Shown: in pieces, positions 1 to 64,000 of the stretch | How positions within the stretch are numbered: position 1 is the first letter of the stretch | How the letters are laid out: each line of letters opens with the position of its first letter | Source: Schaalia sp. HMT-172 | GTDB lineage: Bacteria > Actinomycetota > Actinomycetes > Actinomycetales > Actinomycetaceae | Direction: 5' to 3' | NCBI RefSeq assembly: GCF_030644365.1 | Contig: NZ_CP130058.1 | Span: 930,001 to 994,000, forward strand | Length of the DNA stretch: 64,000 nucleotides | Made by a program: the position numbers and the translations under genes | Notes under the pieces: generated by a model | What the model saw: only the letters and a program-made list of their open reading frames with translations | What the model was told of the DNA's origin: nothing | The model's database searches: none

Positions 1-2
1 TC

Positions 3-710
3 TCTGCGAACGCCACCGTCGGCGGCCTGGGCGGCGGCATCATCGCAGCGATGATCAACGGCACCAAGCGCGGCCTCTTCTCCAACGAGGCCGGCCAGGG
101 TACCGCTCCCAACGCCGCCGCGACCGCGACCGTGTCCCACCCCGTGCGCCAGGGCCTCATCCAGTCCCTCGGCGTCTTCATCGACACCATCGTCGTGTGC
201 ACGGCGACCGCCTTCGTCATCCTCATTGCGGGCGAGAAGGTGTGGGGCGGCGCGGACGTGAACCCCTCGAACCTGACGACCCTCGCCGTCGCCAACGAGC
301 TGGGTGCCTGGACTATCGTGCCCATGGCCATCCTGATCTTCGTCCTGGCCTACTCCTCGATCATCGCGGCCTACGTTTACTCCGATACGAACATGTCCTT
401 CGTGTTCGGGGATGCCCGCTGGGCGAGCTGGACCGTGCGCGTCGTCTGCGTGCTCTCTGCGACGATCGGTGCGCTGCTGACCCTGGACGTCGTGTGGAAC
501 GCCGTCGATATTGCGATGGCCGTCATGACGATCACGAACCTGGTGGCCCTCGTGTTCCTGTGGCGCTGGGTCATCGGCGCCCTGTTGGACTATCAGCTCC
601 AGCGCAAGGCCGGGGTGGAGGATCCCGTCTTCGTTGGCCGCAACAACCCCCTCCTGCCGCGCGACGTCCCGGGCAACGTCTGGAAGCGCCCCAAGCAGAA
701 GAAGAAGTAA
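3..710 (+). CDS. Sodium:alanine/glycine symporter, C-terminal part (5' end outside window)
   Basis: The open frame runs in from the window edge (first complete codon at base 3), so only about 235 C-terminal residues are present. The conserved AGCS-family stretch NEAGQGTAPNAAA lies near the start, followed by several hydrophobic segments and a basic tail ending KRPKQKKK. Family members import alanine or glycine with Na+ across the plasma membrane. The internal ATG at 51 is not a real start because the family motif continues upstream of it (SANATVGGLGGGII). A hairpin follows the stop. Confidence 0.85.
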   Translation, partial: SANATVGGLGGGIIAAMINGTKRGLFSNEAGQGTAPNAAATATVSHPVRQGLIQSLGVFIDTIVVCTATAFVILIAGEKVWGGADVNPSNLTTLAVANELGAWTIVPMAILIFVLAYSSIIAAYVYSDTNMSFVFGDARWASWTVRVVCVLSATIGALLTLDVVWNAVDIAMAVMTITNLVALVFLWRWVIGALLDYQLQRKAGVEDPVFVGRNNPLLPRDVPGNVWKRPKQKKK

Positions 711-726
711 TACCTGCCGACCACCT

Positions 727-769
727 CGCCGGGTGCGCCGGGCACATCTCGTGTCTCGTGCACCCGGCG
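727..769 (+). terminator. Hairpin after the symporter gene
   Basis: CGCCGGGTGC (727-736) pairs exactly with GCACCCGGCG (760-769) around a 23-nt loop. There is no U-tract, which is usual for terminator hairpins in high-G+C actinobacteria. It sits between the symporter stop and the FAH-family gene. Confidence 0.5.
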
Positions 770-826
770 TCGTGTGTGTCGGCGCTGCTCGGCGCGGCGC
801 ACGCGCAGCTGCGTTAGGCTACCGGC

Positions 827-1594
827 ATGAGAATCGCACGTTTTTCCGATGGTACGAACCCGGTGTACGGCGCCCTGGAGGAGGGCTCGACGAGGATCGT
901 GGGGCTCAAGGGTGATCCGCTGTTCTCGCCCGTGGAACCCTCCGGCCAAATCTACGAGCTGGACGAGGTGCGCCTGCTCTCCCCGGTGATCCCGCGGTCC
1001 AAGGTCGTGGGCATCGGTGACAACTACTCGGACACCCCGATCCCGGCGGATGAGCGCCCTGAGCCGCCGATCTTCCTCAAGGCCAATACCTCGGTCGTGG
1101 GTCCCGACGATCCGATCGCGATCCCCGCATGGTCGAACAAGGTTGCCTTCGAGGGCGAGCTCGCGGTCGTCATCAAGTCCCTGGCGAAGGACGTGAGCGT
1201 GGAGGACGCGCCGCAGGTGATCCTCGGCTACACGATCGCCAACGACGCGACCGCGCGCGACGCGATGACGGGCGGCCCCTGGTCGCGCGGCAAGTCTTTC
1301 GACTCGGCGTGCCCGCTGGGTCCGTGGATCACGGTTGATCCGACGCTTGACGTCACGAACCTGGCGATTCGCTCCTACCTGAACGGGGAGAAGGCTCAGG
1401 ACAGCTCGACCGCGAACATGATCTGGAACCCGTTCGAGCTGGTCTCCTACGTGTCTCGCCAGATGACGCTGCTGCCCGGCGACGTGATCGCCACGGGTGC
1501 GCCCGCGGGCGCCGGCCTCGTCGATGTGGGGGATCGCGTGGAGATCGAGATTGAGGGGATCGGGCGCCTGACGAATCCCGTCGTGCGAGCCTAA
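827..1594 (+). CDS. Fumarylacetoacetate hydrolase (FAH) family protein
   Basis: A 255-residue cytoplasmic enzyme of the FAH superfamily, whose members hydrolyse or isomerise 2-oxo acids (acylpyruvases, hydroxyhepta-diene-dioate isomerases, oxaloacetate decarboxylases). The metal-binding signature is visible as FEGELAVVI (about residues 105-113) and NDATARD (about residues 141-147), followed by the GKSFDSACPLGPW segment and the C-terminal LLPGDVIATGAPAG motif. Length fits the single-domain family. The exact substrate cannot be told from sequence. It precedes a purine permease gene, but 64 bp separate them and no functional link is evident. Confidence 0.85.
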   Translation: MRIARFSDGTNPVYGALEEGSTRIVGLKGDPLFSPVEPSGQIYELDEVRLLSPVIPRSKVVGIGDNYSDTPIPADERPEPPIFLKANTSVVGPDDPIAIPAWSNKVAFEGELAVVIKSLAKDVSVEDAPQVILGYTIANDATARDAMTGGPWSRGKSFDSACPLGPWITVDPTLDVTNLAIRSYLNGEKAQDSSTANMIWNPFELVSYVSRQMTLLPGDVIATGAPAGAGLVDVGDRVEIEIEGIGRLTNPVVRA

Positions 1595-1658
1595 TCGTGT
1601 GACCTGTGTGATAGGATTACGTCGTTCTGACAATATCTCCGTCGCATAGGAGCACACC

Positions 1659-3143
1659 GTGAGCGAACCCCAGTCATCGGGCGCTCTGGCCGTCGAAATG
1701 GCCGGCCTGGACGTCATCCCCGAATCCGATCGCAAGGGGAAACCCTCTGACCTGTTCATGCCGTGGTTCGCGGCGAATATTTCAGTCCTGGGTATCTCGT
1801 GGGGCTCGTGGATCCTCGGATTCGGCCTCTCCCTCGCCCAGGCGATCGTCGTGTCCGTCGTGGGCGTGACCCTGTCCTTCCTGGTCTGCGGCCTCATCGC
1901 GATCGCCGGCAAGCGCGGCTCCGCCCCGACGCTGGTCCTGTCGCGCGCGGCCTTCGGCTTCAACGGCAACCGCGTGTCGGCGGCGATCTCGTGGATCCTG
2001 ACGGTGGGCTGGGAGACCTTTCTAGCGATCATGGCCGTCCAGGCCACGGCCACCGTCATGGGGGCGCTCGGCTTCACGAACCACGTCGTCGCACAGATCA
2101 TCGCGCTGATCCTCGTCGTCGTCCTGGCGGCGGGTTCGGGCATCCTCGGTTTCGAGGCGATCATGAAGGTGCAGACGTGGATCACCTGGGCCACCGCGGC
2201 TCTGACGATCGTCTACCTGGTGTTGGTCGCACCGACGATCGACTTCGCGGTCCTTTCCTCGCGTCCCTCGGCGCCCCTGACCGCGGTGCTCGGTGCGGGT
2301 TGCATGCTCCTCGTGGGCTTCGGCTTCGGCTGGATTAACGCGGCCGCCGACTACTCGCGCTACCTGCCGCGCGCCGCCTCGACGCGGGGCGTGGTCGGCT
2401 GGACGACGGTGGGCGCGGCGCTGCCCACGGTCATCCTCGTCTTCTTCGGTATCCTCCTGGTCGGCTCGGCCGATGAGTCCCTCTCCGAGGCGATCGGTAA
2501 TGACCCGATCGGTGCGCTCACCACGCTGCTGCCCACCTGGTTCCTTATCCCCTTCGCGCTGGTTGCGATCCTGGGTCTCATCGGCGGCATCGTCATGGAT
2601 ATCTACTCCTCGGGCCTGTCGCTGCTGGCTACGGGCGTGCCCGTCTCGCGCCCGGTCGCCACCGCGATTGACGGCACGATCATGACGGTCGGCACGATTG
2701 TTGTCGTGTTTTTCGCGGACTCCTTCCTGACCCCCTTCACGGCGTTCCTCACGACCCTCGGCGTCGTCATCGCCGCGTGGGGTGGCGTCATGCTCGCGGA
2801 CATCGCGCTGCGTCGCAAGGACTACGACGAGCCCTCCCTCTTTACCCCCTCGGGCCGCTACGGCTCGGTGAACTGGGGTGCGGTCGCCTCCCTGATCGTC
2901 GGCTCGCTGGTGGGCTGGGGCCTGGTCGTGAACGCGAATGCCTCGTGGCTGTCCTGGCAGGGTTACCTCCTCGGCCCCCTGGGGGGTCGCGAGGGTGACT
3001 GGGCGGGCGCCAACATCGGCATCCTCCTGGCGATGGTCGTCGGCTTCGTCGGCTACTGGGTGACCAGCGCGGGGCGCGTGCGCGCGCAGGAGAAGCTGGC
3101 TTCGCGTACGTACGCGCAGGGCGCGGACGAGGGCGAGCGGTGA
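1659..3143 (+). CDS. NCS1-family purine/cytosine permease
   Basis: A 494-residue polytopic membrane protein with about 12 hydrophobic segments. The N-terminal pattern DLFMPWFAANISVLGISWG and the later AAADYSRYLPR segment are characteristic of the CodB/NCS1 nucleobase:cation symporters. The GTG start at 1659 is preceded by an ATAGGAG ribosome site at 1645-1651. The stop overlaps the GTG start of the purine nucleoside phosphorylase gene by 4 bp, so the two are very probably co-translated. This pairs uptake of a purine (base or nucleoside) with phosphorolysis; the precise transported compound is inference. Confidence 0.88.
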   Translation: MSEPQSSGALAVEMAGLDVIPESDRKGKPSDLFMPWFAANISVLGISWGSWILGFGLSLAQAIVVSVVGVTLSFLVCGLIAIAGKRGSAPTLVLSRAAFGFNGNRVSAAISWILTVGWETFLAIMAVQATATVMGALGFTNHVVAQIIALILVVVLAAGSGILGFEAIMKVQTWITWATAALTIVYLVLVAPTIDFAVLSSRPSAPLTAVLGAGCMLLVGFGFGWINAAADYSRYLPRAASTRGVVGWTTVGAALPTVILVFFGILLVGSADESLSEAIGNDPIGALTTLLPTWFLIPFALVAILGLIGGIVMDIYSSGLSLLATGVPVSRPVATAIDGTIMTVGTIVVVFFADSFLTPFTAFLTTLGVVIAAWGGVMLADIALRRKDYDEPSLFTPSGRYGSVNWGAVASLIVGSLVGWGLVVNANASWLSWQGYLLGPLGGREGDWAGANIGILLAMVVGFVGYWVTSAGRVRAQEKLASRTYAQGADEGER

Positions 3144-3937
3144 GCGTCGACCCGCGCTTCCCCCAGGCTCTCCTCGACGACGAGGCCGTGGCCGGTGCCC
3201 GGGTCCTCACCTCTCTTGCGGGGCGCCCGGATGCGCTCGTCGTGCTTGGTTCGGGTCTGGCTGGCGCCCTTGACGAGGCCTGGGGCGCGCCTGTGGGCGC
3301 GGTTCCCCTGGGTGATATCCCCGGTGTTGTCGCGCCTGTCGCGGATGGTCACGGCCGCGAGCTACGCGCCTATGAGACGAACGGGGGAGTGGTCCTCGTG
3401 GCCACAGGCCGCACGCACCTCTACGAGGGGTTGGGTGCCCGCCCCGTGACGGCCCTGTCTCGCGCCGGCGTTGCCGCCGGGATCAGCCGTGCGGTTCTCA
3501 CGAACGCGAACGGCTGCCTGAAGCCCTGGAACCTGGGCGACGTCATGGCGATCACCGACCACGTGAACCTCAGCGGCGCCTCGCCCTTCGATGGTCCGCT
3601 GTTCCTGGACGTGTCGGCCGTGTGGGATGCCCAGATGACGGGGGCTCTGCGCGGGGTCTGCCAGCGCGAGGGGACTTACGCGATCCTGCGCGGCCCCGAG
3701 TATCAGACGATGGCGGAGACCCGCATCCTCGCGGGCCTGGGCGTGGACTGCGTGGGAATGTCGACCGTCATGGAGGCGATCACCCTGCACGCGCTGGGCG
3801 TGCGCGTTGCCGGCATGTCGGTCGTCTCCGACCTGTCGTTCGCCGACGCCCCGACGGATCCGAGCGCCGTCGTCGAGGCGGCCTCGGCGGCTCGCCAGAC
3901 CGTGGTCGCTGGCATCGAGGCGGCCCTGGGCACCTGA
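3140..3937 (+). CDS. Purine nucleoside phosphorylase
   Basis: A 265-residue class II (trimeric-type) purine nucleoside phosphorylase, converting purine (deoxy)nucleosides plus phosphate to the free base and (deoxy)ribose-1-phosphate. Family signatures are VVLGSGLAG near the N-terminus, GRTHLYEG in the phosphate site region, TNANGCLKP, GPEYQTMAE and VGMSTVMEA. The TNANGC box differs slightly from the commoner TNAAGG. The GTG start sits inside the upstream permease stop (GTGA overlap). An exact copy of the repeated word ACGAGGCCGTGGC lies in codons 14-18 (3180-3192), and an inverted pair of the same word forms the terminator after the gene. Confidence 0.9.
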   Translation: MSVDPRFPQALLDDEAVAGARVLTSLAGRPDALVVLGSGLAGALDEAWGAPVGAVPLGDIPGVVAPVADGHGRELRAYETNGGVVLVATGRTHLYEGLGARPVTALSRAGVAAGISRAVLTNANGCLKPWNLGDVMAITDHVNLSGASPFDGPLFLDVSAVWDAQMTGALRGVCQREGTYAILRGPEYQTMAETRILAGLGVDCVGMSTVMEAITLHALGVRVAGMSVVSDLSFADAPTDPSAVVEAASAARQTVVAGIEAALGT

Positions 3938-3955
3938 ACGCAGAATCAGACGCAC

Positions 3956-4007
3956 ACGAGGCCGTGGCCGGGAGGTGGATGTCCACCGCTGCCGGCCACG
4001 GCCTCGT
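3956..4007. terminator. Bidirectional terminator built from an inverted word pair
   Basis: A 16-bp perfect stem (3956-3971 with 3992-4007) surrounds a second nested perfect palindrome GGTGGATGTCCACC at 3974-3987. It lies between the converging phosphorylase and MalY-type genes and can serve both. The outer stem is the word ACGAGGCCGTGGC and its complement, the same as in other terminators of this window. Confidence 0.85.
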
Positions 4008-4023
4008 CTCGTGCGAGAAACGA

Positions 4024-5208
4024 TCAGAGCAGGCCGAGCACCCCCTCCACGATCCGCGACGCCACGTCGGGTGCACACGCCAGGTTGATGCGCGCCCACG
4101 AGGCGTAGTCGGCGCCCAGGGTGCGGCCCTCGTTGGCGGCGATGCGAGCGCGCTCGCGCAGCGTCGCGGCGGGGGAGAGGGGGCCCAGGTCCACGCCCTC
4201 GAAGCCCCACCAGGTCAGGTACGTTCCCTCGGGGCGCACGAAGTCGATGGGAGTGTCGGCCAGGGCGCGCTCCACCAGGTCGACGTTCGAGCGGATCAGA
4301 TCTTTGACCTCGCGCTGCCAGGCCTCGCCCCGCTCGTAGGCGGCGATCGCGCCGAGCGTGCCGATGACGTTGGCGTCGTGGCGCACGTCGGCGGCAAACA
4401 CGTCCCAACGCTCGCGCAGAGCCTCGTCGGGCAGGATCACCTGCGCGGAGGGAAGCCCTGCGATGTTCCACCCCTTCGACGCCGCGGTCGCCGTCACCGT
4501 GTGGGAGGCAAACGAGGGGCCGAGGCTCGCGTAGGAGACGAACGGGACTTGCTCATCCAGCACCAGGGAGGAGTGGATTTCGTCGGAGAACACGAGGGCG
4601 TCGTAGTCGGAGACCACGTCGTGCAGGGCGCGCAGCTCGTCCTCACGCAGGACGCGGCCGACCGGGTTCCACGGGTTGCACAGGATGACCAGGCCCGCCC
4701 CGGCCTCGAGCCCTGCGCGAATCCCCTCCAGGTCGAGCGCCCACCCGCGCCCGAGCGCGCGCGTGCCGCGCAGGGAAGGAACCTCGATGACGGGATGATC
4801 GAACTTGCCCGGAATCGTCAGGAAAGGCATATAGGCGGGCGTCGGGACGATGATCGGGACACCCGGGCGCACCAGGTGATCGATCGTCGCCTCAAGCGCG
4901 GGCAACACCGACGCAACCAGGCGAACCTGCGAGGCGTCCACGTCCCAGCCGAAGCGACGCTTCTGGAACTCCGCGGTCGCGCCCGCGATGCGCGGCTCCA
5001 GCCAGGTCGGCTGGTAGCCGAGCAGGCCATCATCGATCGCGCCCTTCATCGCGTCGGCCACCTCTGGGGCCGTGGCGAAGTCCATTTCCGCCACCCACGC
5101 TCCGATCGTCGGCTCGCCGCTCGCGGTCGTGATGCCCGTCCATTTCAGGGAGCCGGTGCGGTAGAGGTGGGAGTCGGAAAAGAGTCGAACGGACACGGTG
5201 TCCTCCAT
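4024..5208 (-). CDS. MalY/PatB-type PLP aminotransferase/cystathionine beta-lyase
   Basis: A fold-type I PLP enzyme of about 394 residues. Visible motifs are WVAEMDF near the N-terminus, CNPWNPVGRV (substrate/PLP loop), FSDEIHSSL (Asp that contacts the pyridine nitrogen) and TATAASKGWNIAGL, in which the Lys is the Schiff-base lysine. These fit the MalY/PatB subgroup, which cleaves cystathionine or other C-S bonds and can act as regulators. The ATG at 5208 has no clear ribosome site; a GTG at 5196 is preceded by GGAGGA with 4-nt spacing and is an equally good start. The longer frame to 5292 has no family similarity. Confidence 0.85.
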   Translation of the reverse strand: MEDTVSVRLFSDSHLYRTGSLKWTGITTASGEPTIGAWVAEMDFATAPEVADAMKGAIDDGLLGYQPTWLEPRIAGATAEFQKRRFGWDVDASQVRLVASVLPALEATIDHLVRPGVPIIVPTPAYMPFLTIPGKFDHPVIEVPSLRGTRALGRGWALDLEGIRAGLEAGAGLVILCNPWNPVGRVLREDELRALHDVVSDYDALVFSDEIHSSLVLDEQVPFVSYASLGPSFASHTVTATAASKGWNIAGLPSAQVILPDEALRERWDVFAADVRHDANVIGTLGAIAAYERGEAWQREVKDLIRSNVDLVERALADTPIDFVRPEGTYLTWWGFEGVDLGPLSPAATLRERARIAANEGRTLGADYASWARINLACAPDVASRIVEGVLGLL

Positions 5209-5339
5209 CGAGTAGCGGCGGATGCGGCCAGGCCGATCCCTGTCATGCGTCCAGCGTATTCGCGTGCCCGGCGCGCGTCGCAGCGCGCCCACCCATCAAG
5301 CAAATGCAACAGCCACCCCTGGAGTAGGATGGGAGAATC

Positions 5340-6845
5340 ATGAGTGAAACAACTGCCACCGGTGCCGACGTTCGCGTCCGCTTCTGCCCCTCGCCCACAG
5401 GAACCCCTCACGTCGGCATGGTCCGCACGTGCCTGTTCAACTGGGCCTACGCCCGCCACACGGGAGGAACCTTCGTCTTCCGCATCGAAGACACGGATGC
5501 CGCCCGCGACTCCCAGGAATCCTTCGACCAGATCATCGAGTCCCTGCAGTGGCTGGGCCTCGACTGGGACGAGGGCGTCGGTAAGGGCGGCCCGCACGGC
5601 CCCTACCGCCAGAGCGAGCGCATGGACATCTACCGCGACGTGGCCGCGCGCCTGCTAGAGGCCGGCTACGCCTACGAGTCCTACTCGACCCCCGAGGAAA
5701 TCGAGGAGCGCCACCGCGCCAAGGGCGAGGACCCCAAGCTCGGCTACGACGGCTTCGACCGTGACCTGACGGAGGAGCAGATCGCCGCCTTCCGCGCCGA
5801 AGGCCGCCAGCCCGTCCTGCGCCTGCGTATGCCCGACGAGGACATCACCTTCACGGACCTGATCCGCGGCGAGATCACCTTCAAGGCCGGCTCCGTCCCG
5901 GATTACGTCATCGTGCGCGCCAACGGTCACCCGCTCTACACGCTGGTGAACCCGATCGACGACGCGCTCATGGAGATTACCCACGTCCTGCGCGGCGAGG
6001 ACCTGCTCTCCTCGACGCCGCGCCAGATTGTCCTGTACCGCGCGCTTGAAGCGATCGGCGTTGCCAAGTTCATGCCGCGCTTCGGTCACCTGCCCTACGT
6101 CATGGGTGAGGGTAACAAGAAGCTCTCGAAGCGCGACCCCGAGTCGAACCTGCTGCTGCATAAGGCCGCCGGCATGATCCCCGAGGGCCTCAACAACTAT
6201 CTGGCCCTCCTGGGCTGGTCGATCGCGCCGGACCGCGACATCTTCTCTATGGAGGAGATGGCGAGTGCTTTCGATATCTCGGACGTGAACCCGAACCCGG
6301 CGCGCTTCGACCAGAAGAAGGCCGTTGCCATTAACGCCGAGCACATTCGCCTGCTGGATGGCGAGGACTTCCGCGGCCGCCTGGTGCCCTTCCTGCACCG
6401 CGATGAGCTGGTGTCGGCCGACTCCTTCGAGGCGCTGACCGATCGCGAGCGTGAGATCCTCACCGAGGCCGCCCCGCTCGTCCAGACACGCATCCAGGTT
6501 CTCGGCGAGGCCTCGGGCATGCTCGGCTTCCTCTTTGTCTCCGACGACGCCCTGGAAACGGACGAGAAGGCCGTCTCCAAGCTCAAAGACAACGCCGTCG
6601 ACGTCCTGGACGCCGCCATTGAGACCGTCGAGGGCCTCACCGAGTTCACGACCGCCTCCCTTGAGGAGTCGCTGCGAGCGCGCATCGTCGACGAGATGGG
6701 CGTCAAGCCCCGCCTGGCCTTCGGCCCGCTGCGCGTCGCGGTGACCGGCCGCCAGGTCTCGCCTCCGCTGTTCGAGTCCATGGAGATCCTGGGCCGCGAG
6801 TCCTCGCTGGCCCGCCTGCGCGCCCTGCGCGCTTCCCTGGCCTGA
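5340..6845 (+). CDS. gltX: Glutamyl-tRNA synthetase
   Basis: A 501-residue class I synthetase charging tRNA-Glu with glutamate. The HIGH-like signature is [14 protein letters not shown] and the KMSKS-like signature is KKLSKRD; the [12 protein letters not shown] segment is also typical of GluRS. The ATG at 5340 follows a GGGAG site. Downstream lie tRNA-Gln and two tRNA-Glu genes, all plausible substrates if, as in most actinobacteria, GluRS also mischarges tRNA-Gln for GatCAB amidation. A word-based hairpin terminator follows the stop. Confidence 0.97.
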
Positions 6846-6856
6846 TCGCCGCGCTC

Positions 6857-6898
6857 AGCCCCGGCCTCGTCGCCCTCATTCGGGCCGAGGTCGGGGCT
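6857..6898 (+). terminator. Terminator after gltX
   Basis: AGCCCCGGCCTCG (6857-6869) pairs with CGAGGTCGGGGCT (6886-6898) with one G-U pair. The 5' arm contains an exact GCCCCGGCCTCGT word at 6858-6870; the 3' arm is a diverged copy. Confidence 0.8.
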
Positions 6899-6983
6899 TC
6901 GTCGTGGGAGCGCGCCTCAAGCGGTCGTTCGGGTGCGTCGGGAGCCCACTCTTCATACGTGATGGGTGCCACGGTCTTTCGAT

Positions 6984-7012
6984 TTGGCAGGCGAGGCGCT
7001 CTCCGCTAAAGT
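6984..7012 (+). promoter_or_regulatory. Sigma-70-type promoter for the tRNA cluster
   Basis: TTGGCA (6984-6989) and TAAAGT (7007-7012) are separated by exactly 17 nt and lie 47 bp upstream of tRNA-Gln, a good match to a housekeeping promoter. Assignment is by pattern only. Confidence 0.55.
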
Positions 7013-7058
7013 TATCTCCTGTCGCCAGCGACGTGAGAACGAAGCGGGTGATACCCAA

Positions 7059-7130
7059 TGGGGTATGGTGTAATTGGCAACACAGCTGATTCTGGTTCAG
7101 CCATTCTAGGTTCGAGTCCTGGTACCCCAG
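7059..7130 (+). tRNA. tRNA-Gln (CTG)
   Basis: A 72-nt cloverleaf: the acceptor stem TGGGGTA pairs with TACCCCA, and the anticodon stem GCTGA/TCAGC encloses the loop TTCTGGT with anticodon CTG at 7092-7094. The T-loop GGTTCGAGTCC is canonical. The CCA end is not encoded. Confidence 0.93.
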
Positions 7131-7156
7131 CGATCTGAGACGCGAGTTTCAGTCAG

Positions 7157-7229
7157 GCCCCCATCGTCTAGCGGCCTAGGACGACGCCCTCTCACGGCGT
7201 TAACACCGGTTCAAATCCGGTTGGGGGTA
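7157..7229 (+). tRNA. tRNA-Glu (CTC), copy 1
   Basis: A 73-nt cloverleaf with acceptor GCCCCCA/TGGGGGT, anticodon stem ACGCC/GGCGT and loop CTCTCAC, anticodon CTC at 7191-7193. CCA is not encoded (CGG follows). The body is identical to the second copy 21 bp downstream. Confidence 0.93.
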
Positions 7230-7250
7230 CGGATTCATCAGTGAATCAAG

Positions 7251-7326
7251 GCCCCCATCGTCTAGCGGCCTAGGACGACGCCCTCTCACGGCGTTAACAC
7301 CGGTTCAAATCCGGTTGGGGGTACCA
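7251..7326 (+). tRNA. tRNA-Glu (CTC), copy 2
   Basis: Identical in its 73-nt body to copy 1, but the template continues with an encoded CCA (7324-7326). It is followed at once by a hairpin terminator, so the three tRNAs probably form one transcript. Confidence 0.93.
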
Positions 7327-7328
7327 CA

Positions 7329-7365
7329 AACCTCGTCACCGATTTGGTGGTGAGGTTTTTTGTTT
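7329..7365 (+). terminator. Rho-independent terminator of the tRNA cluster
   Basis: AACCTCGTCACC pairs with GGTGGTGAGGTT (two G-U pairs) around a short loop and is followed by TTTTTTGTTT, a classic intrinsic terminator and one of the few with a real T-tract in this window. Confidence 0.85.
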
Positions 7366-7481
7366 GCCTCAGCTCCGCGCTTTCGCTTGTCCTTTGCAGA
7401 AAACTTTCCTGACCCTTACACAGTGTCTAACCTATGAATCAGCCCCGATAAGAGGGGACCGTTTTGACGAGGGAGTCTTCC

Positions 7482-10400
7482 GTGACATACCGACACAACA
7501 GGACGCTACTGCGTCGCGCCCTGGGCGTGGGCACTGCGCTAGCGCTGATGGGGGGTGCGCTCCCAGCCGCCTGGGCGGAACCGGCCGAGGAGGCGACAAA
7601 CCACGATGCGGGAGCGCAGGGAGCTGACGCCGCGGGCGCTGGAGCCGGCGACAACGTACTGGTGACAATCCCCGGTAACCATAATAAGGTCATGGGTTGC
7701 GACGCCGACTGGGCACCCGAGTGCGAGAAAGCCGCGCTGACTCGCGACGCCACCGGCGTCTACACCGCCACCTTCACCCTTCCCGCCGGCGATTACGAGT
7801 ACAAGGTTGCCGAAGGCGGCTCGTGGGACACCTCCTACGGCCAGGGGGGAGCGCCTGGGGGAGCGAACATCGCCTACTCCCTGAAGCAAGAAACCGCCGT
7901 CACCTTCTACTACAACCGGGCGACGCACCGCGTGTGGAATACGGCCACCGACCAGATGGTGACCCTGCCCGGGTCGGAGCAACAGGCCCTGGGCTGCTCG
8001 GACAACTGGAAGCCCGACTGCCTAGCCCCGCTCATGGAGCCCACGGGCAACGGCACCTACACCTATCAGACGGCGGCCCTCCCGGAGGGCTCCTACGAGC
8101 TCAAGGTTGCCATCGGCGGATCCTGGGATGAGAATTACGGGCAGGACGGTGCCGCCGGTGGCGCCAACTACCAGTTTGCAACGAAAGCGAACAAGCTCGT
8201 GACCTTCACCTACGATTCTGCGACCCACAAGCTCGACATCGCGGCCGCCGACGCGCCCGTGGCGGGCTCGGGCGAGCAGCGCGCCTACTGGGTGAACGCG
8301 ACGACGCTGGCGTGGCCGACCTCGCTTCTGCCACAGGGCGTCACCCGCGCACAGGTCATGGACGGATCCGCCGCCCTGTCCTACGAGCTCGTGACCGCCC
8401 CGGAGGGCGGCGCCGGCCTGACCGATGGAACGGTGAGTGGCGGCACCATCACGCCCCTGAGCGTCGCCGGTGACCTCCCCTCCGAGGTCACGCTGGCTCA
8501 CCCGAACCTCAACGGCTACATCGCGCTGACGGCTCCCCTCGACCAGGCCGGGGCGCGTGAGGCCCTCACCGGCCAGGTCGCGGTCGCGCAGAAGTCGGGT
8601 GAGACGATCAACGCCTTCACCGGTGTCCAGATCGCCCCGGCCCTGGACGCCATCTACGCCGCCAAGGCAGCCCAGGCCTCGTACGGCGTGGGATGGAACG
8701 ACGCCGGCAAGCCGACCTTCGCCCTGTGGGCCCCCACCGCCAAGGACGTCACCCTGCTCTCGTGGAACACTCGAACCCCGCGCGGTGCCGACAATGAGAT
8801 CGCAGGCGACCCCGTGCGCACCCCCGCCACGCGCGGCGAGGACGGGCGCTGGAGCGTGGACAACGCGGCGGGCACCATCAACGAGGGTGCCCAGTACCTG
8901 TGGGAGGTGCGCGTCTACGTGCCCGCCACCGGAGCCGTCGAAACGAACCAGGTCACCGACCCCTACTCGGTGGGCCTGACCGTCAACTCCACGCGCTCCG
9001 TGGCCGTCAACATGGACAACCCCTCGATCGCGCCCTCTGTGTGGAAGAACACCAAGGCGCCCGTCATCGACGATGACGCCGAGCGCTCCATCTACGAGCT
9101 GCACGTGCGCGACTTCTCCGCCGCGGACAAGTCCGTGCCCGAGTACATGCGCGGCACCTACATGGCCTTCACGCAGTACCAGTCCAACGGCATGCGCCAC
9201 CTGAGCGAGCTGGCAAGCGCCGGCATGAACACGGTGCACCTGCTGCCCACCTTCGACATCGCCACCATCCCCGAGAGGCGCTCCGAGCAGAAGACACCCG
9301 CCATCCCGGCCAACGCCGGACCGGCCTCCGAGGAACAGCAGGCGGCCGTGGCCGCCGTCGCCGACGAGGACGCCTACAACTGGGGCTACGACCCGCTGCA
9401 CTGGATGGCCCCCGAAGGCTCCTACGCCACCGCCTCCCACCAAAACGGTGGCGCCCGCGTGCGCGAATTCCGCTCCATGGTGGGCGGCCTGCACCACATC
9501 GGCATGCAGGTCGTGCTCGACCAGGTCTACAACCACACGCCCGCCGCCGGCCAGGACGCCCACTCGGTCCTCGACCGTGTCGTGCCCGGCTACTACCAGC
9601 GCCTCAACGCCTCGGGAGGCGTGGAGACCTCGACGTGCTGCTCGAACGTGGCCACCGAGAACGCGATGAGCGAACGCCTCATGATCGACTCGATGATCCA
9701 CTGGGCGAAGTACTACCACGTCGACGGCTTCCGCTTCGACCTGATGGGGCACCACCCCGCCGATGAGATGAAGCGCGCCAAGGAGGCCCTCTCGCAGCTC
9801 ACCCTCGAGAAGGACGGCGTGGACGGCTCGCGCCTGTACATCTACGGCGAGGGCTGGAACTTCGGTGAGGTCGCCAACAACGCGCTGTTCACCCAGGCCA
9901 CGCAGGGCCAGCTCGACGGCACCGGCATCGGCGCCTTCAACGACCGCCTGCGCGACGCGGTCCACGGCGGCGGCCCCTTCGACGATGACCACCGCGTCAT
10001 GCAGGGCTTCGGCTCCGGCGCCTTCTCCGACTTCAACGGCCTCGACACCCGCTCAGAGACGGAGCGCCGCGCGGACTACCTGCATCGCGTGGACCTCGTG
10101 AAGCTAGGCCTGGCGGGCAACCTGAAGGATTACACGCTGACCACCTACGACGGACACACGCTGACGGGTGCGCAGCTGGACTACAACGGCCAGGGAGCGG
10201 GTTTTGCCTCCCAGCCCGCGGAGAACGTCAACTACGTGGACGCCCACGACAACGAGACGCTCTTCGACCTGGTGACCTACAAGATGCCGGCGAGCGCGCC
10301 GATGGACCACCGCGTGCGCATGTCGCTCATCAGCCAGGCCTCGGTGACCCTCGCGCAGTCGCCCGCGTTCTGGGCCTCGGGTACGGAGATGCTGCGCTCG

Positions 10401-11558
10401 AAGTCCCTGGACCGCGACTCCTTCAACTCGGGCGATCACTTCAACGCGATCGACTGGACGATGAAGGACAACGGCTTCGGTCGAGGCCTGCCCGTGAAGT
10501 CGAAGAACGGCGCGGCGTGGGATCACATGCGTCCGCTCCTGGAGAACCCCGATCTGAAGCCGACGCCGGAGCAGATCGACGCCTCCTCGGAGATCGCGAT
10601 GGACTTCCTGCGCGTGCGTTCCTCCTCGCGCCTGTTCACGTTGGGCAGCGCGGACCTGATCCGCTCGAAGGTGAGCTTCCCGAACTCGGGTGAGGGGGCC
10701 GTCGATGGCACCATCATGATGCTCATCAACGACGAGGCCGGGGAAGGCACGGACGTCGACCCGCAGCTCGACGGGGCCCTCGTCGTGTTCAACGCGACGG
10801 ATCAGCCGCTCAAGCAGCGTGTCGAGGGTCTGGCTGGCCGCGTGTTCATGCTGCACGAGGCGCAGGCAACGGGTGCTGACGCGGTCGTCAAGGATGCGTC
10901 CTTCGACGCCCAGACCGGCGTCGTCGAGGTTCCCGCCCGCACGGTCGCTGTCTTCACCCAGCGCGCTGGCGATCGCGTGACCCCGGGCCCGATCCCGAGC
11001 GACGGTACGTGGGTGCGCGCCGCCGATGGCCGCTGGTGGCTGCGATACCCGGACGGCACCTACCCGGCGAACGAGCGCATCGAGCTGGGAGGCGCGACCT
11101 ACGCCTTCGACGCATCCGGCTGGATGAAGACCGGCTGGGACAACGAAGAGGGCGAGTGGCGCTACTACGCCCCCTCGGGCGCGATGGTGACCGGATGGCT
11201 CTCCACCGGCGGCTCCTGGTACTACCTGGATCCGCAGTCGGGAGTCATGGCGATCGGCTGGCTCGACGATAACGGCACCTGGTACTACCTCAGTGGCAGC
11301 GGCGCGATGGCTACCGGCTGGCAGCACCTGGGCTCGAACTGGTACTACCTGCACGCCAATGGCGCGATGGCCACCGGCTGGCTGAACCTGGGAGGCACCT
11401 GGTACTTCCTGACGGGCAGCGGCGAGATGGCTGTCGGCTGGGTCAAGGAGGGGCAGTCCTGGTACTTCTGCCACCCCTCGGGCGCGATGGCGACGGGCCG
11501 CATCACATTCGGTGGCACGACCTACAACTTCGATGCTTCCGGGCGCCTGATTCCCTGA
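7482..11558 (+). CDS. Secreted cell-wall-anchored type I pullulanase (GH13) with X25, CBM48 and choline-binding-type repeats
   Basis: A protein of about 1358 residues with an N-terminal signal peptide (RRALGVGTALALMGGALPAAWA). Two consecutive X25-type modules (about residues 55-155 and 156-255) each carry a GSWD.NYGQ-like core. A CBM48-like region (FALWAPTAKDVTLLSWN) leads to the GH13 barrel: YNWGYDP (pullulanase I signature), DQVYNHT, DGFRFDLMGHH (nucleophile Asp about 753), GEGWNFGE (acid/base Glu about 790) and VDAHDNE. The C-terminus has about eight GW/WYY repeats of the choline-binding type. It should debranch alpha-1,6 links in starch or glycogen at the cell surface. The GTG at 7482 follows GAGGGAG; a TTG at 7464 with its own GAGGGG site is possible. 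Confidence 0.92.
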   Translation: MTYRHNRTLLRRALGVGTALALMGGALPAAWAEPAEEATNHDAGAQGADAAGAGAGDNVLVTIPGNHNKVMGCDADWAPECEKAALTRDATGVYTATFTLPAGDYEYKVAEGGSWDTSYGQGGAPGGANIAYSLKQETAVTFYYNRATHRVWNTATDQMVTLPGSEQQALGCSDNWKPDCLAPLMEPTGNGTYTYQTAALPEGSYELKVAIGGSWDENYGQDGAAGGANYQFATKANKLVTFTYDSATHKLDIAAADAPVAGSGEQRAYWVNATTLAWPTSLLPQGVTRAQVMDGSAALSYELVTAPEGGAGLTDGTVSGGTITPLSVAGDLPSEVTLAHPNLNGYIALTAPLDQAGAREALTGQVAVAQKSGETINAFTGVQIAPALDAIYAAKAAQASYGVGWNDAGKPTFALWAPTAKDVTLLSWNTRTPRGADNEIAGDPVRTPATRGEDGRWSVDNAAGTINEGAQYLWEVRVYVPATGAVETNQVTDPYSVGLTVNSTRSVAVNMDNPSIAPSVWKNTKAPVIDDDAERSIYELHVRDFSAADKSVPEYMRGTYMAFTQYQSNGMRHLSELASAGMNTVHLLPTFDIATIPERRSEQKTPAIPANAGPASEEQQAAVAAVADEDAYNWGYDPLHWMAPEGSYATASHQNGGARVREFRSMVGGLHHIGMQVVLDQVYNHTPAAGQDAHSVLDRVVPGYYQRLNASGGVETSTCCSNVATENAMSERLMIDSMIHWAKYYHVDGFRFDLMGHHPADEMKRAKEALSQLTLEKDGVDGSRLYIYGEGWNFGEVANNALFTQATQGQLDGTGIGAFNDRLRDAVHGGGPFDDDHRVMQGFGSGAFSDFNGLDTRSETERRADYLHRVDLVKLGLAGNLKDYTLTTYDGHTLTGAQLDYNGQGAGFASQPAENVNYVDAHDNETLFDLVTYKMPASAPMDHRVRMSLISQASVTLAQSPAFWASGTEMLRSKSLDRDSFNSGDHFNAIDWTMKDNGFGRGLPVKSKNGAAWDHMRPLLENPDLKPTPEQIDASSEIAMDFLRVRSSSRLFTLGSADLIRSKVSFPNSGEGAVDGTIMMLINDEAGEGTDVDPQLDGALVVFNATDQPLKQRVEGLAGRVFMLHEAQATGADAVVKDASFDAQTGVVEVPARTVAVFTQRAGDRVTPGPIPSDGTWVRAADGRWWLRYPDGTYPANERIELGGATYAFDASGWMKTGWDNEEGEWRYYAPSGAMVTGWLSTGGSWYYLDPQSGVMAIGWLDDNGTWYYLSGSGAMATGWQHLGSNWYYLHANGAMATGWLNLGGTWYFLTGSGEMAVGWVKEGQSWYFCHPSGAMATGRITFGGTTYNFDASGRLIP

Positions 11559-11572
11559 CGGGAGGGCGCGAA

Positions 11573-11616
11573 GACGGGGAGGGCCGGGACGAGTGATCGT
11601 CCCGGCCCTCCCCGTC
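11573..11616 (+). terminator. Terminator after the pullulanase gene
   Basis: A perfect 20-bp stem (11573-11592 with 11597-11616) with a four-base loop GTGA. It lies between the converging pullulanase and IclR-family genes and can act in both directions. Confidence 0.9.
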
Positions 11617-11636
11617 TGGTATGTTTCGCGTGAGGC

Positions 11637-12374
11637 TCAGAGCTCTGCGGCGTCCTCAACGGTGGCCAGGAACTCAGAGAGGCGGTTGGCGGCGGCCATG
11701 ACGGAGGGGCCGTGTTGGCGTCCGGGCTGACGGCCCATGCGCTCGATGGGGCCGGAGATCGACAGAGCGGCCAGGACGCGACCGGAGGGGCCGCGCACGG
11801 GCGCGGACACGGAGGCGACGCCGGGTTCGCGTTCGCCGACGGACTGGGCCCAGCCGCGGCGGCGGACCTCGGAGAGCATCGTCGCGTTGAAGGAAGCGCC
11901 GTACAGACCGCGGTGCAGGCGGTCGGGTTCCTCCCAGGCGAGCAGGACCTGGGCGGCGGAGCCGGCGCTCATGGAGAGCGTGGCGCCCACAGGGATGGAG
12001 TCGCGCAGACCCATCTCGCGTTCGGAGGCGGCGACGCACACGCGGTAGTCCCCCTGGCGGCGGAAGAGCTGGGAGGATTCCTTCGTGTGGTCGCGCAGGG
12101 CCTGGAGGACGGGCATGGAGGCTTGGAGCAGGCGGTCTTCGCCGGCCGCGGAGGAGAGCTCCTGCAGGCGGGGGCCCAGGATGAAACGTCCCTGCATGTC
12201 GCGCGCGACCATGCGGTGATATTCGAGGGCCACCGCGAGACGGTGGGCGGTCGGACGCGCGAGGCCGGTGCTGGTGACGAGTTGTGCGAGCGTGGCCGGT
12301 CCCGCCTCGAGAGCGCTGAGGACCAGCGCTGCCTTGTCGAGGACGCCAACGCCACTGGATGTTTGCTCTTCCAT
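11637..12374 (-). CDS. ndgR: IclR-family regulator (NdgR/LtbR-like) divergent from leuCD
   Basis: A 245-residue regulator with an N-terminal winged helix (GVGVLDKAALVLSALE, then TSTGLARPTAHRLAVAL as recognition region) and a C-terminal IclR effector domain (SMSAGSAAQVLLAW, SVSAPVRGPSGRVLAALSIS). In actinobacteria the NdgR/LtbR member of this family is encoded divergently beside leuCD and controls leucine and other amino-acid genes; gene order here matches, so the symbol rests on synteny plus family. The ATG at 12374 has no evident ribosome site. A 17-bp inverted repeat just upstream is a candidate self/leuC operator. Confidence 0.85.
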   Translation of the reverse strand: MEEQTSSGVGVLDKAALVLSALEAGPATLAQLVTSTGLARPTAHRLAVALEYHRMVARDMQGRFILGPRLQELSSAAGEDRLLQASMPVLQALRDHTKESSQLFRRQGDYRVCVAASEREMGLRDSIPVGATLSMSAGSAAQVLLAWEEPDRLHRGLYGASFNATMLSEVRRRGWAQSVGEREPGVASVSAPVRGPSGRVLAALSISGPIERMGRQPGRQHGPSVMAAANRLSEFLATVEDAAEL

Positions 12375-12387
12375 ACAACTATTTAAT

Positions 12388-12404
12388 ATCTCAGCTTTTG
12401 AGAT
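12388..12404. promoter_or_regulatory. Candidate IclR operator (inverted repeat) in the ndgR-leuC intergenic region
   Basis: ATCTCA (12388-12393) and TGAGAT (12399-12404) form a perfect 6-bp inverted repeat with a 5-nt spacer. It lies 14 bp upstream of the regulator start, in an A+T-richer patch that probably holds the divergent promoters. Assignment to the adjacent regulator is inference. Confidence 0.45.
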
Positions 12405-12545
12405 GGCAAACTGTCGGATAGTGAAACACATCAAAGGAGCGTCCGAGACGTGAGATCAGCAGGTCACTGTGAGATGAAGGCGTTTCCATTAAGTGACGAA
12501 ACATGACGACACCGTGTCTCCACAGCGGGGACCAGAGGAGGATCA

Positions 12546-13946
12546 ATGAGCGGAACGATGGCGGAAAAGGTGTGGCGCGACCACATCGTCTCCAAGGGTG
12601 AAAACGGTGCCCCCGACCTGCTGTACATCGACCTCCACCTGGTGCACGAGGTCACGAGCCCCCAGGCCTTCGAGGGCCTGCGCCTGGCCGGCCGCCAGGT
12701 GCGCCGCCCCGACCTGACGATCGCGACCGAGGACCACAACACGCCCACGGTCAACATTGACCAGCCGATCGCGGACATCACGAGCCGCACCCAGATCGAC
12801 ACCCTGCGCAAGAATGCCGAGGAGTTCGGTATTCGCTTGCACTCCTTGGGCGACGCCGACCAGGGCATCGTCCACGTCGTCGGCCCCCAGCTGGGCCTCA
12901 CCCAGCCCGGCATGACCATCGTGTGCGGCGACTCCCACACCTCCACGCACGGTGCCTTCGGCGCGCTGGCCTTCGGCATCGGCACCAGCCAGGTCGAGCA
13001 CGTCCTTGCCACCCAGACCCTGCCGATGGCGCCCTTCAAGACGATGGCGATCACCGTCAACGGCTCCCTGCCCCAGGGCTCGACCGCAAAGGACATCATC
13101 CTCGCCGTTATCGCCAAGATCGGCACCGGCGGCGGCCAGGGATACGTCCTCGAATACCGCGGCCAGGCGATCCGGGAGCTCTCCATGGAGGGACGCATGA
13201 CGATCTGCAACATGTCGATCGAGGCGGGTGCCCGCGCCGGCATGATCGCCCCCGACCAGACCACTTTCGACTACATCAAGGGTCGCCCTCACGCCCCCGA
13301 GGGCGAGGACTGGGACCGCGCCGTCGAATACTGGTCCTCCCTGGCCTCCGACGAGGATGCCGTCTTCGACGCCGAGGTCGTCCTCGAGGCCGCCGACATC
13401 GAACCCTTCGTGACCTGGGGGACGAACCCCGGCCAGGGCGTGCCCCTGTCGGCCACCGTCCCCGACCCCGAGGACTTCACCGACGAGACCGCCCGCGCGG
13501 CCGCCGAGCGCGCCCTGGAGTACATGGACCTCAAGGCCGGCACCCCGATGCGCGAGATCGCCGTCAACACCGTCTTCATCGGTAGCTGCACGAACGGGCG
13601 TATCGAAGACCTGCGCGCCGCCGCTGCCGTCGTCAAGGGACGCCGCAAGGCCGAGGGAGTGCGCGTCATGGTCGTGCCCGGCTCCGCCCGCGTGCGCCTC
13701 CAGGCCGAGGCCGAAGGCCTCGACACGATCTTCACCGATTTCGGCGCCGAATGGCGCAACGCCGGCTGCTCCATGTGCCTGGGCATGAACCCCGACACGA
13801 TGAACGCGGGGGACCGCTCCGCCTCCACCTCGAACCGCAACTTCGAAGGCCGCCAGGGCAAGGGCAGCCGCACGCACCTGGTGTCCCCGCTCGTCGCGGC
13901 CGCCACCGCCGTGCGAGGGACCCTGTCCTCCCCGGCCGACCTCTGA
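12546..13946 (+). CDS. leuC: 3-isopropylmalate dehydratase large subunit
   Basis: A 466-residue aconitase-family protein that, with LeuD, isomerises 2- to 3-isopropylmalate in leucine biosynthesis. The 4Fe-4S ligands are seen as Cys348 in GSCTNGR and Cys408/Cys411 in [20 protein letters not shown] is another aconitase signature. The ATG follows a strong AGGAGGA site. leuD starts 75 bp after the stop, with a hairpin in between. Confidence 0.97.
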
Positions 13947-13952
13947 GGCCCG

Positions 13953-13981
13953 CCCTCCCGCCACCCGACAGCGGGGGAGGG
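13953..13981 (+). terminator. Hairpin between leuC and leuD
   Basis: CCCTCCCGC (13953-13961) can pair with GCGGGGGAGGG (13971-13981) with two bulged G. It is followed directly by an exact GCCACGGCCTCGT word (13981-13993). It may tune leuD expression or stabilise leuC mRNA, since both subunits are needed together. Confidence 0.45.
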
Positions 13982-14021
13982 CCACGGCCTCGTCCCCCAC
14001 GGAAGAAAAGACTGACGCACC

Positions 14022-14654
14022 ATGGAAAAGTTCATCACCCACACCGGCACCGGCGTCCCGCTGCGCCGCTCCAACGTCGACACCGACCAGATCATCCCCG
14101 CCGTCTACCTCAAGCGCGTGACACGCACCGGCTTCGAGGACGCCCTCTTCGCCGCCTGGCGTGGCGACCCCGACTTCGTCCTCAACCAGGAGGCCTACAA
14201 GAACGGCTCCGTCCTGGTCGCCGGCCCCGACTTTGGCACCGGCTCCTCGCGCGAGCACGCCGTGTGGGCCCTCAAGGACTACGGCTTCCGCGTCGTGCTG
14301 GCCCCCAAGTTCGCCGACATCTTCCGCGGAAACTCCGGCAAGCAAGGCCTGGTCACCGGCATCATCTCCCAGGAGGACTGCGAGTCCCTGTGGAAGCTCC
14401 TCGAGGCCGAGCCCGGCACCCAGGTCACCGTGTCCCTCGAAGACAAGACGTGGCGGGCCGGCGCCCTGTCCGGCACCTTCCAGATCGACGACTACGTGCG
14501 TTGGACCCTCATGGAGGGCCTCGACGACATCGCCCTGACCCTGCGCCACGAGGAGGAGATCGAGGCCTACGAGGCCGCGCGCCCGTCCTTCAAGCCGCGC
14601 ACCCTCCCGGCGAAATTCCTCCCCAAAGAAGACGTCGTGTCCGCCCGCGACTGA
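14022..14654 (+). CDS. leuD: 3-isopropylmalate dehydratase small subunit
   Basis: A 210-residue aconitase swivel domain, partner of LeuC. Signatures: [14 protein letters not shown] near the N-terminus and [19 protein letters not shown] (about residues 67-85). Length is usual for bacterial LeuD. No separate promoter is obvious in the 75-bp gap, so it is probably read through from leuC. Confidence 0.97.
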
Positions 14655-14666
14655 ACGACTTCGCAC

Positions 14667-14699
14667 ACTGGCCCCTACCTAGCTAGAGTAGGGGCCAGT
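14667..14699 (+). terminator. Terminator after leuD
   Basis: ACTGGCCCCTAC (14667-14678) pairs perfectly with GTAGGGGCCAGT (14688-14699) around a 9-nt loop. It ends 23 bp before murA, so murA translation signals lie immediately downstream. Confidence 0.8.
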
Positions 14700-14721
14700 T
14701 ACGTCTTAGTGAGGAGCGCTC

Positions 14722-16047
14722 ATGTCATCCATCCTGCAAGTCGAGGGCGGTCACCCGCTGCGCGGCGAGATCACCGTTCGCGGTGCCAAGAACTTCGTGC
14801 CCAAGGCCATGGTCGCCTCGCTGCTCGCCGATACCCCTTCGGAGCTGTACAACGTTCCGCTCATCCGCGACACCGATGTCGTCTCGGACCTGCTGAGCCT
14901 GCACGGCGTTCAGATCGACTTCGATCAGGACCGCGGCACGCTGCGCATGGACCCCTCCAACGTCAAGGTCGCCTCGCGCTCCGACATCGACACGCTCGCG
15001 GGCGCCTCGCGCATCCCGATCCTCTTCTGCGGCCCTCTCCTGCACCAGCTGGGCGAGGCCTTCATTCCCGAGCTTGGCGGCTGCGCGATTGGCGGGCGTC
15101 CCATCGACTTCCACCTGGAGACGTTGCGCAAGTTCGGCGCGATCGTCGATAAGCAGCCCGACGGCGTGCACATCAAGCGTCCCGACACGGGTCTGCACGG
15201 CGCGATCATCGAGCTGCCCTTCCCGTCGGTGGGCGCCACCGAGCAGACCCTGCTCACCGCCGTTCGCAACGAGGGCATCACGACCTTGAAGGGCGCGGCC
15301 ATCGAGCCGGAGATCCTCGACCTCATCAACGTCTTGCAGAAGATGGGCGCGATCATTTCCGTGGACACGGACCGCACGATCCGCATCGAGGGCGTGGCGA
15401 AGCTGACCGGCTACCGCCACACGGCGCTGCCGGACCGCATCGAGGCAGCCTCCTGGGCGGCCGCCGCGCTGGCAACCCGCGGCGACATCTACGTGCGCGG
15501 CGCTCACCAGCCCGACATGACGACCTTCCTGAATACCTTCCGCAAGGTGGGCGGCGCCTTCGATATCGACGCCGACGGCATCCGTTTCTACCACCCGGGT
15601 GAGCCGCTGCACTCGATCGCCCTGGAGACGGCCGTGCACCCGGGCTTCATGACGGACTGGCAGCAGCCCCTCGTCGTGGCGCTCACCCAGGCCGAGGGCC
15701 TGTCCATCGTGCACGAGACCGTGTACGAGAATCGCTTCGGCTTCACCGAGGCGCTGCGCAAGATGGGTGCGAACATCCAGGTCTACCGCGAGTGCCTGGG
15801 CGGGACGCCCTGCCGCTTCGGCCAGAAGAACTACTACCATTCGGCGGTCATCTCGGGCCCGACCCCGCTGCACAGCGCCGATATCGAGGTCCCGGATCTG
15901 CGCGGTGGCTTCTCGCACCTGATCGCGGCGCTGGCCGCCACGGGTACCTCCACCGTGTCGGGCATCGACGTGATCTCGCGCGGTTACGAGCACTTCACGC
16001 GCAAGCTCCATCAGCTGGACGCGCGCGTGCGCTACCTGGACGCCTGA
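14722..16047 (+). CDS. murA: UDP-N-acetylglucosamine 1-carboxyvinyltransferase
   Basis: A 441-residue EPSP-synthase-fold enzyme that transfers enolpyruvate to UDP-GlcNAc, the first committed peptidoglycan step. RGAKNFVPKAMVASLL is the substrate-binding N-terminus and LHQLGEAFIPELGGCAIGGRP holds the mobile active-site loop with a Cys in the usual region. DLRGGFSHLIAAL is the conserved C-terminal segment. The ATG follows a TGAGGAG site. The lipid-kinase gene begins 4 bp after the stop, so the two are likely cotranscribed. Confidence 0.94.
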   Translation: MSSILQVEGGHPLRGEITVRGAKNFVPKAMVASLLADTPSELYNVPLIRDTDVVSDLLSLHGVQIDFDQDRGTLRMDPSNVKVASRSDIDTLAGASRIPILFCGPLLHQLGEAFIPELGGCAIGGRPIDFHLETLRKFGAIVDKQPDGVHIKRPDTGLHGAIIELPFPSVGATEQTLLTAVRNEGITTLKGAAIEPEILDLINVLQKMGAIISVDTDRTIRIEGVAKLTGYRHTALPDRIEAASWAAAALATRGDIYVRGAHQPDMTTFLNTFRKVGGAFDIDADGIRFYHPGEPLHSIALETAVHPGFMTDWQQPLVVALTQAEGLSIVHETVYENRFGFTEALRKMGANIQVYRECLGGTPCRFGQKNYYHSAVISGPTPLHSADIEVPDLRGGFSHLIAALAATGTSTVSGIDVISRGYEHFTRKLHQLDARVRYLDA

Positions 16048-16051
16048 CGTC

Positions 16052-16996
16052 ATGGCCGCATCGGGTGCGCGACGGGCCATGCTGTTGCTGGTCTCGTCGA
16101 TGTCGGCGGGCGGGCGCAGCGTGCGCCTGGGGCCGCGCATCGTGCGTATCCTGCGCGGGGGCGGCTGGGAGGTCGCCGTTCGCCTGACGACGCCGGGCGA
16201 CGATCCGGCAGCGATCGCGGGTGGGGTCGCCGCCGGCTCGATCGTGGCGGCCCTGGGCGGGGACGGGTACCTGAGCGCCGTCGCGCGCGGCTGCCACGAG
16301 TCCGACGCCCTTTTCGTTCCCATGCCCGGCGGACGCGGCAACGACCTGTGCCGAGCGCTCGGGATGGGCACGGACCCGTTGGTACGCGCGCGGCGCCTGG
16401 CGCCCCTCGGTCTTTCTTCCGACGAGGCCGGGGCCTCGTCCTCGGATTCGCTGGCCTCTCGGGTGCGTCCCCTGGATGGCATGTGGGTACGTTCGCGTGA
16501 CGGGGTTCGCCTGGCTCTCGGCATCGTGTCGATCGGCTTGGACGCGCGAGCTAATATCCTGGCCAACGAGTCCTCGCTGACGTCGGGTCCGTTGGCATAC
16601 GGCTACGGCGCCTTCGCGGCCCTGGCTTCGCACGAGCCCGCCGAGATCGTGGCGACCGTGGACGGTCGCGAGCGCAACATGAGCGGGTGGATCGCGTCGG
16701 TGTCCAACTCCGGGCGTTTCGGCGGCGGCATCACCCTGGTGGAGTCCTCGGATATGAGCGACGGCGTCCTCGAGGTGTGTCACGTGGGCCCCCTGTCGGT
16801 TGCGCGAGCCCTCCCGGTGCTGGCCAAGGTGGTGGCCGGACGCGCCAAGAATCACCCGGCGATTGAGGTGGAGAGCGCCCGCGTCGTGTCCTTCGCTGCC
16901 CCCGCGGGGATGGTCGCGATGGCGGACGGGGATCGGATCGCCTCGATTCCTTTCACCGTGGATGTCGCCCCGGGCGTCGTCTCCGTGCTCGTCTGA
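16052..16996 (+). CDS. Diacylglycerol-kinase-type lipid kinase
   Basis: A 314-residue member of the DAGK catalytic-domain family (DgkB/YegS), which phosphorylates diacylglycerol or related lipids. The nucleotide-binding GGDGYLSAVA motif and the MPGGRGNDLCRALG motif are clear. Between them and the C-terminal domain, about residues 120-140 form a Ser/Ala-rich insertion whose DNA holds a perfect 18-bp palindrome (16422-16439) made of the repeated word. It starts 4 bp after murA; murA, this kinase, plsC and gpsA together form an envelope-lipid neighbourhood. Confidence 0.85.
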   Translation: MAASGARRAMLLLVSSMSAGGRSVRLGPRIVRILRGGGWEVAVRLTTPGDDPAAIAGGVAAGSIVAALGGDGYLSAVARGCHESDALFVPMPGGRGNDLCRALGMGTDPLVRARRLAPLGLSSDEAGASSSDSLASRVRPLDGMWVRSRDGVRLALGIVSIGLDARANILANESSLTSGPLAYGYGAFAALASHEPAEIVATVDGRERNMSGWIASVSNSGRFGGGITLVESSDMSDGVLEVCHVGPLSVARALPVLAKVVAGRAKNHPAIEVESARVVSFAAPAGMVAMADGDRIASIPFTVDVAPGVVSVLV

Positions 16997-17099
16997 GGCA
17001 GCGGGAGTCGGCGCACCGTGTGTGAGCTGCGCTCGGTTGCTCTGTAAGGTAGGGGTGGGGTTTTGCGCCGCGGGGGAGTGGTCCCCGTAGAATGGAGTC

Positions 17100-17873
17100 A
17101 TGAGTGCTGTCTCCGGCTTTTACGCTTTCGCCAAGGGTGTCCTGACGCCCATCATGACCCCCTGGATTAAGTTCACCGTGAGCGGTGAAGAGAATCTCCC
17201 CGCCGAGGGCGGCTACCTCCTGGTGCCCAACCACCTCTCGAACGTCGACCCGCTGTGCCTGTGCTGGTACTTCATGAAGCGCGATACCGCTGTGCGTTTC
17301 CTGGCAAAGAAGTCGATGTTTTCCGTGCCGGTGTTCGGCTGGATCATCAAGGGCATGGGCCTGATCCCCGTCAACCGCGACTCCAACCCCTCGGCCGTCC
17401 TGGCACCCACCCGTGAGGCGCTGAAGGCCGGTGAGGTCGTCGGCATTTTCCCCGAAGGCACGCTCACGCGCGACCCCGACCAGTGGCCCATGGAGTTCAA
17501 GTCCGGTGCCGCCCGCCTGGCCCTCGACACGGGCGTGCCCGTGATCCCCGTGTCGCAGTGGGGCCCGCAGGAGATCATGGCCCCCTACAACGCCAAGGGA
17601 ATGGACATGCGCCCTGGTCGACGCGTCTCCTACCACTTCGGCGAGCCCGTCGACCTGTCGGATCTGATGAGCCCGGCGGGCTCGCAGGACCACGACGCCG
17701 TCAACGAGGCGACGCGGCGCATCAGTGACGCCGTGCGCGCGGGCGTGGGTAAGCTGCGCGGGCTGCCCGTGCCGGAGAAGGTGTGGGATCCCGCCACGCA
17801 GGCAGGCCCCTGGTGGGAGGAAGAGCAGGCCAAGCGCGCCAAGAAGGCGAAGAAGGCCCGCAAGAAGGGCTAA
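17100..17873 (+). CDS. plsC: 1-acyl-sn-glycerol-3-phosphate acyltransferase
   Basis: A 257-residue PlsC-family acyltransferase making phosphatidic acid. The catalytic HX4D motif is NHLSNVDPL (about residues 41-49) and the second conserved motif is FPEGTLTRD (about residues 117-125). The C-terminus is a Lys/Ala-rich tail (KRAKKAKKARKKG). The gene has a GGAGTC site directly before the ATG. Its stop overlaps by 3 bp the stop of the lipoprotein gene on the other strand, leaving no room for a terminator between them. Confidence 0.93.
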   Translation: MSAVSGFYAFAKGVLTPIMTPWIKFTVSGEENLPAEGGYLLVPNHLSNVDPLCLCWYFMKRDTAVRFLAKKSMFSVPVFGWIIKGMGLIPVNRDSNPSAVLAPTREALKAGEVVGIFPEGTLTRDPDQWPMEFKSGAARLALDTGVPVIPVSQWGPQEIMAPYNAKGMDMRPGRRVSYHFGEPVDLSDLMSPAGSQDHDAVNEATRRISDAVRAGVGKLRGLPVPEKVWDPATQAGPWWEEEQAKRAKKAKKARKKG

Positions 17874-18520
17874 TTGCGGATATCGATGACCATGCGCGAG
17901 GGATTGGACAAGAATCCGATCTGGAACTGGCGCTCGGCGGGTGCCCCGATGACGACGTGCGTGTTGTCCTCGAAGGTCCCGTCCGAGACGATGTCGAGGT
18001 CGCCCGCGCGTGTGTGTTCCCCGGCCGGGTAGCTGCCCTTTGATGAGGTGGCGGTCATCGGCGTCCCGTCGAGGATGAGCTCCAGGACCGCCGCCCCCGC
18101 AACCTCGATGGGCAGGCCCCGTCCCTGCTCCAGCGCCTGGTCGCTCCACTGCGCCAGGCGGACGCCCGGGGAGCCCTCACCATCGAACTCCAGCACGACT
18201 CGGGTGAAGACTTCGTGCGAGGAGGCACGGATCGCGGTGAGGACCAGTGCCTTGTCCGGGTTGTCAGTGCGCGTAGGCGGCAGCATCGAGACCGAGGACA
18301 TCCAGTTGTCCGCGTTGATCGGCCTCGTCGCATCCAGGCCCGGCTCGTCGTTTCTGGGCGTCCCCTGGCCCGACTGCGCGCCCTCGGCGGCGGGGGAGTG
18401 GCTTGCCTCCGACGAGGCCGGGGCGGGCTCGGTCGGCCCGGCCGTCGGAGCGGAGGGCGAGCAGGCGGCGAGCGCGAGGACGGCGAGGGCGGCGGCAGGC
18501 AGCGCGCGGTGGTGAGACAA
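17870..18520 (-). CDS. Secreted lipoprotein with AMIN-like domain
   Basis: A 216-residue predicted lipoprotein: signal peptide with lipobox LAAC (Cys at residue 20), a Ser/Pro/Ala-rich linker to about residue 60, then a beta-rich domain with TRVVLEFDGEGSPGV and the C-terminal SRMVIDIRN typical of the actinobacterial AMIN-like family. Function is unknown; related AMIN domains bind cell-wall polymers. The start is a TTG at 18520 with an AAGGAGGGG ribosome site. The linker DNA contains an exact copy of the repeated 13-mer at 18412-18424. The gene is divergent from gpsA and converges with plsC. Confidence 0.8.
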   Translation of the reverse strand: MSHHRALPAAALAVLALAACSPSAPTAGPTEPAPASSEASHSPAAEGAQSGQGTPRNDEPGLDATRPINADNWMSSVSMLPPTRTDNPDKALVLTAIRASSHEVFTRVVLEFDGEGSPGVRLAQWSDQALEQGRGLPIEVAGAAVLELILDGTPMTATSSKGSYPAGEHTRAGDLDIVSDGTFEDNTHVVIGAPAERQFQIGFLSNPSRMVIDIRN

Positions 18521-18585
18521 AGCCCCTCCTTGGAGTGTGACGGTTTTCCCATCCTAGTAGACTGGGGGTTGACAGGGAGGTCTCG

Positions 18586-19605
18586 ATGAGTATGACAACA
18601 GCAGCGGTCCTGGGAACGGGAGCGTGGGGAACGACGTTCGCTCAGGTGCTCGCCGACGCGGGCGTGGACGTGACGATGTGGGGGCGCAACACTGACACGA
18701 TCGCGTTCATCAACGGGCATGAGAACCCGACGTACTTGCCGGGTATCACCCTCTCCGAGCGCATCGAGGCGACCACGGACATAGCCCGCGCCGTTTCTGG
18801 CAAGCAGCTGGTGGTCGTCGCCGTGCCGGTCAAGGCGGTGCGCGCCACCCTGGAGGCCGCCCGTGCCTCCTTCGCCCCGAACGCTGCTCTGCTGTCCCTG
18901 GCCAAGGGCCTGGAACTGGGCACCCTCAAGCGCGTGGATCAGATCATCGCCGACTCCTCGGGTGTGCCCGGCAGCCGCATCGCCGTCCTGTCCGGCCCCA
19001 ATCTCTCCCGTGAGATCGCCGACCGTCAGCCCACGGCGACGGTCGTCGCCTCCTCGGATGTGGAGCTCGCCAAGGAGATCGCGAAGGCCTGCCACAATTC
19101 CTATTTCCGTCCCTATGTCTCCTCCGACGTCGTGGGCACCGAGATGGCGGGCGCCACCAAGAACGTCATCGCGGTCGCGATTGGCGCCGCCGAGGGAATG
19201 GGGTTGGGCATCAACACGCGTTCGACCCTCATCACACGCGGCCTGGCGGAAATGACGCGGCTGGGAACGGCGCTCGGCGCTGACCCCGCGACGTTCGCGG
19301 GTCTGTCGGGCATTGGTGACCTGGTCGCCACCTGCTCCTCGCGACTGTCGCGCAACTTCTCGCTGGGCCACCGCCTGGGTTCGGGCATGAGCCTGGCCGA
19401 GGCCATGGCGCTGTCCCCGGGCGTCGTCGAGGGCGTCGCCTCCGCCGCGCCCATCCTGCAGGTCGCCGCCTCCGTCGGCGTCGACATGCCGATCACGGGC
19501 GCCGTCGTCGAGGTCGTCGAGGGGCGCGCGAGCATCGAGGACATGGGTCGTATGCTGCTCGCCCGCCCGCAAAAGATGGACGGCTGGAAGATCGAGCTGG
19601 TTTAA
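18586..19605 (+). CDS. gpsA: NAD(P)H-dependent glycerol-3-phosphate dehydrogenase
   Basis: A 339-residue enzyme reducing dihydroxyacetone phosphate to sn-glycerol-3-phosphate for phospholipid synthesis. VLGTGAWGTTFAQVLA is the dinucleotide-binding Rossmann motif; LSGPNLSREIA and GTEMAGATKNVIAVAIG (with the catalytic Lys) are family signatures. A GGGAGG site precedes ATG 18586; ATG 18592 is also possible. It supplies the substrate for the acyltransferase pathway that includes nearby plsC. Confidence 0.95.
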   Translation: MSMTTAAVLGTGAWGTTFAQVLADAGVDVTMWGRNTDTIAFINGHENPTYLPGITLSERIEATTDIARAVSGKQLVVVAVPVKAVRATLEAARASFAPNAALLSLAKGLELGTLKRVDQIIADSSGVPGSRIAVLSGPNLSREIADRQPTATVVASSDVELAKEIAKACHNSYFRPYVSSDVVGTEMAGATKNVIAVAIGAAEGMGLGINTRSTLITRGLAEMTRLGTALGADPATFAGLSGIGDLVATCSSRLSRNFSLGHRLGSGMSLAEAMALSPGVVEGVASAAPILQVAASVGVDMPITGAVVEVVEGRASIEDMGRMLLARPQKMDGWKIELV

Positions 19606-19655
19606 ACGCCGTGCAGGCGGGCGGGAAAAGCCTCCCGCGCGGTAGTCTTGAACCT

Positions 19656-20792
19656 ATGACTGCTATTTCTCGTCCTCGCGTCCTCATCGTCTTTGGCGGG
19701 CGCTCCTCCGAGCATGAGATCTCGTGCTCGACGGCCGCCGGCATCCTGACCGCTATCGATCGCACGAAGTGGGACGTGATCCCGCTGGGAATCACGCGCG
19801 ACGGCCAGTGGGTGCACGTCGCCGACGACCCCTCGGCGCTGGCATTCAAGGACGGAAAGGGACAGTCCGTCACCGCCGGATCGACTCGCGTCGCCCTGAC
19901 CCCGGGCGAGGGCAACCTCGTCGAACTCACCTACGACGGCGACCCGGACGCCCCGGACTCGCGCGTCATCGGCGTGGAAGACCTCGGCCACGTCGACATC
20001 GTCTTCCCGCTCCTGCACGGCCCCTACGGCGAGGACGGCACCATCCAGGGCCTCTTCGAGATGGCTGGTGTGCGCTACGTCGGCTGCGGCGTGACCTCCT
20101 CGGCCGTGTCCATGGACAAGCACCTGACCAAGACCGTCCTGGCCGCCGCCGGCATCGACGTGGGACAGTGGGAACTGGTGACCGCCCGCCAGTGGGACGC
20201 CGACGCCGCCGCCTGCATGGACCGCATCGAACGACTCGGCTTCCCCGTCTTCGTCAAGCCCTGCCGCGCCGGATCCTCCGTCGGCATCTCGCGCGTCACC
20301 TGCCGCGAGGACCTGCCTGTGGCCATCAAGGAGGCCACGAACCACGACCCGCGCGTCATCGTCGAGGCCTCCATCTCGGGCCGCGAGGTCGAGTGTGGTG
20401 TGCTGGGTTCGCGCGCCGACTGGCGCAGTGGCACCGCGCCCCTGGGCGAGATCGTCGTCCCCGAGGGCGAGTTCTACGACTACGAGCACAAGTATGTGGA
20501 CGACGTCGTCGGCCTGTCCTGCCCGGCCGACGTCACCCCCGAATACTCCGAGCGCATTCGCGAGACCGCCTGGCGCGCCTTCGACGCCCTCGAATGCGAG
20601 GGCCTGGCGCGCGTCGACTTCTTCCTCGACGAGGCCACCGACACCGTCATCATCAACGAAGTCAACACGATGCCCGGCTTCACCCCGATCTCGATGTACC
20701 CGCAGATGTGGGCGGCCGCGGGCCTGTCCTACCCGGACCTGCTCAGCGAGCTCCTCACCGAAGCGTCGCAGCGCCCCCTGGGCCTGCGCTAA
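19656..20792 (+). CDS. ddl: D-alanine--D-alanine ligase
   Basis: A 378-residue ATP-grasp ligase joining two D-Ala for peptidoglycan. VFGGRSSEHEISC is the N-terminal signature; LHGPYGEDGTIQGLFE, GVTSSAVSMDKHLTK, FVKPCRAGSSVGISR and INEVNTMPGFTPISMYP follow in the usual order. The ATG at 19656 is chosen because the family starts there; the frame runs back to a GTG at 19611 without similarity. No ribosome site is obvious. Another ATP-grasp gene follows 96 bp downstream on the same strand. Confidence 0.95.
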   Translation: MTAISRPRVLIVFGGRSSEHEISCSTAAGILTAIDRTKWDVIPLGITRDGQWVHVADDPSALAFKDGKGQSVTAGSTRVALTPGEGNLVELTYDGDPDAPDSRVIGVEDLGHVDIVFPLLHGPYGEDGTIQGLFEMAGVRYVGCGVTSSAVSMDKHLTKTVLAAAGIDVGQWELVTARQWDADAAACMDRIERLGFPVFVKPCRAGSSVGISRVTCREDLPVAIKEATNHDPRVIVEASISGREVECGVLGSRADWRSGTAPLGEIVVPEGEFYDYEHKYVDDVVGLSCPADVTPEYSERIRETAWRAFDALECEGLARVDFFLDEATDTVIINEVNTMPGFTPISMYPQMWAAAGLSYPDLLSELLTEASQRPLGLR

Positions 20793-20798
20793 AGGCGT

Positions 20799-20835
20799 GG
20801 CCGCGCCAGGGCACAACTGAGCGAGCGCCGCGGCC
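20799..20835 (+). terminator. Possible weak terminator after ddl
   Basis: GGCCGCG (20799-20805) can pair with CGCGGCC (20829-20835). It is followed by GCCCCGACCTCGT, a one-mismatch copy of the repeated word. The stem is short with a long loop, so the call is weak. Confidence 0.35.
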
Positions 20836-20888
20836 CAGCCCCGACCTCGTTACCTCCCACGACACCGATACGACACTCAAGGACACAC

Positions 20889-21806
20889 ATGACGACCCCA
20901 CCCAAAGTCACCCTGGTGACCTGCTCGTCCATGCCCCACCTGTTTCCCGGCGAAGAGGGCCTGCTCGATGAGCTGGCGTCGCGCGGTTGCGACCCCCAGA
21001 TCAAGGTGTGGAACGACCCCGACGTTGACTGGTCCGACGTCGGCATGGTCGTCGTTCGCTCCGTCTCCGACTACGCGCAGGAACGCCCGGCGTTCCTGGA
21101 ATGGACCCGCCAGCTGCGGCGCGTCCAAAACTCCGCCGACGTTCTCGACTGGAACACGGACAAGCACTACCTGAGGGAGCTGGCCGCCCTGGGTATGCCG
21201 ACGATTCCCACCAGCTGGCTGGAACCCGAGCAGAATCTGTCCAAGCATCAGATTCACACGCGCTTCCCGGCCTTCGGTGAGTTCGTCGTCAAGCCCGCCG
21301 TGTCCTCCGGCGTGCGCGATATCGGCCGCTACACGACTGTGGACATCCACCAGCGCCAAGCCGCCATGCGCCAGGTGCAGGGGCTGCTCGGCGATGGTCG
21401 TTCCGTCATGATCCAGCGCTACGTTGAGGAAATCGACCTGCACGGCGAGATTTCGCTCGTGTTTTTCAATGGCCTGGTCTCCCACGCCGTTGAGAAGCGC
21501 TCGGCCCTGCACCCCGCCTCCGTCACCAATCCGGAGATGCACGAGGCCGTGGTGACCGCCGAGGCCGCCGACTCCGTCGCGTGGCAGTGGGGCGAGGAAA
21601 TCCGCCGAGTCCTGCACGACTACGTGCGAGCCCGCCTGGGCCACGACGAGCAGTTCCTGTTTAACCGCGTGGACCTGGTTCCCGACGGCAAGGGATCCTT
21701 CCTGGTCATGGAGGTCTCCCTCGTGGACGCCGACCTGTACCTGGGTGCCACCCCCGGCGCACTGGGTAACTTCGCGGACGCGATCTCCGCTCGCGCCCAC
21801 TGGTGA
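20889..21806 (+). CDS. ATP-grasp ligase of the RimK/DcsG-like group
   Basis: A 305-residue protein with the ATP-grasp layout: FGEFVVKPAVSSGVRDIGRY (ATP-binding Lys region, about residues 132-151), MIQRYVEEIDLHGEISLVFF (adenine/metal region) and FNRVDLVPDGKGSFLVMEV followed by DADLYLG (metal-binding acidic end). Such proteins include glutathione-synthetase-like ligases and the D-cycloserine-pathway enzyme DcsG, but many actinobacterial members have no known substrate. It follows ddl in the same direction with a 96-bp gap. A role in amino-acid or peptide ligation is inference. Confidence 0.72.
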   Translation: MTTPPKVTLVTCSSMPHLFPGEEGLLDELASRGCDPQIKVWNDPDVDWSDVGMVVVRSVSDYAQERPAFLEWTRQLRRVQNSADVLDWNTDKHYLRELAALGMPTIPTSWLEPEQNLSKHQIHTRFPAFGEFVVKPAVSSGVRDIGRYTTVDIHQRQAAMRQVQGLLGDGRSVMIQRYVEEIDLHGEISLVFFNGLVSHAVEKRSALHPASVTNPEMHEAVVTAEAADSVAWQWGEEIRRVLHDYVRARLGHDEQFLFNRVDLVPDGKGSFLVMEVSLVDADLYLGATPGALGNFADAISARAHW

Positions 21807-21897
21807 TGCACGCCACCGCCGTGAGGGCAGTGCTCGAGTTTCCAAGCTCGGGTGGGTAGTGCTAAGCTCTATCCGTTGCCTTCACGGCGACGCGATG

Positions 21898-21973
21898 GTG
21901 GCTGTAGTTCAGTTGGTAGAGCACCTGGTTGTGGTCCAGGACGTCGCGGGTTCGAGTCCCGTCAGCCACCCCA
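21898..21973 (+). tRNA. tRNA-His (GTG)
   Basis: Acceptor GTGGCTG pairs with CAGCCAC; the preceding G at 21897 opposes discriminator C at 21970, the His-specific G-1:C73 pair. Anticodon stem CCTGG/CCAGG encloses TTGTGGT with anticodon GTG at 21931-21933. CCA is encoded at 21971-21973. Confidence 0.95.
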
Positions 21974-21976
21974 CCG

Positions 21977-22004
21977 CCCCGGCGCTTGCGCGTCGGGGTT
22001 TTTT
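21977..22004 (+). terminator. Rho-independent terminator after tRNA-His
   Basis: CCCCGGCGC pairs with GCGTCGGGG (one G-U pair) and is followed by TTTTTT, a standard intrinsic terminator. Confidence 0.88.
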
Positions 22005-22053
22005 GTAAGAGTATGCTAGTGGCGGACCCGATTGACCGGACAAAGGAGTTCTC

Positions 22054-23112
22054 ATGCCTAGCGTAATCGCCTACGGTTGCGACGACGCCGCCACCCAGTT
22101 CCACCCCCTCCAGATCGACATCCGCGAGCCCGGCGAGGGCGACATCTACTTCGACGTCGCCTACGCGGGCATTTGCCACTCCGACATCCACTCCGCCCGC
22201 GGCGAGTGGGGGCCCGTGTCCTACCCGCTCGTGCCCGGCCACGAGTTCGTCGGCACAGTCGCCAAGGTCGGCCCCGGTGTCACTAAGTTCAAGGTGGGGG
22301 ACCGCGTGGGCGTGGGTTGCTTGGTCGGATCCTGCGGCTCCTGCGAGATGTGCGAGTCCGGCTACGAGCAGTGGTGCACCTCGACGCCGGGTACCCTGTG
22401 GACCTACCGCGCCGACGCCGAGGGCAACCCGACGACCGGCGGCTACTCGCGGGGCTTCACGGTGCGCGAGGACTTCGCCCTGCACATCCCGGAGGAGCTG
22501 GACTTCGCTGCCTGCGCACCCCTCCTGTGCGCCGGCATCACCACCTACTCCCCGCTCAAGCACTACAACGTGGGACCCGGCTCGCGCGTGGCTATCCTCG
22601 GCATGGGCGGCCTCGGACACGTGGGCGTGCAGATCGCCAAGGCCATGGGCGCGGACGTCTCCGTCATCTCCCACGGCCGCTCCAAGGAAGCCGACGCCCG
22701 CCGCTTCGGCGCCGACCACTTCTACGCCACCAGCGAGGAGGGGACTCTCGAATCCCTGCGTGCCTCCTTCGACCTGATCCTGTGCACCGTGTCCGCCGAC
22801 GGCCTCGACTACGCCGGATACATGGCCGCCCTGCGCCCCTACGGCGTCTTCGTCGACGTGGGCCTGCCCACCGAGCCTGTCTCCCTGCCGCTGCGCGCCT
22901 TCGTCAACGGCGGCAAGTCCTTCGCCGGCTCCCAGATCGGCGGCATCGCCGAAACTCAGGAGATGCTGGACTTCTGCGCCGAGCACGGCGTCATCCCGCA
23001 GGTCGAGATGATCACCGGCGAGGAGATTACGCAGGCTTACGACAACGTCGTCGCCTCGCGCGTGCGCTACCGCTACGTCATCGACACCTCCACGTTCCCC
23101 GAGACCGCGTGA
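22054..23112 (+). CDS. Zinc-dependent NAD(P) alcohol dehydrogenase (cinnamyl-alcohol-dehydrogenase type)
   Basis: A 352-residue medium-chain dehydrogenase. The catalytic zinc site is CHSDIHS plus PGHEFVG; the structural zinc Cys cluster is GSCGSCEMCESGYEQWC; the Rossmann motif is LGMGGLGHVGVQIAKAMG. This order and length match the YahK/CAD group that reduces aldehydes to alcohols with NADPH. The ATG at 22054 follows AAAGGAG. The gene ends at the left copy of the 42-bp sequence that borders the accessory island. Confidence 0.93.
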   Translation: MPSVIAYGCDDAATQFHPLQIDIREPGEGDIYFDVAYAGICHSDIHSARGEWGPVSYPLVPGHEFVGTVAKVGPGVTKFKVGDRVGVGCLVGSCGSCEMCESGYEQWCTSTPGTLWTYRADAEGNPTTGGYSRGFTVREDFALHIPEELDFAACAPLLCAGITTYSPLKHYNVGPGSRVAILGMGGLGHVGVQIAKAMGADVSVISHGRSKEADARRFGADHFYATSEEGTLESLRASFDLILCTVSADGLDYAGYMAALRPYGVFVDVGLPTEPVSLPLRAFVNGGKSFAGSQIGGIAETQEMLDFCAEHGVIPQVEMITGEEITQAYDNVVASRVRYRYVIDTSTFPETA

Positions 23113-23128
23113 GCGTGAGCAGGTAACA

Positions 23129-23162
23129 GGAAAGCCCCGGGCCGAGCGGCCCGGGGCTTTCC
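23129..23162 (+). terminator. Terminator after the alcohol dehydrogenase gene
   Basis: GGAAAGCCCCGGGCC (23129-23143) pairs perfectly with GGCCCGGGGCTTTCC (23148-23162) around GAGC. The same hairpin recurs at 29947-29976. Confidence 0.9.
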
Positions 23163-23172
23163 TGGCAGTGGA
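23131..23172. repeat. 42-bp direct repeat, left copy, at the edge of the accessory island
   Basis: Matches 29947-29988 at 41 of 42 positions (A at 23167 versus G at 29983) in the same orientation. The right copy ends in the discriminator and CCA bases of tRNA-Gly, so the left copy carries a vestige of that tRNA end (GTGGA). This suggests the two were once one bidirectional terminator between the dehydrogenase and tRNA-Gly, split by about 6.8 kb of inserted DNA. Confidence 0.75.
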
Positions 23173-23205
23173 CCAAAGGGGATCACTGCGGATACAAAAG
23201 CTGTG

Positions 23206-23278
23206 GTGGGTGCATTTTGAGGCGCGGTGGGTGCAAGGTTGTACAGAGTGGGTGCATCCCTAGGCGCGGGTGGGTGCA
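23206..23278. repeat. Four GTGGGTGCA iterons with about 21-bp period
   Basis: GTGGGTGCA occurs exactly at 23206-23214, 23227-23235, 23248-23256 and 23270-23278, so start-to-start spacing is 21, 21 and 22 bp, close to two helical turns. The intervening sequence also shows partial similarity (TTGAGGCGCG and CCTAGGCGCG in alternate spacers). The rest of the 315-bp gap 23113-23427 holds the terminator and no convincing gene. Confidence 0.8.
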
Positions 23279-23427
23279 TGTCGTTGCGTGAAAACGATCA
23301 AGCCCCGGAGCGATCGCGAGCTTCGGCACCATCACGGGGGTCACGCCTTGTCCGAGGCGTCGTCGTCGGGAACGCCAGCACAGCGGGTGCCGCCAGAGAA
23401 CGAGCCACCGGTGCGTGCTTCTTGGCG

Positions 23428-23937
23428 TCAGAGGTCCAGGAAGAGGTTGATGTCGCCCGGGTCCGGGGTGTCGTCCAAGTCGGGGGCGTGGGTGAAGCCC
23501 AAGCGTGTGGCCACTGCGATCGAGGGGGTGTTGTCCTGCTTGGTGAGGACCCGAATCCGGTGCCCTGACCAGCGTGGGCGCGCGGCCTCGATGAGTGCGC
23601 GGCAGGCTTCGGTAACCAGACCTGATCCCTGGAACTCAGGTCGGATGCGGTAGGCGAGGTTGAGGACGCGCTCGTCACGGAACGTGCGCGCGGCCAGCCC
23701 CACGTAGCCGACGTAGGCGTCCGATTCGAGCATACGGGCCGTGCAGTAGCCAATACCGTCCGTCTCCCAGTCGCGCAGCCAGTCCTCGAGCCGTTCACGC
23801 GCCTCGTCAATACTGCGGTCGGGACCAGAAGGGTTAAAGAGGTTGACCTCGGGCATACGGCTCAGTGCATACAGCTCCTCGAGGTCGGTGAGCTGCACGG
23901 GCCTCAGTGAGAGCCTCGAAGTGTTGACAGCGTCCAT
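23428..23937 (-). CDS. GNAT-family N-acetyltransferase (RimJ/RimL type)
   Basis: A 169-residue acetyltransferase. The N-terminal SRLSLRPVQLTDLEELYAL and the acetyl-CoA-binding stretch LAYRIRPEFQGSGLVTEAC (the usual Q/RxxGxG/A form appears as QGSGLV) followed by VLTKQDNTPSIAVATRLGF are typical of RimJ/RimL-like proteins that acetylate ribosomal or small-molecule amines. ATG 23937 is chosen for its GGAGGTGG site; the frame extends upstream to 24021. It lies just inside the island's left edge. Substrate unknown. Confidence 0.82.
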   Translation of the reverse strand: MDAVNTSRLSLRPVQLTDLEELYALSRMPEVNLFNPSGPDRSIDEARERLEDWLRDWETDGIGYCTARMLESDAYVGYVGLAARTFRDERVLNLAYRIRPEFQGSGLVTEACRALIEAARPRWSGHRIRVLTKQDNTPSIAVATRLGFTHAPDLDDTPDPGDINLFLDL

Positions 23938-24124
23938 ATCCACCTCCATGTCACTGTTGCTGCTGGGGCCACGTGGTGTCATGTTGCGGAGCAACCGATG
24001 GTGGCCCCCCACCATTCTCACACGTGTCTCCCCGGTGGTGCCTGCGTTAGGTTTTAATGATACATGAGCGACTGTTGTTCAGGGGCTCAACGAACCTTGC
24101 GTGACATCGGTGAAGCGAGGACTC

Positions 24125-24286
24125 ATGAGCGATGAAGAATCCGGATTGCCGACTCCAAGTGAACCCAATGTTGAGGAATTCGCCATCAAGGACTATCGGA
24201 CTGATGAGTATTCAGAGGTGCGAACACTCGAAGAAGCGATCGAACTACGGAGTGCCAAGGCATGCTTCCGAGATGTGACTGAGTGA
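24125..24286 (+). CDS. Small acidic hypothetical protein
   Basis: A possible 53-residue product beginning MSDEESGLPTPSEPNVEE and rich in Glu and Asp, with one Cys and no membrane segment. ATG 24125 is preceded by CGAGGA, a fair ribosome site. Base composition is poorer in G+C than the core genes. No family is recognised. The 124 bp between its stop and the recombinase stop show nothing definite. Confidence 0.35.
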   Translation: MSDEESGLPTPSEPNVEEFAIKDYRTDEYSEVRTLEEAIELRSAKACFRDVTE

Positions 24287-24410
24287 GAATTCGCTGCCAA
24301 CTCTCCGTCGGGTATGAAAGAAATCGGGGTTCCTGAGCTCTTGGTCGGGCCGACGTAGCTGTCGGATGGAGATGATCGCCAATAGCTTGTGGAGCCACTC
24401 ACCACAGCGG

Positions 24411-25964
24411 TCAAATGCTCGTGCCGTCGTTGAACGTGATGGTGATTGTTCCGTCGGGGTGGATGGTGGCGTGGTCGACGAGGGCTCGCCAGGCCTCGGG
24501 GGTATAGGTGATTGCGGGGTTCTTGCTGCGGTACTGGTGGAATGCGGTGATGGCCGCGCGCTTGGCTTCAAGTTCGTGCAGCTGCCTTTCGAGGGACTCG
24601 ATTGCGCTGAGGTGGACTTGGTAGTCGGCTTCGAGCCGAGCCTGTTGGGCCTCGAACGCGCCAGGGTCGAAGCCAGCGTGTGCTGCGGCTTGAATGAGCT
24701 GGTTGATACGGCCTGCCACGCTGTCACGTGCGGCGACCGCCTGTGCGAGCTTGTCCTCAAGATCACGCGAGTTACCAAGCTGAGCGAGAGCAGCCTCAAG
24801 TACCTCTGGGCTTGGAGATGGCGCGAATTGCCCTATTGCCTGCTCAAACGTGGTAATTATTTCATCGTCTGTGATGTGCCTGGAGGTGCAGGGGGTCTCA
24901 TTTGTTTTGTCGTATCTCCGGTTACATCTCCACACTCGCTTTTCATACTTGCTTCCTGCGTGCCAAGTCTTAGACCCGTACCATCCCCCGCAGCACCCGC
25001 ACTGGATTCGGGAAGCAAATGGATGCGCGAAAGATCGTGGCCGGGTTGAACGTAGCTCAATTTCTCGTTGGACTTGGTCCCATACGGCTGGGGCAATGAT
25101 GGCCTCATGGTTACCGGTCACGTAGTACTGCGGGATCTCTCCTTCGTTGCGTTTAGTGGTTTTCGTCAGGAAGTCCACGGTGAAGGTTTTCTGCAGCAGC
25201 GCGTCGCCCTTGTATTTTTCATTGCGCAGGATCGAGTTGATGGTGGACACGTTCCAGGTCTTCTTCCCCAAGGGCGTAGGGATACCATCTTCGGTCAGGT
25301 GTGCGGCAATGGTTTTGGGTGAGTGCCCTGCCAGGTATTCCCGGTAGATGCGTCGCACGATCCTGGCCTGGTCTTCATCAACAGCCAGGCCCCCGTCGTC
25401 GCCTTTCTTGTAGCCCAGCAGGGAGGCGTAGGGCACCATGACCTTGCCTTCCGCAAAACGCCTGCGGTGTCCCCAGGTGACGTTCTCAGAGATGGAGCGG
25501 GATTCTTCCTGGGCAAGGCTACTCATGATGGTGATGAGTAGTTCGCCTTTCGAGTCCAGGGTCCAGATGTTTTCTTTCTCGAAGTAGACCTCCACTCCGG
25601 CTTCTTTGAGGGCCCGCACGCTGGTGAGCGAGTCGACGGTGTTGCGGGCAAACCTGGACACGCTCTTGGTCACGATCAGATCGATACGGCCAGCCAAAGC
25701 GTCGGTGATCATGGTTTGGAAGCCCTGCCGGTGCTTCGTTGAGGTTCCCGAAATCCCCTCATCGGCATACATGCCAACAAACTCCCAATCGGCCCGGCCT
25801 TGGATGTAGTCGGTGTAGTAGTCGATTTGTGCCTGGTAGGAGGATTGTTGTTCTTCCAGGTCCGTGGATACTCGCGCGTAGGCCGCGACCTTACGCCGGG
25901 AGCGCACCGTCGTAGGAGTGAGCGTCTTGGCGGGCCGTGCCGGGATGGTGGTGACGGTGGCCAT
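24411..25964 (-). CDS. Large serine recombinase (second of a tandem pair)
   Basis: A 517-residue site-specific recombinase. The resolvase domain has AAYARVSTDLEEQ with the catalytic Ser, DEGISGTSTKHRQGFQ, and VTKSVSRFARNTVD with the catalytic Arg residues. A recombinase DNA-binding domain (about residues 190-300), a zinc ribbon (CGCCGGW and later Cys residues, about 318-368) and a coiled coil (about 395-470) follow, the usual order for large serine integrases. It starts 4 bp after the stop of the upstream recombinase, whose last codons supply an AAAGGAG site. Probably needed jointly with that protein for element movement. Confidence 0.92.
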   Translation of the reverse strand: MATVTTIPARPAKTLTPTTVRSRRKVAAYARVSTDLEEQQSSYQAQIDYYTDYIQGRADWEFVGMYADEGISGTSTKHRQGFQTMITDALAGRIDLIVTKSVSRFARNTVDSLTSVRALKEAGVEVYFEKENIWTLDSKGELLITIMSSLAQEESRSISENVTWGHRRRFAEGKVMVPYASLLGYKKGDDGGLAVDEDQARIVRRIYREYLAGHSPKTIAAHLTEDGIPTPLGKKTWNVSTINSILRNEKYKGDALLQKTFTVDFLTKTTKRNEGEIPQYYVTGNHEAIIAPAVWDQVQREIELRSTRPRSFAHPFASRIQCGCCGGWYGSKTWHAGSKYEKRVWRCNRRYDKTNETPCTSRHITDDEIITTFEQAIGQFAPSPSPEVLEAALAQLGNSRDLEDKLAQAVAARDSVAGRINQLIQAAAHAGFDPGAFEAQQARLEADYQVHLSAIESLERQLHELEAKRAAITAFHQYRSKNPAITYTPEAWRALVDHATIHPDGTITITFNDGTSI

Positions 25965-25968
25965 GGGG

Positions 25969-27207
25969 TTACTCCTTTCCTGCCATCACGGGCTCAGCGG
26001 TGTGCGCGCCTCGTTTCATCACAGTGACTTTCCCGCTGGGGTAGACGGTGACCTGCTCGAGACGCTCAAGGACTTGCTGGTCATCCCACTCGCCTAATCC
26101 CAGGTGGGCGGTGATAGCGCTCTTGAGCTGGGCTTCCCTGATCTGAGGTGCCCGGCAAGGGTTGCCTTGCCCCCTCGTGGCGGTTTCGCACCACCAGTAC
26201 TTGTAGGAGATGTGCTTGCGGGTTTTGGTGCGCCGGTGGAAACGCCGCCCGCACTGGCTGCACACCACCCGATGAGTGAGCGCACACGTCCCGCCACTAG
26301 GGGTCAGGGCTCTGCCACCGGATTGGCGTCTGCGGGCGAGCTCGTCTTGGACCCGCCTCCAGGTGGCCTCGTCGATGATGGGAGGGTTTGCTCCCTGAAC
26401 CCAGTACTTGGGTAGTGCCCCGTCGTTGACGACGAGCTTTCCTCCAGGACCGTCGGTGTAGGTGGCTTGCAGCATTTCGTTTCCCACGTAGCGGGGGTTT
26501 TCCAGCCAGGTGCGGATCACCGAGCCGAGGAAGTTTCCTCCTTCTCGTGCGCGCAGCCCCTCAGCGTTGAGGCGGTCGGCAATAGCCTCGGGGCTCACCC
26601 CGGCCAGGTACTCGTCAAAGACGCGGCGCACAACCTGGGCCTCATCGTCGTTGATGTGCAGGCTCCCGCCTACCCAGGTGTATCCGTAGATGCGGTGGGA
26701 GTTGGTGACACCGGTCTTGTACCGGTTGCGGATCGCCCACTTCACGTTCTGTGACAGGGAGCGGGATTCTTCCTGGGCGAAAGAAGCTAACAGGGTGAGC
26801 ATGAGCTCACCTTCCGCGCTGGAGGTGTCGATGTTTTCTCTCTCGAACCGCACCGCCACCCCCAGGGCTGCAAGCTCGCGCACGCATGAGAGCAGGTCGA
26901 CGGTGTTGCGTGCCAGGCGGGAGATGGACTTGACCAGCAGGATCTGGAAGTCGCCGGCTCTGGCGTGGTCCATCATGTCAGCGAACCCGGGCCTTTTTCT
27001 GGTGGTGCCGGAGATTCCTTGGTCGGTGTAGATCCCGGCGAACTGCCAGGCAGGGTTAGCGTGGATGAGCTTGGAGTAGGCCGAGACCTGAGCAGCAAGG
27101 GATCCTGCTTGGGTCTCCGACATGGTTGAGACCCGGCAGTAGGCGGCCACGCGGATGCGGCTGGTGGGTGTGCGTCGTGGTGTAATGGTCTTCAAGTCTG
27201 GGCTCAT
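25969..27207 (-). CDS. Large serine recombinase (first of a tandem pair)
   Basis: A 412-residue serine recombinase with AAYCRVSTMSETQAGS (catalytic Ser), DQGISGTTRKRPGF and VKSISRLARNTVDLL in the catalytic domain, a recombinase domain, and a zinc ribbon CSQCGRRF with later Cys residues (about 318-365). It is shorter than its partner because it lacks most of the coiled-coil tail. The RBS AGGAG precedes ATG 27207. It is not a copy of the downstream recombinase; the two are distinct paralogues arranged as one operon with two small upstream genes. Confidence 0.92.
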   Translation of the reverse strand: MSPDLKTITPRRTPTSRIRVAAYCRVSTMSETQAGSLAAQVSAYSKLIHANPAWQFAGIYTDQGISGTTRKRPGFADMMDHARAGDFQILLVKSISRLARNTVDLLSCVRELAALGVAVRFERENIDTSSAEGELMLTLLASFAQEESRSLSQNVKWAIRNRYKTGVTNSHRIYGYTWVGGSLHINDDEAQVVRRVFDEYLAGVSPEAIADRLNAEGLRAREGGNFLGSVIRTWLENPRYVGNEMLQATYTDGPGGKLVVNDGALPKYWVQGANPPIIDEATWRRVQDELARRRQSGGRALTPSGGTCALTHRVVCSQCGRRFHRRTKTRKHISYKYWWCETATRGQGNPCRAPQIREAQLKSAITAHLGLGEWDDQQVLERLEQVTVYPSGKVTVMKRGAHTAEPVMAGKE

Positions 27208-27286
27208 CTGCTGCTCCTTTCTGCCCGCGTGGGTCTCGCCGGTGGTGTTCTGGTGTGTGACATGAACGCTCTACACGCCGGGTTTA

Positions 27287-27469
27287 TCAAGTCCTGGCGC
27301 GGGTAAACACCACCCTGGTCTCATCCCAAGAAGCGGCGAGCTGGCGGTGAATGGCGCGTACCTGACTGGCGGTGAGCAGCCCTCGGGAGGCAAGGGCATC
27401 AAGGAAGTCCAGGTCTGCTGCCGTCTGGGTTTCTGCCCGCCAGTACGCGCCCGTGGTGCGGCTGGTCAT
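27287..27469 (-). CDS. Small SHOCT-like protein of the recombinase cassette
   Basis: A 60-residue ORF whose second half, LDFLDALASRGLLTASQVRAI up to LAASWDE, resembles the short helix-turn-helix SHOCT pattern seen in small proteins next to recombinases and phage genes. Its ATG overlaps the stop of the zinc-ribbon ORF (ATGA-type 4-bp overlap), supporting translation coupling. Function unknown; the family match is by eye only. Confidence 0.55.
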   Translation of the reverse strand: MTSRTTGAYWRAETQTAADLDFLDALASRGLLTASQVRAIHRQLAASWDETRVVFTRART

Positions 27470-27612
27470 GGGCGACCACCCCGGGTTCCGAAACGGGTGC
27501 GGATGTAGCAGGCGTGCGTGCAGTACTTGCGGTGCTTGTTGCCATACGCCTCGAAGGTCGCCCCGCAGCCGGCACAGGTGTGGGTGGTGATGGCGCGCCG
27601 CTCAAGCATCAT
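27466..27612 (-). CDS. Small zinc-ribbon protein, promoter side cut by IS3 insertion
   Basis: A 48-residue product with CAGCGATFEAYGNKHRKYC then THAC, a C-x2-C/C-x3-C metal-binding pattern. The start at 27612 is only 11 bp from the end of the IS3-family element, and no ribosome site remains upstream, so either the gene was longer or its leader was lost by the insertion. It overlaps the next small gene by 4 bp and heads the recombinase operon. Confidence 0.5.
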   Translation of the reverse strand: MMLERRAITTHTCAGCGATFEAYGNKHRKYCTHACYIRTRFGTRGGRP

Positions 27613-27653
27613 CGGGTGGGTGTGGGGTTGTGCGCAAGTTGTTGACGGTTTGT

Positions 27654-28519
27654 TTATGCGGCTTTTGTCCAGGCCGCTTGGTGTAGTTCGTATTCGATGG
27701 GGGATTTGCCGCCGAGGCTGGTGTGGATGCGGCGGCGGTTGTAGAAGTCTTCGATCCAGGTGGCGACCCCGGTGTAGACCTGGTCGCGGGTGGTGAAGGT
27801 ACGCCGGTAGTAGTACTCGGTTTTGAGGGTGGCCCAAAAGGATTCGGCCATGGCGTTATCCCAGCACACTCCGGCCCGCCCCATCGACACTCTTCCTTTC
27901 ACGGCGCGCATGTAGGCTGCCAGCTTCTCGGAGGTGAACTGTGTTCCCCGATCAGCGTGGAGCACGACCCCAGTGGGGAAGCCGCCACGGGTGGTGGCGG
28001 CCATGTCGAGCGCGGTGATGACCAGGTCGGTGCTTTGCTGCTCACCCATGGCGTATCCCAGGACTCTACGCGAGTGCGCATCACGCACGGCGCACAGGTA
28101 GACCCAGCCTTGGGCGCACCGCAGGTAGGTCAAATCCGTGATCCACACCCGGTCCAGGGCGCCTTGATCCCACTGGCGGGCGCAGTGATCCTCATGGGCC
28201 ACAGGTCCGCGCCCGCCGCGCTTGGCCGGGCGTGGGTGCGTGTTCAGGCCTGTCAGGCCCTGGCGGCGCATCGACGCGGCGACCGCACGCACCCCCACAT
28301 CCACGCCCGCGCGCGCCAGAGCATGGCGGATGCGAGGAGCCCCATAGGTGCCACCCGACACCTCGTGTTCCCAGGCCACCGCCTCATCCAAACGCCGACG
28401 CGCCGATGCGCGCTTGCCCGCTGGGGTGCACGGTTTTTCCACGCGTAATAGCCCGCGCGCGTGACCCCTAGAACGCTGGCCATCAAGGTAATCGAGTAGG
28501 AAGCCTTCTGCGCGTCCAT
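27654..28519 (-). pseudogene. IS3-family orfB transposase, frameshifted
   Basis: The DDE integrase core is intact in one frame (28442 to 27654): VWITDLTYL, VLHADRGTQFTS and CWDNAMAESFWATLK carry the three acidic residues. The N-terminal HTH part (MDAQKASYSITLMASVLGV then GYYAWK) is in a different frame starting at 28519. The frames meet at a run of five A (minus strand GTGGAAAAACC); adding one A restores YYAWKKPCTPAGKRAS as a continuous protein. So a 1-bp deletion (or a sequencing error) is the simplest explanation. Confidence 0.8.
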
Positions 28520-28830
28520 CAGTTCAAAGCGCTGGTGTTTTGGTGCCGAGACGCGAAGAAGGCGCTGGCTTTTCCCAAGAACTCGTTCTCCTTCTCCAGC
28601 TCGCGCACCCTCCGGCGCAATGCCGTGATCTCAGCTTCCAGCTCGCGTGGATCTGGACGACCCTCACGCACGGCTTGACGCCGCTCGCGCTCGAGTTTGA
28701 CCCACCGGCCCACCACCGATTCACCCAGCCCTAAATCCCGGGCCACAGACGCGATCGAAGACCCCGTATCCAACACCAGGCTCGCAACATCACGACGATA
28801 CTCCGGCGTAAAACGACGACGAGTTCCCAT
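28519..28830 (-). CDS. IS3-family orfA (HTH protein)
   Basis: A 103-residue OrfA with an N-terminal HTH (RFTPEYRRDVASLVLDTG then VARDLGLGESVVGRWV) and a C-terminal leucine-zipper-like coil (EITALRRRVRELEKENEFLGK) ending KASAFFASR, typical of the IS3 family. ATG 28830 has a GAGGTG site. orfB begins in the -1 frame at the orfA stop, the normal arrangement for a programmed frameshift fusion in this family. Confidence 0.85.
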   Translation of the reverse strand: MGTRRRFTPEYRRDVASLVLDTGSSIASVARDLGLGESVVGRWVKLERERRQAVREGRPDPRELEAEITALRRRVRELEKENEFLGKASAFFASRHQNTSALN

Positions 28831-28901
28831 AACAGGCACCTCACTCTCCGCAGGCACACACACCCGCTTAACGAAGTGTCAACAACACAAGCCTAACCCC
28901 A

Positions 28902-29748
28902 AGGTGGGGTCCAGGTAGGTGAACAAGAGCCCCTGGGAGATGAGCTTGTTAAGGCTGTTACGAGCCCGAACGAGACGTTCGTGGGTGTATTCCCACCCTC
29001 CGTCAGGTCTGCGTGTTTTCTCCTCCAGGAAGCCCTTCCAGCGCGTGCACCAGGCCTGGTAGGCGCCTATCCATTCCTGGGCTCCATCGATGTCTTGCAC
29101 GTGCGTGAGCTGGCGCCCCAGAGCGTACAAGCTACGCGAGGCCTCCAGTTTGGGGCGCGTTGTGGTGGCTTGGCGAATACGGCAATACGCGTGGAAGGTA
29201 CAGCGCTGGACGCGCGTGGCGGGCCAGACCTTCTTGCACGCCCTCGCGAACCCGCTGCCCCCGTCGGTGACGACCAGGGCCGGGGGCGCGATCCGGCTCA
29301 TGAGCGCGCTCCAGGCCCGAGAATTCTCACTCCTAGCCGCGTACCAGCCCAGCACGCAATCGGGTGTTTGGGCGATGAGGACCACGGCGTTTGGGCCCAG
29401 GTGGATGCCGTCGACGAAGATGACCTCATGAACCTCATCGATGATCGGGCAGAAAGGCCATAACTGCCACAACGGCTCACAACGCCTACGAAACGAGCGG
29501 CCCCCACCAGGCAAATCCACCTGACGACGTCGACCCAGCAGCCAGGCCAAGAACTCATCAAGATGCTTGGCCGTGGAGTCTATTTCGTTCAGCGTCGTGA
29601 TTTTGCAGGGTTTACACCGCCAGCGCTGACGACCTGTTGACGTCTTACCGTGACGGATCATGGGGCGGCCACACACAGGGCATGATGCAGTATTCACAGG
29701 AACGAGGCAAGCACGACCAACTAAAATCGTGACTTTCCCGCGCGACAA
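28902..29748 (-). pseudogene. IS1249-like (IS256 superfamily) transposase, 3' end removed
   Basis: About 282 genuine residues remain: an N-terminal zinc ribbon (CPVCGRPMIRHGKTSTGRQR then RCKPCK), EVIFVDGIHLG (first catalytic Asp region), VVTDGGSGFARACKKVWP (second Asp region) and CTFHAYCRIRQATT. After LFTYLDPT the frame enters the IS3 end and stops with IS-derived codons, so the last hundred or so residues with the third acidic residue are missing. The true start may be GTG 29697 (VNTASCPVCG). Inactive on its own. Confidence 0.8.
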
Positions 29749-29940
29749 AGCCGAAAAGTCACCCTGCTAGCAACACGATTTGTCCATCCTCATAGTTGGT
29801 CCCAACCAACTAAAACATCGACTTTCCCGCACCAGAAAGCCCAAAAGTTACCCTTCCAGCAACACGCAGTGTCCTATAACCCGATTTTTCCGCACCATCA
29901 CGCAGAAAAGCCAGTACAAGACCAACACGTTTTGTCCTTT
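29716..29940. repeat. Three imperfect 60-75-bp direct repeats upstream of the truncated transposase
   Basis: Units start at about 29716, 29805 and 29880. The first two share ACCAACTAAAA, a GACTTTCCCGC block, a CCAAAAGT-like block, AGCAACACG and TGTCC; the third is degenerate but keeps TTTCCGCACCA, CAACACG and TTTGTCC. Within units, GACTTT and AAAGTC/T form short inverted repeats. They overlap the transposase 5' end and fill the gap to the tRNA-Gly terminator, where no gene is seen. Confidence 0.6.
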
Positions 29941-29946
29941 AACGCC

Positions 29947-29976
29947 AAAGCCCCGGGCCGAGCGGCCCGGGGCTTT
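29947..29976 (-). terminator. Terminator of tRNA-Gly
   Basis: AAAGCCCCGGGCC pairs with GGCCCGGGGCTTT around GAGC, starting 8 bp from the tRNA 3' end. On the minus strand the stem ends in TTT. Confidence 0.85.
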
Positions 29977-29988
29977 CCTGGCGGTGGA
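29947..29988. repeat. 42-bp direct repeat, right copy
   Basis: Matches 23131-23172 at 41 of 42 positions. It contains the tRNA-Gly terminator hairpin and ends with TGG plus A, which are the CCA and discriminator of tRNA-Gly read on the other strand. It marks the right edge of the island. Confidence 0.75.
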
Positions 29989-30058
29989 GCGGATGACGGG
30001 AATCGAACCCGCGTGATCTGCTTGGAAGGCAGAGGCTCTACCATTGAGCTACATCCGC
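29985..30058 (-). tRNA. tRNA-Gly (TCC)
   Basis: Read on the minus strand: acceptor GCGGATG pairs with CATCCGC, anticodon loop CTTCCAA gives anticodon TCC (complement of 30024-30026), T-loop GGTTCGATTCC is canonical, and CCA is encoded (complement of 29985-29987). It abuts the right edge of the island. Confidence 0.93.
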
Positions 30059-30158
30059 GTACCCCCGGAGGGGACGTGGATGATCCTAGCGGTTATTGTC
30101 TACGTGCGCGACATTTATCCGCCCCTCCCGTATGATGGTGCATCGGACACGAGTCCTT

Positions 30159-30236
<78 letters not shown>

Positions 30237-30282
30237 CCGCGGCACCGCTGTCGCGTCCGCCAACGTGAACGGGGGAGTGGCC

Positions 30283-30564
30283 GTGCCGTCCTATCGCACC
30301 ATCCTGACGGCCACCACCATGGCACCCGGGCACCTCCCCGAGGACGTCGAAGCAGCGGCCCGCTCCGTGACGCGACTCGAATCCTGGGACATCGCCATCG
30401 CCTCCGGCCAGCCACGCGTCACCGCCCGCTTCACCGCCGTCGACGACGCTGACGCGCGAGCGACTCACGCCTTGATCACCGACGCCGTCAGGGGCGTCGC
30501 CGAGGTGCCCCGCTCGCGTCTTGCCGCCGTCGTGCGCGGGCGCTCCCACTACCTCGCCCCCTGA
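30283..30564 (+). CDS. Small conserved-looking hypothetical protein
   Basis: A 93-residue ORF beginning at GTG 30283 behind a GGGGGAG site, ending SRLAAVVRGRSHYLAP. It has an alternating alpha/beta look (VTARFTAVDDADARATHALI) but no recognised domain, signal or membrane segment. Codon use is like the core genes. The frame extends upstream into tRNA-Pro, which argues for the internal start. Confidence 0.55.
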   Translation: MPSYRTILTATTMAPGHLPEDVEAAARSVTRLESWDIAIASGQPRVTARFTAVDDADARATHALITDAVRGVAEVPRSRLAAVVRGRSHYLAP

Positions 30565-30779
30565 GTGCGCGCCTCCGACCGGGGTACCCAGGCCTCGTCG
30601 TTGAGCCGAGGAACAGGGGAAACGTGTGTCATTGCGCACGCGATAAGGCCGTGAGGGGCCCCATACGCGCATTTGGGGCGCCGAAGAAAGACATCGGGCA
30701 AAGCGTGGCGTAGACTAAGCGAGTTGTTATGCGCCCGAAATGGGCGTTCCCCTATTCGTAGACTACGGAGCGTGCGCAC

Positions 30780-32099
30780 GTGAAGAGCACCGTTGAAAAC
30801 CTCGAGCCCACCAAGGTTCGCCTGACCGTTGAGGTTCCCTACGAGGAACTGAAGTCCGACATGGACAAGGCGTACAAGGAGATCGCCGGACAGGTTAACA
30901 TCCCCGGCTTCCGTAAGGGCCACGTTCCTCCGCGCATCATCGACCAGCGTTTCGGTCGCGCCGCCGTCATCGAGCAGGTCGTCAACGAGGTCCTGCCCGG
31001 CCACTACTCCGACGCCATCAACCAGAACGACCTGCGCCCCATGGCTCAGCCCGAGATTGACGTCACCGAGATCCCGAACGTGACCGGCCCCCAGGGCGGC
31101 CAGCTCATCTTCACCGCCGAGGTCGCGGTCGTTCCCCCGTTCGAGCTGCCCGAGATCGACGAGTCCATCGTCGTTGAGGTCGAGCCCACCGAGGTCACCG
31201 ACGAGGACGTGCAGAAGGAACTCGACGACCTGCGCGGCCGCTTCGCGACCCTGAAGACCATCAACCGCAAGGCCAAGACCGGCGACTTCGCGACCATCGA
31301 CCTGGTCGCCACGATCGACGGCGAGCAGGTTGACTCCGCCTCCGACGTCTCCTACGAGATCGGCTCCGGCTCCATGCTCGACGGCCAGGACACCGCGCTG
31401 CGCGGCACCAAGGCCGGCGACGAGGTCACCTTCACGTCCAAGCTCAAGGGCGGCGATCACGAGGGTGAAGAGGCCGAGGTGACCATCACCGTCAAGGCGA
31501 TGAAGGCTCGCGAGCTGCCCAAGGCCGACGACGACTTCGCCCAGATGGTGTCCGAGTTCGACACCCTGGAGGAGCTGACCGAGGACCTCAAGAAGCAGGC
31601 CGCTCAGTCCAAGGAGTCCCAGCAGGCCCTTGCTGCGCGCGACGCCCTCATCGATGTCCTCCTCGACAAGGTCGAGATCGTCCTGCCCGAGTCCGCGGTC
31701 GACCACCAGGTCGAGCACCGCGTCGGCGAGGACGCCAAGCCCAAGGCGAAGAAGGAGGCCCGCGAGGCCGTCGAGAAGGAGATGCGCACCGAGCTGCTCT
31801 CCGAGGCCCTGGCCAAGAAGTTCGACGTTCAGGTCTCCCAGCAGGAGCTCATCGACTACGCGATCCAGATGTCGCAGAACTTCGGCATTGACATCAACCA
31901 GCTGTTCTCCTCCTCCCAGCAGATGGCGAACGTCGTGGCCGACCTGGGCCGCTCGAAGGCTCTCATCGAGACCCTCAAGGTCGTCTCAGTCAAGGACACG
32001 AACGGCGCCGACGTCGACCTGTCCAAGTTCTTTGGCGCCGATCCGGCCACCGAAGAGGGCGCGGAGATCATCACCGAGTCTGCCGACGCGCAGGAGTGA
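30780..32099 (+). CDS. tig: Trigger factor
   Basis: A 439-residue ribosome-associated chaperone/prolyl isomerase. The ribosome-binding tail signature GFRKGHVPPRIIDQRFG lies at about residues 42-58, followed by the FKBP-type domain (GDFATIDLVATIDGEQV, GTKAGDEVTFTSKLKG) and the helical C-terminal chaperone arms. The GTG start at 30780 has a CGGAG site. Genes for ClpP1, ClpP2 and ClpX follow, a common bacterial protein-quality order. Confidence 0.96.
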   Translation: MKSTVENLEPTKVRLTVEVPYEELKSDMDKAYKEIAGQVNIPGFRKGHVPPRIIDQRFGRAAVIEQVVNEVLPGHYSDAINQNDLRPMAQPEIDVTEIPNVTGPQGGQLIFTAEVAVVPPFELPEIDESIVVEVEPTEVTDEDVQKELDDLRGRFATLKTINRKAKTGDFATIDLVATIDGEQVDSASDVSYEIGSGSMLDGQDTALRGTKAGDEVTFTSKLKGGDHEGEEAEVTITVKAMKARELPKADDDFAQMVSEFDTLEELTEDLKKQAAQSKESQQALAARDALIDVLLDKVEIVLPESAVDHQVEHRVGEDAKPKAKKEAREAVEKEMRTELLSEALAKKFDVQVSQQELIDYAIQMSQNFGIDINQLFSSSQQMANVVADLGRSKALIETLKVVSVKDTNGADVDLSKFFGADPATEEGAEIITESADAQE

Positions 32100-32143
32100 C
32101 CCGCTACGGGTGATCCCGCGCGCGAGTGACTAACTCGTGGGTT

Positions 32144-32173
32144 GAGGGGGCGAGGCTTCGGCCTCGTCCCCTC
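32144..32173 (+). terminator. Terminator after tig
   Basis: GAGGGGGCGAGGC (32144-32156) pairs with GCCTCGTCCCCTC (32161-32173) around TTCG, an exceptionally stable tetraloop hairpin with one G-U pair. Confidence 0.88.
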
Positions 32174-32313
32174 ACCGCATGTACTCAGTGCACGTGCCTC
32201 GCTCATGTGCCGACAGCGAAACGGCGGCCCGGCGCGCGCGCCGGGGGGCGCGCAGCGGGTACGGTTGACACCAATGGGGCCGACTGGGCCCGCGAACAGA
32301 CGAGGAGGTACGC

Positions 32314-32925
32314 GTGAGCGTGCACAATACCGGGGTTGCCGGCGAAGGCTCGCAGCTGGGACTGGGCGACTCGGTCTACCAGCGCCTGCTCAAGGAGCGC
32401 ATCATTTGGCTGGGCGGCGAGGTTCGCGATGACAATGCGAACGCGATCTGCGCGCAGCTGCTGCTGCTCGCGGCAGAGGACCCGGACCGCGACATCTACC
32501 TGTACATCAACTCGCCCGGCGGCTCGGTGACGGCCGGCATGGCCATCTACGACACGATGCAGTACATCAAGCCGGACGTCGTCACGGTTGGCATGGGCCT
32601 GGCCGCGTCGATGGGCCAGTTCCTGCTCACTGCGGGCGCGCCCGGTAAGCGCTACATCACGCCCCACACCCGCGTCCTGCTGCACCAGCCCCTGGGTGGC
32701 GCTGGCGGCTCCGCGACGGAGATTCGCATCAACGCGGACCTGATCTTGGGCATGAAGAAGGAACTCGCAGCCATCACCGCGTCTCGAACGGGTAAGACCG
32801 TTGAGCAGGTGGAGGCCGACGGCGATCGTGACCACTGGTTCACGGCGCAGGAGGCCCTCGAGTACGGCTTCGTCGACCGCGTGATCGACAGCCCGCAGGA
32901 GATCGGAACGCGAGGAGAGAACTGA
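32314..32925 (+). CDS. clpP1: ATP-dependent Clp protease proteolytic subunit 1
   Basis: A 203-residue serine peptidase. Catalytic Ser99 lies in [11 protein letters not shown], His124 in [10 protein letters not shown], and Asp173 in ADGDRDHWF, matching E. coli ClpP spacing. The GTG start has a GAGGAGG site. The stop overlaps the clpP2 start (TGATG). Actinobacterial ClpP1 and ClpP2 form mixed two-ring complexes working with ClpX or ClpC. A perfect palindrome CCCGGCGCGCGCGCCGGG lies upstream at 32228-32245. Confidence 0.95.
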
Positions 32926-33569
32926 TGAGCACCCAGCCCTACTTTGAGGCGGTCGCACGCCAGATGCCCCAGGCTCGCTACGTGCTGCCCGATTTCGAGG
33001 AGCGCACGGCCTACGGTTTCCGTCGCCAGAACCCCTACACGAAGCTGTTCGAGGACCGCATCGTGTTCCTGGGCGTGCAGGTGGATGACGCCAGCGCAGA
33101 CGACGTCATGGCGCAGCTGCTGGTCCTGGAGTCCCAGGATCCCGATTCGCTGATCACCATGTACATCAACTCGCCCGGCGGCTCCTTCACGGCGCTGACC
33201 GCGATCTACGACACGATGCAGTACATCAAGCCGCAGATTCAGACGGTCTGCCTGGGTCAGGCCGCCTCGGCCGCGGCCGTGCTGCTGGCTGCTGGCTCGC
33301 CCGGCAAGCGCCTGGCGCTGCCCAACGCGCGCGTCCTCATTCACCAGCCGGCGATGGAGGGCATGCAGGGGCAGGCCTCGGACATCCAGATCGTCGCAGA
33401 CGAGATCGACCGCATGCGCGCATGGCTCGAGGACACCCTCTCGAAGCACTCGGGCAAGCCGGTGGAGCAGGTGCGCCGCGACATCGAGCGCGACAAGATC
33501 CTCACCGCCCCGCAGGCCGCCGAGTACGGCTTGATCGACCAGGTCCTGGAGTCCCGCAAGGCTCTGTGA
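32925..33569 (+). CDS. clpP2: ATP-dependent Clp protease proteolytic subunit 2
   Basis: A 214-residue ClpP paralogue. Catalytic motifs are [14 protein letters not shown] (Ser), [11 protein letters not shown] (His) and [16 protein letters not shown] (Asp region). The N-terminus is longer than in ClpP1. Translation is coupled to clpP1 by a one-base TGATG overlap, consistent with equimolar synthesis of the heteromeric protease. Confidence 0.95.
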
Positions 33570-33583
33570 CTTGTGAGATAGTG

Positions 33584-33637
33584 ACGAGGCCGTGGCTTCC
33601 CCGTGCCGGTGAGCGCGGGGGCGCTGCGGCCTCGTCA
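33584..33637 (+). terminator. Terminator after clpP1-clpP2
   Basis: ACGAGGCCGTGGC (33584-33596) faces GCTGCGGCCTCGT at 33623-33635, giving a long stem with one mismatch plus flanking TG/CA pairs. The left arm is an exact repeated word, the right arm a diverged copy. clpX therefore has its own promoter in the following 180 bp. Confidence 0.75.
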
Positions 33638-33814
33638 TATACGCGCGCGAGCGTCGATGCGAGGCGGACCGGTGCCCTTTGTGGTGATGTGTGAACATTT
33701 CATAACAATGAGCGCGCCTGCGTGGAAAATGTCCCCTTGTGCATTAGGTTATTTTCTAGTAAGTGCGACAGCGTCTCCGACCGAACGGAAAACGCTCAAT
33801 CAAGTGGAGGTCTC

Positions 33815-35074
33815 GTGGCTCGTCTGACTGATGGCGCGGAACTGCTCAAGTGCTCCTTCTGCGGGAAGAGCCAGAAGCAGGTGCGTAAGCTCATCGGTGG
33901 CTCCGGCGCATATATCTGCGACGAGTGCATCGAGCTGTGTAACGAGATTATCGAGGAAGAGCTCGGCGCACAGCAGGCCTCGACCTCGTCGACGCCCCTG
34001 CCTAAGCCTCGTGAAATCAACGAATTCCTCAATACGTGGGTGATCGGCCAGGATCGTGCTAAGCGCGCTCTGTCCGTGGCCGTGTATAACCACTACAAGC
34101 GCGTGCGCTCGCGCGAGGCGGGCAACGCCGAGGACATGCTGGGCACGAAGTCCAACATTTTGCTGCTGGGTCCCACGGGCACGGGCAAGACCCACCTGGC
34201 GCGTTGCCTGGCCCGCCTCCTCGATGTGCCTTTCGCGATCGTGGACGCCACCGCGCTGACGGAGGCCGGCTACGTGGGCGAGGACGTGGAGAATATTCTC
34301 TTGCGCCTCATCCAGGAGGCCGACGGCGACATCAAGAAGGCCGAGAAGGGCATCATCTACGTCGACGAGATCGACAAGATTGGCCGAAAGGCTGAGAACG
34401 CTTCGATCACGCGCGACGTGTCCGGCGAGGGTGTCCAGCAGGCGCTCCTGAAGATCATCGAGGGCACGGTCGCCTCCGTGCCCCCCACGGGCGGGCGCAA
34501 GCACCCCCACCAGCAGTTCCTGGAGATTGACACTTCCGGCATCCTCTTCATCGCGGCCGGCGCGTTTGCGGGCATCGAGGATATTGTCAAGGGGCGCCTG
34601 GGGCGTCGCTCCACGGGCTTCGGTTCGGAGCTGAAGAGCACCTCGGAGATGGGCGACCTGTACGAGGCCGTGTCCGCCGAGGACCTGCACAAGTTCGGCA
34701 TGATTCCTGAGTTTATCGGCCGCCTGCCCATCCTGACCTCCACGAAGGAGCTGACGGAGGAGGACCTGGTGCGCGTCCTCACCGAGCCGTCGAACTCTCT
34801 GGTACGCCAGTACCAGCACCTCTTCGAGCTGGACGGCATGGACCTGGAGTTCACCCACGAGGCGCTCCTGGCCATCGCCGCGCGTGCCAACGAACGCAAG
34901 ACCGGAGCGCGTGGCCTGTCCTCGATCATGGAGCAGACTCTGTCCGACCTCATGTTTGACCTGCCCAGCCGCGACGACGTTGCCCGCGTGGTCGTCACCC
35001 GCGACCTGGTGGAGGGCGTGGGCGAGGCCGAGTTGTACCCCGAACGTTCCTCGGAAGGCAAGCGCAGCGCCTGA
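33815..35074 (+). CDS. clpX: ATP-dependent Clp protease ATP-binding subunit ClpX
   Basis: A 419-residue AAA+ unfoldase. The N-terminal zinc-binding domain has CSFCGKSQ and CDECIELC; Walker A is [11 protein letters not shown]; Walker B is [10 protein letters not shown]; the pore-loop region GYVGEDVEN and sensor/RKH segment [10 protein letters not shown] are present. GTG 33815 is chosen for its GGAGG site and because the family starts there; the frame extends upstream to 33722. It feeds substrates to the ClpP proteins encoded just upstream. Confidence 0.96.
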
Positions 35075-35121
35075 GTCCTCTCGATAGACTGGGGGCAGTC
35101 GATACGCAGTAGGAGGATTGT

Positions 35122-35478
35122 ATGCAGGATCGTGACGAGGCCGTGTTGGCAGCTTCGGCCGACAGGGGAGTCAGCGGCATTCCCGCCGAGCTGGCGGAGG
35201 CGCGCGCAACAATCGACAACATCGACGCCGCCCTCGTCCACATTCTCGCCGAGCGTTTCCGTTGCACGCAGCGCGTCGGCCACATCAAGGCGCGCCTGGA
35301 CCTGCCTCCCGCAGACCCAGCCCGCGAGGCCCGCCAGGTCGAGCGCCTGCGCACGCTGGCCGCCTCCTCCGGCCTCGACCCCGATTTCGCGGAGAAGTTC
35401 CTGGGCTTCATGGTCCGTGAGGTCATCCGCCACCACGAGGACATCAAGGCCGAGTACGACGAGGGTTCGCGCCTCTAA
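35122..35478 (+). CDS. Chorismate mutase (AroQ class)
   Basis: A 118-residue all-helical chorismate mutase converting chorismate to prephenate for Phe/Tyr synthesis. The helix pattern is ELAEARATIDNIDAALVHIL then RFRCTQRVGHIKARLDLPP with the usual Arg and Lys positions, and a C-terminal helix ending REVIRHHEDIKAEYD. The ATG has a GTAGGAGG site. The first codons contain ACGAGGCCGTG, a partial copy of the repeated word. Confidence 0.88.
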   Translation: MQDRDEAVLAASADRGVSGIPAELAEARATIDNIDAALVHILAERFRCTQRVGHIKARLDLPPADPAREARQVERLRTLAASSGLDPDFAEKFLGFMVREVIRHHEDIKAEYDEGSRL

Positions 35479-35482
35479 GTGC

Positions 35483-35501
35483 GGGCGGGCAAACCCCGCC
35501 C
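35483..35501 (+). terminator. Hairpin after the chorismate mutase gene
   Basis: GGGCGGG (35483-35489) pairs with CCCGCCC (35495-35501) over a 5-nt loop, followed by a one-mismatch copy of the repeated word (GCCCCGACCTCGT). Confidence 0.5.
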
Positions 35502-35612
35502 CGACCTCGTTCATCGACACGCCCCGGTCGGTGCAGCGCTCATTCGCGTTCGCGAGGCTCGCATCGGTTAGACTGTCACGAGTTGGTTCAAGGGTGTTTG
35601 GGGATAGGATCG

Positions 35613-36638
35613 ATGGTTAATCTTGGCGATATCGCGAAGGCGACGGGCTTTTCGAAGGCGACCGTGTCTCGTGTCTTATCTGGTGACCCCAGCTTCACCG
35701 CGAAAGAATCAACCCGCCACCGCGTGATCCAGGTTGCCAACGAGCTCGGCTACGCGCTGCGCACATCCCGCTCCAGCATCCCCCTGACCATCGCCGTGCT
35801 CGAAAACTTCGACCCGTCCAACGGGCCCCAAGACTCCTACTTTTCCGACGTGCGCGAGGCGCTGCGCGAACGAGCAGCCGAGAACATGATGTCTCTGACG
35901 TTCTTCCCGGACGTGCGCGCCCTGGTCGAGGCCGGGCAAGACTACTCCGGCTTCGTGTCCCTTGGCCCCGCGCCCCTGACGCGGGACAACCTGGAGGCGC
36001 TGCACGAGGCGCTGCCCCACGGCGTGTTCATCGACATCAATCCTGCTCCCACGCTCTTCCACTCCGTGCGCCCCGACCTGCAACAGACCGTCCTCGACGC
36101 AATCTACGCGCTGCGCGAGAGCGGCCGGGAGCGCATCGCGTTCATCGGTGGCGACGGGCACGTGATGGGCAGCCACGTGTTCGGCCAGGACCCGCGTACC
36201 GTCGCCTTTGACGAGTGGGCGCGCCTGCTGGCCATGCCCATCGAGGGTCTTGTCCGCGCCTCCGGTCCCTTCTCTGTGGACAACGGCCGACGCCAGGTCG
36301 ACGAGCTGGTTGAGTCCCTGGGCGAGGACCTGCCCGACGCGATCCTGGTCGCCGCAGACTCCCTCGCCGTGGGCGTCCTCCAGGCGCTATCTGCGCGAGC
36401 GATCCGCGTGCCCGATCAGGTCGCCGTCGTCTCCATCGATAACCTCGAGGTGTGCCAGTACACGGCTCCGCCGCTGAGCTCCTACGCGATAAAACGTTCC
36501 GAGCTGGCCGAGACGGCCCTCATGCTGCTGTCCGACTCGATCGTGGGGCGCTTCACGCACAAGCATCACGTGCTTCTGTCGACTCAGCTGGTTGCGCGCC
36601 AGAGTTTCGTGCCCGCTACGGCCGAACCCGAGTCCTGA
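35613..36638 (+). CDS. LacI-family transcriptional regulator of the lactose-type locus
   Basis: A 341-residue LacI/GalR regulator: HTH at residues 1-45 (NLGDIAKATGFSKATVSRVL), hinge, then a periplasmic-binding-protein-like sugar domain (IAFIGGDGHVMGSHVFG, DAILVAADSLAVGVLQAL, VAVVSIDN). Related to the GalR/EbgR branch, beta-galactosidase regulators. ATG 35613 is preferred over 35583 because LacI proteins start with this HTH. It converges with lacZ and precedes the transporter, so it probably represses both from sites in the lacZ-transporter interval. Confidence 0.88.
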   Translation: MVNLGDIAKATGFSKATVSRVLSGDPSFTAKESTRHRVIQVANELGYALRTSRSSIPLTIAVLENFDPSNGPQDSYFSDVREALRERAAENMMSLTFFPDVRALVEAGQDYSGFVSLGPAPLTRDNLEALHEALPHGVFIDINPAPTLFHSVRPDLQQTVLDAIYALRESGRERIAFIGGDGHVMGSHVFGQDPRTVAFDEWARLLAMPIEGLVRASGPFSVDNGRRQVDELVESLGEDLPDAILVAADSLAVGVLQALSARAIRVPDQVAVVSIDNLEVCQYTAPPLSSYAIKRSELAETALMLLSDSIVGRFTHKHHVLLSTQLVARQSFVPATAEPES

Positions 36639-36675
36639 GCGCCGGGCGGAACTCACGTCAAGGACCAATAGGCAG

Positions 36676-36715
36676 CCGGCGGCGGCGCGGTGGACATTCA
36701 CCGCGCCGCCACCGG
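36676..36715. terminator. Bidirectional terminator between lacI-type gene and lacZ
   Basis: A 17-bp stem with one mismatch: 36676-36692 pairs with 36699-36715 around a 6-nt loop (GACATT). It separates two converging genes. Confidence 0.8.
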
Positions 36716-36722
36716 TTTCATC

Positions 36723-39855
<3,133 letters not shown>

Positions 39856-39949
39856 AAACTGTCTGTAATCAAAAACACCGTTGCGGTATTCGGGTAAATA
39901 CGTTAACTTAAAGGTGTCCAACTAAGAGTTGCTTCGAAGGAGAGGGACC

Positions 39950-41392
39950 ATGTCGCACGAACAGGGTGCACACAAGAGCTGGGTATCGCGCATCTGCTAT
40001 GCGATCGGCAATCTGGGACAGGCTGCGTACTACAACGCGCTGTCGACATTCTTTGTCACCTACTACGCGGCGCAGACACTGTTCCGCGACTACGAGGCCG
40101 AAGAAGCCACGGCGATGATCGGCATCATCACGGCACTCGTCTTCATTATTCGTATCGTCGAGATCTTCATTGACCCGCTGCTGGGTAACCTGGTGGATAA
40201 CACGACCACGCGCTGGGGCCGCTTCAAGCCCTGGCAGGTGATCGGCGGTGTCGGCTCATCGATCCTGCTCTTCGCGATCTTCACCGGACTTTTTGGCCTG
40301 GTCAACGCCAACAAGGGTGTTTTCATCGTCGTCTTCATCATCGTCTTCGTGGTGCTCGACGTCCTGTACTCGCTGCGCGACATCTCCTACTGGGGCATGA
40401 TCCCCGCCCTGTCCTCCTCCTCGGAAGAGCGAAGCGTCTATACCGCCCTGGGTACCTTCACCGGCTCGATCGGCTACAACGGTGTCACCGCCATCGTCGT
40501 CCCCGTGGTCGCATTCTTCGGCAGCGTGGCCGGCGCCGGGTCTGAGAGCCAGGCAGGCTGGACCGGTTTCGGCGCGGTCGTTGGAATCCTCGGTATCGTC
40601 ACCTGCCTGGCCGTCGCATTTGGTACCCGCGAGGAGGAAAGCGTCCTGCGCAATCCGGGAGACAAGTCCAGCCCCCTCCAGGCGTTCCAGGCGATCGGTC
40701 GCAACGACCAGCTGCTGTGGGTGTCCCTGTCCTACGTCCTGTACTCAATCGCAAACGTCGCGACCACAGGCTTCATGATCTACCTCTTCAAGTTCGTGCT
40801 GCGCCTGCCCGACAGCTACTCGATCGTCGGCATCATCGCCTTCGTCGTCGGCCTGATTGTCACGCCCCTGTACCCGGCGATTAACCGCCGCGTGCCGCGC
40901 CGCTACCTTTACCTCGGCGGCATGGTGCTCATGGCTATCGCCTACATCTTGTTCATCCTCTTCTCCACGCACCTCACGATCGTTTTCATCGCCCTGGTTC
41001 TCTTCTACCTGCCCGCCACCTGCATCCAGATGACCGCGATCCTGACAATCACGGACTCTGTCGAGTACGGCCAGCTCAAGACCGGCAAGCGCAACGAAGC
41101 CGTGACCCTGTCTGTCCGACCCATGCTGGACAAGATCGCCGGCGCCCTGTCCAACTCCATCGTCGGTTTTGTCGCCATCGCGGCCGCCATGACCAACGAC
41201 GTCGATCCCGACCTGCTGACCACCGCGAACATCGAGACCTTCAAGACCGCGGCCTTCTACGCGCCCCTCGGCGTCATCGTCCTGGCCTTCCTGGTCTTCG
41301 CCTTCAAGGTCAGCCTAACGGAGAAGAAGCACGGCGAGATCGTCGAGAACCTCAAGCAGAACATGAGTCGCGCCGACATTACGGAGGGCTAA
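39950..41392 (+). CDS. GPH-family sugar:cation symporter (lactose/galactoside type)
   Basis: A 480-residue 12-helix transporter of the glycoside-pentoside-hexuronide family (LacS/MelB fold) without the C-terminal EIIA domain of streptococcal LacS. AIGNLGQAAYYNALSTFFVT in helix 1, DPLLGNLVDNTTTRWGRFKP after helix 2 and the SVEYGQLKTGKRNEAVTLSVR loop are family signatures. ATG 39950 has a GAAGGAGAGGG site. It is divergent from lacZ and probably co-regulated by the LacI-type protein. Confidence 0.9.
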   Translation: MSHEQGAHKSWVSRICYAIGNLGQAAYYNALSTFFVTYYAAQTLFRDYEAEEATAMIGIITALVFIIRIVEIFIDPLLGNLVDNTTTRWGRFKPWQVIGGVGSSILLFAIFTGLFGLVNANKGVFIVVFIIVFVVLDVLYSLRDISYWGMIPALSSSSEERSVYTALGTFTGSIGYNGVTAIVVPVVAFFGSVAGAGSESQAGWTGFGAVVGILGIVTCLAVAFGTREEESVLRNPGDKSSPLQAFQAIGRNDQLLWVSLSYVLYSIANVATTGFMIYLFKFVLRLPDSYSIVGIIAFVVGLIVTPLYPAINRRVPRRYLYLGGMVLMAIAYILFILFSTHLTIVFIALVLFYLPATCIQMTAILTITDSVEYGQLKTGKRNEAVTLSVRPMLDKIAGALSNSIVGFVAIAAAMTNDVDPDLLTTANIETFKTAAFYAPLGVIVLAFLVFAFKVSLTEKKHGEIVENLKQNMSRADITEG

Positions 41393-41430
41393 GCTCTCGC
41401 GGTCCTGACGAGAGGCTTGTTGGGTGAGGA

Positions 41431-41473
41431 AAGGGGGGGCGGGGGACGCGCGGGCGTTCCCCGCCCCCCCCTT
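41431..41473 (+). terminator. Terminator after the sugar transporter
   Basis: A G-run arm (AAGGGGGGGCGGGG, from 41431) pairs with CCCCGCCCCCCCCTT (to 41473), extended by GACGC against GCGTT. The remaining part of the 307-bp gap to the next gene holds a short palindrome at 41488-41507, an exact repeated word at 41554-41566 and a likely promoter region. Confidence 0.8.
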
Positions 41474-41618
41474 GTGTCAAGGATCGACGAGGCCGGAGCT
41501 GGCCTCGCTCTCACCATGCCCCACGCGAGGCTCAGCCTTGTGCGTACACGGCCGCCACGGCCTCGTACCGGTGTTCCCAGGGTTGTCTGATGAAATTCTG
41601 CGCGCGCTCCCCGATAGT

Positions 41619-41653
41619 TTTCAGGTAGCTTTCAGGATAGAGGGCTGTAATCT
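41619..41653 (+). promoter_or_regulatory. Promoter with tandem TTTCAGG repeats upstream of the efflux operon
   Basis: TTTCAGG occurs at 41619-41625 and again at 41630-41636, an exact 11-bp step. TAATCT at 41648-41653 is a plausible -10, placing the second repeat near the -35 position. Direct repeats at one-turn spacing are usual for OmpR/PhoB-type response-regulator sites. Confidence 0.45.
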
Positions 41654-41699
41654 ATCTCGGAAGTGAGACCCACACCCTAAAATTCTTCAAGGAGTTTCA

Positions 41700-42200
41700 A
41701 TGAAGACTCGCACGCAGACGCGCGTCCTTGCAGTCATCGCTCTCACCCTGGCGGCGGCCCTGAGCGCCTGCGGATCGCAGACGCAGAACTCGTCCTCTTC
41801 GACCAACGGCGGCAATTCAAGCTCCGCATCCTCCCGTGGCGGCTCCGGCTCGGGAAATGGGGCGGCATCCAACGACCCCAACCTCGTGTTCGCCCAGTGC
41901 ATGCGTGAGAAGGGCTTCGACGTGCCCGACACGGGCCTGACCCCCGACCAGCTCAAGGACAACTCCGACGCCTTCAACAACGCCCTCAACGAATGCATGG
42001 CGAAGGTTTCCAACCTCACCGGCGAGGACGACCTGACGAATGACCCGGCGGGACGCGAAGCGCTGATCAAGGGCGCGGAATGCCTGCGCGGCCTCGGCTA
42101 CGACGTGAAGGACCCCGAGCCGGGCAAGGGCGTGAACCTGCAGGACATCCCTCAGGACGCGATCAACAAGTGCTTCGGCAACCCCGGAGGCGCCAAGTGA
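41700..42200 (+). CDS. Small secreted lipoprotein upstream of MacAB-like genes
   Basis: A 166-residue predicted lipoprotein: signal peptide with lipobox LSAC (Cys at residue 24), a Ser/Gly/Asn-rich linker (about residues 25-58), then a compact domain with four Cys (FAQCMREKGFDVPD, LNECMAKV, AECLRGLGYDV, NKCFGNPGG). The repeated C-x-R-x-x-G-Y/F-D-V pattern is common in actinobacterial lipoproteins encoded with MacAB-like ABC systems. Start ATG has an AAGGAG site. The stop overlaps the next start (GTGA). Confidence 0.8.
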   Translation: MKTRTQTRVLAVIALTLAAALSACGSQTQNSSSSTNGGNSSSASSRGGSGSGNGAASNDPNLVFAQCMREKGFDVPDTGLTPDQLKDNSDAFNNALNECMAKVSNLTGEDDLTNDPAGREALIKGAECLRGLGYDVKDPEPGKGVNLQDIPQDAINKCFGNPGGAK

Positions 42201-43273
42201 GTCGACCGCGAACCCCACGCCTCGCGGCATCACTCGCGATGCTGGTCCTCGCCGGAATGACGCTGTCGGCCTGCTCGGGCACGAATGCGGCTTCCGACGC
42301 GCCCCAGTCTTTCGACGGGGCCACCGCGACGGTCGAGCGCGGAGACCTGGTGGGGGAGACCACCGTCCAGGGAACCCTCCAGTACGCCGACTCCTACACG
42401 CTCAAGAGCGCCTTCGACGGCGTCGTCACCGCCCTGCCCACGCCCGGCACGACCCTCACGCAGGGATCGCACATCTACACGGTGGCCGGCAACAACACCT
42501 ACCTGCTCCACGGGGCGACCCCCGCGTGGAGGACCTTCGAGGAAGGCATGAGCGACGGCGAGGACGTCACCCAGCTGGAGAGCGCGCTCTCCGAGCTCGG
42601 CTACTTCGAGGCCACCCCGAACGCCCACTTCGACTGGAACACGATCGCCGCGATCAAGCGCTGGCAGAAAGCCCTGACGCTGCCGCAAAACGGCACGCTG
42701 CCGCTGGGAACCGTGCTCTTCGCCCCCGAAGACATGCGCATCGGCGCGCTCAAGTCCCGCGTGGGCGACACGGCGACCACCGAGACGGAGCTCTTCACGG
42801 CCTCGTCCTCGCGTCAGATCATCTCCGCGAACCTCAAGCTCTCCGACCAGGCCCTGGGCGTCGTCGGAAACTCCGTGACCATTCGCCTGCCCGGATCCGC
42901 CGCATCGACGACCGGCACGATCACGGCCGTCGAACCCCCCAGGGATAAGCCTGGCGACGAGGGCTCCAAGGAGACGACCAAGGAGCGTATCGTCCCGATC
43001 ACCGTGACCCCGGACGACACGTCGGCCCTCGACGGCACCCAGGAGGCCTCCGTGTCTCTCGGGCTCACCTCCCAGACGCGCAAGGACGTCCTCTCCGTGC
43101 CCCTGGGTGCGCTCGTCGCGCTGACCTCCGAGCAGTTCGGTGTCGAGGTCGTTGACGAGGCCGGCACCGTGACCCGGGTCCCGGTCACCGTCGGCATGTT
43201 CGCGGGCGACCGCGTCGAAGTGAGTGGCGACGACATCGCCGAAGGCCAGCGTGTGGTGGTGCCCAACCGATGA
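42197..43273 (+). CDS. Membrane-fusion-type lipoprotein with peptidoglycan-binding domain
   Basis: A 358-residue predicted lipoprotein (lipobox LSAC, Cys about 26). A biotinyl-lipoyl-like half ([19 protein letters not shown]) is interrupted by a PG_binding_1 helical domain (about residues 110-165, [16 protein letters not shown] ... [14 protein letters not shown]), then a second beta-barrel part ending [19 protein letters not shown], the HlyD/MacA C-terminal pattern. It starts by a 4-bp GTGA overlap with the preceding lipoprotein and overlaps the ATPase gene. It is the MacA-like adaptor of the following ABC transporter. Confidence 0.85.
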
Positions 43274-43977
43274 GCCATATCCTGGAATTGACCGACGTGC
43301 ACCGGTCCTTTGGCTCACCCCCCGTGCACGCCTGCAACGGAGTATCCCTGAGCGTCGATGAGGGCGAGTTCGTCGCCATCGTCGGCCCCTCGGGCTCCGG
43401 GAAATCGACCCTGCTGAACCTCATCGGAACGCTGGATCGACCCACCTCGGGGAGCGTGTGCATTGGCGGAACCGACGTGTCCTCGCTGCGCGACACCGAG
43501 CTGTCGGGCGTGCGCTCCTCCCTCATCGGCTTCGTCTTCCAGCAGTTCCACCTCACGGCCGGCGTGTCGGCCCTGGACAACGTGGCCGACGGGCTGCTCT
43601 ACCGGGGTGTGCCCCGGGCCAAGCGCCGCGAGGCCGCGCGTGAGGCGCTGACCCGAGTGGGCCTCGGGCATCGCATCGACCACAAGCCCCACCAGATGTC
43701 GGGAGGCGAACGTCAGAGGGTCGCCATCGCGCGCGCCATCATCGGCCACCCGGCCCTGCTGCTCGCGGACGAACCGACCGGCAACCTGGATTCGCGCTCC
43801 GGCGCCTCCATCGTCGCCCTGCTGCGCGAGCTCAACGAGGCCGGCACCACCATTATCGTGATCACCCACGACAACGAGCTGGCGGCGTCACTGCCGCGCC
43901 AGATCGCCATCCGTGACGGCGAAATCGTGTCCGATTCGGGACGCCCGGGAGGCGTAGGAGGTAGCAATGACGAGTAG
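43270..43977 (+). CDS. ABC transporter ATP-binding protein (MacB/LolD type)
   Basis: A 235-residue ATPase: Walker [14 protein letters not shown]-loop FVFQQFHL, signature [14 protein letters not shown], Walker [14 protein letters not shown] and the H-loop in ITHDNELA. The sequence belongs to the MacB/LolD/FtsE branch that powers mechanotransmission-type permeases rather than substrate uptake. Its ATG overlaps the adaptor stop by 4 bp and its end overlaps the permease gene by 11 bp, so these are one operon. Confidence 0.93.
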
Positions 43978-45175
43978 CACCCGCGCTCGCGCGCACCGCT
44001 CGAGCCTGCGCGCCTCCGACGTGGCGCGCCTGGGCCTGACCGGCCTGCGCTCGCGCCCGATGCGCGCCGTCCTGTCGGCCCTGGGCATCGCGATTGGCAT
44101 CGCCGCGATGGTCGGCGTCGTCGGAGTGTCCGCCTCCTCCCAGGCTCAGCTCCAAGAGCAGCTGCGGGCCCTGGGCACCAACATGCTGACGGCTCGAAGC
44201 GGCGCCGACCTGAGCGGCACCGACCTGATCCTGCCCGAGGACTCCGTGGGGCGGACCCTCATGATCCCGGGCGTCACCTCGGCGGCCTCCACGTCGACTC
44301 TGTCGGGCGTGTCCGTCTACCGCTCGCGCCTGTCGGACCCGAACGCGACGGGCGGCATCATCACGATGGCCGCGGACACGAACCTGCTGGAGGTCGTCTC
44401 CGGGCAGATGAAGCACGGCGTGTGGCTCAACGACGCGACCGCCCGCTACCCGGGCGTCGTGCTGGGCTCGAAGGCCGCACAGCTGCTCGGCGTCGTCGAG
44501 CCGGGCACACAGGTGTGGCTGGGAGGCCGCTCCTTCACAGTCTTGGGTGTCATGGAGCACGCGCCCCTGGCCGAGGAGCTCGACAACACGGCGCTCATCG
44601 GCATCCCCGCTGCCGCCTCCCTCTTCGACGCGGGTAAGACACCCACGACGATCTACGAGCGCAGCGCCGAGGACCAGGTGGAGAACGTGCGGGCCCTTCT
44701 CGGGCCGACCCTGGCGCCACAGGGCGCTACGGGCCTGAAGGTGTCGCGCCCCTCGGACGCGCTGGCCGCGCAAAACGCCGCCGATCAGACGTTCACGACG
44801 CTGCTTGCCGGCGTCGGCTCGATTGCCCTGCTGGTGGGTGGCATCGGCGTGGCCAACACGATGATCATCTCGGTGTTGGAGCGCCGCAAGGAGATTGGCC
44901 TGCGCCGGTCGCTGGGCGCGAAGCGAGGACACATTAGCGTCCAGTTCCTGGCCGAGGCCCTCATCCTGTCCTTCCTCGGGGGCGTCGCCGGATGCCTCAT
45001 CGGAGGGGGCGTCACGTGGGGCATGTGCATCGCCTACGGGTGGCCGCCCACCCTGCACTGGTGGGTGATCGCCGCCGGTCTGGGCGCGACTCTCCTCATC
45101 GGCGCCGTCGCCGGGCTCTACCCCGCGATCCGTGCGGCGCGCACGCCTCCGACGGCGGCCCTCGCCTCGCAGTAA
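43967..45175 (+). CDS. ABC transporter permease (MacB/FtsX type)
   Basis: A 402-residue permease with one N-terminal helix ([20 protein letters not shown]), a large extracytoplasmic MacB_PCD-like domain and three C-terminal helices with [31 protein letters not shown], the FtsX/MacB signature. The GGAGG site before its ATG lies within the ATPase gene. Together with the two lipoproteins it forms a MacAB-like export or envelope-signalling complex; the substrate (peptide, antibiotic or lipoprotein) is unknown. Confidence 0.92.
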
Positions 45176-45189
45176 GTTGCCGGGCACGC

Positions 45190-45255
45190 ACGAGGCCGTG
45201 GCCATCTCAGCAATCCGGTACCGATCGGGGGAGCGCGAGCTGGCCACGGCCTCGT
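45190..45255. terminator. Bidirectional terminator built from an inverted word pair
   Basis: ACGAGGCCGTGGCCA (45190-45204) pairs perfectly with TGGCCACGGCCTCGT (45241-45255) around a 36-nt insert. It separates the converging permease and fadD genes. The stem word equals that of the hairpin at 3956-4007, but the inner sequences differ. Confidence 0.85.
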
Positions 45256-45296
45256 TCATGTGAGCGTCGGTCGCGCGTGCGTTAGTTGTGCGTGCG

Positions 45297-47231
45297 TCAG
45301 CTTTGTACGGGGCCGCCGTAGATCTCGTCGATGACGGGGGCGAAGCGGCGCGTGGCCTCGGCCCTCTTGACCTTCAGGGAGGGGGTGAGCAGGCCGTTCG
45401 CCTCCGTGAAGTCGGTGGTGAGGACCTTGATCTTGCGGATCGATTCGGCGCGCGAGACGTGTTCGTTCGCCGAAGCCACCGCCTTTTCCAGGGAGGCGAG
45501 GACCTCGACGTTCGTGGCCGCCTCTGCGACGCTCATCGGGGGCAGGGAGTGGGCGGCGAGCCAGTCGGGGAGCATCTCCGCGTCCAGCGTGATGAGCGCG
45601 GCGACGAAAGGCCGCTGGTCGCCGACGACCAGGACTTGGGAGATGAGCGGGTGGGAGCGCATCGGGTTTTCGAGGGCGGCGGGGGCGACGTTCTTGCCGC
45701 CCGCCGTCACGATGATTTCCTTCGCGCGGCCCGTGATGGACACGTAGCCGTCGCGGTCCAGGGACCCCAGGTCGCCCGTGCGGAACCAGCCGTCGTCGGT
45801 GAAGCAGGCGGCTGTGGCCTCGGGGTTGTTGTGGTAGCGCTGGAAGACGCTGGGGCCCTTGAGGAGGATTTCGCCCTCGTCGCTGATCTTGAAGGACATG
45901 GGCGGCAGGGCCGGGCCCACGGTGCCGATCTTGGACAGGCGGGGCGTGTTGACGGAGACCGGGCCGACCGTCTCGGTCAGACCGTAGCCCTCCAGGACGG
46001 GGATGCCGACGCCGCGGTAGAAGTGCGCGAGCCAGGGGGCCAGGGGTGCGCCGCCCGAGACGATGTAGTCCGCGTTGCCGCCCACCAGGCGGATGATCTG
46101 CTGGTAGACGAGCTTGTCGGCGAGGGCGTGCTGGGCTTTCAGGGACGCGGTCGGGCCGTCGTTGGTGTCCAGGGCCTGGGAGTAGGCGATCGCGACCTTG
46201 GCCGCCCAGCGGAAGATCTTGCGCTTGGGGCCGGACGCCTTCGTATCCGCCGAGTTGTAGATCTTCTCCAGGACGCGCGGGACGACCAGGAGGTAGCTCG
46301 GCTTGAAAGACGCCAGGTCGTTGAGCAGGTTCTTGATGTTGGGCGCGTGGCCGAGGACGCCGTTGCCGCTGATCTGGAAGACCTGCAGGAAGCGGGCGAA
46401 CACGTGGGCGAGGGGCAGGAACAGAAGCAGGCGCGAGTTCTTGCCCGCCGCGATTTCCGGCATCCACGCGTGGGCGTTGAGGCACAGGTTCGTGAAGTTC
46501 TCGTGGCTCAGGACCGTACCCTTGGGCGTGCCCGTCGTGCCCGACGTGTAGACGATGGTGGCGATGTCGTCTGTCGTGAGGGCTTCGGAGCGGGCGAGGA
46601 CGCGCTCGCGAGGGGTGGCCGAGCCGTCCGCGATGAGGGTTTCGATGGCCTCCGAATCCAGGGAGAGGACATGCGTGTTGTCCCGGTTTTCGCGCTCGGC
46701 GGCGGCGCGCACGATCTCCGCCATGGACACGGTCTCGGTGATGATGAGGTGGACGTCCGCGTCGACGAGGACGTGGGCGACCTGGTCGATGGAGCTGGTT
46801 TCGTAGATGGGCACGGGGACGAGGCCGGCCGCCCAGCACGCGAAGTCAAGGAGCGTCCACTCGTAGCGGGTGCGGCTCATGATCGCGACCCTGTCGCCGG
46901 GTTCGAGGCCCCGCGCGATGAGGCCGGCGGCGAGCGCGTGGACCTCGTCGTAGAACTCGCGCGCCGTGATGGAGCGCCACGTGTCGCCGATGCCGATCTT
47001 GCGCAGGATGAGGGGGCGGGTGGCGCCGCGCTGCACGCGTTCTTTGAGCAGGTGGGGGATCGTCGTGTGCTCGTCGATGCGCACCAGGACGGGGGCGTGC
47101 CACTCGAGGGCTTCGGTGGCGGGGGCGGCCTCCTGTGAGTCGGCGGTCGCGTCGGTTGTAACGTCGGTGGTCGTCTGCGCCTGAGTCGTCTCGTCGTCGG
47201 TGGACGAGGCTGGGGTTTCTTCGGCGGTCAT
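45297..47231 (-). CDS. fadD: Long-chain acyl-CoA synthetase
   Basis: A 644-residue AMP-forming ligase. The first 45 residues are a Thr/Ala/Glu-rich extension without homology. The phosphate loop is YTSGTTGTPKG, A5-type motif EGYGLTETVGPVS, and TGDLGSLDRDGYVSITGRAKE precedes the C-terminal domain; a Lys-containing GLLTPSLKVKR segment lies near the end. It activates fatty acids for lipid synthesis or breakdown. ATG 47231 follows GGGAGC. Best matched to the FadD15-like group typical of actinobacteria. Confidence 0.93.
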   Translation of the reverse strand: MTAEETPASSTDDETTQAQTTTDVTTDATADSQEAAPATEALEWHAPVLVRIDEHTTIPHLLKERVQRGATRPLILRKIGIGDTWRSITAREFYDEVHALAAGLIARGLEPGDRVAIMSRTRYEWTLLDFACWAAGLVPVPIYETSSIDQVAHVLVDADVHLIITETVSMAEIVRAAAERENRDNTHVLSLDSEAIETLIADGSATPRERVLARSEALTTDDIATIVYTSGTTGTPKGTVLSHENFTNLCLNAHAWMPEIAAGKNSRLLLFLPLAHVFARFLQVFQISGNGVLGHAPNIKNLLNDLASFKPSYLLVVPRVLEKIYNSADTKASGPKRKIFRWAAKVAIAYSQALDTNDGPTASLKAQHALADKLVYQQIIRLVGGNADYIVSGGAPLAPWLAHFYRGVGIPVLEGYGLTETVGPVSVNTPRLSKIGTVGPALPPMSFKISDEGEILLKGPSVFQRYHNNPEATAACFTDDGWFRTGDLGSLDRDGYVSITGRAKEIIVTAGGKNVAPAALENPMRSHPLISQVLVVGDQRPFVAALITLDAEMLPDWLAAHSLPPMSVAEAATNVEVLASLEKAVASANEHVSRAESIRKIKVLTTDFTEANGLLTPSLKVKRAEATRRFAPVIDEIYGGPVQS

Positions 47232-47393
47232 GTCTGCTCCCTGGTCGCTAGGCGGTGAGCGCTGCGGGACGGGGCCAGCGGCGCAGCTGTTGCTCCCCCT
47301 ATCCTACGCTCCCGTAGGGTGGGGGAGAGGGGCTGTCTTTAGGGGTGGCTGCCTGTGTCCGCTGTGGCCGGGCGGAGCAAACCTGTGGAGGTG

Positions 47394-48029
47394 CTAGTCC
47401 AGGCCGAGCTCGGCCTTCACCTCGTCGAGCGTGTAGACGTCGTCGGGGTGTTCCTCGTAATCGCGAACAGGCTGCTTGATGAGAGCATCAAACTCTTCGA
47501 GAGTGTGCGCGCTTTCTGGATGTGCGAGGTAGTGCTCGAGCGCAGGCAGGATGGTGGCGCGGAGCCATTCGTCGTCGTCTTCGGTGCGCTCGCGGACGGT
47601 GGGCGGCTGTGCGCCGACTGCGACGGCCTCGGCGGCCGCGAGTTCGTGGTCCTTGGGGCGCCAGAAGGATGTGATGTCTTGCTTTTCCGCGAGCTGATGC
47701 TGGATGAACGCGTCCAGGAGTTCGTAGTCGAAGGGCTTGTCCCACGGCTGGCGGGCGAGCATTGTGCTGAAGTCCGTGCCGCGCTCGCGCATGACCTGCT
47801 CGAAGCGGATCATGGTGGCGCGCTCGGGTGCAATCGCCATGTGCTTGGACGCGGCGGAGAACCCGATGATGTATGTCCCGTGGTGGGTGAACATCGGCTG
47901 GTTCCACTCGATGCGCAGCTCCAGTTCAGGATAGGTGAGCCCTACCCACACCAGAACGTCCACCATCCGCTCACGGTTGTCGTCGTCGGGGATGGTCTCG
48001 AGGTACTCGTCAAGCGGTGAAATAGCCAT
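47394..48029 (-). CDS. DUF1801 / iron-chaperone-like protein with C-terminal extension
   Basis: A 211-residue protein whose first 130 residues match the YdhG/DUF1801 (frataxin-like iron chaperone) fold: DEYLETIPDDDNRERMVDVL, LRIEWNQPMFTHHGTYIIGF, SKHMAIAPE and a helical tail. An acidic C-terminal part follows (PTVRERTEDDDEWLR onward), unusual for the family. A decayed tandem copy lies directly upstream. Function is unproven; DUF1801 proteins have been linked to iron handling only in a few species. Confidence 0.8.
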   Translation of the reverse strand: MAISPLDEYLETIPDDDNRERMVDVLVWVGLTYPELELRIEWNQPMFTHHGTYIIGFSAASKHMAIAPERATMIRFEQVMRERGTDFSTMLARQPWDKPFDYELLDAFIQHQLAEKQDITSFWRPKDHELAAAEAVAVGAQPPTVRERTEDDDEWLRATILPALEHYLAHPESAHTLEEFDALIKQPVRDYEEHPDDVYTLDEVKAELGLD

Positions 48030-48132
48030 ACCGTCACCCTAACAACGCCCGCACACATCTGCGGCACGCGTAGTGATGGAAGACTAGGCATTGAGCGCTT
48101 CATCACCGCCTGATGTCCTCCTTCTCGGCGAG

Positions 48133-48465
48133 CTAATGCTGAGTGAAGACGTCAAGAAATGCGTAGTCGAAGGACATATTCCAGAGCTGTCGCGCAAACA
48201 TTGTGCCGAAGTCCGTGCCTCGCTCACGCATGACGGAATCGAAGCGGATCATAGTGGCGCGCTCGGGGGCCATTGCCATGTGCTTGGAGATGGCCGAGAA
48301 CCCGATGATGTACGTGTTGTGGTGGTAAACATCGACTGGTTCCACGCGATGCGCAGCTCCAGTTCCGGGTAGTGCTCAGCTCCAGTTCAACACCTGCACC
48401 ATCCGCACACGATTGTCGCCGTTCGGGATGGTCGCGAGAAACTCGTCGAGCGTTGACATAGCCAT
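48133..48465 (-). pseudogene. Decayed tandem copy of the DUF1801 gene
   Basis: On the minus strand from ATG 48465 the copy reads MAMSTLDEFLATIPNGDNRV then stops after a short indel; a second frame preserves TYIIGFSAISKHMAMAPE and VMRERGTDFGTMFARQ and ends at an in-frame TAG. Similarity to the intact gene continues into both flanks (48030-48130 against 48466-48550), so a unit of about 430 bp was duplicated in tandem and the upstream copy lost function. Confidence 0.8.
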
Positions 48466-48558
48466 ACCGTCTTCCTAACAACGCCCATGCACCTCTGCGG
48501 TACGCGTGGTGATGGAAGCCTTGGCATTGGCCGCAGGACCGCCACCTGATGTGCGAAA

Positions 48559-48589
48559 GGGGGCCGCCCGTGGAACACCACGAGCGGCC
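48559..48589. repeat. 31-bp inverted repeat, left copy, and terminator of the AAA ATPase gene
   Basis: GGGGGCCGCCCGTGG, AACA and CCACGAGCGGCC form an imperfect hairpin downstream of the ATPase gene. It matches the reverse complement of 51194-51224 at 30 of 31 positions, including the loop. Confidence 0.75.
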
Positions 48590-48665
48590 GCAAGTAGAGC
48601 TGCCAAACGAGGGGGACATGAGTCAGAAACGTCGAAGCTGTGAATGGCTAATGTGCTAACTCAGA

Positions 48666-51038
48666 TCAATCCACCAGGGCTTTGTCCCCCTCCTGCCCTT
48701 CCTCCCACAAGTCGCTGATCTGTCCTCCTGATGGAAGGCCCATCATCATCAAAAAATGTCCGTGGTGAGCACCATGATCAATGTGTTTGCTGAAAATCTC
48801 TTCGAATTTCATGAGCTCTTGTCGAGTCGGCATTGTAGAGCATGCGAAATTCGCATAGGAACCGTGGGAACCTTCATTGAAGCGATTCATGCATTCTTCT
48901 ACCATTGGACCGTAAGATCGACCGAGTTCGGTAATTGAAGACTTTGGTGATTTCTCTTTTTTGTGGAAATTTGTACTTCCTAGAGTGATAAAATAGCTGT
49001 CGAGAATTCTGCGCATGGTATTTGCAATTAGTCGATAACGAGGAATGGTCTCGTTAGGCTCATGATTGCGACATGAGGTAGCAGCATCATGAATTTCATT
49101 CCAAAGAAGCTGGTATTCAGTGCTAATTTCTTTCGGGTTGCGAACTCTGTGAATAGAGTTCGGCGTCCCTCTCTCAATGCTCTTCGTGATTCTATAAAAG
49201 GCGAGATCGTTTGGTGGTTGATCCTGGTTGTATCCTGAACGAATCTCAAAGGATGTGTTTGTGTAAAATCCGATGTTGTGTGTCAGAATGATGATCTGTG
49301 TTACTTTGCTAGAAAGTAGCTGTTGAAGTTCCTGCTTCTTTGGGTTTCTGAGGGCGCGCAGGAGCCTGCGTATAAGTGTCGAAATGAAGTTAAATGTGGA
49401 GTCGTCAGTTGAGGCTATGGGGTCGTCAATAATAAGAGAAATTGGTGTTGAGTCGTTAGGTTGTTTCGCGTGAGGGTTGATGCAATGAATAAAGTATAGA
49501 AATGATAAGATTGTTTTTTCTCCCTCTGAAAGTGTGGAGAATGGTGAGGGTGTGTAGGAGCTTGGGTTGTCGCGCACTGGCCGCTCAATGGTGTAGTGCT
49601 TTTTGCTGTTAGGCGCTTGGCCAAGCCTAAAGCTGATAAATCCTAGGTCGCAAAGGGTGGAATTGATTTTATCTCTCACTGCAGCTTGATCGCCAAGTTG
49701 ATCGCTAATTTCTCGTAGCTCTTGCTCTTTAGTTTGTATTTCACTCTTGGTCTTTGTTATTTTCATTGAGATGTTAGATAGTGCGCTTTGTGTTCCCTTT
49801 GGTCTCTTTATGTAGTACTCTTTAATGATCTCTTGATTGTCTTGGTGGAGCCGGGCAAAGAAAAGGTGTGTGATGTTCTGTTTTGCCTGGTGAGTGTTTG
49901 AGCATTCTTCGTTGTTTTTGATTGTGCGTTTGTAGATAATGGAAAGAGCCTTATCTAGTTTCTGTATGTCGATGTATTCGAAGTCTTTTGGTGGTTTGAA
50001 GTCGCTATTCCGTTGCTTTTCTTGAATTAGTCGCCAGGTTTCTCGCAATGTTGAAACTTGTTTATCAATTGTAGATATGGCATCTCTGATGTTGTTTTCT
50101 GAGTGTAAGATAGAATCTGTGATGAGTGAGCTAATTTCTTTTAGTGTAGTTGCAGACTGTCTTACAATCTCCTTTAATGTTTCTAGCTCTTGAAAGCTGT
50201 CTGAAGCAGATTTGTTAAACAAAGTGGCGATTTGTTCCAACAGTCTGTCATCGATGTCCTGTTGGCAGTATGGGCACGTGTGGTTATCTATGTCTTCTTG
50301 CTTGATGAGGTCTAGTCCTTCTTTGATCCATGGAAGTAGGTTGTATTGACTCGCAAAAGGAAATAGTGATGAGCTGGATTCTATGTCTATAGACTTTTCT
50401 AAAGCGCGTTTTATGTCGGTATCTTTTAGTTGTTGCATAGTGCTTGTGAAATCGGGAAGTTGAATTTTGCTCAGCTGGTTGTTGCTGATTGTCTGATATC
50501 TGTTGTCGAGTGAAGCTAGGGATTCTTCAATCTCACTTTCCTCGCGTTCTCTCTGTAGGCGTTCAACGAGTTTGTGAACATCTCTTTTGAGTCCGCTTAG
50601 GAGTTCGTTTGAAGCTGCATACGGTTCCCATGCTTTCTTGAGCTTCGATTTTAAGGCTTTACGATCTTCATCTGCTTGTTTTTGCTGCTTGCTCTGGGTC
50701 TTCCTTAGCGTCTGCAGAAGATTGTTGAGATCGGCCAATTTTTTCAGTGTTTCTTTTCTTTTTTTCTGGAGTTCCGTATTCTCGCTGCCTATTGTGAAGG
50801 TGATGCCGGGTATTTCACCTTGTATACCGGTTGGTTCTAAATAGAAAATTTCTGATAGGTAGTCACGGTTGTAAATGTGAGTGGCTTGATTGTCGCTGTT
50901 GAGTCTTCCTAGCTCTCGGGTTAGTGTTGTTTTTCCAGCTCCGTTTGGTCCGAATATGAAATTGATCTTTTTCAGGCCTGTTAGCTTGGCATCAGGAGCG
51001 AAGCAAGGTGTTCCGCTCAGGTCTACTTCGGTGATCAT
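48666..51038 (-). CDS. AAA_13-type ATPase, RloC/PrrC-like, A+T-rich
   Basis: A 790-residue SMC/ABC-like ATPase. Walker A GPNGAGKTT is at residues 30-38; long coiled coils follow; a CPYC motif at 255-258 resembles the zinc hook of RloC and Rad50; the ABC signature LSEGEKTILSF is near residue 502 and Walker B SLIIDDPIAST near 531; a C-terminal region with STEYQLLWNEIHDA and MRRILDSYF is characteristic of AAA_13/COG4694 proteins, which include anticodon nucleases. Composition is far more A+T-rich than its neighbours, and flanking inverted repeats suggest transfer. A phage-defence role is inference; a nuclease triad could not be assigned. Confidence 0.82.
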   Translation of the reverse strand: MITEVDLSGTPCFAPDAKLTGLKKINFIFGPNGAGKTTLTRELGRLNSDNQATHIYNRDYLSEIFYLEPTGIQGEIPGITFTIGSENTELQKKRKETLKKLADLNNLLQTLRKTQSKQQKQADEDRKALKSKLKKAWEPYAASNELLSGLKRDVHKLVERLQREREESEIEESLASLDNRYQTISNNQLSKIQLPDFTSTMQQLKDTDIKRALEKSIDIESSSSLFPFASQYNLLPWIKEGLDLIKQEDIDNHTCPYCQQDIDDRLLEQIATLFNKSASDSFQELETLKEIVRQSATTLKEISSLITDSILHSENNIRDAISTIDKQVSTLRETWRLIQEKQRNSDFKPPKDFEYIDIQKLDKALSIIYKRTIKNNEECSNTHQAKQNITHLFFARLHQDNQEIIKEYYIKRPKGTQSALSNISMKITKTKSEIQTKEQELREISDQLGDQAAVRDKINSTLCDLGFISFRLGQAPNSKKHYTIERPVRDNPSSYTPSPFSTLSEGEKTILSFLYFIHCINPHAKQPNDSTPISLIIDDPIASTDDSTFNFISTLIRRLLRALRNPKKQELQQLLSSKVTQIIILTHNIGFYTNTSFEIRSGYNQDQPPNDLAFYRITKSIERGTPNSIHRVRNPKEISTEYQLLWNEIHDAATSCRNHEPNETIPRYRLIANTMRRILDSYFITLGSTNFHKKEKSPKSSITELGRSYGPMVEECMNRFNEGSHGSYANFACSTMPTRQELMKFEEIFSKHIDHGAHHGHFLMMMGLPSGGQISDLWEEGQEGDKALVD

Positions 51039-51193
51039 GTGCCCTCCTTTGGGTTGTGTCTTGACAGTTGTAGCCTAACGGCGGAGAGTGTGGTCGGCGC
51101 GTGTTATGCACTTGTCTGACAAGTACAAGGCAAAGTGTGGTGGGTCTCAGTGTTCGCGCTGAGTGGCGCGATTGCGAAATAGGTATGCAAAGG

Positions 51194-51224
51194 GGCCGCC
51201 CGTGGTGTTCCACGGGCGGCCCCC
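51194..51224. repeat. 31-bp inverted repeat, right copy, and terminator of valS
   Basis: Forms a perfect hairpin (GGGGCCGCCCGTGG with CCACGGGCGGCCCC around TGTT, 51192-51223) just downstream of valS on the minus strand. Its reverse complement matches 48559-48589 at 30 of 31 positions. Confidence 0.8.
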
Positions 51225-51240
51225 AAGGCCAGCTTAAAGG

Positions 51241-53955
51241 TCAGGCCTTCTTGCGCTTCGCAGGAGCCTCGCCTAGCTCGAAGGACTCGACAACGGCCTC
51301 GGTGGCCTCGGTGTCGTCGGAGGCGGCCACGGTCAGGGCGCCCACGGCCTTCGACGCGGCCTCCAGGTCGCCCTTCACCGACTCCAGGGCCTCCACCTGA
51401 GCCTGCGGGGCGCGCACCGTCACCGCCAGGAACGGAGTACGCGGCGACACCTTCGCCTCAGACTTCACGCGACGCAGCGCGATCAGAGCAGACGACGCGG
51501 CCTCCAGCACCGAGGGATCGCCCTCGACGCCAGCCAGGTCCGTCACAACAGGCCACGGGGCGGTGTGCACGCTTCCCTCGCGGTACCAGCTCCACACCTC
51601 CTCCGTCACATACGGCAGGTAGGGGGCCAACAGGCGCACCACGTTATCAATAACGATCGCCAGAGCCGCACGGGCAGACGCGGCCGAAGCCTCGTCCCAC
51701 GCGCCATCACGGTTGTAAGCCCGCTCCTTGACCAGCTCCAGGTAGTCGTCGCAGAACGTCCAGAAGAACGACTCCGTCACCTCGAGCGCGCGAGAGTGCT
51801 CGTAGGACGCCAGGGCAGCCGAGGCCTCGTCAATGACGGAGGCCAGCGCCGCCAGCACCGAACGATCCAGCGGCACCGTCACCAGCGCCGGATCCAGATC
51901 AATCGCCGCGCCCTCGCCGCCCATCGTCAGGGCAAACTTCGAGGCGTTGAGCACCTTGATCGCCAGGCGGCGACCAATCTTCATCTGCTGCTCGTCGAAC
52001 GCCGCATCCAGGCCCAGGCGAGCCGACGCCGCCCAGTAACGCACGGCATCCGACCCATACTTCTCCAGAATGCCCATCGGGGTCACGACGTTGCCCTTGG
52101 ACTTGGACATCTTCTTGTGGTCCGAATCCAGGATCCAGCCCGACAGGCCCGCGTGCTTCCACGGCAGCGCGCCGAACTCCAGGTCCGCGCGCACCACGGT
52201 CGAGAACAGCCACGTGCGAATGATGTCCTGGCCCTGCGGGCGCAAATCCATCGGGTACGTGCGAGCGAACAGGTCCTCGTCATCCAGCCAGCCACAGGCC
52301 AGCTGCGGAGACAGCGAGGACGTCGCCCACGTGTCCATGATGTCCAGCTCGCCCACGAAGCCGCCGGCCACGCCGCGCTGATCCTCCGCGAACCCCTCCG
52401 GCACGTCCGTCGACGGATCGACCGGCAGAGCAGCCTCAGAGGGGGTGATGATGTCGTCGTAGTTGACCTGGCCGTCCGCGTCCACGCGGTACCACAGCGG
52501 GAACGGCACGCCGAAGAAGCGCTGACGGGACACCAGCCAGTCGCCCTTCAAGCCCTTCACCCAGTTCTCGTAGCGCACGCGCATGAAGTCGGGGTGGAAC
52601 TCCAGCTCGCGGCCGCGGCCGATGAGCTCCTCGTTCAGATCCGTGCCCGAGGCCGGGTTCGTCCACGCGCGGCCACCGTTACGGATGTACCACTGGCGCG
52701 AGGTGACGATCTCGAGGGGCTTGTCGCCCTTCTCGAAGAAGTTGGTCTGACGCATCGTCTTGGTCGGCTCGCCCTTCAGCTCGCCCGACTCGCGCAGGGC
52801 AGCCACCACGGCCTCGCGCGCGGAGAACGTCGTCTTACCGGTGATCTGCTCGAAAGCCGCGCGGCCCGCATCGGTCGTGATCCACTCGGGGGTCTCGGTG
52901 ATGATGCGGCCGTCCTTGCGCAGGATCGCGCGCAGCGGCAGCTCCAGGTCACGCCACCAGTCAATGTCGGTCGTGTCGCCGAAGGTACAGCACATGGCGA
53001 TACCCGCGCCCTTGTCCATCTCCGCCTCGGGGTGGGGCAGGATCGGCACCTCGACGCCGTACACGGGCGAGGCGACCGTCGTGCCGAACAGCGGCTTGTA
53101 ACGATCGTCGTCCGGGTGAGCGATCAGGGCGACGCAGGCGGCCAGCAGCTCGGGGCGCGTCGTCTCGATGCACACGTCCACGCCGTCCTCGACGGGCGCG
53201 CCCGCGGCGGCAGCCTTCGCGGCGGCCTGCGCGTCGGTGATGTGGAAGGCCAGGCGGTGGTAGAAGCCCGGGTACTCGCGGCTCTCCAGCTCAGCCTGGG
53301 CGACCGCCGTCTGGAAGGTGACGTCCCACAGGCCCGGGGCCTCGGCCTGGTAGGCCTCGCCGCGCGCCAGGTTGCGCAGGAACGCGGCCTGGGCGACCTT
53401 GCGCGCACGCGCGCCGATCGTCTGATAGTTCTGCTTCCAGTCCACGCTCAGACCCAGGTAGCGCCACAGCGCCTCAAACTGAGCCTCGTCCTCGACGGTG
53501 AGGCGCTCGCACAGCTCCACGAAGTTCTTACGGGAAATCGGCAACTGGTCGCGAGCCTTGATCGACTTGCCGTCGCCGCCCACGTGCGGGGGCTCGAAAT
53601 CGGGGTCGTAGGGCAGGGTCGCGTCCACGCGCACGCCGAAGTAGTTCTGCACGCGGCGCTCGGTGGGCAATCCGTTGTCGTCCCACCCCATCGGGTAGAA
53701 CACGGACTTGCCCATCATGCGCTGGTAGCGGGCCACGACGTCGGTGTGCGTGTAGGAGAAAACATGGCCGATGTGCAGGGAGCCGGATACCGTCGGCGGG
53801 GGAGTGTCGATCGAGTACACCTGCTCGCGCGTCGCGGTGCGGTCAAAAGCGTAGGTGCCCTGGCTTTCCCAGGCCTCACCCCACTTGGCTTCGAGGCCTT
53901 CGGGAGCGGCGCGGTCGGGCACGCGAGGCGCCTGCGCACGGGTGTTCATGGCCAT
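51241..53955 (-). CDS. valS: Valyl-tRNA synthetase
   Basis: A 904-residue class I synthetase. The HIGH motif appears as PPPTVSGSLHIGHVFSYTHTD, the KMSKS motif as HKKMSKSKGNVVTP, and the editing domain includes TTRPELLAACVALIAHPDD. The C-terminal anticodon-binding domain ends with a Lys-rich tail (EAPAKRKKA). ATG 53955 is chosen over the frame start at 54063 because the synthetase sequence begins there and a GGAG lies upstream. No T-box leader was seen. Confidence 0.96.
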   Translation of the reverse strand: MAMNTRAQAPRVPDRAAPEGLEAKWGEAWESQGTYAFDRTATREQVYSIDTPPPTVSGSLHIGHVFSYTHTDVVARYQRMMGKSVFYPMGWDDNGLPTERRVQNYFGVRVDATLPYDPDFEPPHVGGDGKSIKARDQLPISRKNFVELCERLTVEDEAQFEALWRYLGLSVDWKQNYQTIGARARKVAQAAFLRNLARGEAYQAEAPGLWDVTFQTAVAQAELESREYPGFYHRLAFHITDAQAAAKAAAAGAPVEDGVDVCIETTRPELLAACVALIAHPDDDRYKPLFGTTVASPVYGVEVPILPHPEAEMDKGAGIAMCCTFGDTTDIDWWRDLELPLRAILRKDGRIITETPEWITTDAGRAAFEQITGKTTFSAREAVVAALRESGELKGEPTKTMRQTNFFEKGDKPLEIVTSRQWYIRNGGRAWTNPASGTDLNEELIGRGRELEFHPDFMRVRYENWVKGLKGDWLVSRQRFFGVPFPLWYRVDADGQVNYDDIITPSEAALPVDPSTDVPEGFAEDQRGVAGGFVGELDIMDTWATSSLSPQLACGWLDDEDLFARTYPMDLRPQGQDIIRTWLFSTVVRADLEFGALPWKHAGLSGWILDSDHKKMSKSKGNVVTPMGILEKYGSDAVRYWAASARLGLDAAFDEQQMKIGRRLAIKVLNASKFALTMGGEGAAIDLDPALVTVPLDRSVLAALASVIDEASAALASYEHSRALEVTESFFWTFCDDYLELVKERAYNRDGAWDEASAASARAALAIVIDNVVRLLAPYLPYVTEEVWSWYREGSVHTAPWPVVTDLAGVEGDPSVLEAASSALIALRRVKSEAKVSPRTPFLAVTVRAPQAQVEALESVKGDLEAASKAVGALTVAASDDTEATEAVVESFELGEAPAKRKKA

Positions 53956-54180
53956 AATTGAGTTGTCTCCATCCGAGTCGTGGACTGTTTGCCCCACTAG
54001 CGTACTTTTGTGCGGGTGCGCCGGTCCAACGCAGCGCCGACGCAGCGGGTGCGGGTTGCTCACACGGGCCGTTACAAAAGCTCCTCTCGTGGCGCGGTCG
54101 GGTGAAGTGAAGCGCGCGGGGATACCGTGGTGTCAGGCAGGGGAGCCGGGACGAGGCCTCCTCGGGAAAGGGGATCAACC

Positions 54181-55533
54181 GTGAGCACGCAATCGCTGGG
54201 CGAGCAGACCGTGGACCTGTTGGGGCGCCTGGTGCGCCTGGGCTGCGTCAACGACCTGACCGCCGATTCGGGCGGAGAGGAGCGAGCCGCCGACCTCCTT
54301 GAGGACTTCTTCGCCGACCTGCCCGTGTCTATCGAACGGATCACCCCGCACCCTGGGCGCACCACCCTCGTAGTCACGGTGGAGGGCGCGGACCTCGGCT
54401 GCGCCGGCACGCCCCTGACCCTCATGGGGCACACGGACGTCGTGCCCGTCGACGAGGCCAAGTGGACACGCGATCCCTTCGGCGCGCAGATCGAGGACGG
54501 CGTCATGTGGGGGCGCGGCACAGTCGACATGCTCCACCTGACCGCCGCGATGGCCGTCGTCACCCGCGAAGTCGCTCGCCGCGCCCAGGACGGTAATCCT
54601 CCCGCTCGCCCCTTGGTGTTCGTGGCCGCCGCAGACGAAGAAGCACGAGGAGGGCTCGGCGTGCCGTGGATCGGTGAACACCGGCCGGACGCCTTCCCCT
54701 GGGAGGCGGCTCTGTCCGAAATGGGAGGGGCGCACATTCGCGGGCGCCGCGGAGGTGACAGCGTCGTCGTGGTCGTCGGCGAAAAGGGCGCAGCCCAGCG
54801 CCGCCTGCACATCCGGGGCGATGCCGGCCACGGCTCGGTTCCGCTGGGCCGCATGAGCGCCGTCGAGCGGCTCGCCCAGGTGAGCGCGGCGCTGTCCTCC
54901 GCTCGCTGGCCCGCCGCCACGGACGAGGTCTGGGCCTCCTTCGTGCGCGCCTTCGAGTTCGATGAAACGACCGAAATCAGCCTCATCAACGGCACCTACG
55001 AGGGCAACTACGCTGAGTTCGCCGACCTGGCAGCCTTCGCGCACGCCATCTCCCACGTGACCGTCGCCCAGACCGTGGCCCGCTCGGGCGGGCCCATCAA
55101 CGTCATGCCCTCCCACGCCACCCTCGAGCTGGACATCCGCACGCTGCCCGGCATCGACGACGATGACGTGGACGCCGCCATCGCGGCGGCCCTCGGCGAC
55201 CTCGCCGAGCACGTGACTATCGAGCGCCTCCTCAGCGAGCCCGCCACGGCCTCGTCGATCGACACCGGCTTGTACCGAGCGATCGAAGCGGCGCTGAGTC
55301 GGCGCTACCCGGGCGTGCGCGTCGTCCCCGTCCTCATGCCCGGTGGGACCGACCTGCGTGCGGCCCGCAGGCGTGGAGGCATCGGATACGGGTTCGGGGC
55401 CTACGACAGCGGCGCCAGCCTGGGCCAGGTGTACTCCCAGCTACACGCCCACGACGAACACATCGCCCTTGCGGACGTGCGCGCGACCGCCGAGGTCCTC
55501 CACGAGGTCACGACCACCTACCTGGGCGCATAA
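54181..55533 (+). CDS. M20-family metallopeptidase
   Basis: A 450-residue M20/M25/M40-type peptidase. Metal and catalytic residues are in LMGHTDVVPVDE (His, Asp), WGRGTVDML (bridging Asp) and AADEEARGG (general-base Glu plus ligand); a dimerisation domain spans about residues 190-310, and a C-terminal His is in QLHAHDEHIAL. It resembles actinobacterial dipeptidase/ArgE-type proteins. The start GTG 54181 has AAAGGGG upstream; the longer frame to 54127 is less likely. The coding sequence contains an exact repeated word at 55243-55255, and the stop lies at the first base of a word-pair terminator. Confidence 0.87.
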   Translation: MSTQSLGEQTVDLLGRLVRLGCVNDLTADSGGEERAADLLEDFFADLPVSIERITPHPGRTTLVVTVEGADLGCAGTPLTLMGHTDVVPVDEAKWTRDPFGAQIEDGVMWGRGTVDMLHLTAAMAVVTREVARRAQDGNPPARPLVFVAAADEEARGGLGVPWIGEHRPDAFPWEAALSEMGGAHIRGRRGGDSVVVVVGEKGAAQRRLHIRGDAGHGSVPLGRMSAVERLAQVSAALSSARWPAATDEVWASFVRAFEFDETTEISLINGTYEGNYAEFADLAAFAHAISHVTVAQTVARSGGPINVMPSHATLELDIRTLPGIDDDDVDAAIAAALGDLAEHVTIERLLSEPATASSIDTGLYRAIEAALSRRYPGVRVVPVLMPGGTDLRAARRRGGIGYGFGAYDSGASLGQVYSQLHAHDEHIALADVRATAEVLHEVTTTYLGA

Positions 55534-55582
55534 CGAGGCCGGGGCCAGGTCACGTGAACAGTGAACCCAGCCCCGGCCTCGT
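55533..55582. terminator. Bidirectional terminator built from an inverted word pair
   Basis: ACGAGGCCGGGGC (55533-55545) pairs perfectly with GCCCCGGCCTCGT (55570-55582); it begins on the last base of the M20 gene stop codon and lies before the converging antiporter gene. Confidence 0.85.
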
Positions 55583-55599
55583 CAATGAGAGCGACGGTA

Positions 55600-56964
55600 T
55601 TACAGGACCATCGCCGCGATCCAACCACCGATCAACAGCGGAATGTTGTAGTGGATGAACTCGGGGATGACCGTGTCCCGCATGTGGTCGTGCTGACCAT
55701 CCACGTTCAGACCGGCTGTCGGGCCAAGCGTCGAGTCGGAAGCGGGAGAACCGGCGTCGCCCAGCGCGCCCGCCGTGCCGATGATCGCGACCGTGGCGAC
55801 GGGGGAGAAGCCCAGCGTCACGCACAGGGGCACGTAGATCGCGGAGATGATCGGCAGGGTCGAGAAGGACGAGCCGATGCCCATCGTGATGACCAGGCCC
55901 ACCAGGAGCATGATGACGGCGGCCAGCGCCTTGGAGCCGTTGAACATCGCGGAAGTCTGCTGGACGAGGGGCTCAATCTGGCCCGACGCCTTCAGAACCG
56001 CGGCGTAGCCCTGCGCGGTGATCATGATGAGGCCGATGAGGCTCATCATCTTCATGCCGCCACTGAACACGTCGTCGGCCTGCTGCCACGGCACGACGCG
56101 CATGGCGAGCATGAGGCACAGGCCCACGAGGGCACCCACGAGCAGCGGGTCGGCCTCGGAATCCATCTTGGTCAGGACAGCCTGGATGACGAAGCATGCG
56201 ACGAGGGCCACGACGGCCGCCCAGACCTTGACCATGTTGATCGGCTTGTCATCGCCCGTGCTGAACTCCGTCTCACGCTGCTCGTACTCGCGCGGCTTGC
56301 GGTAGGAGACGAGCAGGGCGATGGCACAGCCCACGGCCATCGAGGCGGCGGGGATCGCCATGGCGGTCATCGGGTTGACGACACCCTCGACAGCCAGGCC
56401 CGCGTCCTCAATATTCTTGTAGAGAATGTCGTGCAGGAAGATACGACCAAAGCCAATCGGCACAAACATGTAGGTGGTGACGATGCCGAAGGTGATCGCA
56501 CAGGCGACCAGGCGGCGGTCCATCTTCAGCTCGTTCATGACACCGATGAGCGGGGGCACCAGCAGCGGAATGAACGCGATGTGAATCGGGATGAGGTTCT
56601 GGCTCATCACGCCCATGACGAGGACTCCACCGAGGATGCCCCACTTCGCGGAGCGAGCCACGCGCGCCGAGTTAGAGTCGTCAGCGTTGCGCAGCTTAGC
56701 GATGATCCAGTTCGCCAGCAGGCGCGGCAGGCCCGAGTGGGCCACCGACATCGCGAACGCGCCGAGCAGGGCGTAGGACAGGGCGATCTTAGCGCCGCCG
56801 GCGAGGCCGTCCTGGAAGGCGACCATCGTGCCGGATATACCCATTCCGGCCACCAGGCCGCCCACCAGCGAGGCGACGAAAAGAGAGATGACGACGTGCA
56901 CGCGAGCGATGCTGAGGGCCAGCATGACAATCACGGAGAGCACGACTGCGTTGAAAAGCAACAT
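55600..56964 (-). CDS. Na+/H+ antiporter-family membrane protein
   Basis: A 454-residue protein with about 12 hydrophobic segments. The N-terminal part (MLLFNAVVLSVIVMLALSI) and the later GIGSSFSTLPIISAIYVP and GDAGSPASDSTLGPTAGLN motifs are typical of the YuiF-like Na+/H+ antiporter family (an NhaC-related group), some members of which are suspected to carry amino acids. ATG 56964 is preferred as it begins the first membrane helix. True substrate not known. Confidence 0.85.
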   Translation of the reverse strand: MLLFNAVVLSVIVMLALSIARVHVVISLFVASLVGGLVAGMGISGTMVAFQDGLAGGAKIALSYALLGAFAMSVAHSGLPRLLANWIIAKLRNADDSNSARVARSAKWGILGGVLVMGVMSQNLIPIHIAFIPLLVPPLIGVMNELKMDRRLVACAITFGIVTTYMFVPIGFGRIFLHDILYKNIEDAGLAVEGVVNPMTAMAIPAASMAVGCAIALLVSYRKPREYEQRETEFSTGDDKPINMVKVWAAVVALVACFVIQAVLTKMDSEADPLLVGALVGLCLMLAMRVVPWQQADDVFSGGMKMMSLIGLIMITAQGYAAVLKASGQIEPLVQQTSAMFNGSKALAAVIMLLVGLVITMGIGSSFSTLPIISAIYVPLCVTLGFSPVATVAIIGTAGALGDAGSPASDSTLGPTAGLNVDGQHDHMRDTVIPEFIHYNIPLLIGGWIAAMVL

Positions 56965-57039
56965 GAGCGTTCCTGTGTTGAGGGTGCGCGAAAGCGCCAA
57001 ATAAGGGGGAGATAAGCCGCGTCGCGGCAGGGGGTAGTG

Positions 57040-57846
57040 TCAGCCGAGATGGGAATCGGCGTGGATGGAGGCGTCGACGGCACCTACCAGTGCACTCGAC
57101 AAACCACCTTCCTCGGCGGCCAGCAATCCTGCGATCGTGGTGCCGCCGGGGCTCGTCACCCGGTCAATGAGTTGCGCGGGGATCGTGCCCGCCTCGCGCT
57201 CGGCGAGGAGCAGCGCGGCCGACCCCGCCATCGCCTGCGCCGCGATCTCGACGGCGCTGTCCTTGGGCAGCCCGTACTTGAGGCCCGCGCGGGCGAAAGA
57301 ATCAATGATCTGGAAATACCAGGCCGGGGAGCACGAAGCCAGGGCCTGGAACACAGGGAAATAGTCCTCGTCGATGAGGACGGTACGCCCAACCGAGTTC
57401 ATGAGGTCGCGCACGGCGTTGACCTGATCGTCGGTGGTGCGGGTGGCCGTCAGGGCCGTCATGGACTGCCTGACGGTGGCCGCCACGTTCGGCATCACGC
57501 GAATGAGGGGAATGCCCGAGCCGAAATCCTGCGTAATCTGGTCGAGGGTACGCCCGGCGGCCAGGGACACGACGCACGCGTCGGGGCGTGAGACCACGCT
57601 GGGGGCTATCTCCTTGATGACCGCGCGCTGATCCTTGGGCTTGACGGCCAGGATGACGATGTCGGCCTGGCGGGCCAAGGACACGTTCGAGGACGCGGCG
57701 GTCGCGCCCAGCTCGTCGGCCAAGTCGCAAGCCTTGTCGGGCGTGCGGTTGGAGAAGATCAGCGTCGCGGGATCGACACCGGACGCAACGGCACCGCGAG
57801 CGATGGCCTGGGCCATGGCTCCCGTCCCGATAAATCCGATGCGCAT
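57040..57846 (-). CDS. proC: Pyrroline-5-carboxylate reductase
   Basis: A 268-residue NAD(P)H-dependent enzyme for the last step of proline synthesis. The Rossmann start is MRIGFIGTGAMAQAIARG; the dimer/active-site segment is ASCSPAWYFQIIDSFARAGL, and the C-terminal signature VTSPGGTTIAGL is complete. Start ATG 57846 agrees with the family. It is codirectional with the antiporter gene 75 bp downstream. Confidence 0.94.
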   Translation of the reverse strand: MRIGFIGTGAMAQAIARGAVASGVDPATLIFSNRTPDKACDLADELGATAASSNVSLARQADIVILAVKPKDQRAVIKEIAPSVVSRPDACVVSLAAGRTLDQITQDFGSGIPLIRVMPNVAATVRQSMTALTATRTTDDQVNAVRDLMNSVGRTVLIDEDYFPVFQALASCSPAWYFQIIDSFARAGLKYGLPKDSAVEIAAQAMAGSAALLLAEREAGTIPAQLIDRVTSPGGTTIAGLLAAEEGGLSSALVGAVDASIHADSHLG

Positions 57847-57930
57847 GAGGGGCTCCCCGCGTGTGGTGGTTACTTGCCACGCAGCCTACCCGCATTTTGC
57901 CTGCACTTGGTACAGTGGTCGCACTGTGAG

Positions 57931-57981
57931 ACGAGGCCGGGGCGAAGACACCTGAAACGGCGACCTTGGCCCCGGCCTCGT
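57931..57981 (-). terminator. Terminator after the HerA-like gene, inverted word pair
   Basis: ACGAGGCCGGGGC (57931-57943) pairs perfectly with GCCCCGGCCTCGT (57969-57981). It lies downstream of the HerA-like ATPase gene on the minus strand and upstream of proC. Confidence 0.82.
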
Positions 57982-58009
57982 GAAGGGGAAAACGGCGAGA
58001 ACGCGCGCC

Positions 58010-59854
<1,845 letters not shown>

Positions 59855-60060
59855 GGTGGTGTCTTTCGGGGCTGGGGCGCATCGCGCCCGGGGCTTCGTC
59901 GTTACTGGAACAGTATCCCTTGGGACGCCTGTCTCACGCTCGTTCAAGGAGGTCATCGCGCTGTGGCGCCCATCCACAGGCCCACTGGCCGCGTCGCGGT
60001 TATCCACAGGGGCACGAATCCGGCGCGACACCGGCGGCGCAGCAGGCATAGCGTCGACGA

Positions 60061-60798
60061 ATGAACCCTCCACGATGGCTCGCGCGCCGCAGGATGGCGG
60101 CCCTGACCAAGGCCGTCTACGACAGCGCGCTGCAAGAAGACGAACCACCCGAACCCACCGCCCTGCGCCTCTTACCCGGAGGTGCCACCGCGGCCGCCCT
60201 CCTTATCGTCCTCGTCCTCCTCGCCTGCATCGGCGTGTGGCGCCACGCGACGGCCGCCGAACACGCAGCCGAGCGGGAGGCCGAGCAATCCGCTCAGCAG
60301 GAAGCCGACACGCAGGAGCAGGGGCCCCAAACCCCCACCAGCCGAGGTGCCAACGCGCCGACCAACACCCCCGCCACCGACCAGGTCATCGTCTACGTCT
60401 CGGGGGCAGTCACGACCCCCGGAGTCCTCACCCTGCCCGCCTCCTCCCGCGTCGTCGACGCCATCACCGCCGCCGGTGGAGCACGCGAGGACGCCAACCT
60501 CGACACGATCAACCTCGCGCGCCCACTCGTCGACGGAGAACACATCCACGTCGGACTCATCGGGGAACCCGAGACAACCACAGCGCCAGGCGAGGCCCCC
60601 ACGCAGGCATGCGTGCGCCTCGACACCGCCACCGCCACCGACCTGCAAACACTGCCCGGAATCGGCCCTGCCCTGGCCGCCCGCATCATCGACTACCGCA
60701 CAACCCACCCCCACATCTCCTCCGTCGACGCGCTCGACGAGGTGCCTGGCATCGGCCCCAGCCTCATCGAAAAAATACGACCCGGAGTGTGCCCATGA
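60061..60798 (+). CDS. comEA: ComEA-family DNA-binding protein
   Basis: A 245-residue competence protein: cytoplasmic N-terminus, one transmembrane segment (AAALLIVLVLLACIGVW, about residues 42-58), a Gln/Pro-rich linker, an SLBB domain (VIVYVSGAVTTPGVLTLPAS, about 108-165) and paired helix-hairpin-helix motifs (LQTLPGIGPALAARIIDY, LDEVPGIGPSLIEKI). ComEA binds incoming double-stranded DNA at the cell surface. Its stop overlaps the comEC start by 4 bp. Convergent in function with the word repeats described elsewhere. Confidence 0.93.
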   Translation: MNPPRWLARRRMAALTKAVYDSALQEDEPPEPTALRLLPGGATAAALLIVLVLLACIGVWRHATAAEHAAEREAEQSAQQEADTQEQGPQTPTSRGANAPTNTPATDQVIVYVSGAVTTPGVLTLPASSRVVDAITAAGGAREDANLDTINLARPLVDGEHIHVGLIGEPETTTAPGEAPTQACVRLDTATATDLQTLPGIGPALAARIIDYRTTHPHISSVDALDEVPGIGPSLIEKIRPGVCP

Positions 60799-62345
60799 CC
60801 GACACCCGCGCCCCACGCATGGTCGACCTCCGCCTCATGCCCACAGCGATCGCCGCCTGGGCCGCCAGCTGGTGGGCTACCGCCCACCCCGTCCCCTGGC
60901 CGCTCATTGCCGCCTGTGCGCTCGCGGCCACCGCATGCGCCGCCTCCTACGCGTGGACACACAGGCACTCCCGACCTCCCCGGCACGCCCTCACCCCACC
61001 CCGATCCCTCCGCCTGGCCTCCGCCCTCCTCCTGGCCGCCACCGCCTGCGCGCTCGCTGTCTCGTCGGAGGCGGGCCGCTCCTACCTGGCTGATCCGGCT
61101 CGCACGGGCTCCGGGCCCATCCACGCGAAGGTACTCCTGATGCGCGACCCCGCCCCGGCCTCGTCGGGCTTTTCAACGAGGCGCCGAGCACGCGTCACGA
61201 TCCTCGCAGTCTCAGTGGGACAGCGGTGGCTGACCTCCGGCGCCACCGCCCTGGTCAGCGCTCCCTCATGGCGGGACGCCGCCCGCGGCGACGTGTACGA
61301 GCTCGAGGGGAGCCTGGACACCACATTCGCCGCAGAGGCACCATCCGTGGGGGCGATCCGAGCCCGCAGCGCCCGACTCGTCGAGCGCCCCGGCGGACTC
61401 GACGCCTGGAGACGCGACACGCACCGGGCCTTCACGGACGCGTGCCAGACCCTGCCCCGTGACGCGCGCGGACTCGTCCCAGGAATGTCCATCGGCGACG
61501 ACCGACTGATGCCCTCCGACCTCGACGACGCCATGACAGCCACCTCCCTGACACACCTGACGGCCGTGTCCGGCTCCCACATCGTCATCATCCTGGCCAC
61601 TCTCAACCTCCTCCTGCCCGCGCGCAAGCCCCTGCGCGTCGGAGCTACGATCCTCGTCCTGGGCACCATCGTCGTGCTCGTCGGCCCCGAAGCATCCGTG
61701 CTCCGATCCGTCTGCGTCGCCTCGATCGCCGCCCTAGGCCTGGTACTCGGACGCGAAGGACAAGCCATCGCAGCACTGTGCGCGGTCGTCACCGCGACAC
61801 TCCTCATCGACCCATGGGCCTCCCGATCCTACGGATTCGCGCTGTCCGCGCTCGCGGCCCTGGCCGTCGTAGGCCCCTCCGCCGCTCTCGCACGAGGGGT
61901 CAAGCGGCGTGTCAGGGGCGACACGCGGGTCGGGAAAGCCCTGCGCCGCCTGGCCGAACTGGTGTGCGTGCCCGCCCTGGCCGAGCTGTTCACCGCGCCC
62001 CTCATCGTCTCCCTGTCCGGCACCGTCCCCGTGTGGGGGATTGGCGCCAACGTCGCCGCCGAGCCCGCGGTGCCCGTGGCTACGCTCGCGGGCCTGTCGG
62101 GTGCTCTCCTCGCGCCGATCAGCCCTCCCATGTCGAGCGCCTGTGCGCGCGTCGCCTCCTGGGCGACCGGCTGGATTGCTGGAGCCGCACGATTCTTCGC
62201 CGGGATGCCCGGAGCGGGGCTTCGGGTGCCCGGCGGGGGAGCGACACTCCTGAGCATCTACGGGTGCGCGGGACTTGGATGGGTGGCGTGGCGGGCGTGG
62301 AAACGCTGGGTGTTGCCCCGCACGGACGAGGCCCGGGACCCGTGA
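60795..62345 (+). CDS. comEC: ComEC/Rec2 DNA-uptake channel, short form
   Basis: A 516-residue polytopic protein. An N-terminal OB-like extracytoplasmic region (VTILAVSVGQRWLTSGATA) is followed by the ComEC core LTHLTAVSGSHIVIIL, VLRSVCVASIAALGLVLGREG and WASRSYGFALSALA. It lacks the C-terminal metallo-beta-lactamase domain found in many ComEC proteins; in actinobacteria this shorter form is known. An exact repeated word lies in the linker at 61152-61164. It forms an operon with comEA and precedes holA, a usual order. Confidence 0.92.
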   Translation: MTDTRAPRMVDLRLMPTAIAAWAASWWATAHPVPWPLIAACALAATACAASYAWTHRHSRPPRHALTPPRSLRLASALLLAATACALAVSSEAGRSYLADPARTGSGPIHAKVLLMRDPAPASSGFSTRRRARVTILAVSVGQRWLTSGATALVSAPSWRDAARGDVYELEGSLDTTFAAEAPSVGAIRARSARLVERPGGLDAWRRDTHRAFTDACQTLPRDARGLVPGMSIGDDRLMPSDLDDAMTATSLTHLTAVSGSHIVIILATLNLLLPARKPLRVGATILVLGTIVVLVGPEASVLRSVCVASIAALGLVLGREGQAIAALCAVVTATLLIDPWASRSYGFALSALAALAVVGPSAALARGVKRRVRGDTRVGKALRRLAELVCVPALAELFTAPLIVSLSGTVPVWGIGANVAAEPAVPVATLAGLSGALLAPISPPMSSACARVASWATGWIAGAARFFAGMPGAGLRVPGGGATLLSIYGCAGLGWVAWRAWKRWVLPRTDEARDP

Positions 62346-62542
62346 GCGGCTCGCGGGGTTGGGGTATCTCGGCGGGGTATCGCCCCGAGTGCCCCGGCTT
62401 CTCAACGCGGTGCCAACGCGCATGGGGCAAGAGGTGGTGACACCTGCCACGACTTGCGTCCACCCAGGGCAAAGGCGGACGCAGATGAGCGCCCGCGGTG
62501 GCAGACTTAGGGAGTTACCATCGCGTCGAAAGGCAGGAAGAC

Positions 62543-63520
62543 GTGGCAGCACGCGGATCTCGACCGGCGGCACCAGCCCAGATCACGCTGGCCCCCATCG
62601 TGTTGATCAAGGGGCCCGAGGGGCTCCTCGTCGACCGTGCCCTCGACCGGCTGCGCGCCCTGGCCTACCAGGCTGACCCGAACCTGGAACGCACGGACAT
62701 CAACGCCGCCACCTACCAGGCGGGGCAGATCGACGTCATCGCCTCACCCTCCCTGTTCGGCGAATCCCGCATGGTCATCATCCGGGACCTGGAGACCATG
62801 AGCGACGCGCTCGCCGCCGACCTGATCGCCTACGCGGCCGCCCCCGCGCCCGACGTATGGATGTTCCTGGCCCACCCCGGCGGCAACGCCCGCGGCAAGA
62901 AAGTCACCGACGCGATCGCGAAGGCCAAGTGGCCGGTGATCCCCGCCGACCCGCTGAAGAACGACCGCGACAAGCTGGCGCTCATCGCCTCCGACGTGCG
63001 GGCCGCCCGTCGGCAGATGGACACCGAGGCGCAGCAAGCCCTCGTCGACGCGCTCGGCAACGACCCCCGTGCCATGGCGGGCGCCCTGTCTCAGCTGCTC
63101 TCCGACGTGAGCGGGCGCATCACACTCGAGGACGTGCGCCGCTACCAGGCGGGTCGCGTCGAGGCCACCGGCTACGACGTGGCCGACGCCGCTGTTGCCG
63201 GCAACTCCGCGAAAGCCCTGACCCTCGCCCGGCACGCCTTCGCGACCGGCATCGCCCCGCAGGTGCTCGTCGCAGCCCTGGCGATGAAGTTCCGCGCCAT
63301 GGCGAAGGTATCCATCGGCGGGGCCGCCTCCGCTCTCAAGATGGCGCCCTGGCAGGTCGATCGGGCCCGGCGCGAGCTGCGCGGATGGTCCGACGCCTCC
63401 CTGGCCGGCGCATTCGGCGCCATCGCGACCGCCGACGCCGAAACGAAGGGTGCTTCGCGCGACCCCGAGCGCGCCATCGAAAAAGCCATTATCACCATCT
63501 GCAGGCTGCGCGGGCGCTGA
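62543..63520 (+). CDS. holA: DNA polymerase III delta subunit
   Basis: A 325-residue clamp-loader subunit. VLIKGPEGLLVDRALDRL is the degenerate P-loop region; SLFGESRMVIIRDLE and NDPRAMAGALSQLL are typical HolA segments, and the C-terminal domain has APWQVDRARRELRGWSD. It opens the beta clamp for loading. GTG 62543 is chosen for its AGGAAG site. The 197 bp between comEC and holA hold no obvious gene. Confidence 0.93.
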   Translation: MAARGSRPAAPAQITLAPIVLIKGPEGLLVDRALDRLRALAYQADPNLERTDINAATYQAGQIDVIASPSLFGESRMVIIRDLETMSDALAADLIAYAAAPAPDVWMFLAHPGGNARGKKVTDAIAKAKWPVIPADPLKNDRDKLALIASDVRAARRQMDTEAQQALVDALGNDPRAMAGALSQLLSDVSGRITLEDVRRYQAGRVEATGYDVADAAVAGNSAKALTLARHAFATGIAPQVLVAALAMKFRAMAKVSIGGAASALKMAPWQVDRARRELRGWSDASLAGAFGAIATADAETKGASRDPERAIEKAIITICRLRGR

Positions 63521-63577
63521 GAGCTGCTCCGGCCTCGTCGATGAAGCGACCGAAACCCGAAGGAACAGAGGAGATAC

Positions 63578-64000
63578 ATGAAAACGATTCGAACCTTGCT
63601 GGGCCGACTGCGGGAGTTCAAGAAACCCGCGATCCTGACCCCGCTGTTCATCATCGGGGAGGTCATCCTCGAGTGCCTGATCCCGCTGACCATGGTCTCG
63701 CTGGTGGATGCACTCGACGGCGACACGTTGACCCCCGTCCTTCGCCTGGGCGCGATCCTCATTGGCCTGGCCTTCGCGTCGCTGACCTGCGGAATTCTGT
63801 CCGCTCGCTTCGCGGCGACCGCCTCGGTGGGCTTGGCGAAGAACCTGCGACAGGACCTCTTCTTTAAGGTGCAGGACTTTTCCTTCGCCGACATCGACCG
63901 CTTCTCCACGTCCTCGCTGGTCACCCGCATGACGACGGACGTCACGAACGTCCAAAACGCCTTCGGTATGCTCATTCGTATCGCGGTGCGCGTGCCGCTC
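63578..64000 (+). CDS. ABC exporter, N-terminal transmembrane part (runs off the window)
   Basis: From ATG 63578 (AGAGGAG site) the frame stays open to the window end, giving 141 residues. Two hydrophobic segments (AILTPLFIIGEVILECLIPL, LTPVLRLGAILIGLAFASL) and the intracellular coupling region DIDRFSTSSLVTRMTTDVTN are characteristic of type IV ABC exporters (MdlB/BmrA-like heterodimer halves). The ATPase domain would lie beyond the window. Confidence 0.88.
   Translation, partial: MKTIRTLLGRLREFKKPAILTPLFIIGEVILECLIPLTMVSLVDALDGDTLTPVLRLGAILIGLAFASLTCGILSARFAATASVGLAKNLRQDLFFKVQDFSFADIDRFSTSSLVTRMTTDVTNVQNAFGMLIRIAVRVPL

What the first reader, a model, noticed from the sequence alone, without database searches (positions are those of the whole stretch)
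3180..61164. A 13-base word GCC(A/C)CGGCCTCGT repeated 18 times, resembling a DNA-uptake sequence
Seen directly: exact copies (either strand) start at 3180, 3956, 3995, 6858, 13981, 16422, 18412, 33584, 39385, 41554, 45190, 45243, 55243, 55533, 55570, 57931, 57969 and 61152. By rough composition arithmetic a 13-mer of this kind should appear far less than once in 64 kb. At least seven further copies differ by one base (for example 4696, 10732, 20828, 21541, 35498, 37788, 59692). Some copies form inverted pairs in terminators and others are single inside genes. Established: this double distribution is the hallmark of Neisseria DUS and Haemophilus USS. Inference: the word is an uptake or recognition tag, or a REP-like palindrome family, in an actinobacterium. 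Coding preference for GAC GAG GCC explains only the shorter core.
Basis: partly seen in the sequence, partly recalled or inferred. Interest (0 to 1): 0.87.

Follow-up and report, generated by a model that had tools for sequence, protein, structure and literature searches.

The report
Putative DNA-uptake tag in Schaalia-like actinobacteria
The chromosome of an actinobacterium related to Schaalia carries a 13-letter DNA word hundreds of times, related species are rich in versions of it that differ by one letter, and the pattern looks like the self-recognition tags that two other bacterial families use when they take up DNA.

Summary
In detail: all 18 exact copies are there; 32 with at most one mismatch against 0.72 by shuffling. 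The genome holds 482 copies, 244 and 238 per strand, against 0 for the reversed word. 165 genomes of 35 other genera of the family hold 0-17, 197 others of the phylum 0-18. Codon use does not explain it: 54 copies in genes against 3.7 after synonymous shuffling, and four times higher density outside genes. Relatives in the genus are rich in CG[G/T/C]CCTCGT with a different leading base: G around the own species, T in G155, C in others such as G188, with several mixtures. The genus encodes ComEA, ComEC, DprA, a prepilin peptidase and Tad pili, one resembling the Micrococcus luteus competence pilus; comEA-comEC lie in the window. Best reading: an uptake sequence with dialects, read by a Tad-type competence system; it would be the third known case and the first in Gram-positives. 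Uptake was not tested, the receptor is unknown, and the link to the pilus is imperfect: four genomes lack that Tad locus but keep weaker words.

The parts
3180..3192 (-). word copy, inside predicted gene 3140-3937
3956..3968 (-). word copy, left arm of inverted pair between converging genes
   Evidence: hairpin z -7.7
3995..4007 (+). word copy, right arm of the same pair
6858..6870 (+). word copy just after a class I (E and Q) tRNA-synthetase gene; folds with an imperfect downstream partner
13981..13993 (+). word copy after aconitase-family gene; G114 has the C form of the word here, G150 lost the last base
16422..16434 (-). word copy inside predicted gene 16079-16996
18412..18424 (-). word copy inside predicted gene 17870-18520 (low-scoring gene call)
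33584..33596 (-). word copy in an intergenic hairpin whose other arm is degenerate; G165 has a C-dialect inverted pair at this boundary
39385..39397 (+). word copy inside beta-galactosidase-like gene 36723-39761
41554..41566 (+). word copy, intergenic
45190..45202 (-). word copy, left arm of inverted pair between converging genes
45243..45255 (+). word copy, right arm of the same pair; identical in G114 and G085
55243..55255 (+). word copy inside M20-peptidase-like gene
55533..55545 (-). word copy, left arm of inverted pair between converging genes (overlaps the stop of 54181-55533 by one base)
55570..55582 (+). word copy, right arm of the same pair
57931..57943 (-). word copy, left arm of inverted pair between tandem genes
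57969..57981 (+). word copy, right arm; G175 has a C-dialect inverted pair at this boundary
61152..61164 (+). word copy inside comEC; identical in G085, 2 substitutions in G114, 4 in G150
60094..60798 (+). comEA-like gene (SLBB plus helix-hairpin-helix)
   Evidence: Pfam HHH_3 1.1e-15, SLBB 6e-15
60795..62345 (+). comEC, DNA channel of competence
   Evidence: Pfam Competence 7e-37
23428..28379 (.). word-free segment with two serine recombinases and an rve integrase; its flanking genes 17 and 22 lie about 0.36 kb apart in G114 and G150, but 9.6 kb apart in G085

Best explanation
GCC[A/C]CGGCCTCGT(C) is a DNA uptake sequence of a Schaalia-like member of the Actinomycetaceae. Cells that take up DNA through a Tad-type competence pilus, ComEA and ComEC would bind fragments carrying the word better than others, so DNA of their own kind enters preferentially. 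Because recombination then favours alleles that carry the word, copies accumulate by point mutation wherever the sequence allows: most densely between genes (especially between converging genes, at times as inverted pairs that make hairpins), more thinly inside genes in tolerated reading frames. Shown: over-representation, distribution, substitutions at aligned sites, different leading bases in relatives, presence of the machinery genes.
For: 482 copies, strand-symmetric, 0 for the reversed word. 54 copies in genes against a mean of 3.7 (max 8 in 100) after synonymous shuffling; 0.611 per kb outside against 0.141 inside genes. Gaps between converging genes 14 in 10.7 kb against diverging 8 in 20.1 kb, p 0.0065. 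12 neighbouring copies within 120 bases, 8 inverted and 4 direct. Noncoding observed/expected for CG[G,T,C,A]CCTCGT: own 72/1.5, 2/1.0, 3/2.0, 6/1.1; G155 2/0.4, 22/0.4, 1/0.4, 0/0.4; G188 0/0.3, 0/0.2, 16/0.2, 0/0.2. Seven genomes in which G leads and the 13-mer reaches 93 or more form one clade of a 30-genome HolA+ComEC tree, midpoint-rooted, no support values printed. C-dialect inverted pairs sit at own word boundaries in G165 and G175, single dialect words in G155 and G188. 35 of 40 aligned site comparisons gap-free. ComEC in 33, DprA in 34, prepilin peptidase in 34 of 35 genus genomes, ComEA in 30 of 30 stretches searched; a type A Tad ATPase in 28 of 35. The type A operon has a protein that begins like the M. 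luteus TadF quoted in PMC6370729. The integrated element at 23.4-28.4 kb has no word.
Against: No uptake or transformation was measured; two searches (listings, and passages of PMC10633639) showed no report of competence in this genus. G125, G146, G186 and G194 lack the type A Tad ATPase but keep 141-188 CGGCCTCGTC against 6-15 controls. Many genomes mix leading bases (for example G167 495, 538, 532; G159 591, 785, 1012; G184 277, 415, 552 for G, T, C); the 10-mer totals include a codon-use background, about 130 each for T and C in own. G102, G157, G161, G163 and G171 have the pilus ATPase but no clear leading dialect among the three words (samples of all but G163). In G173 and G175 the C word is weak outside genes (1 and 3 copies). 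At comparable boundaries some relatives have no word (G155 at genes 25-26, G165 and G173 at genes 40-41). Intergenic words are kept above background in G085 (5 of 7 identical against 0.18) and G150 (3 of 10 against 0.16) but not in G114 (2 of 9 against 0.19; strict identity, A/C change counted as loss). The four small pilin-like proteins match no Pfam family. One word-free 5-kb element proves little.
Confidence: 0.74

Rival explanations
1. The word is a chromosomal binding site for a resident protein (nucleoid-associated, replication, segregation or recombination signal such as Chi or KOPS), not an uptake tag.
For: Copies were found in 20 of 20 sampled 20-kb stretches and the window, which such signals could also show; dialects could follow a changing DNA-binding protein.
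Against: No strand bias relative to an origin assumed at coordinate 0: 31 to 27 on one side, 22 to 24 on the other, 244 to 238 in all, whereas Chi and KOPS are strand-biased (recalled). The excess between converging genes and the inverted pairs are not expected.
Confidence: 0.12
2. Transcription-termination or RNA-hairpin element, or REP-like palindrome, spread by copying or maintained for RNA folding.
For: Inverted pairs fold strongly (z -5.1 to -7.7), two window copies outside the exact pairs fold with imperfect partners, and words favour gaps between converging genes.
Against: 54 of 104 copies lie inside genes and only 12 neighbouring copies are within 120 bases; no T tracts seen; aligned copies in relatives differ by substitution; a stem needs no particular 13 bases, so hairpin need does not explain a fixed word and dialects.
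Confidence: 0.06
3. By-product of codon or amino-acid preference in a GC-rich genome.
For: The shorter core is codon-friendly: CGGCCTCGT is expected 57 times in own genes after shuffling (161 seen), and CGNCCTCGTC exceeds its reversed control in many genomes of the family, some without a type A Tad match such as G070.
Against: 13-mer 54 against 3.7 in genes and four times denser outside genes (the shuffle keeps codon counts per gene, not codon context); noncoding 9-mer 72 against 1.5; 0-18 copies in 362 genomes outside the genus.
Confidence: 0.02
4. Restriction or methylation mark (for instance around GGCC) whose avoidance or use shapes the word.
For: The G dialect contains GGCC.
Against: The T and C words contain no GGCC yet behave alike in G155 and G188; the least variable part is CCTCG, not a palindrome.
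Confidence: 0.03

Closest known systems
DNA uptake sequence (DUS) of Neisseriaceae, with dialects and ComP
   Same: Short word at high copy number; copies in genes and inverted pairs between genes; dialects differing by few bases around a constant core, following the phylogeny (PMC3630211, passages).
   Different: Unrelated word: the DUS core CTG is not in GCC[A/C]CGGCCTCGT; a Gram-positive phylum; the pilus loci found here are Tad-type by ATPase and neighbours, so a ComP-like type IV minor pilin is not expected; dialects are less clean; uptake preference untested.
Uptake signal sequence (USS) of Pasteurellaceae
   Same: Genome-wide over-represented motif tied to competence, with dialects (PMC5031613, passage).
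   Different: Sequence unrelated to the 9-base USS quoted there; receptor there predicted as the minor pilin ComN (PMC12616744, title, start of abstract and passages).
Tad/Flp competence pilus of Micrococcus luteus
   Same: comEA, comEC and a Tad cluster with Flp-, TadE- and TadF-like small proteins; the own 132-aa protein starts like the M. luteus TadF quoted in PMC6370729 (passages).
   Different: No uptake sequence is mentioned for M. luteus in the passages read; homology was judged by eye from N-terminal sequence only.

Membership tests
DNA uptake sequence system (DUS/USS kind) | short word over-represented genome-wide in hundreds of copies | tested here: met
   482 against 0 reversed; 104 against 0.59 expected in 464 kb
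DNA uptake sequence system (DUS/USS kind) | excess not explained by codon use, present inside and outside genes | tested here: met
   own gene calls on 464 kb
DNA uptake sequence system (DUS/USS kind) | inverted pairs in intergenic regions | tested here: met
   8 of 12 close neighbours inverted in 464 kb; the four in the window are intergenic
DNA uptake sequence system (DUS/USS kind) | species dialects around a constant core, following phylogeny | tested here: met
   clear in own, G114, G085, G150 (G), G155 (T), G188 (C); the seven 13-mer-rich G-led genomes of the tree are one clade; many other genomes are mixed or unclear
DNA uptake sequence system (DUS/USS kind) | competence machinery encoded | tested here: met
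   ComEC, DprA, prepilin peptidase, Tad ATPases; ComEA in 30 of 30 stretches
DNA uptake sequence system (DUS/USS kind) | word enrichment goes with presence of the pilus | tested here: inconclusive
   G132 lacks the type A Tad ATPase and nearly lacks the words, but G125, G146, G186, G194 lack it and keep weaker words
DNA uptake sequence system (DUS/USS kind) | specific uptake of DNA that carries the word | not testable with these tools
   needs an uptake assay
Neisseriaceae DUS proper | CTG core | tested here: not met
   the word holds no CTG on the strand written; core quoted in PMC3630211
Neisseriaceae DUS proper | ComP type IV minor pilin receptor | not tested
   no ComP search was made
REP/BIME elements | palindromic units between genes, spread as insertions | tested here: not met
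   54 of 104 in genes; 35 of 40 aligned comparisons gap-free, 14 of 54 not alignable
REP/BIME elements | RAYT transposase in the genome | not tested
   no search made
Chi or KOPS | strand bias relative to replication | tested here: not met
   31:27 and 22:24 by assumed replichore

The most novel reading that the evidence does not exclude
A third, independently evolved DNA-uptake-sequence system, the first in Actinomycetota and in Gram-positive bacteria, read by a Tad-type rather than a type IV competence pilus, with at least three one-base dialects (CGGCCTCGT, CGTCCTCGT, CGCCCTCGT) that act as genetic barriers between species of one genus, and with decay of the words after the pilus is lost.
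Probability: 0.6. Interest if true: 0.95.

Novelty: new variant of a known kind. Interest (0 to 1): 0.88.

Why it matters
[quoted passage not shown] A third case in another phylum, on another pilus, would show that self-tagging of DNA evolves repeatedly, would predict that these actinobacteria are naturally transformable, would tell which tag helps DNA enter a genus that is hard to study genetically, and would give a comparative system (dialects within one genus) for finding how a Tad pilus recognises DNA.

Tried and rejected
Dialect search beyond the genus: CGNCCTCGTC over 151 family genomes is confounded by codon use, and samples of 3 genomes of genus g4 (60-80 kb each) showed no intergenic enrichment of the word, so no claim is made outside the genus. 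The word GCACACAA that topped G102 intergenic counts is a local inverted element, not a dialect. The type A Tad association was tested and is imperfect. Pfam gave no family for the four small pilin-like proteins. No structure was predicted. Conservation of intergenic words against background gave a mixed answer. Literature searches whose listings, and the passages read, hold no report of an uptake sequence in Actinobacteria: (open-licence PMC only, no preprints); of the listed papers I read passages of five (and 54 for PMC3630211, found through a reference list), the rest only as listings.
Full report
Observation. The window holds 18 exact copies of GCC[A/C]CGGCCTCGT at the coordinates given and 14 more with one mismatch; shuffles give a mean of 0.72 for the 32. 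The window lies at 930001-994000 of a single 2,533,704-base contig, 99.99% complete, which holds 482 copies, 244 forward and 238 reverse, and none of the reversed word. In a 464-kb sample (window plus 20 stretches) the two forms are 218 and 133 times above an order-4 Markov expectation. A substitution table shows position 4 free between A and C, the first base mostly G or A, a preferred C behind the last base, and the stretch CCTCG almost invariant.

It is not composition or codon use. By my own simple gene calls in that sample, 54 of 104 copies are in genes, 48 between genes and 2 on edges: 0.141 against 0.611 per kb. Shuffling synonymous codons within genes gives a mean of 3.7 instead of 54 (maximum 8 in 100 shuffles). 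In genes 49 of 54 use two of six frame-strand combinations. Gaps between converging genes are richer than those between diverging genes, 14 in 10.7 kb against 8 in 20.1 kb. Twelve neighbours lie within 120 bases, eight inverted and four direct; the four window pairs have perfect 13-bp stems and fold with z -5.1 to -7.7, and two further window copies fold with imperfect partners. There is no strand bias by replichore, taking coordinate 0 as origin.

The 13-mer is rich in one genus only among the genomes searched. Of 200 family genomes, 12 of 35 members of the own genus hold 93 or more copies (own 482, G066 420, G139 385, G009 374, G042 370, G153 349, G085 333, G196 278, G114 250, G159 164, G182 129, G150 93); the other 23 hold 0-36, and the 165 genomes of other genera 0-17. 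197 other genomes of the phylum, up to 9.9 Mb, hold 0-18.

Other species of the genus have other leading bases. Counts of the 10-mers with G, T and C in CG[G,T,C]CCTCGTC over 35 genus genomes: own 732, 127, 132; G155 186, 593, 127; G188 187, 355, 1245; G192 178, 355, 997; G173 230, 383, 774; G159 is rich in all three (591, 785, 1012); G167 is even (495, 538, 532); G132 has 9, 16, 3. Of the 35, G is highest in 17, C in 14 and T in 4 (one of them G132 with 16 copies). Codon-aware counts on samples of 12 genomes (56-464 kb each) show one base far ahead outside genes in own (72 against 1.5; next A with 6 against 1.1), G114, G085, G150 (G), G155 (T) and G188 (C); C leads weakly in G165 (6, with G 3), G173 (1) and G175 (3), G weakly in G125 (3); G171 is mixed; G132 is nearly empty (CGTCCTCGT 6 in genes against 1.2). 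Inside genes own has 161 CGGCCTCGT against 57 shuffled, G155 76 CGTCCTCGT against 13, G188 20 CGCCCTCGT against 6. On a HolA+ComEC tree of 30 genomes (FastTree, midpoint root, no support printed) the seven G-led genomes with 93 or more 13-mers (own, G114, G066, G139, G085, G153, G150) are one clade nested among C- and T-rich genomes; G159 and G182, C-led with 164 and 129 13-mers, lie elsewhere, and G also leads at low counts in G102, G157 and the G125 group. At boundaries where own has words, C- or T-rich relatives sometimes have their own version: an inverted C pair in G165 at genes 25-26 (1 of 3 comparable; G188 has partial arms, G155 none) and in G175 at genes 40-41 (1 of 5, with single words in G155 and G188 and none in G165 and G173). 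Against three syntenic relatives, 40 of 54 comparisons could be aligned; 35 were gap-free, 14 identical and 21 with substitutions. The word in comEC is identical in G085 and changed in G114 and G150.

Machinery. The window holds comEA (SLBB plus HHH) and comEC. ComEC is in 33 of 35 genus genomes, the misses being 70% and 88% complete; DprA in 34, prepilin peptidase in 34. Own has two Tad loci: type B at 2.35 Mb and type A at 1.82 Mb, the latter beside genes that I read by eye as prfB, ftsE and ftsX, with a T2SSE ATPase, two T2SSF proteins, a 56-aa Flp-like protein and three small pilin-like proteins of 141, 132 and 115 aa (no Pfam match for the four small ones). The 132-aa protein holds ERGDASVEFLGILVVLVIPVLYIV near its start, close to ERGAATVEFLGLTLVLLIPVVYLM of M. 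luteus TadF (PMC6370729, passage), whose Flp/Tad pili are required for transformation (same passages). I assign a type A ATPase to 28 of 35 genus genomes by the T2SSE search (by E-value and profile range; 13 checked by tblastn); it is missing from G125, G132, G146, G186, G194 (96-99% complete), from G192 (310 contigs; rich in C words) and from G198 (70% complete). A profile of it agrees for the 12 genus genomes included (9 with, 3 without).

Mechanism. The simplest account is an uptake sequence. Inferred steps: pilus or ComEA prefers word-bearing DNA; recombination then enriches words; specificity drift makes dialects. Facts that do not fit neatly: four genomes without type A Tad keep 141-188 G-type 10-mers; five genomes with it (G102, G157, G161, G163, G171) have no clear leading word; many genomes mix words. 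Loss with slow decay, or use of the type B pilus, could explain the first; exchange between species or a relaxed reader could explain the mixtures; these are guesses.

Known systems. [quoted passage not shown] PMC3630211 (passages) describes eight DUS dialects, a CTG core, inverted pairs, congruence with phylogeny and a genome with two dialects; this case matches in kind and differs in sequence, phylum and pilus. Nine literature searches listed no report of an uptake sequence in Actinobacteria (most papers seen as listings only). I therefore call it a new variant of a known kind, unproven in function.

Noticed in passing
L010 (1057-18669), L027 (525-9093), L009, L011, L012, L013, L015, L025, L026 of the window's genome: A second dispersed element: inverted pairs of AATT(GCAT/ACGT)GCGA with arms about 80 bases apart and partly conserved flanks, 37 arms in the 464-kb sample (18 pairs and one single), clustered in L010 and L027, lying between genes; none in the window.
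   Followed up: partly
L195 18083-19230, L197 14643-15615 (unnamed relative G102): A comparable local inverted element with GCACACAA arms, two copies about 1 kb apart in L195.
   Followed up: no
window 23428-28379: A mobile segment with two large serine recombinases and an rve integrase upstream of tRNA-Gly and tRNA-Pro genes (29985-30235); the flanking genes lie about 0.36 kb apart in G114 and G150 and 9.6 kb apart in G085.
   Followed up: partly
noncoding sample of unnamed relative G188 (L071, L103, L104): Besides its dialect word, G188 has a repeated AACAGAGCGGA / AGCGGACTTCG string, 9-10 copies in 9.4 kb of noncoding DNA.
   Followed up: no
G070, G116, G088 (genus g15): CGNCCTCGTC is 10-15 times above its reversed control although no type A TadA-level match was found; codon use or another dialect could explain it.
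   Followed up: no
L188-L191 and L073 (unnamed relative G157): CCGCCTCG (36 against 7.5) and GCCGAGGC (35 against 8.0) lead in G157, perhaps a further variant of the core.
   Followed up: no
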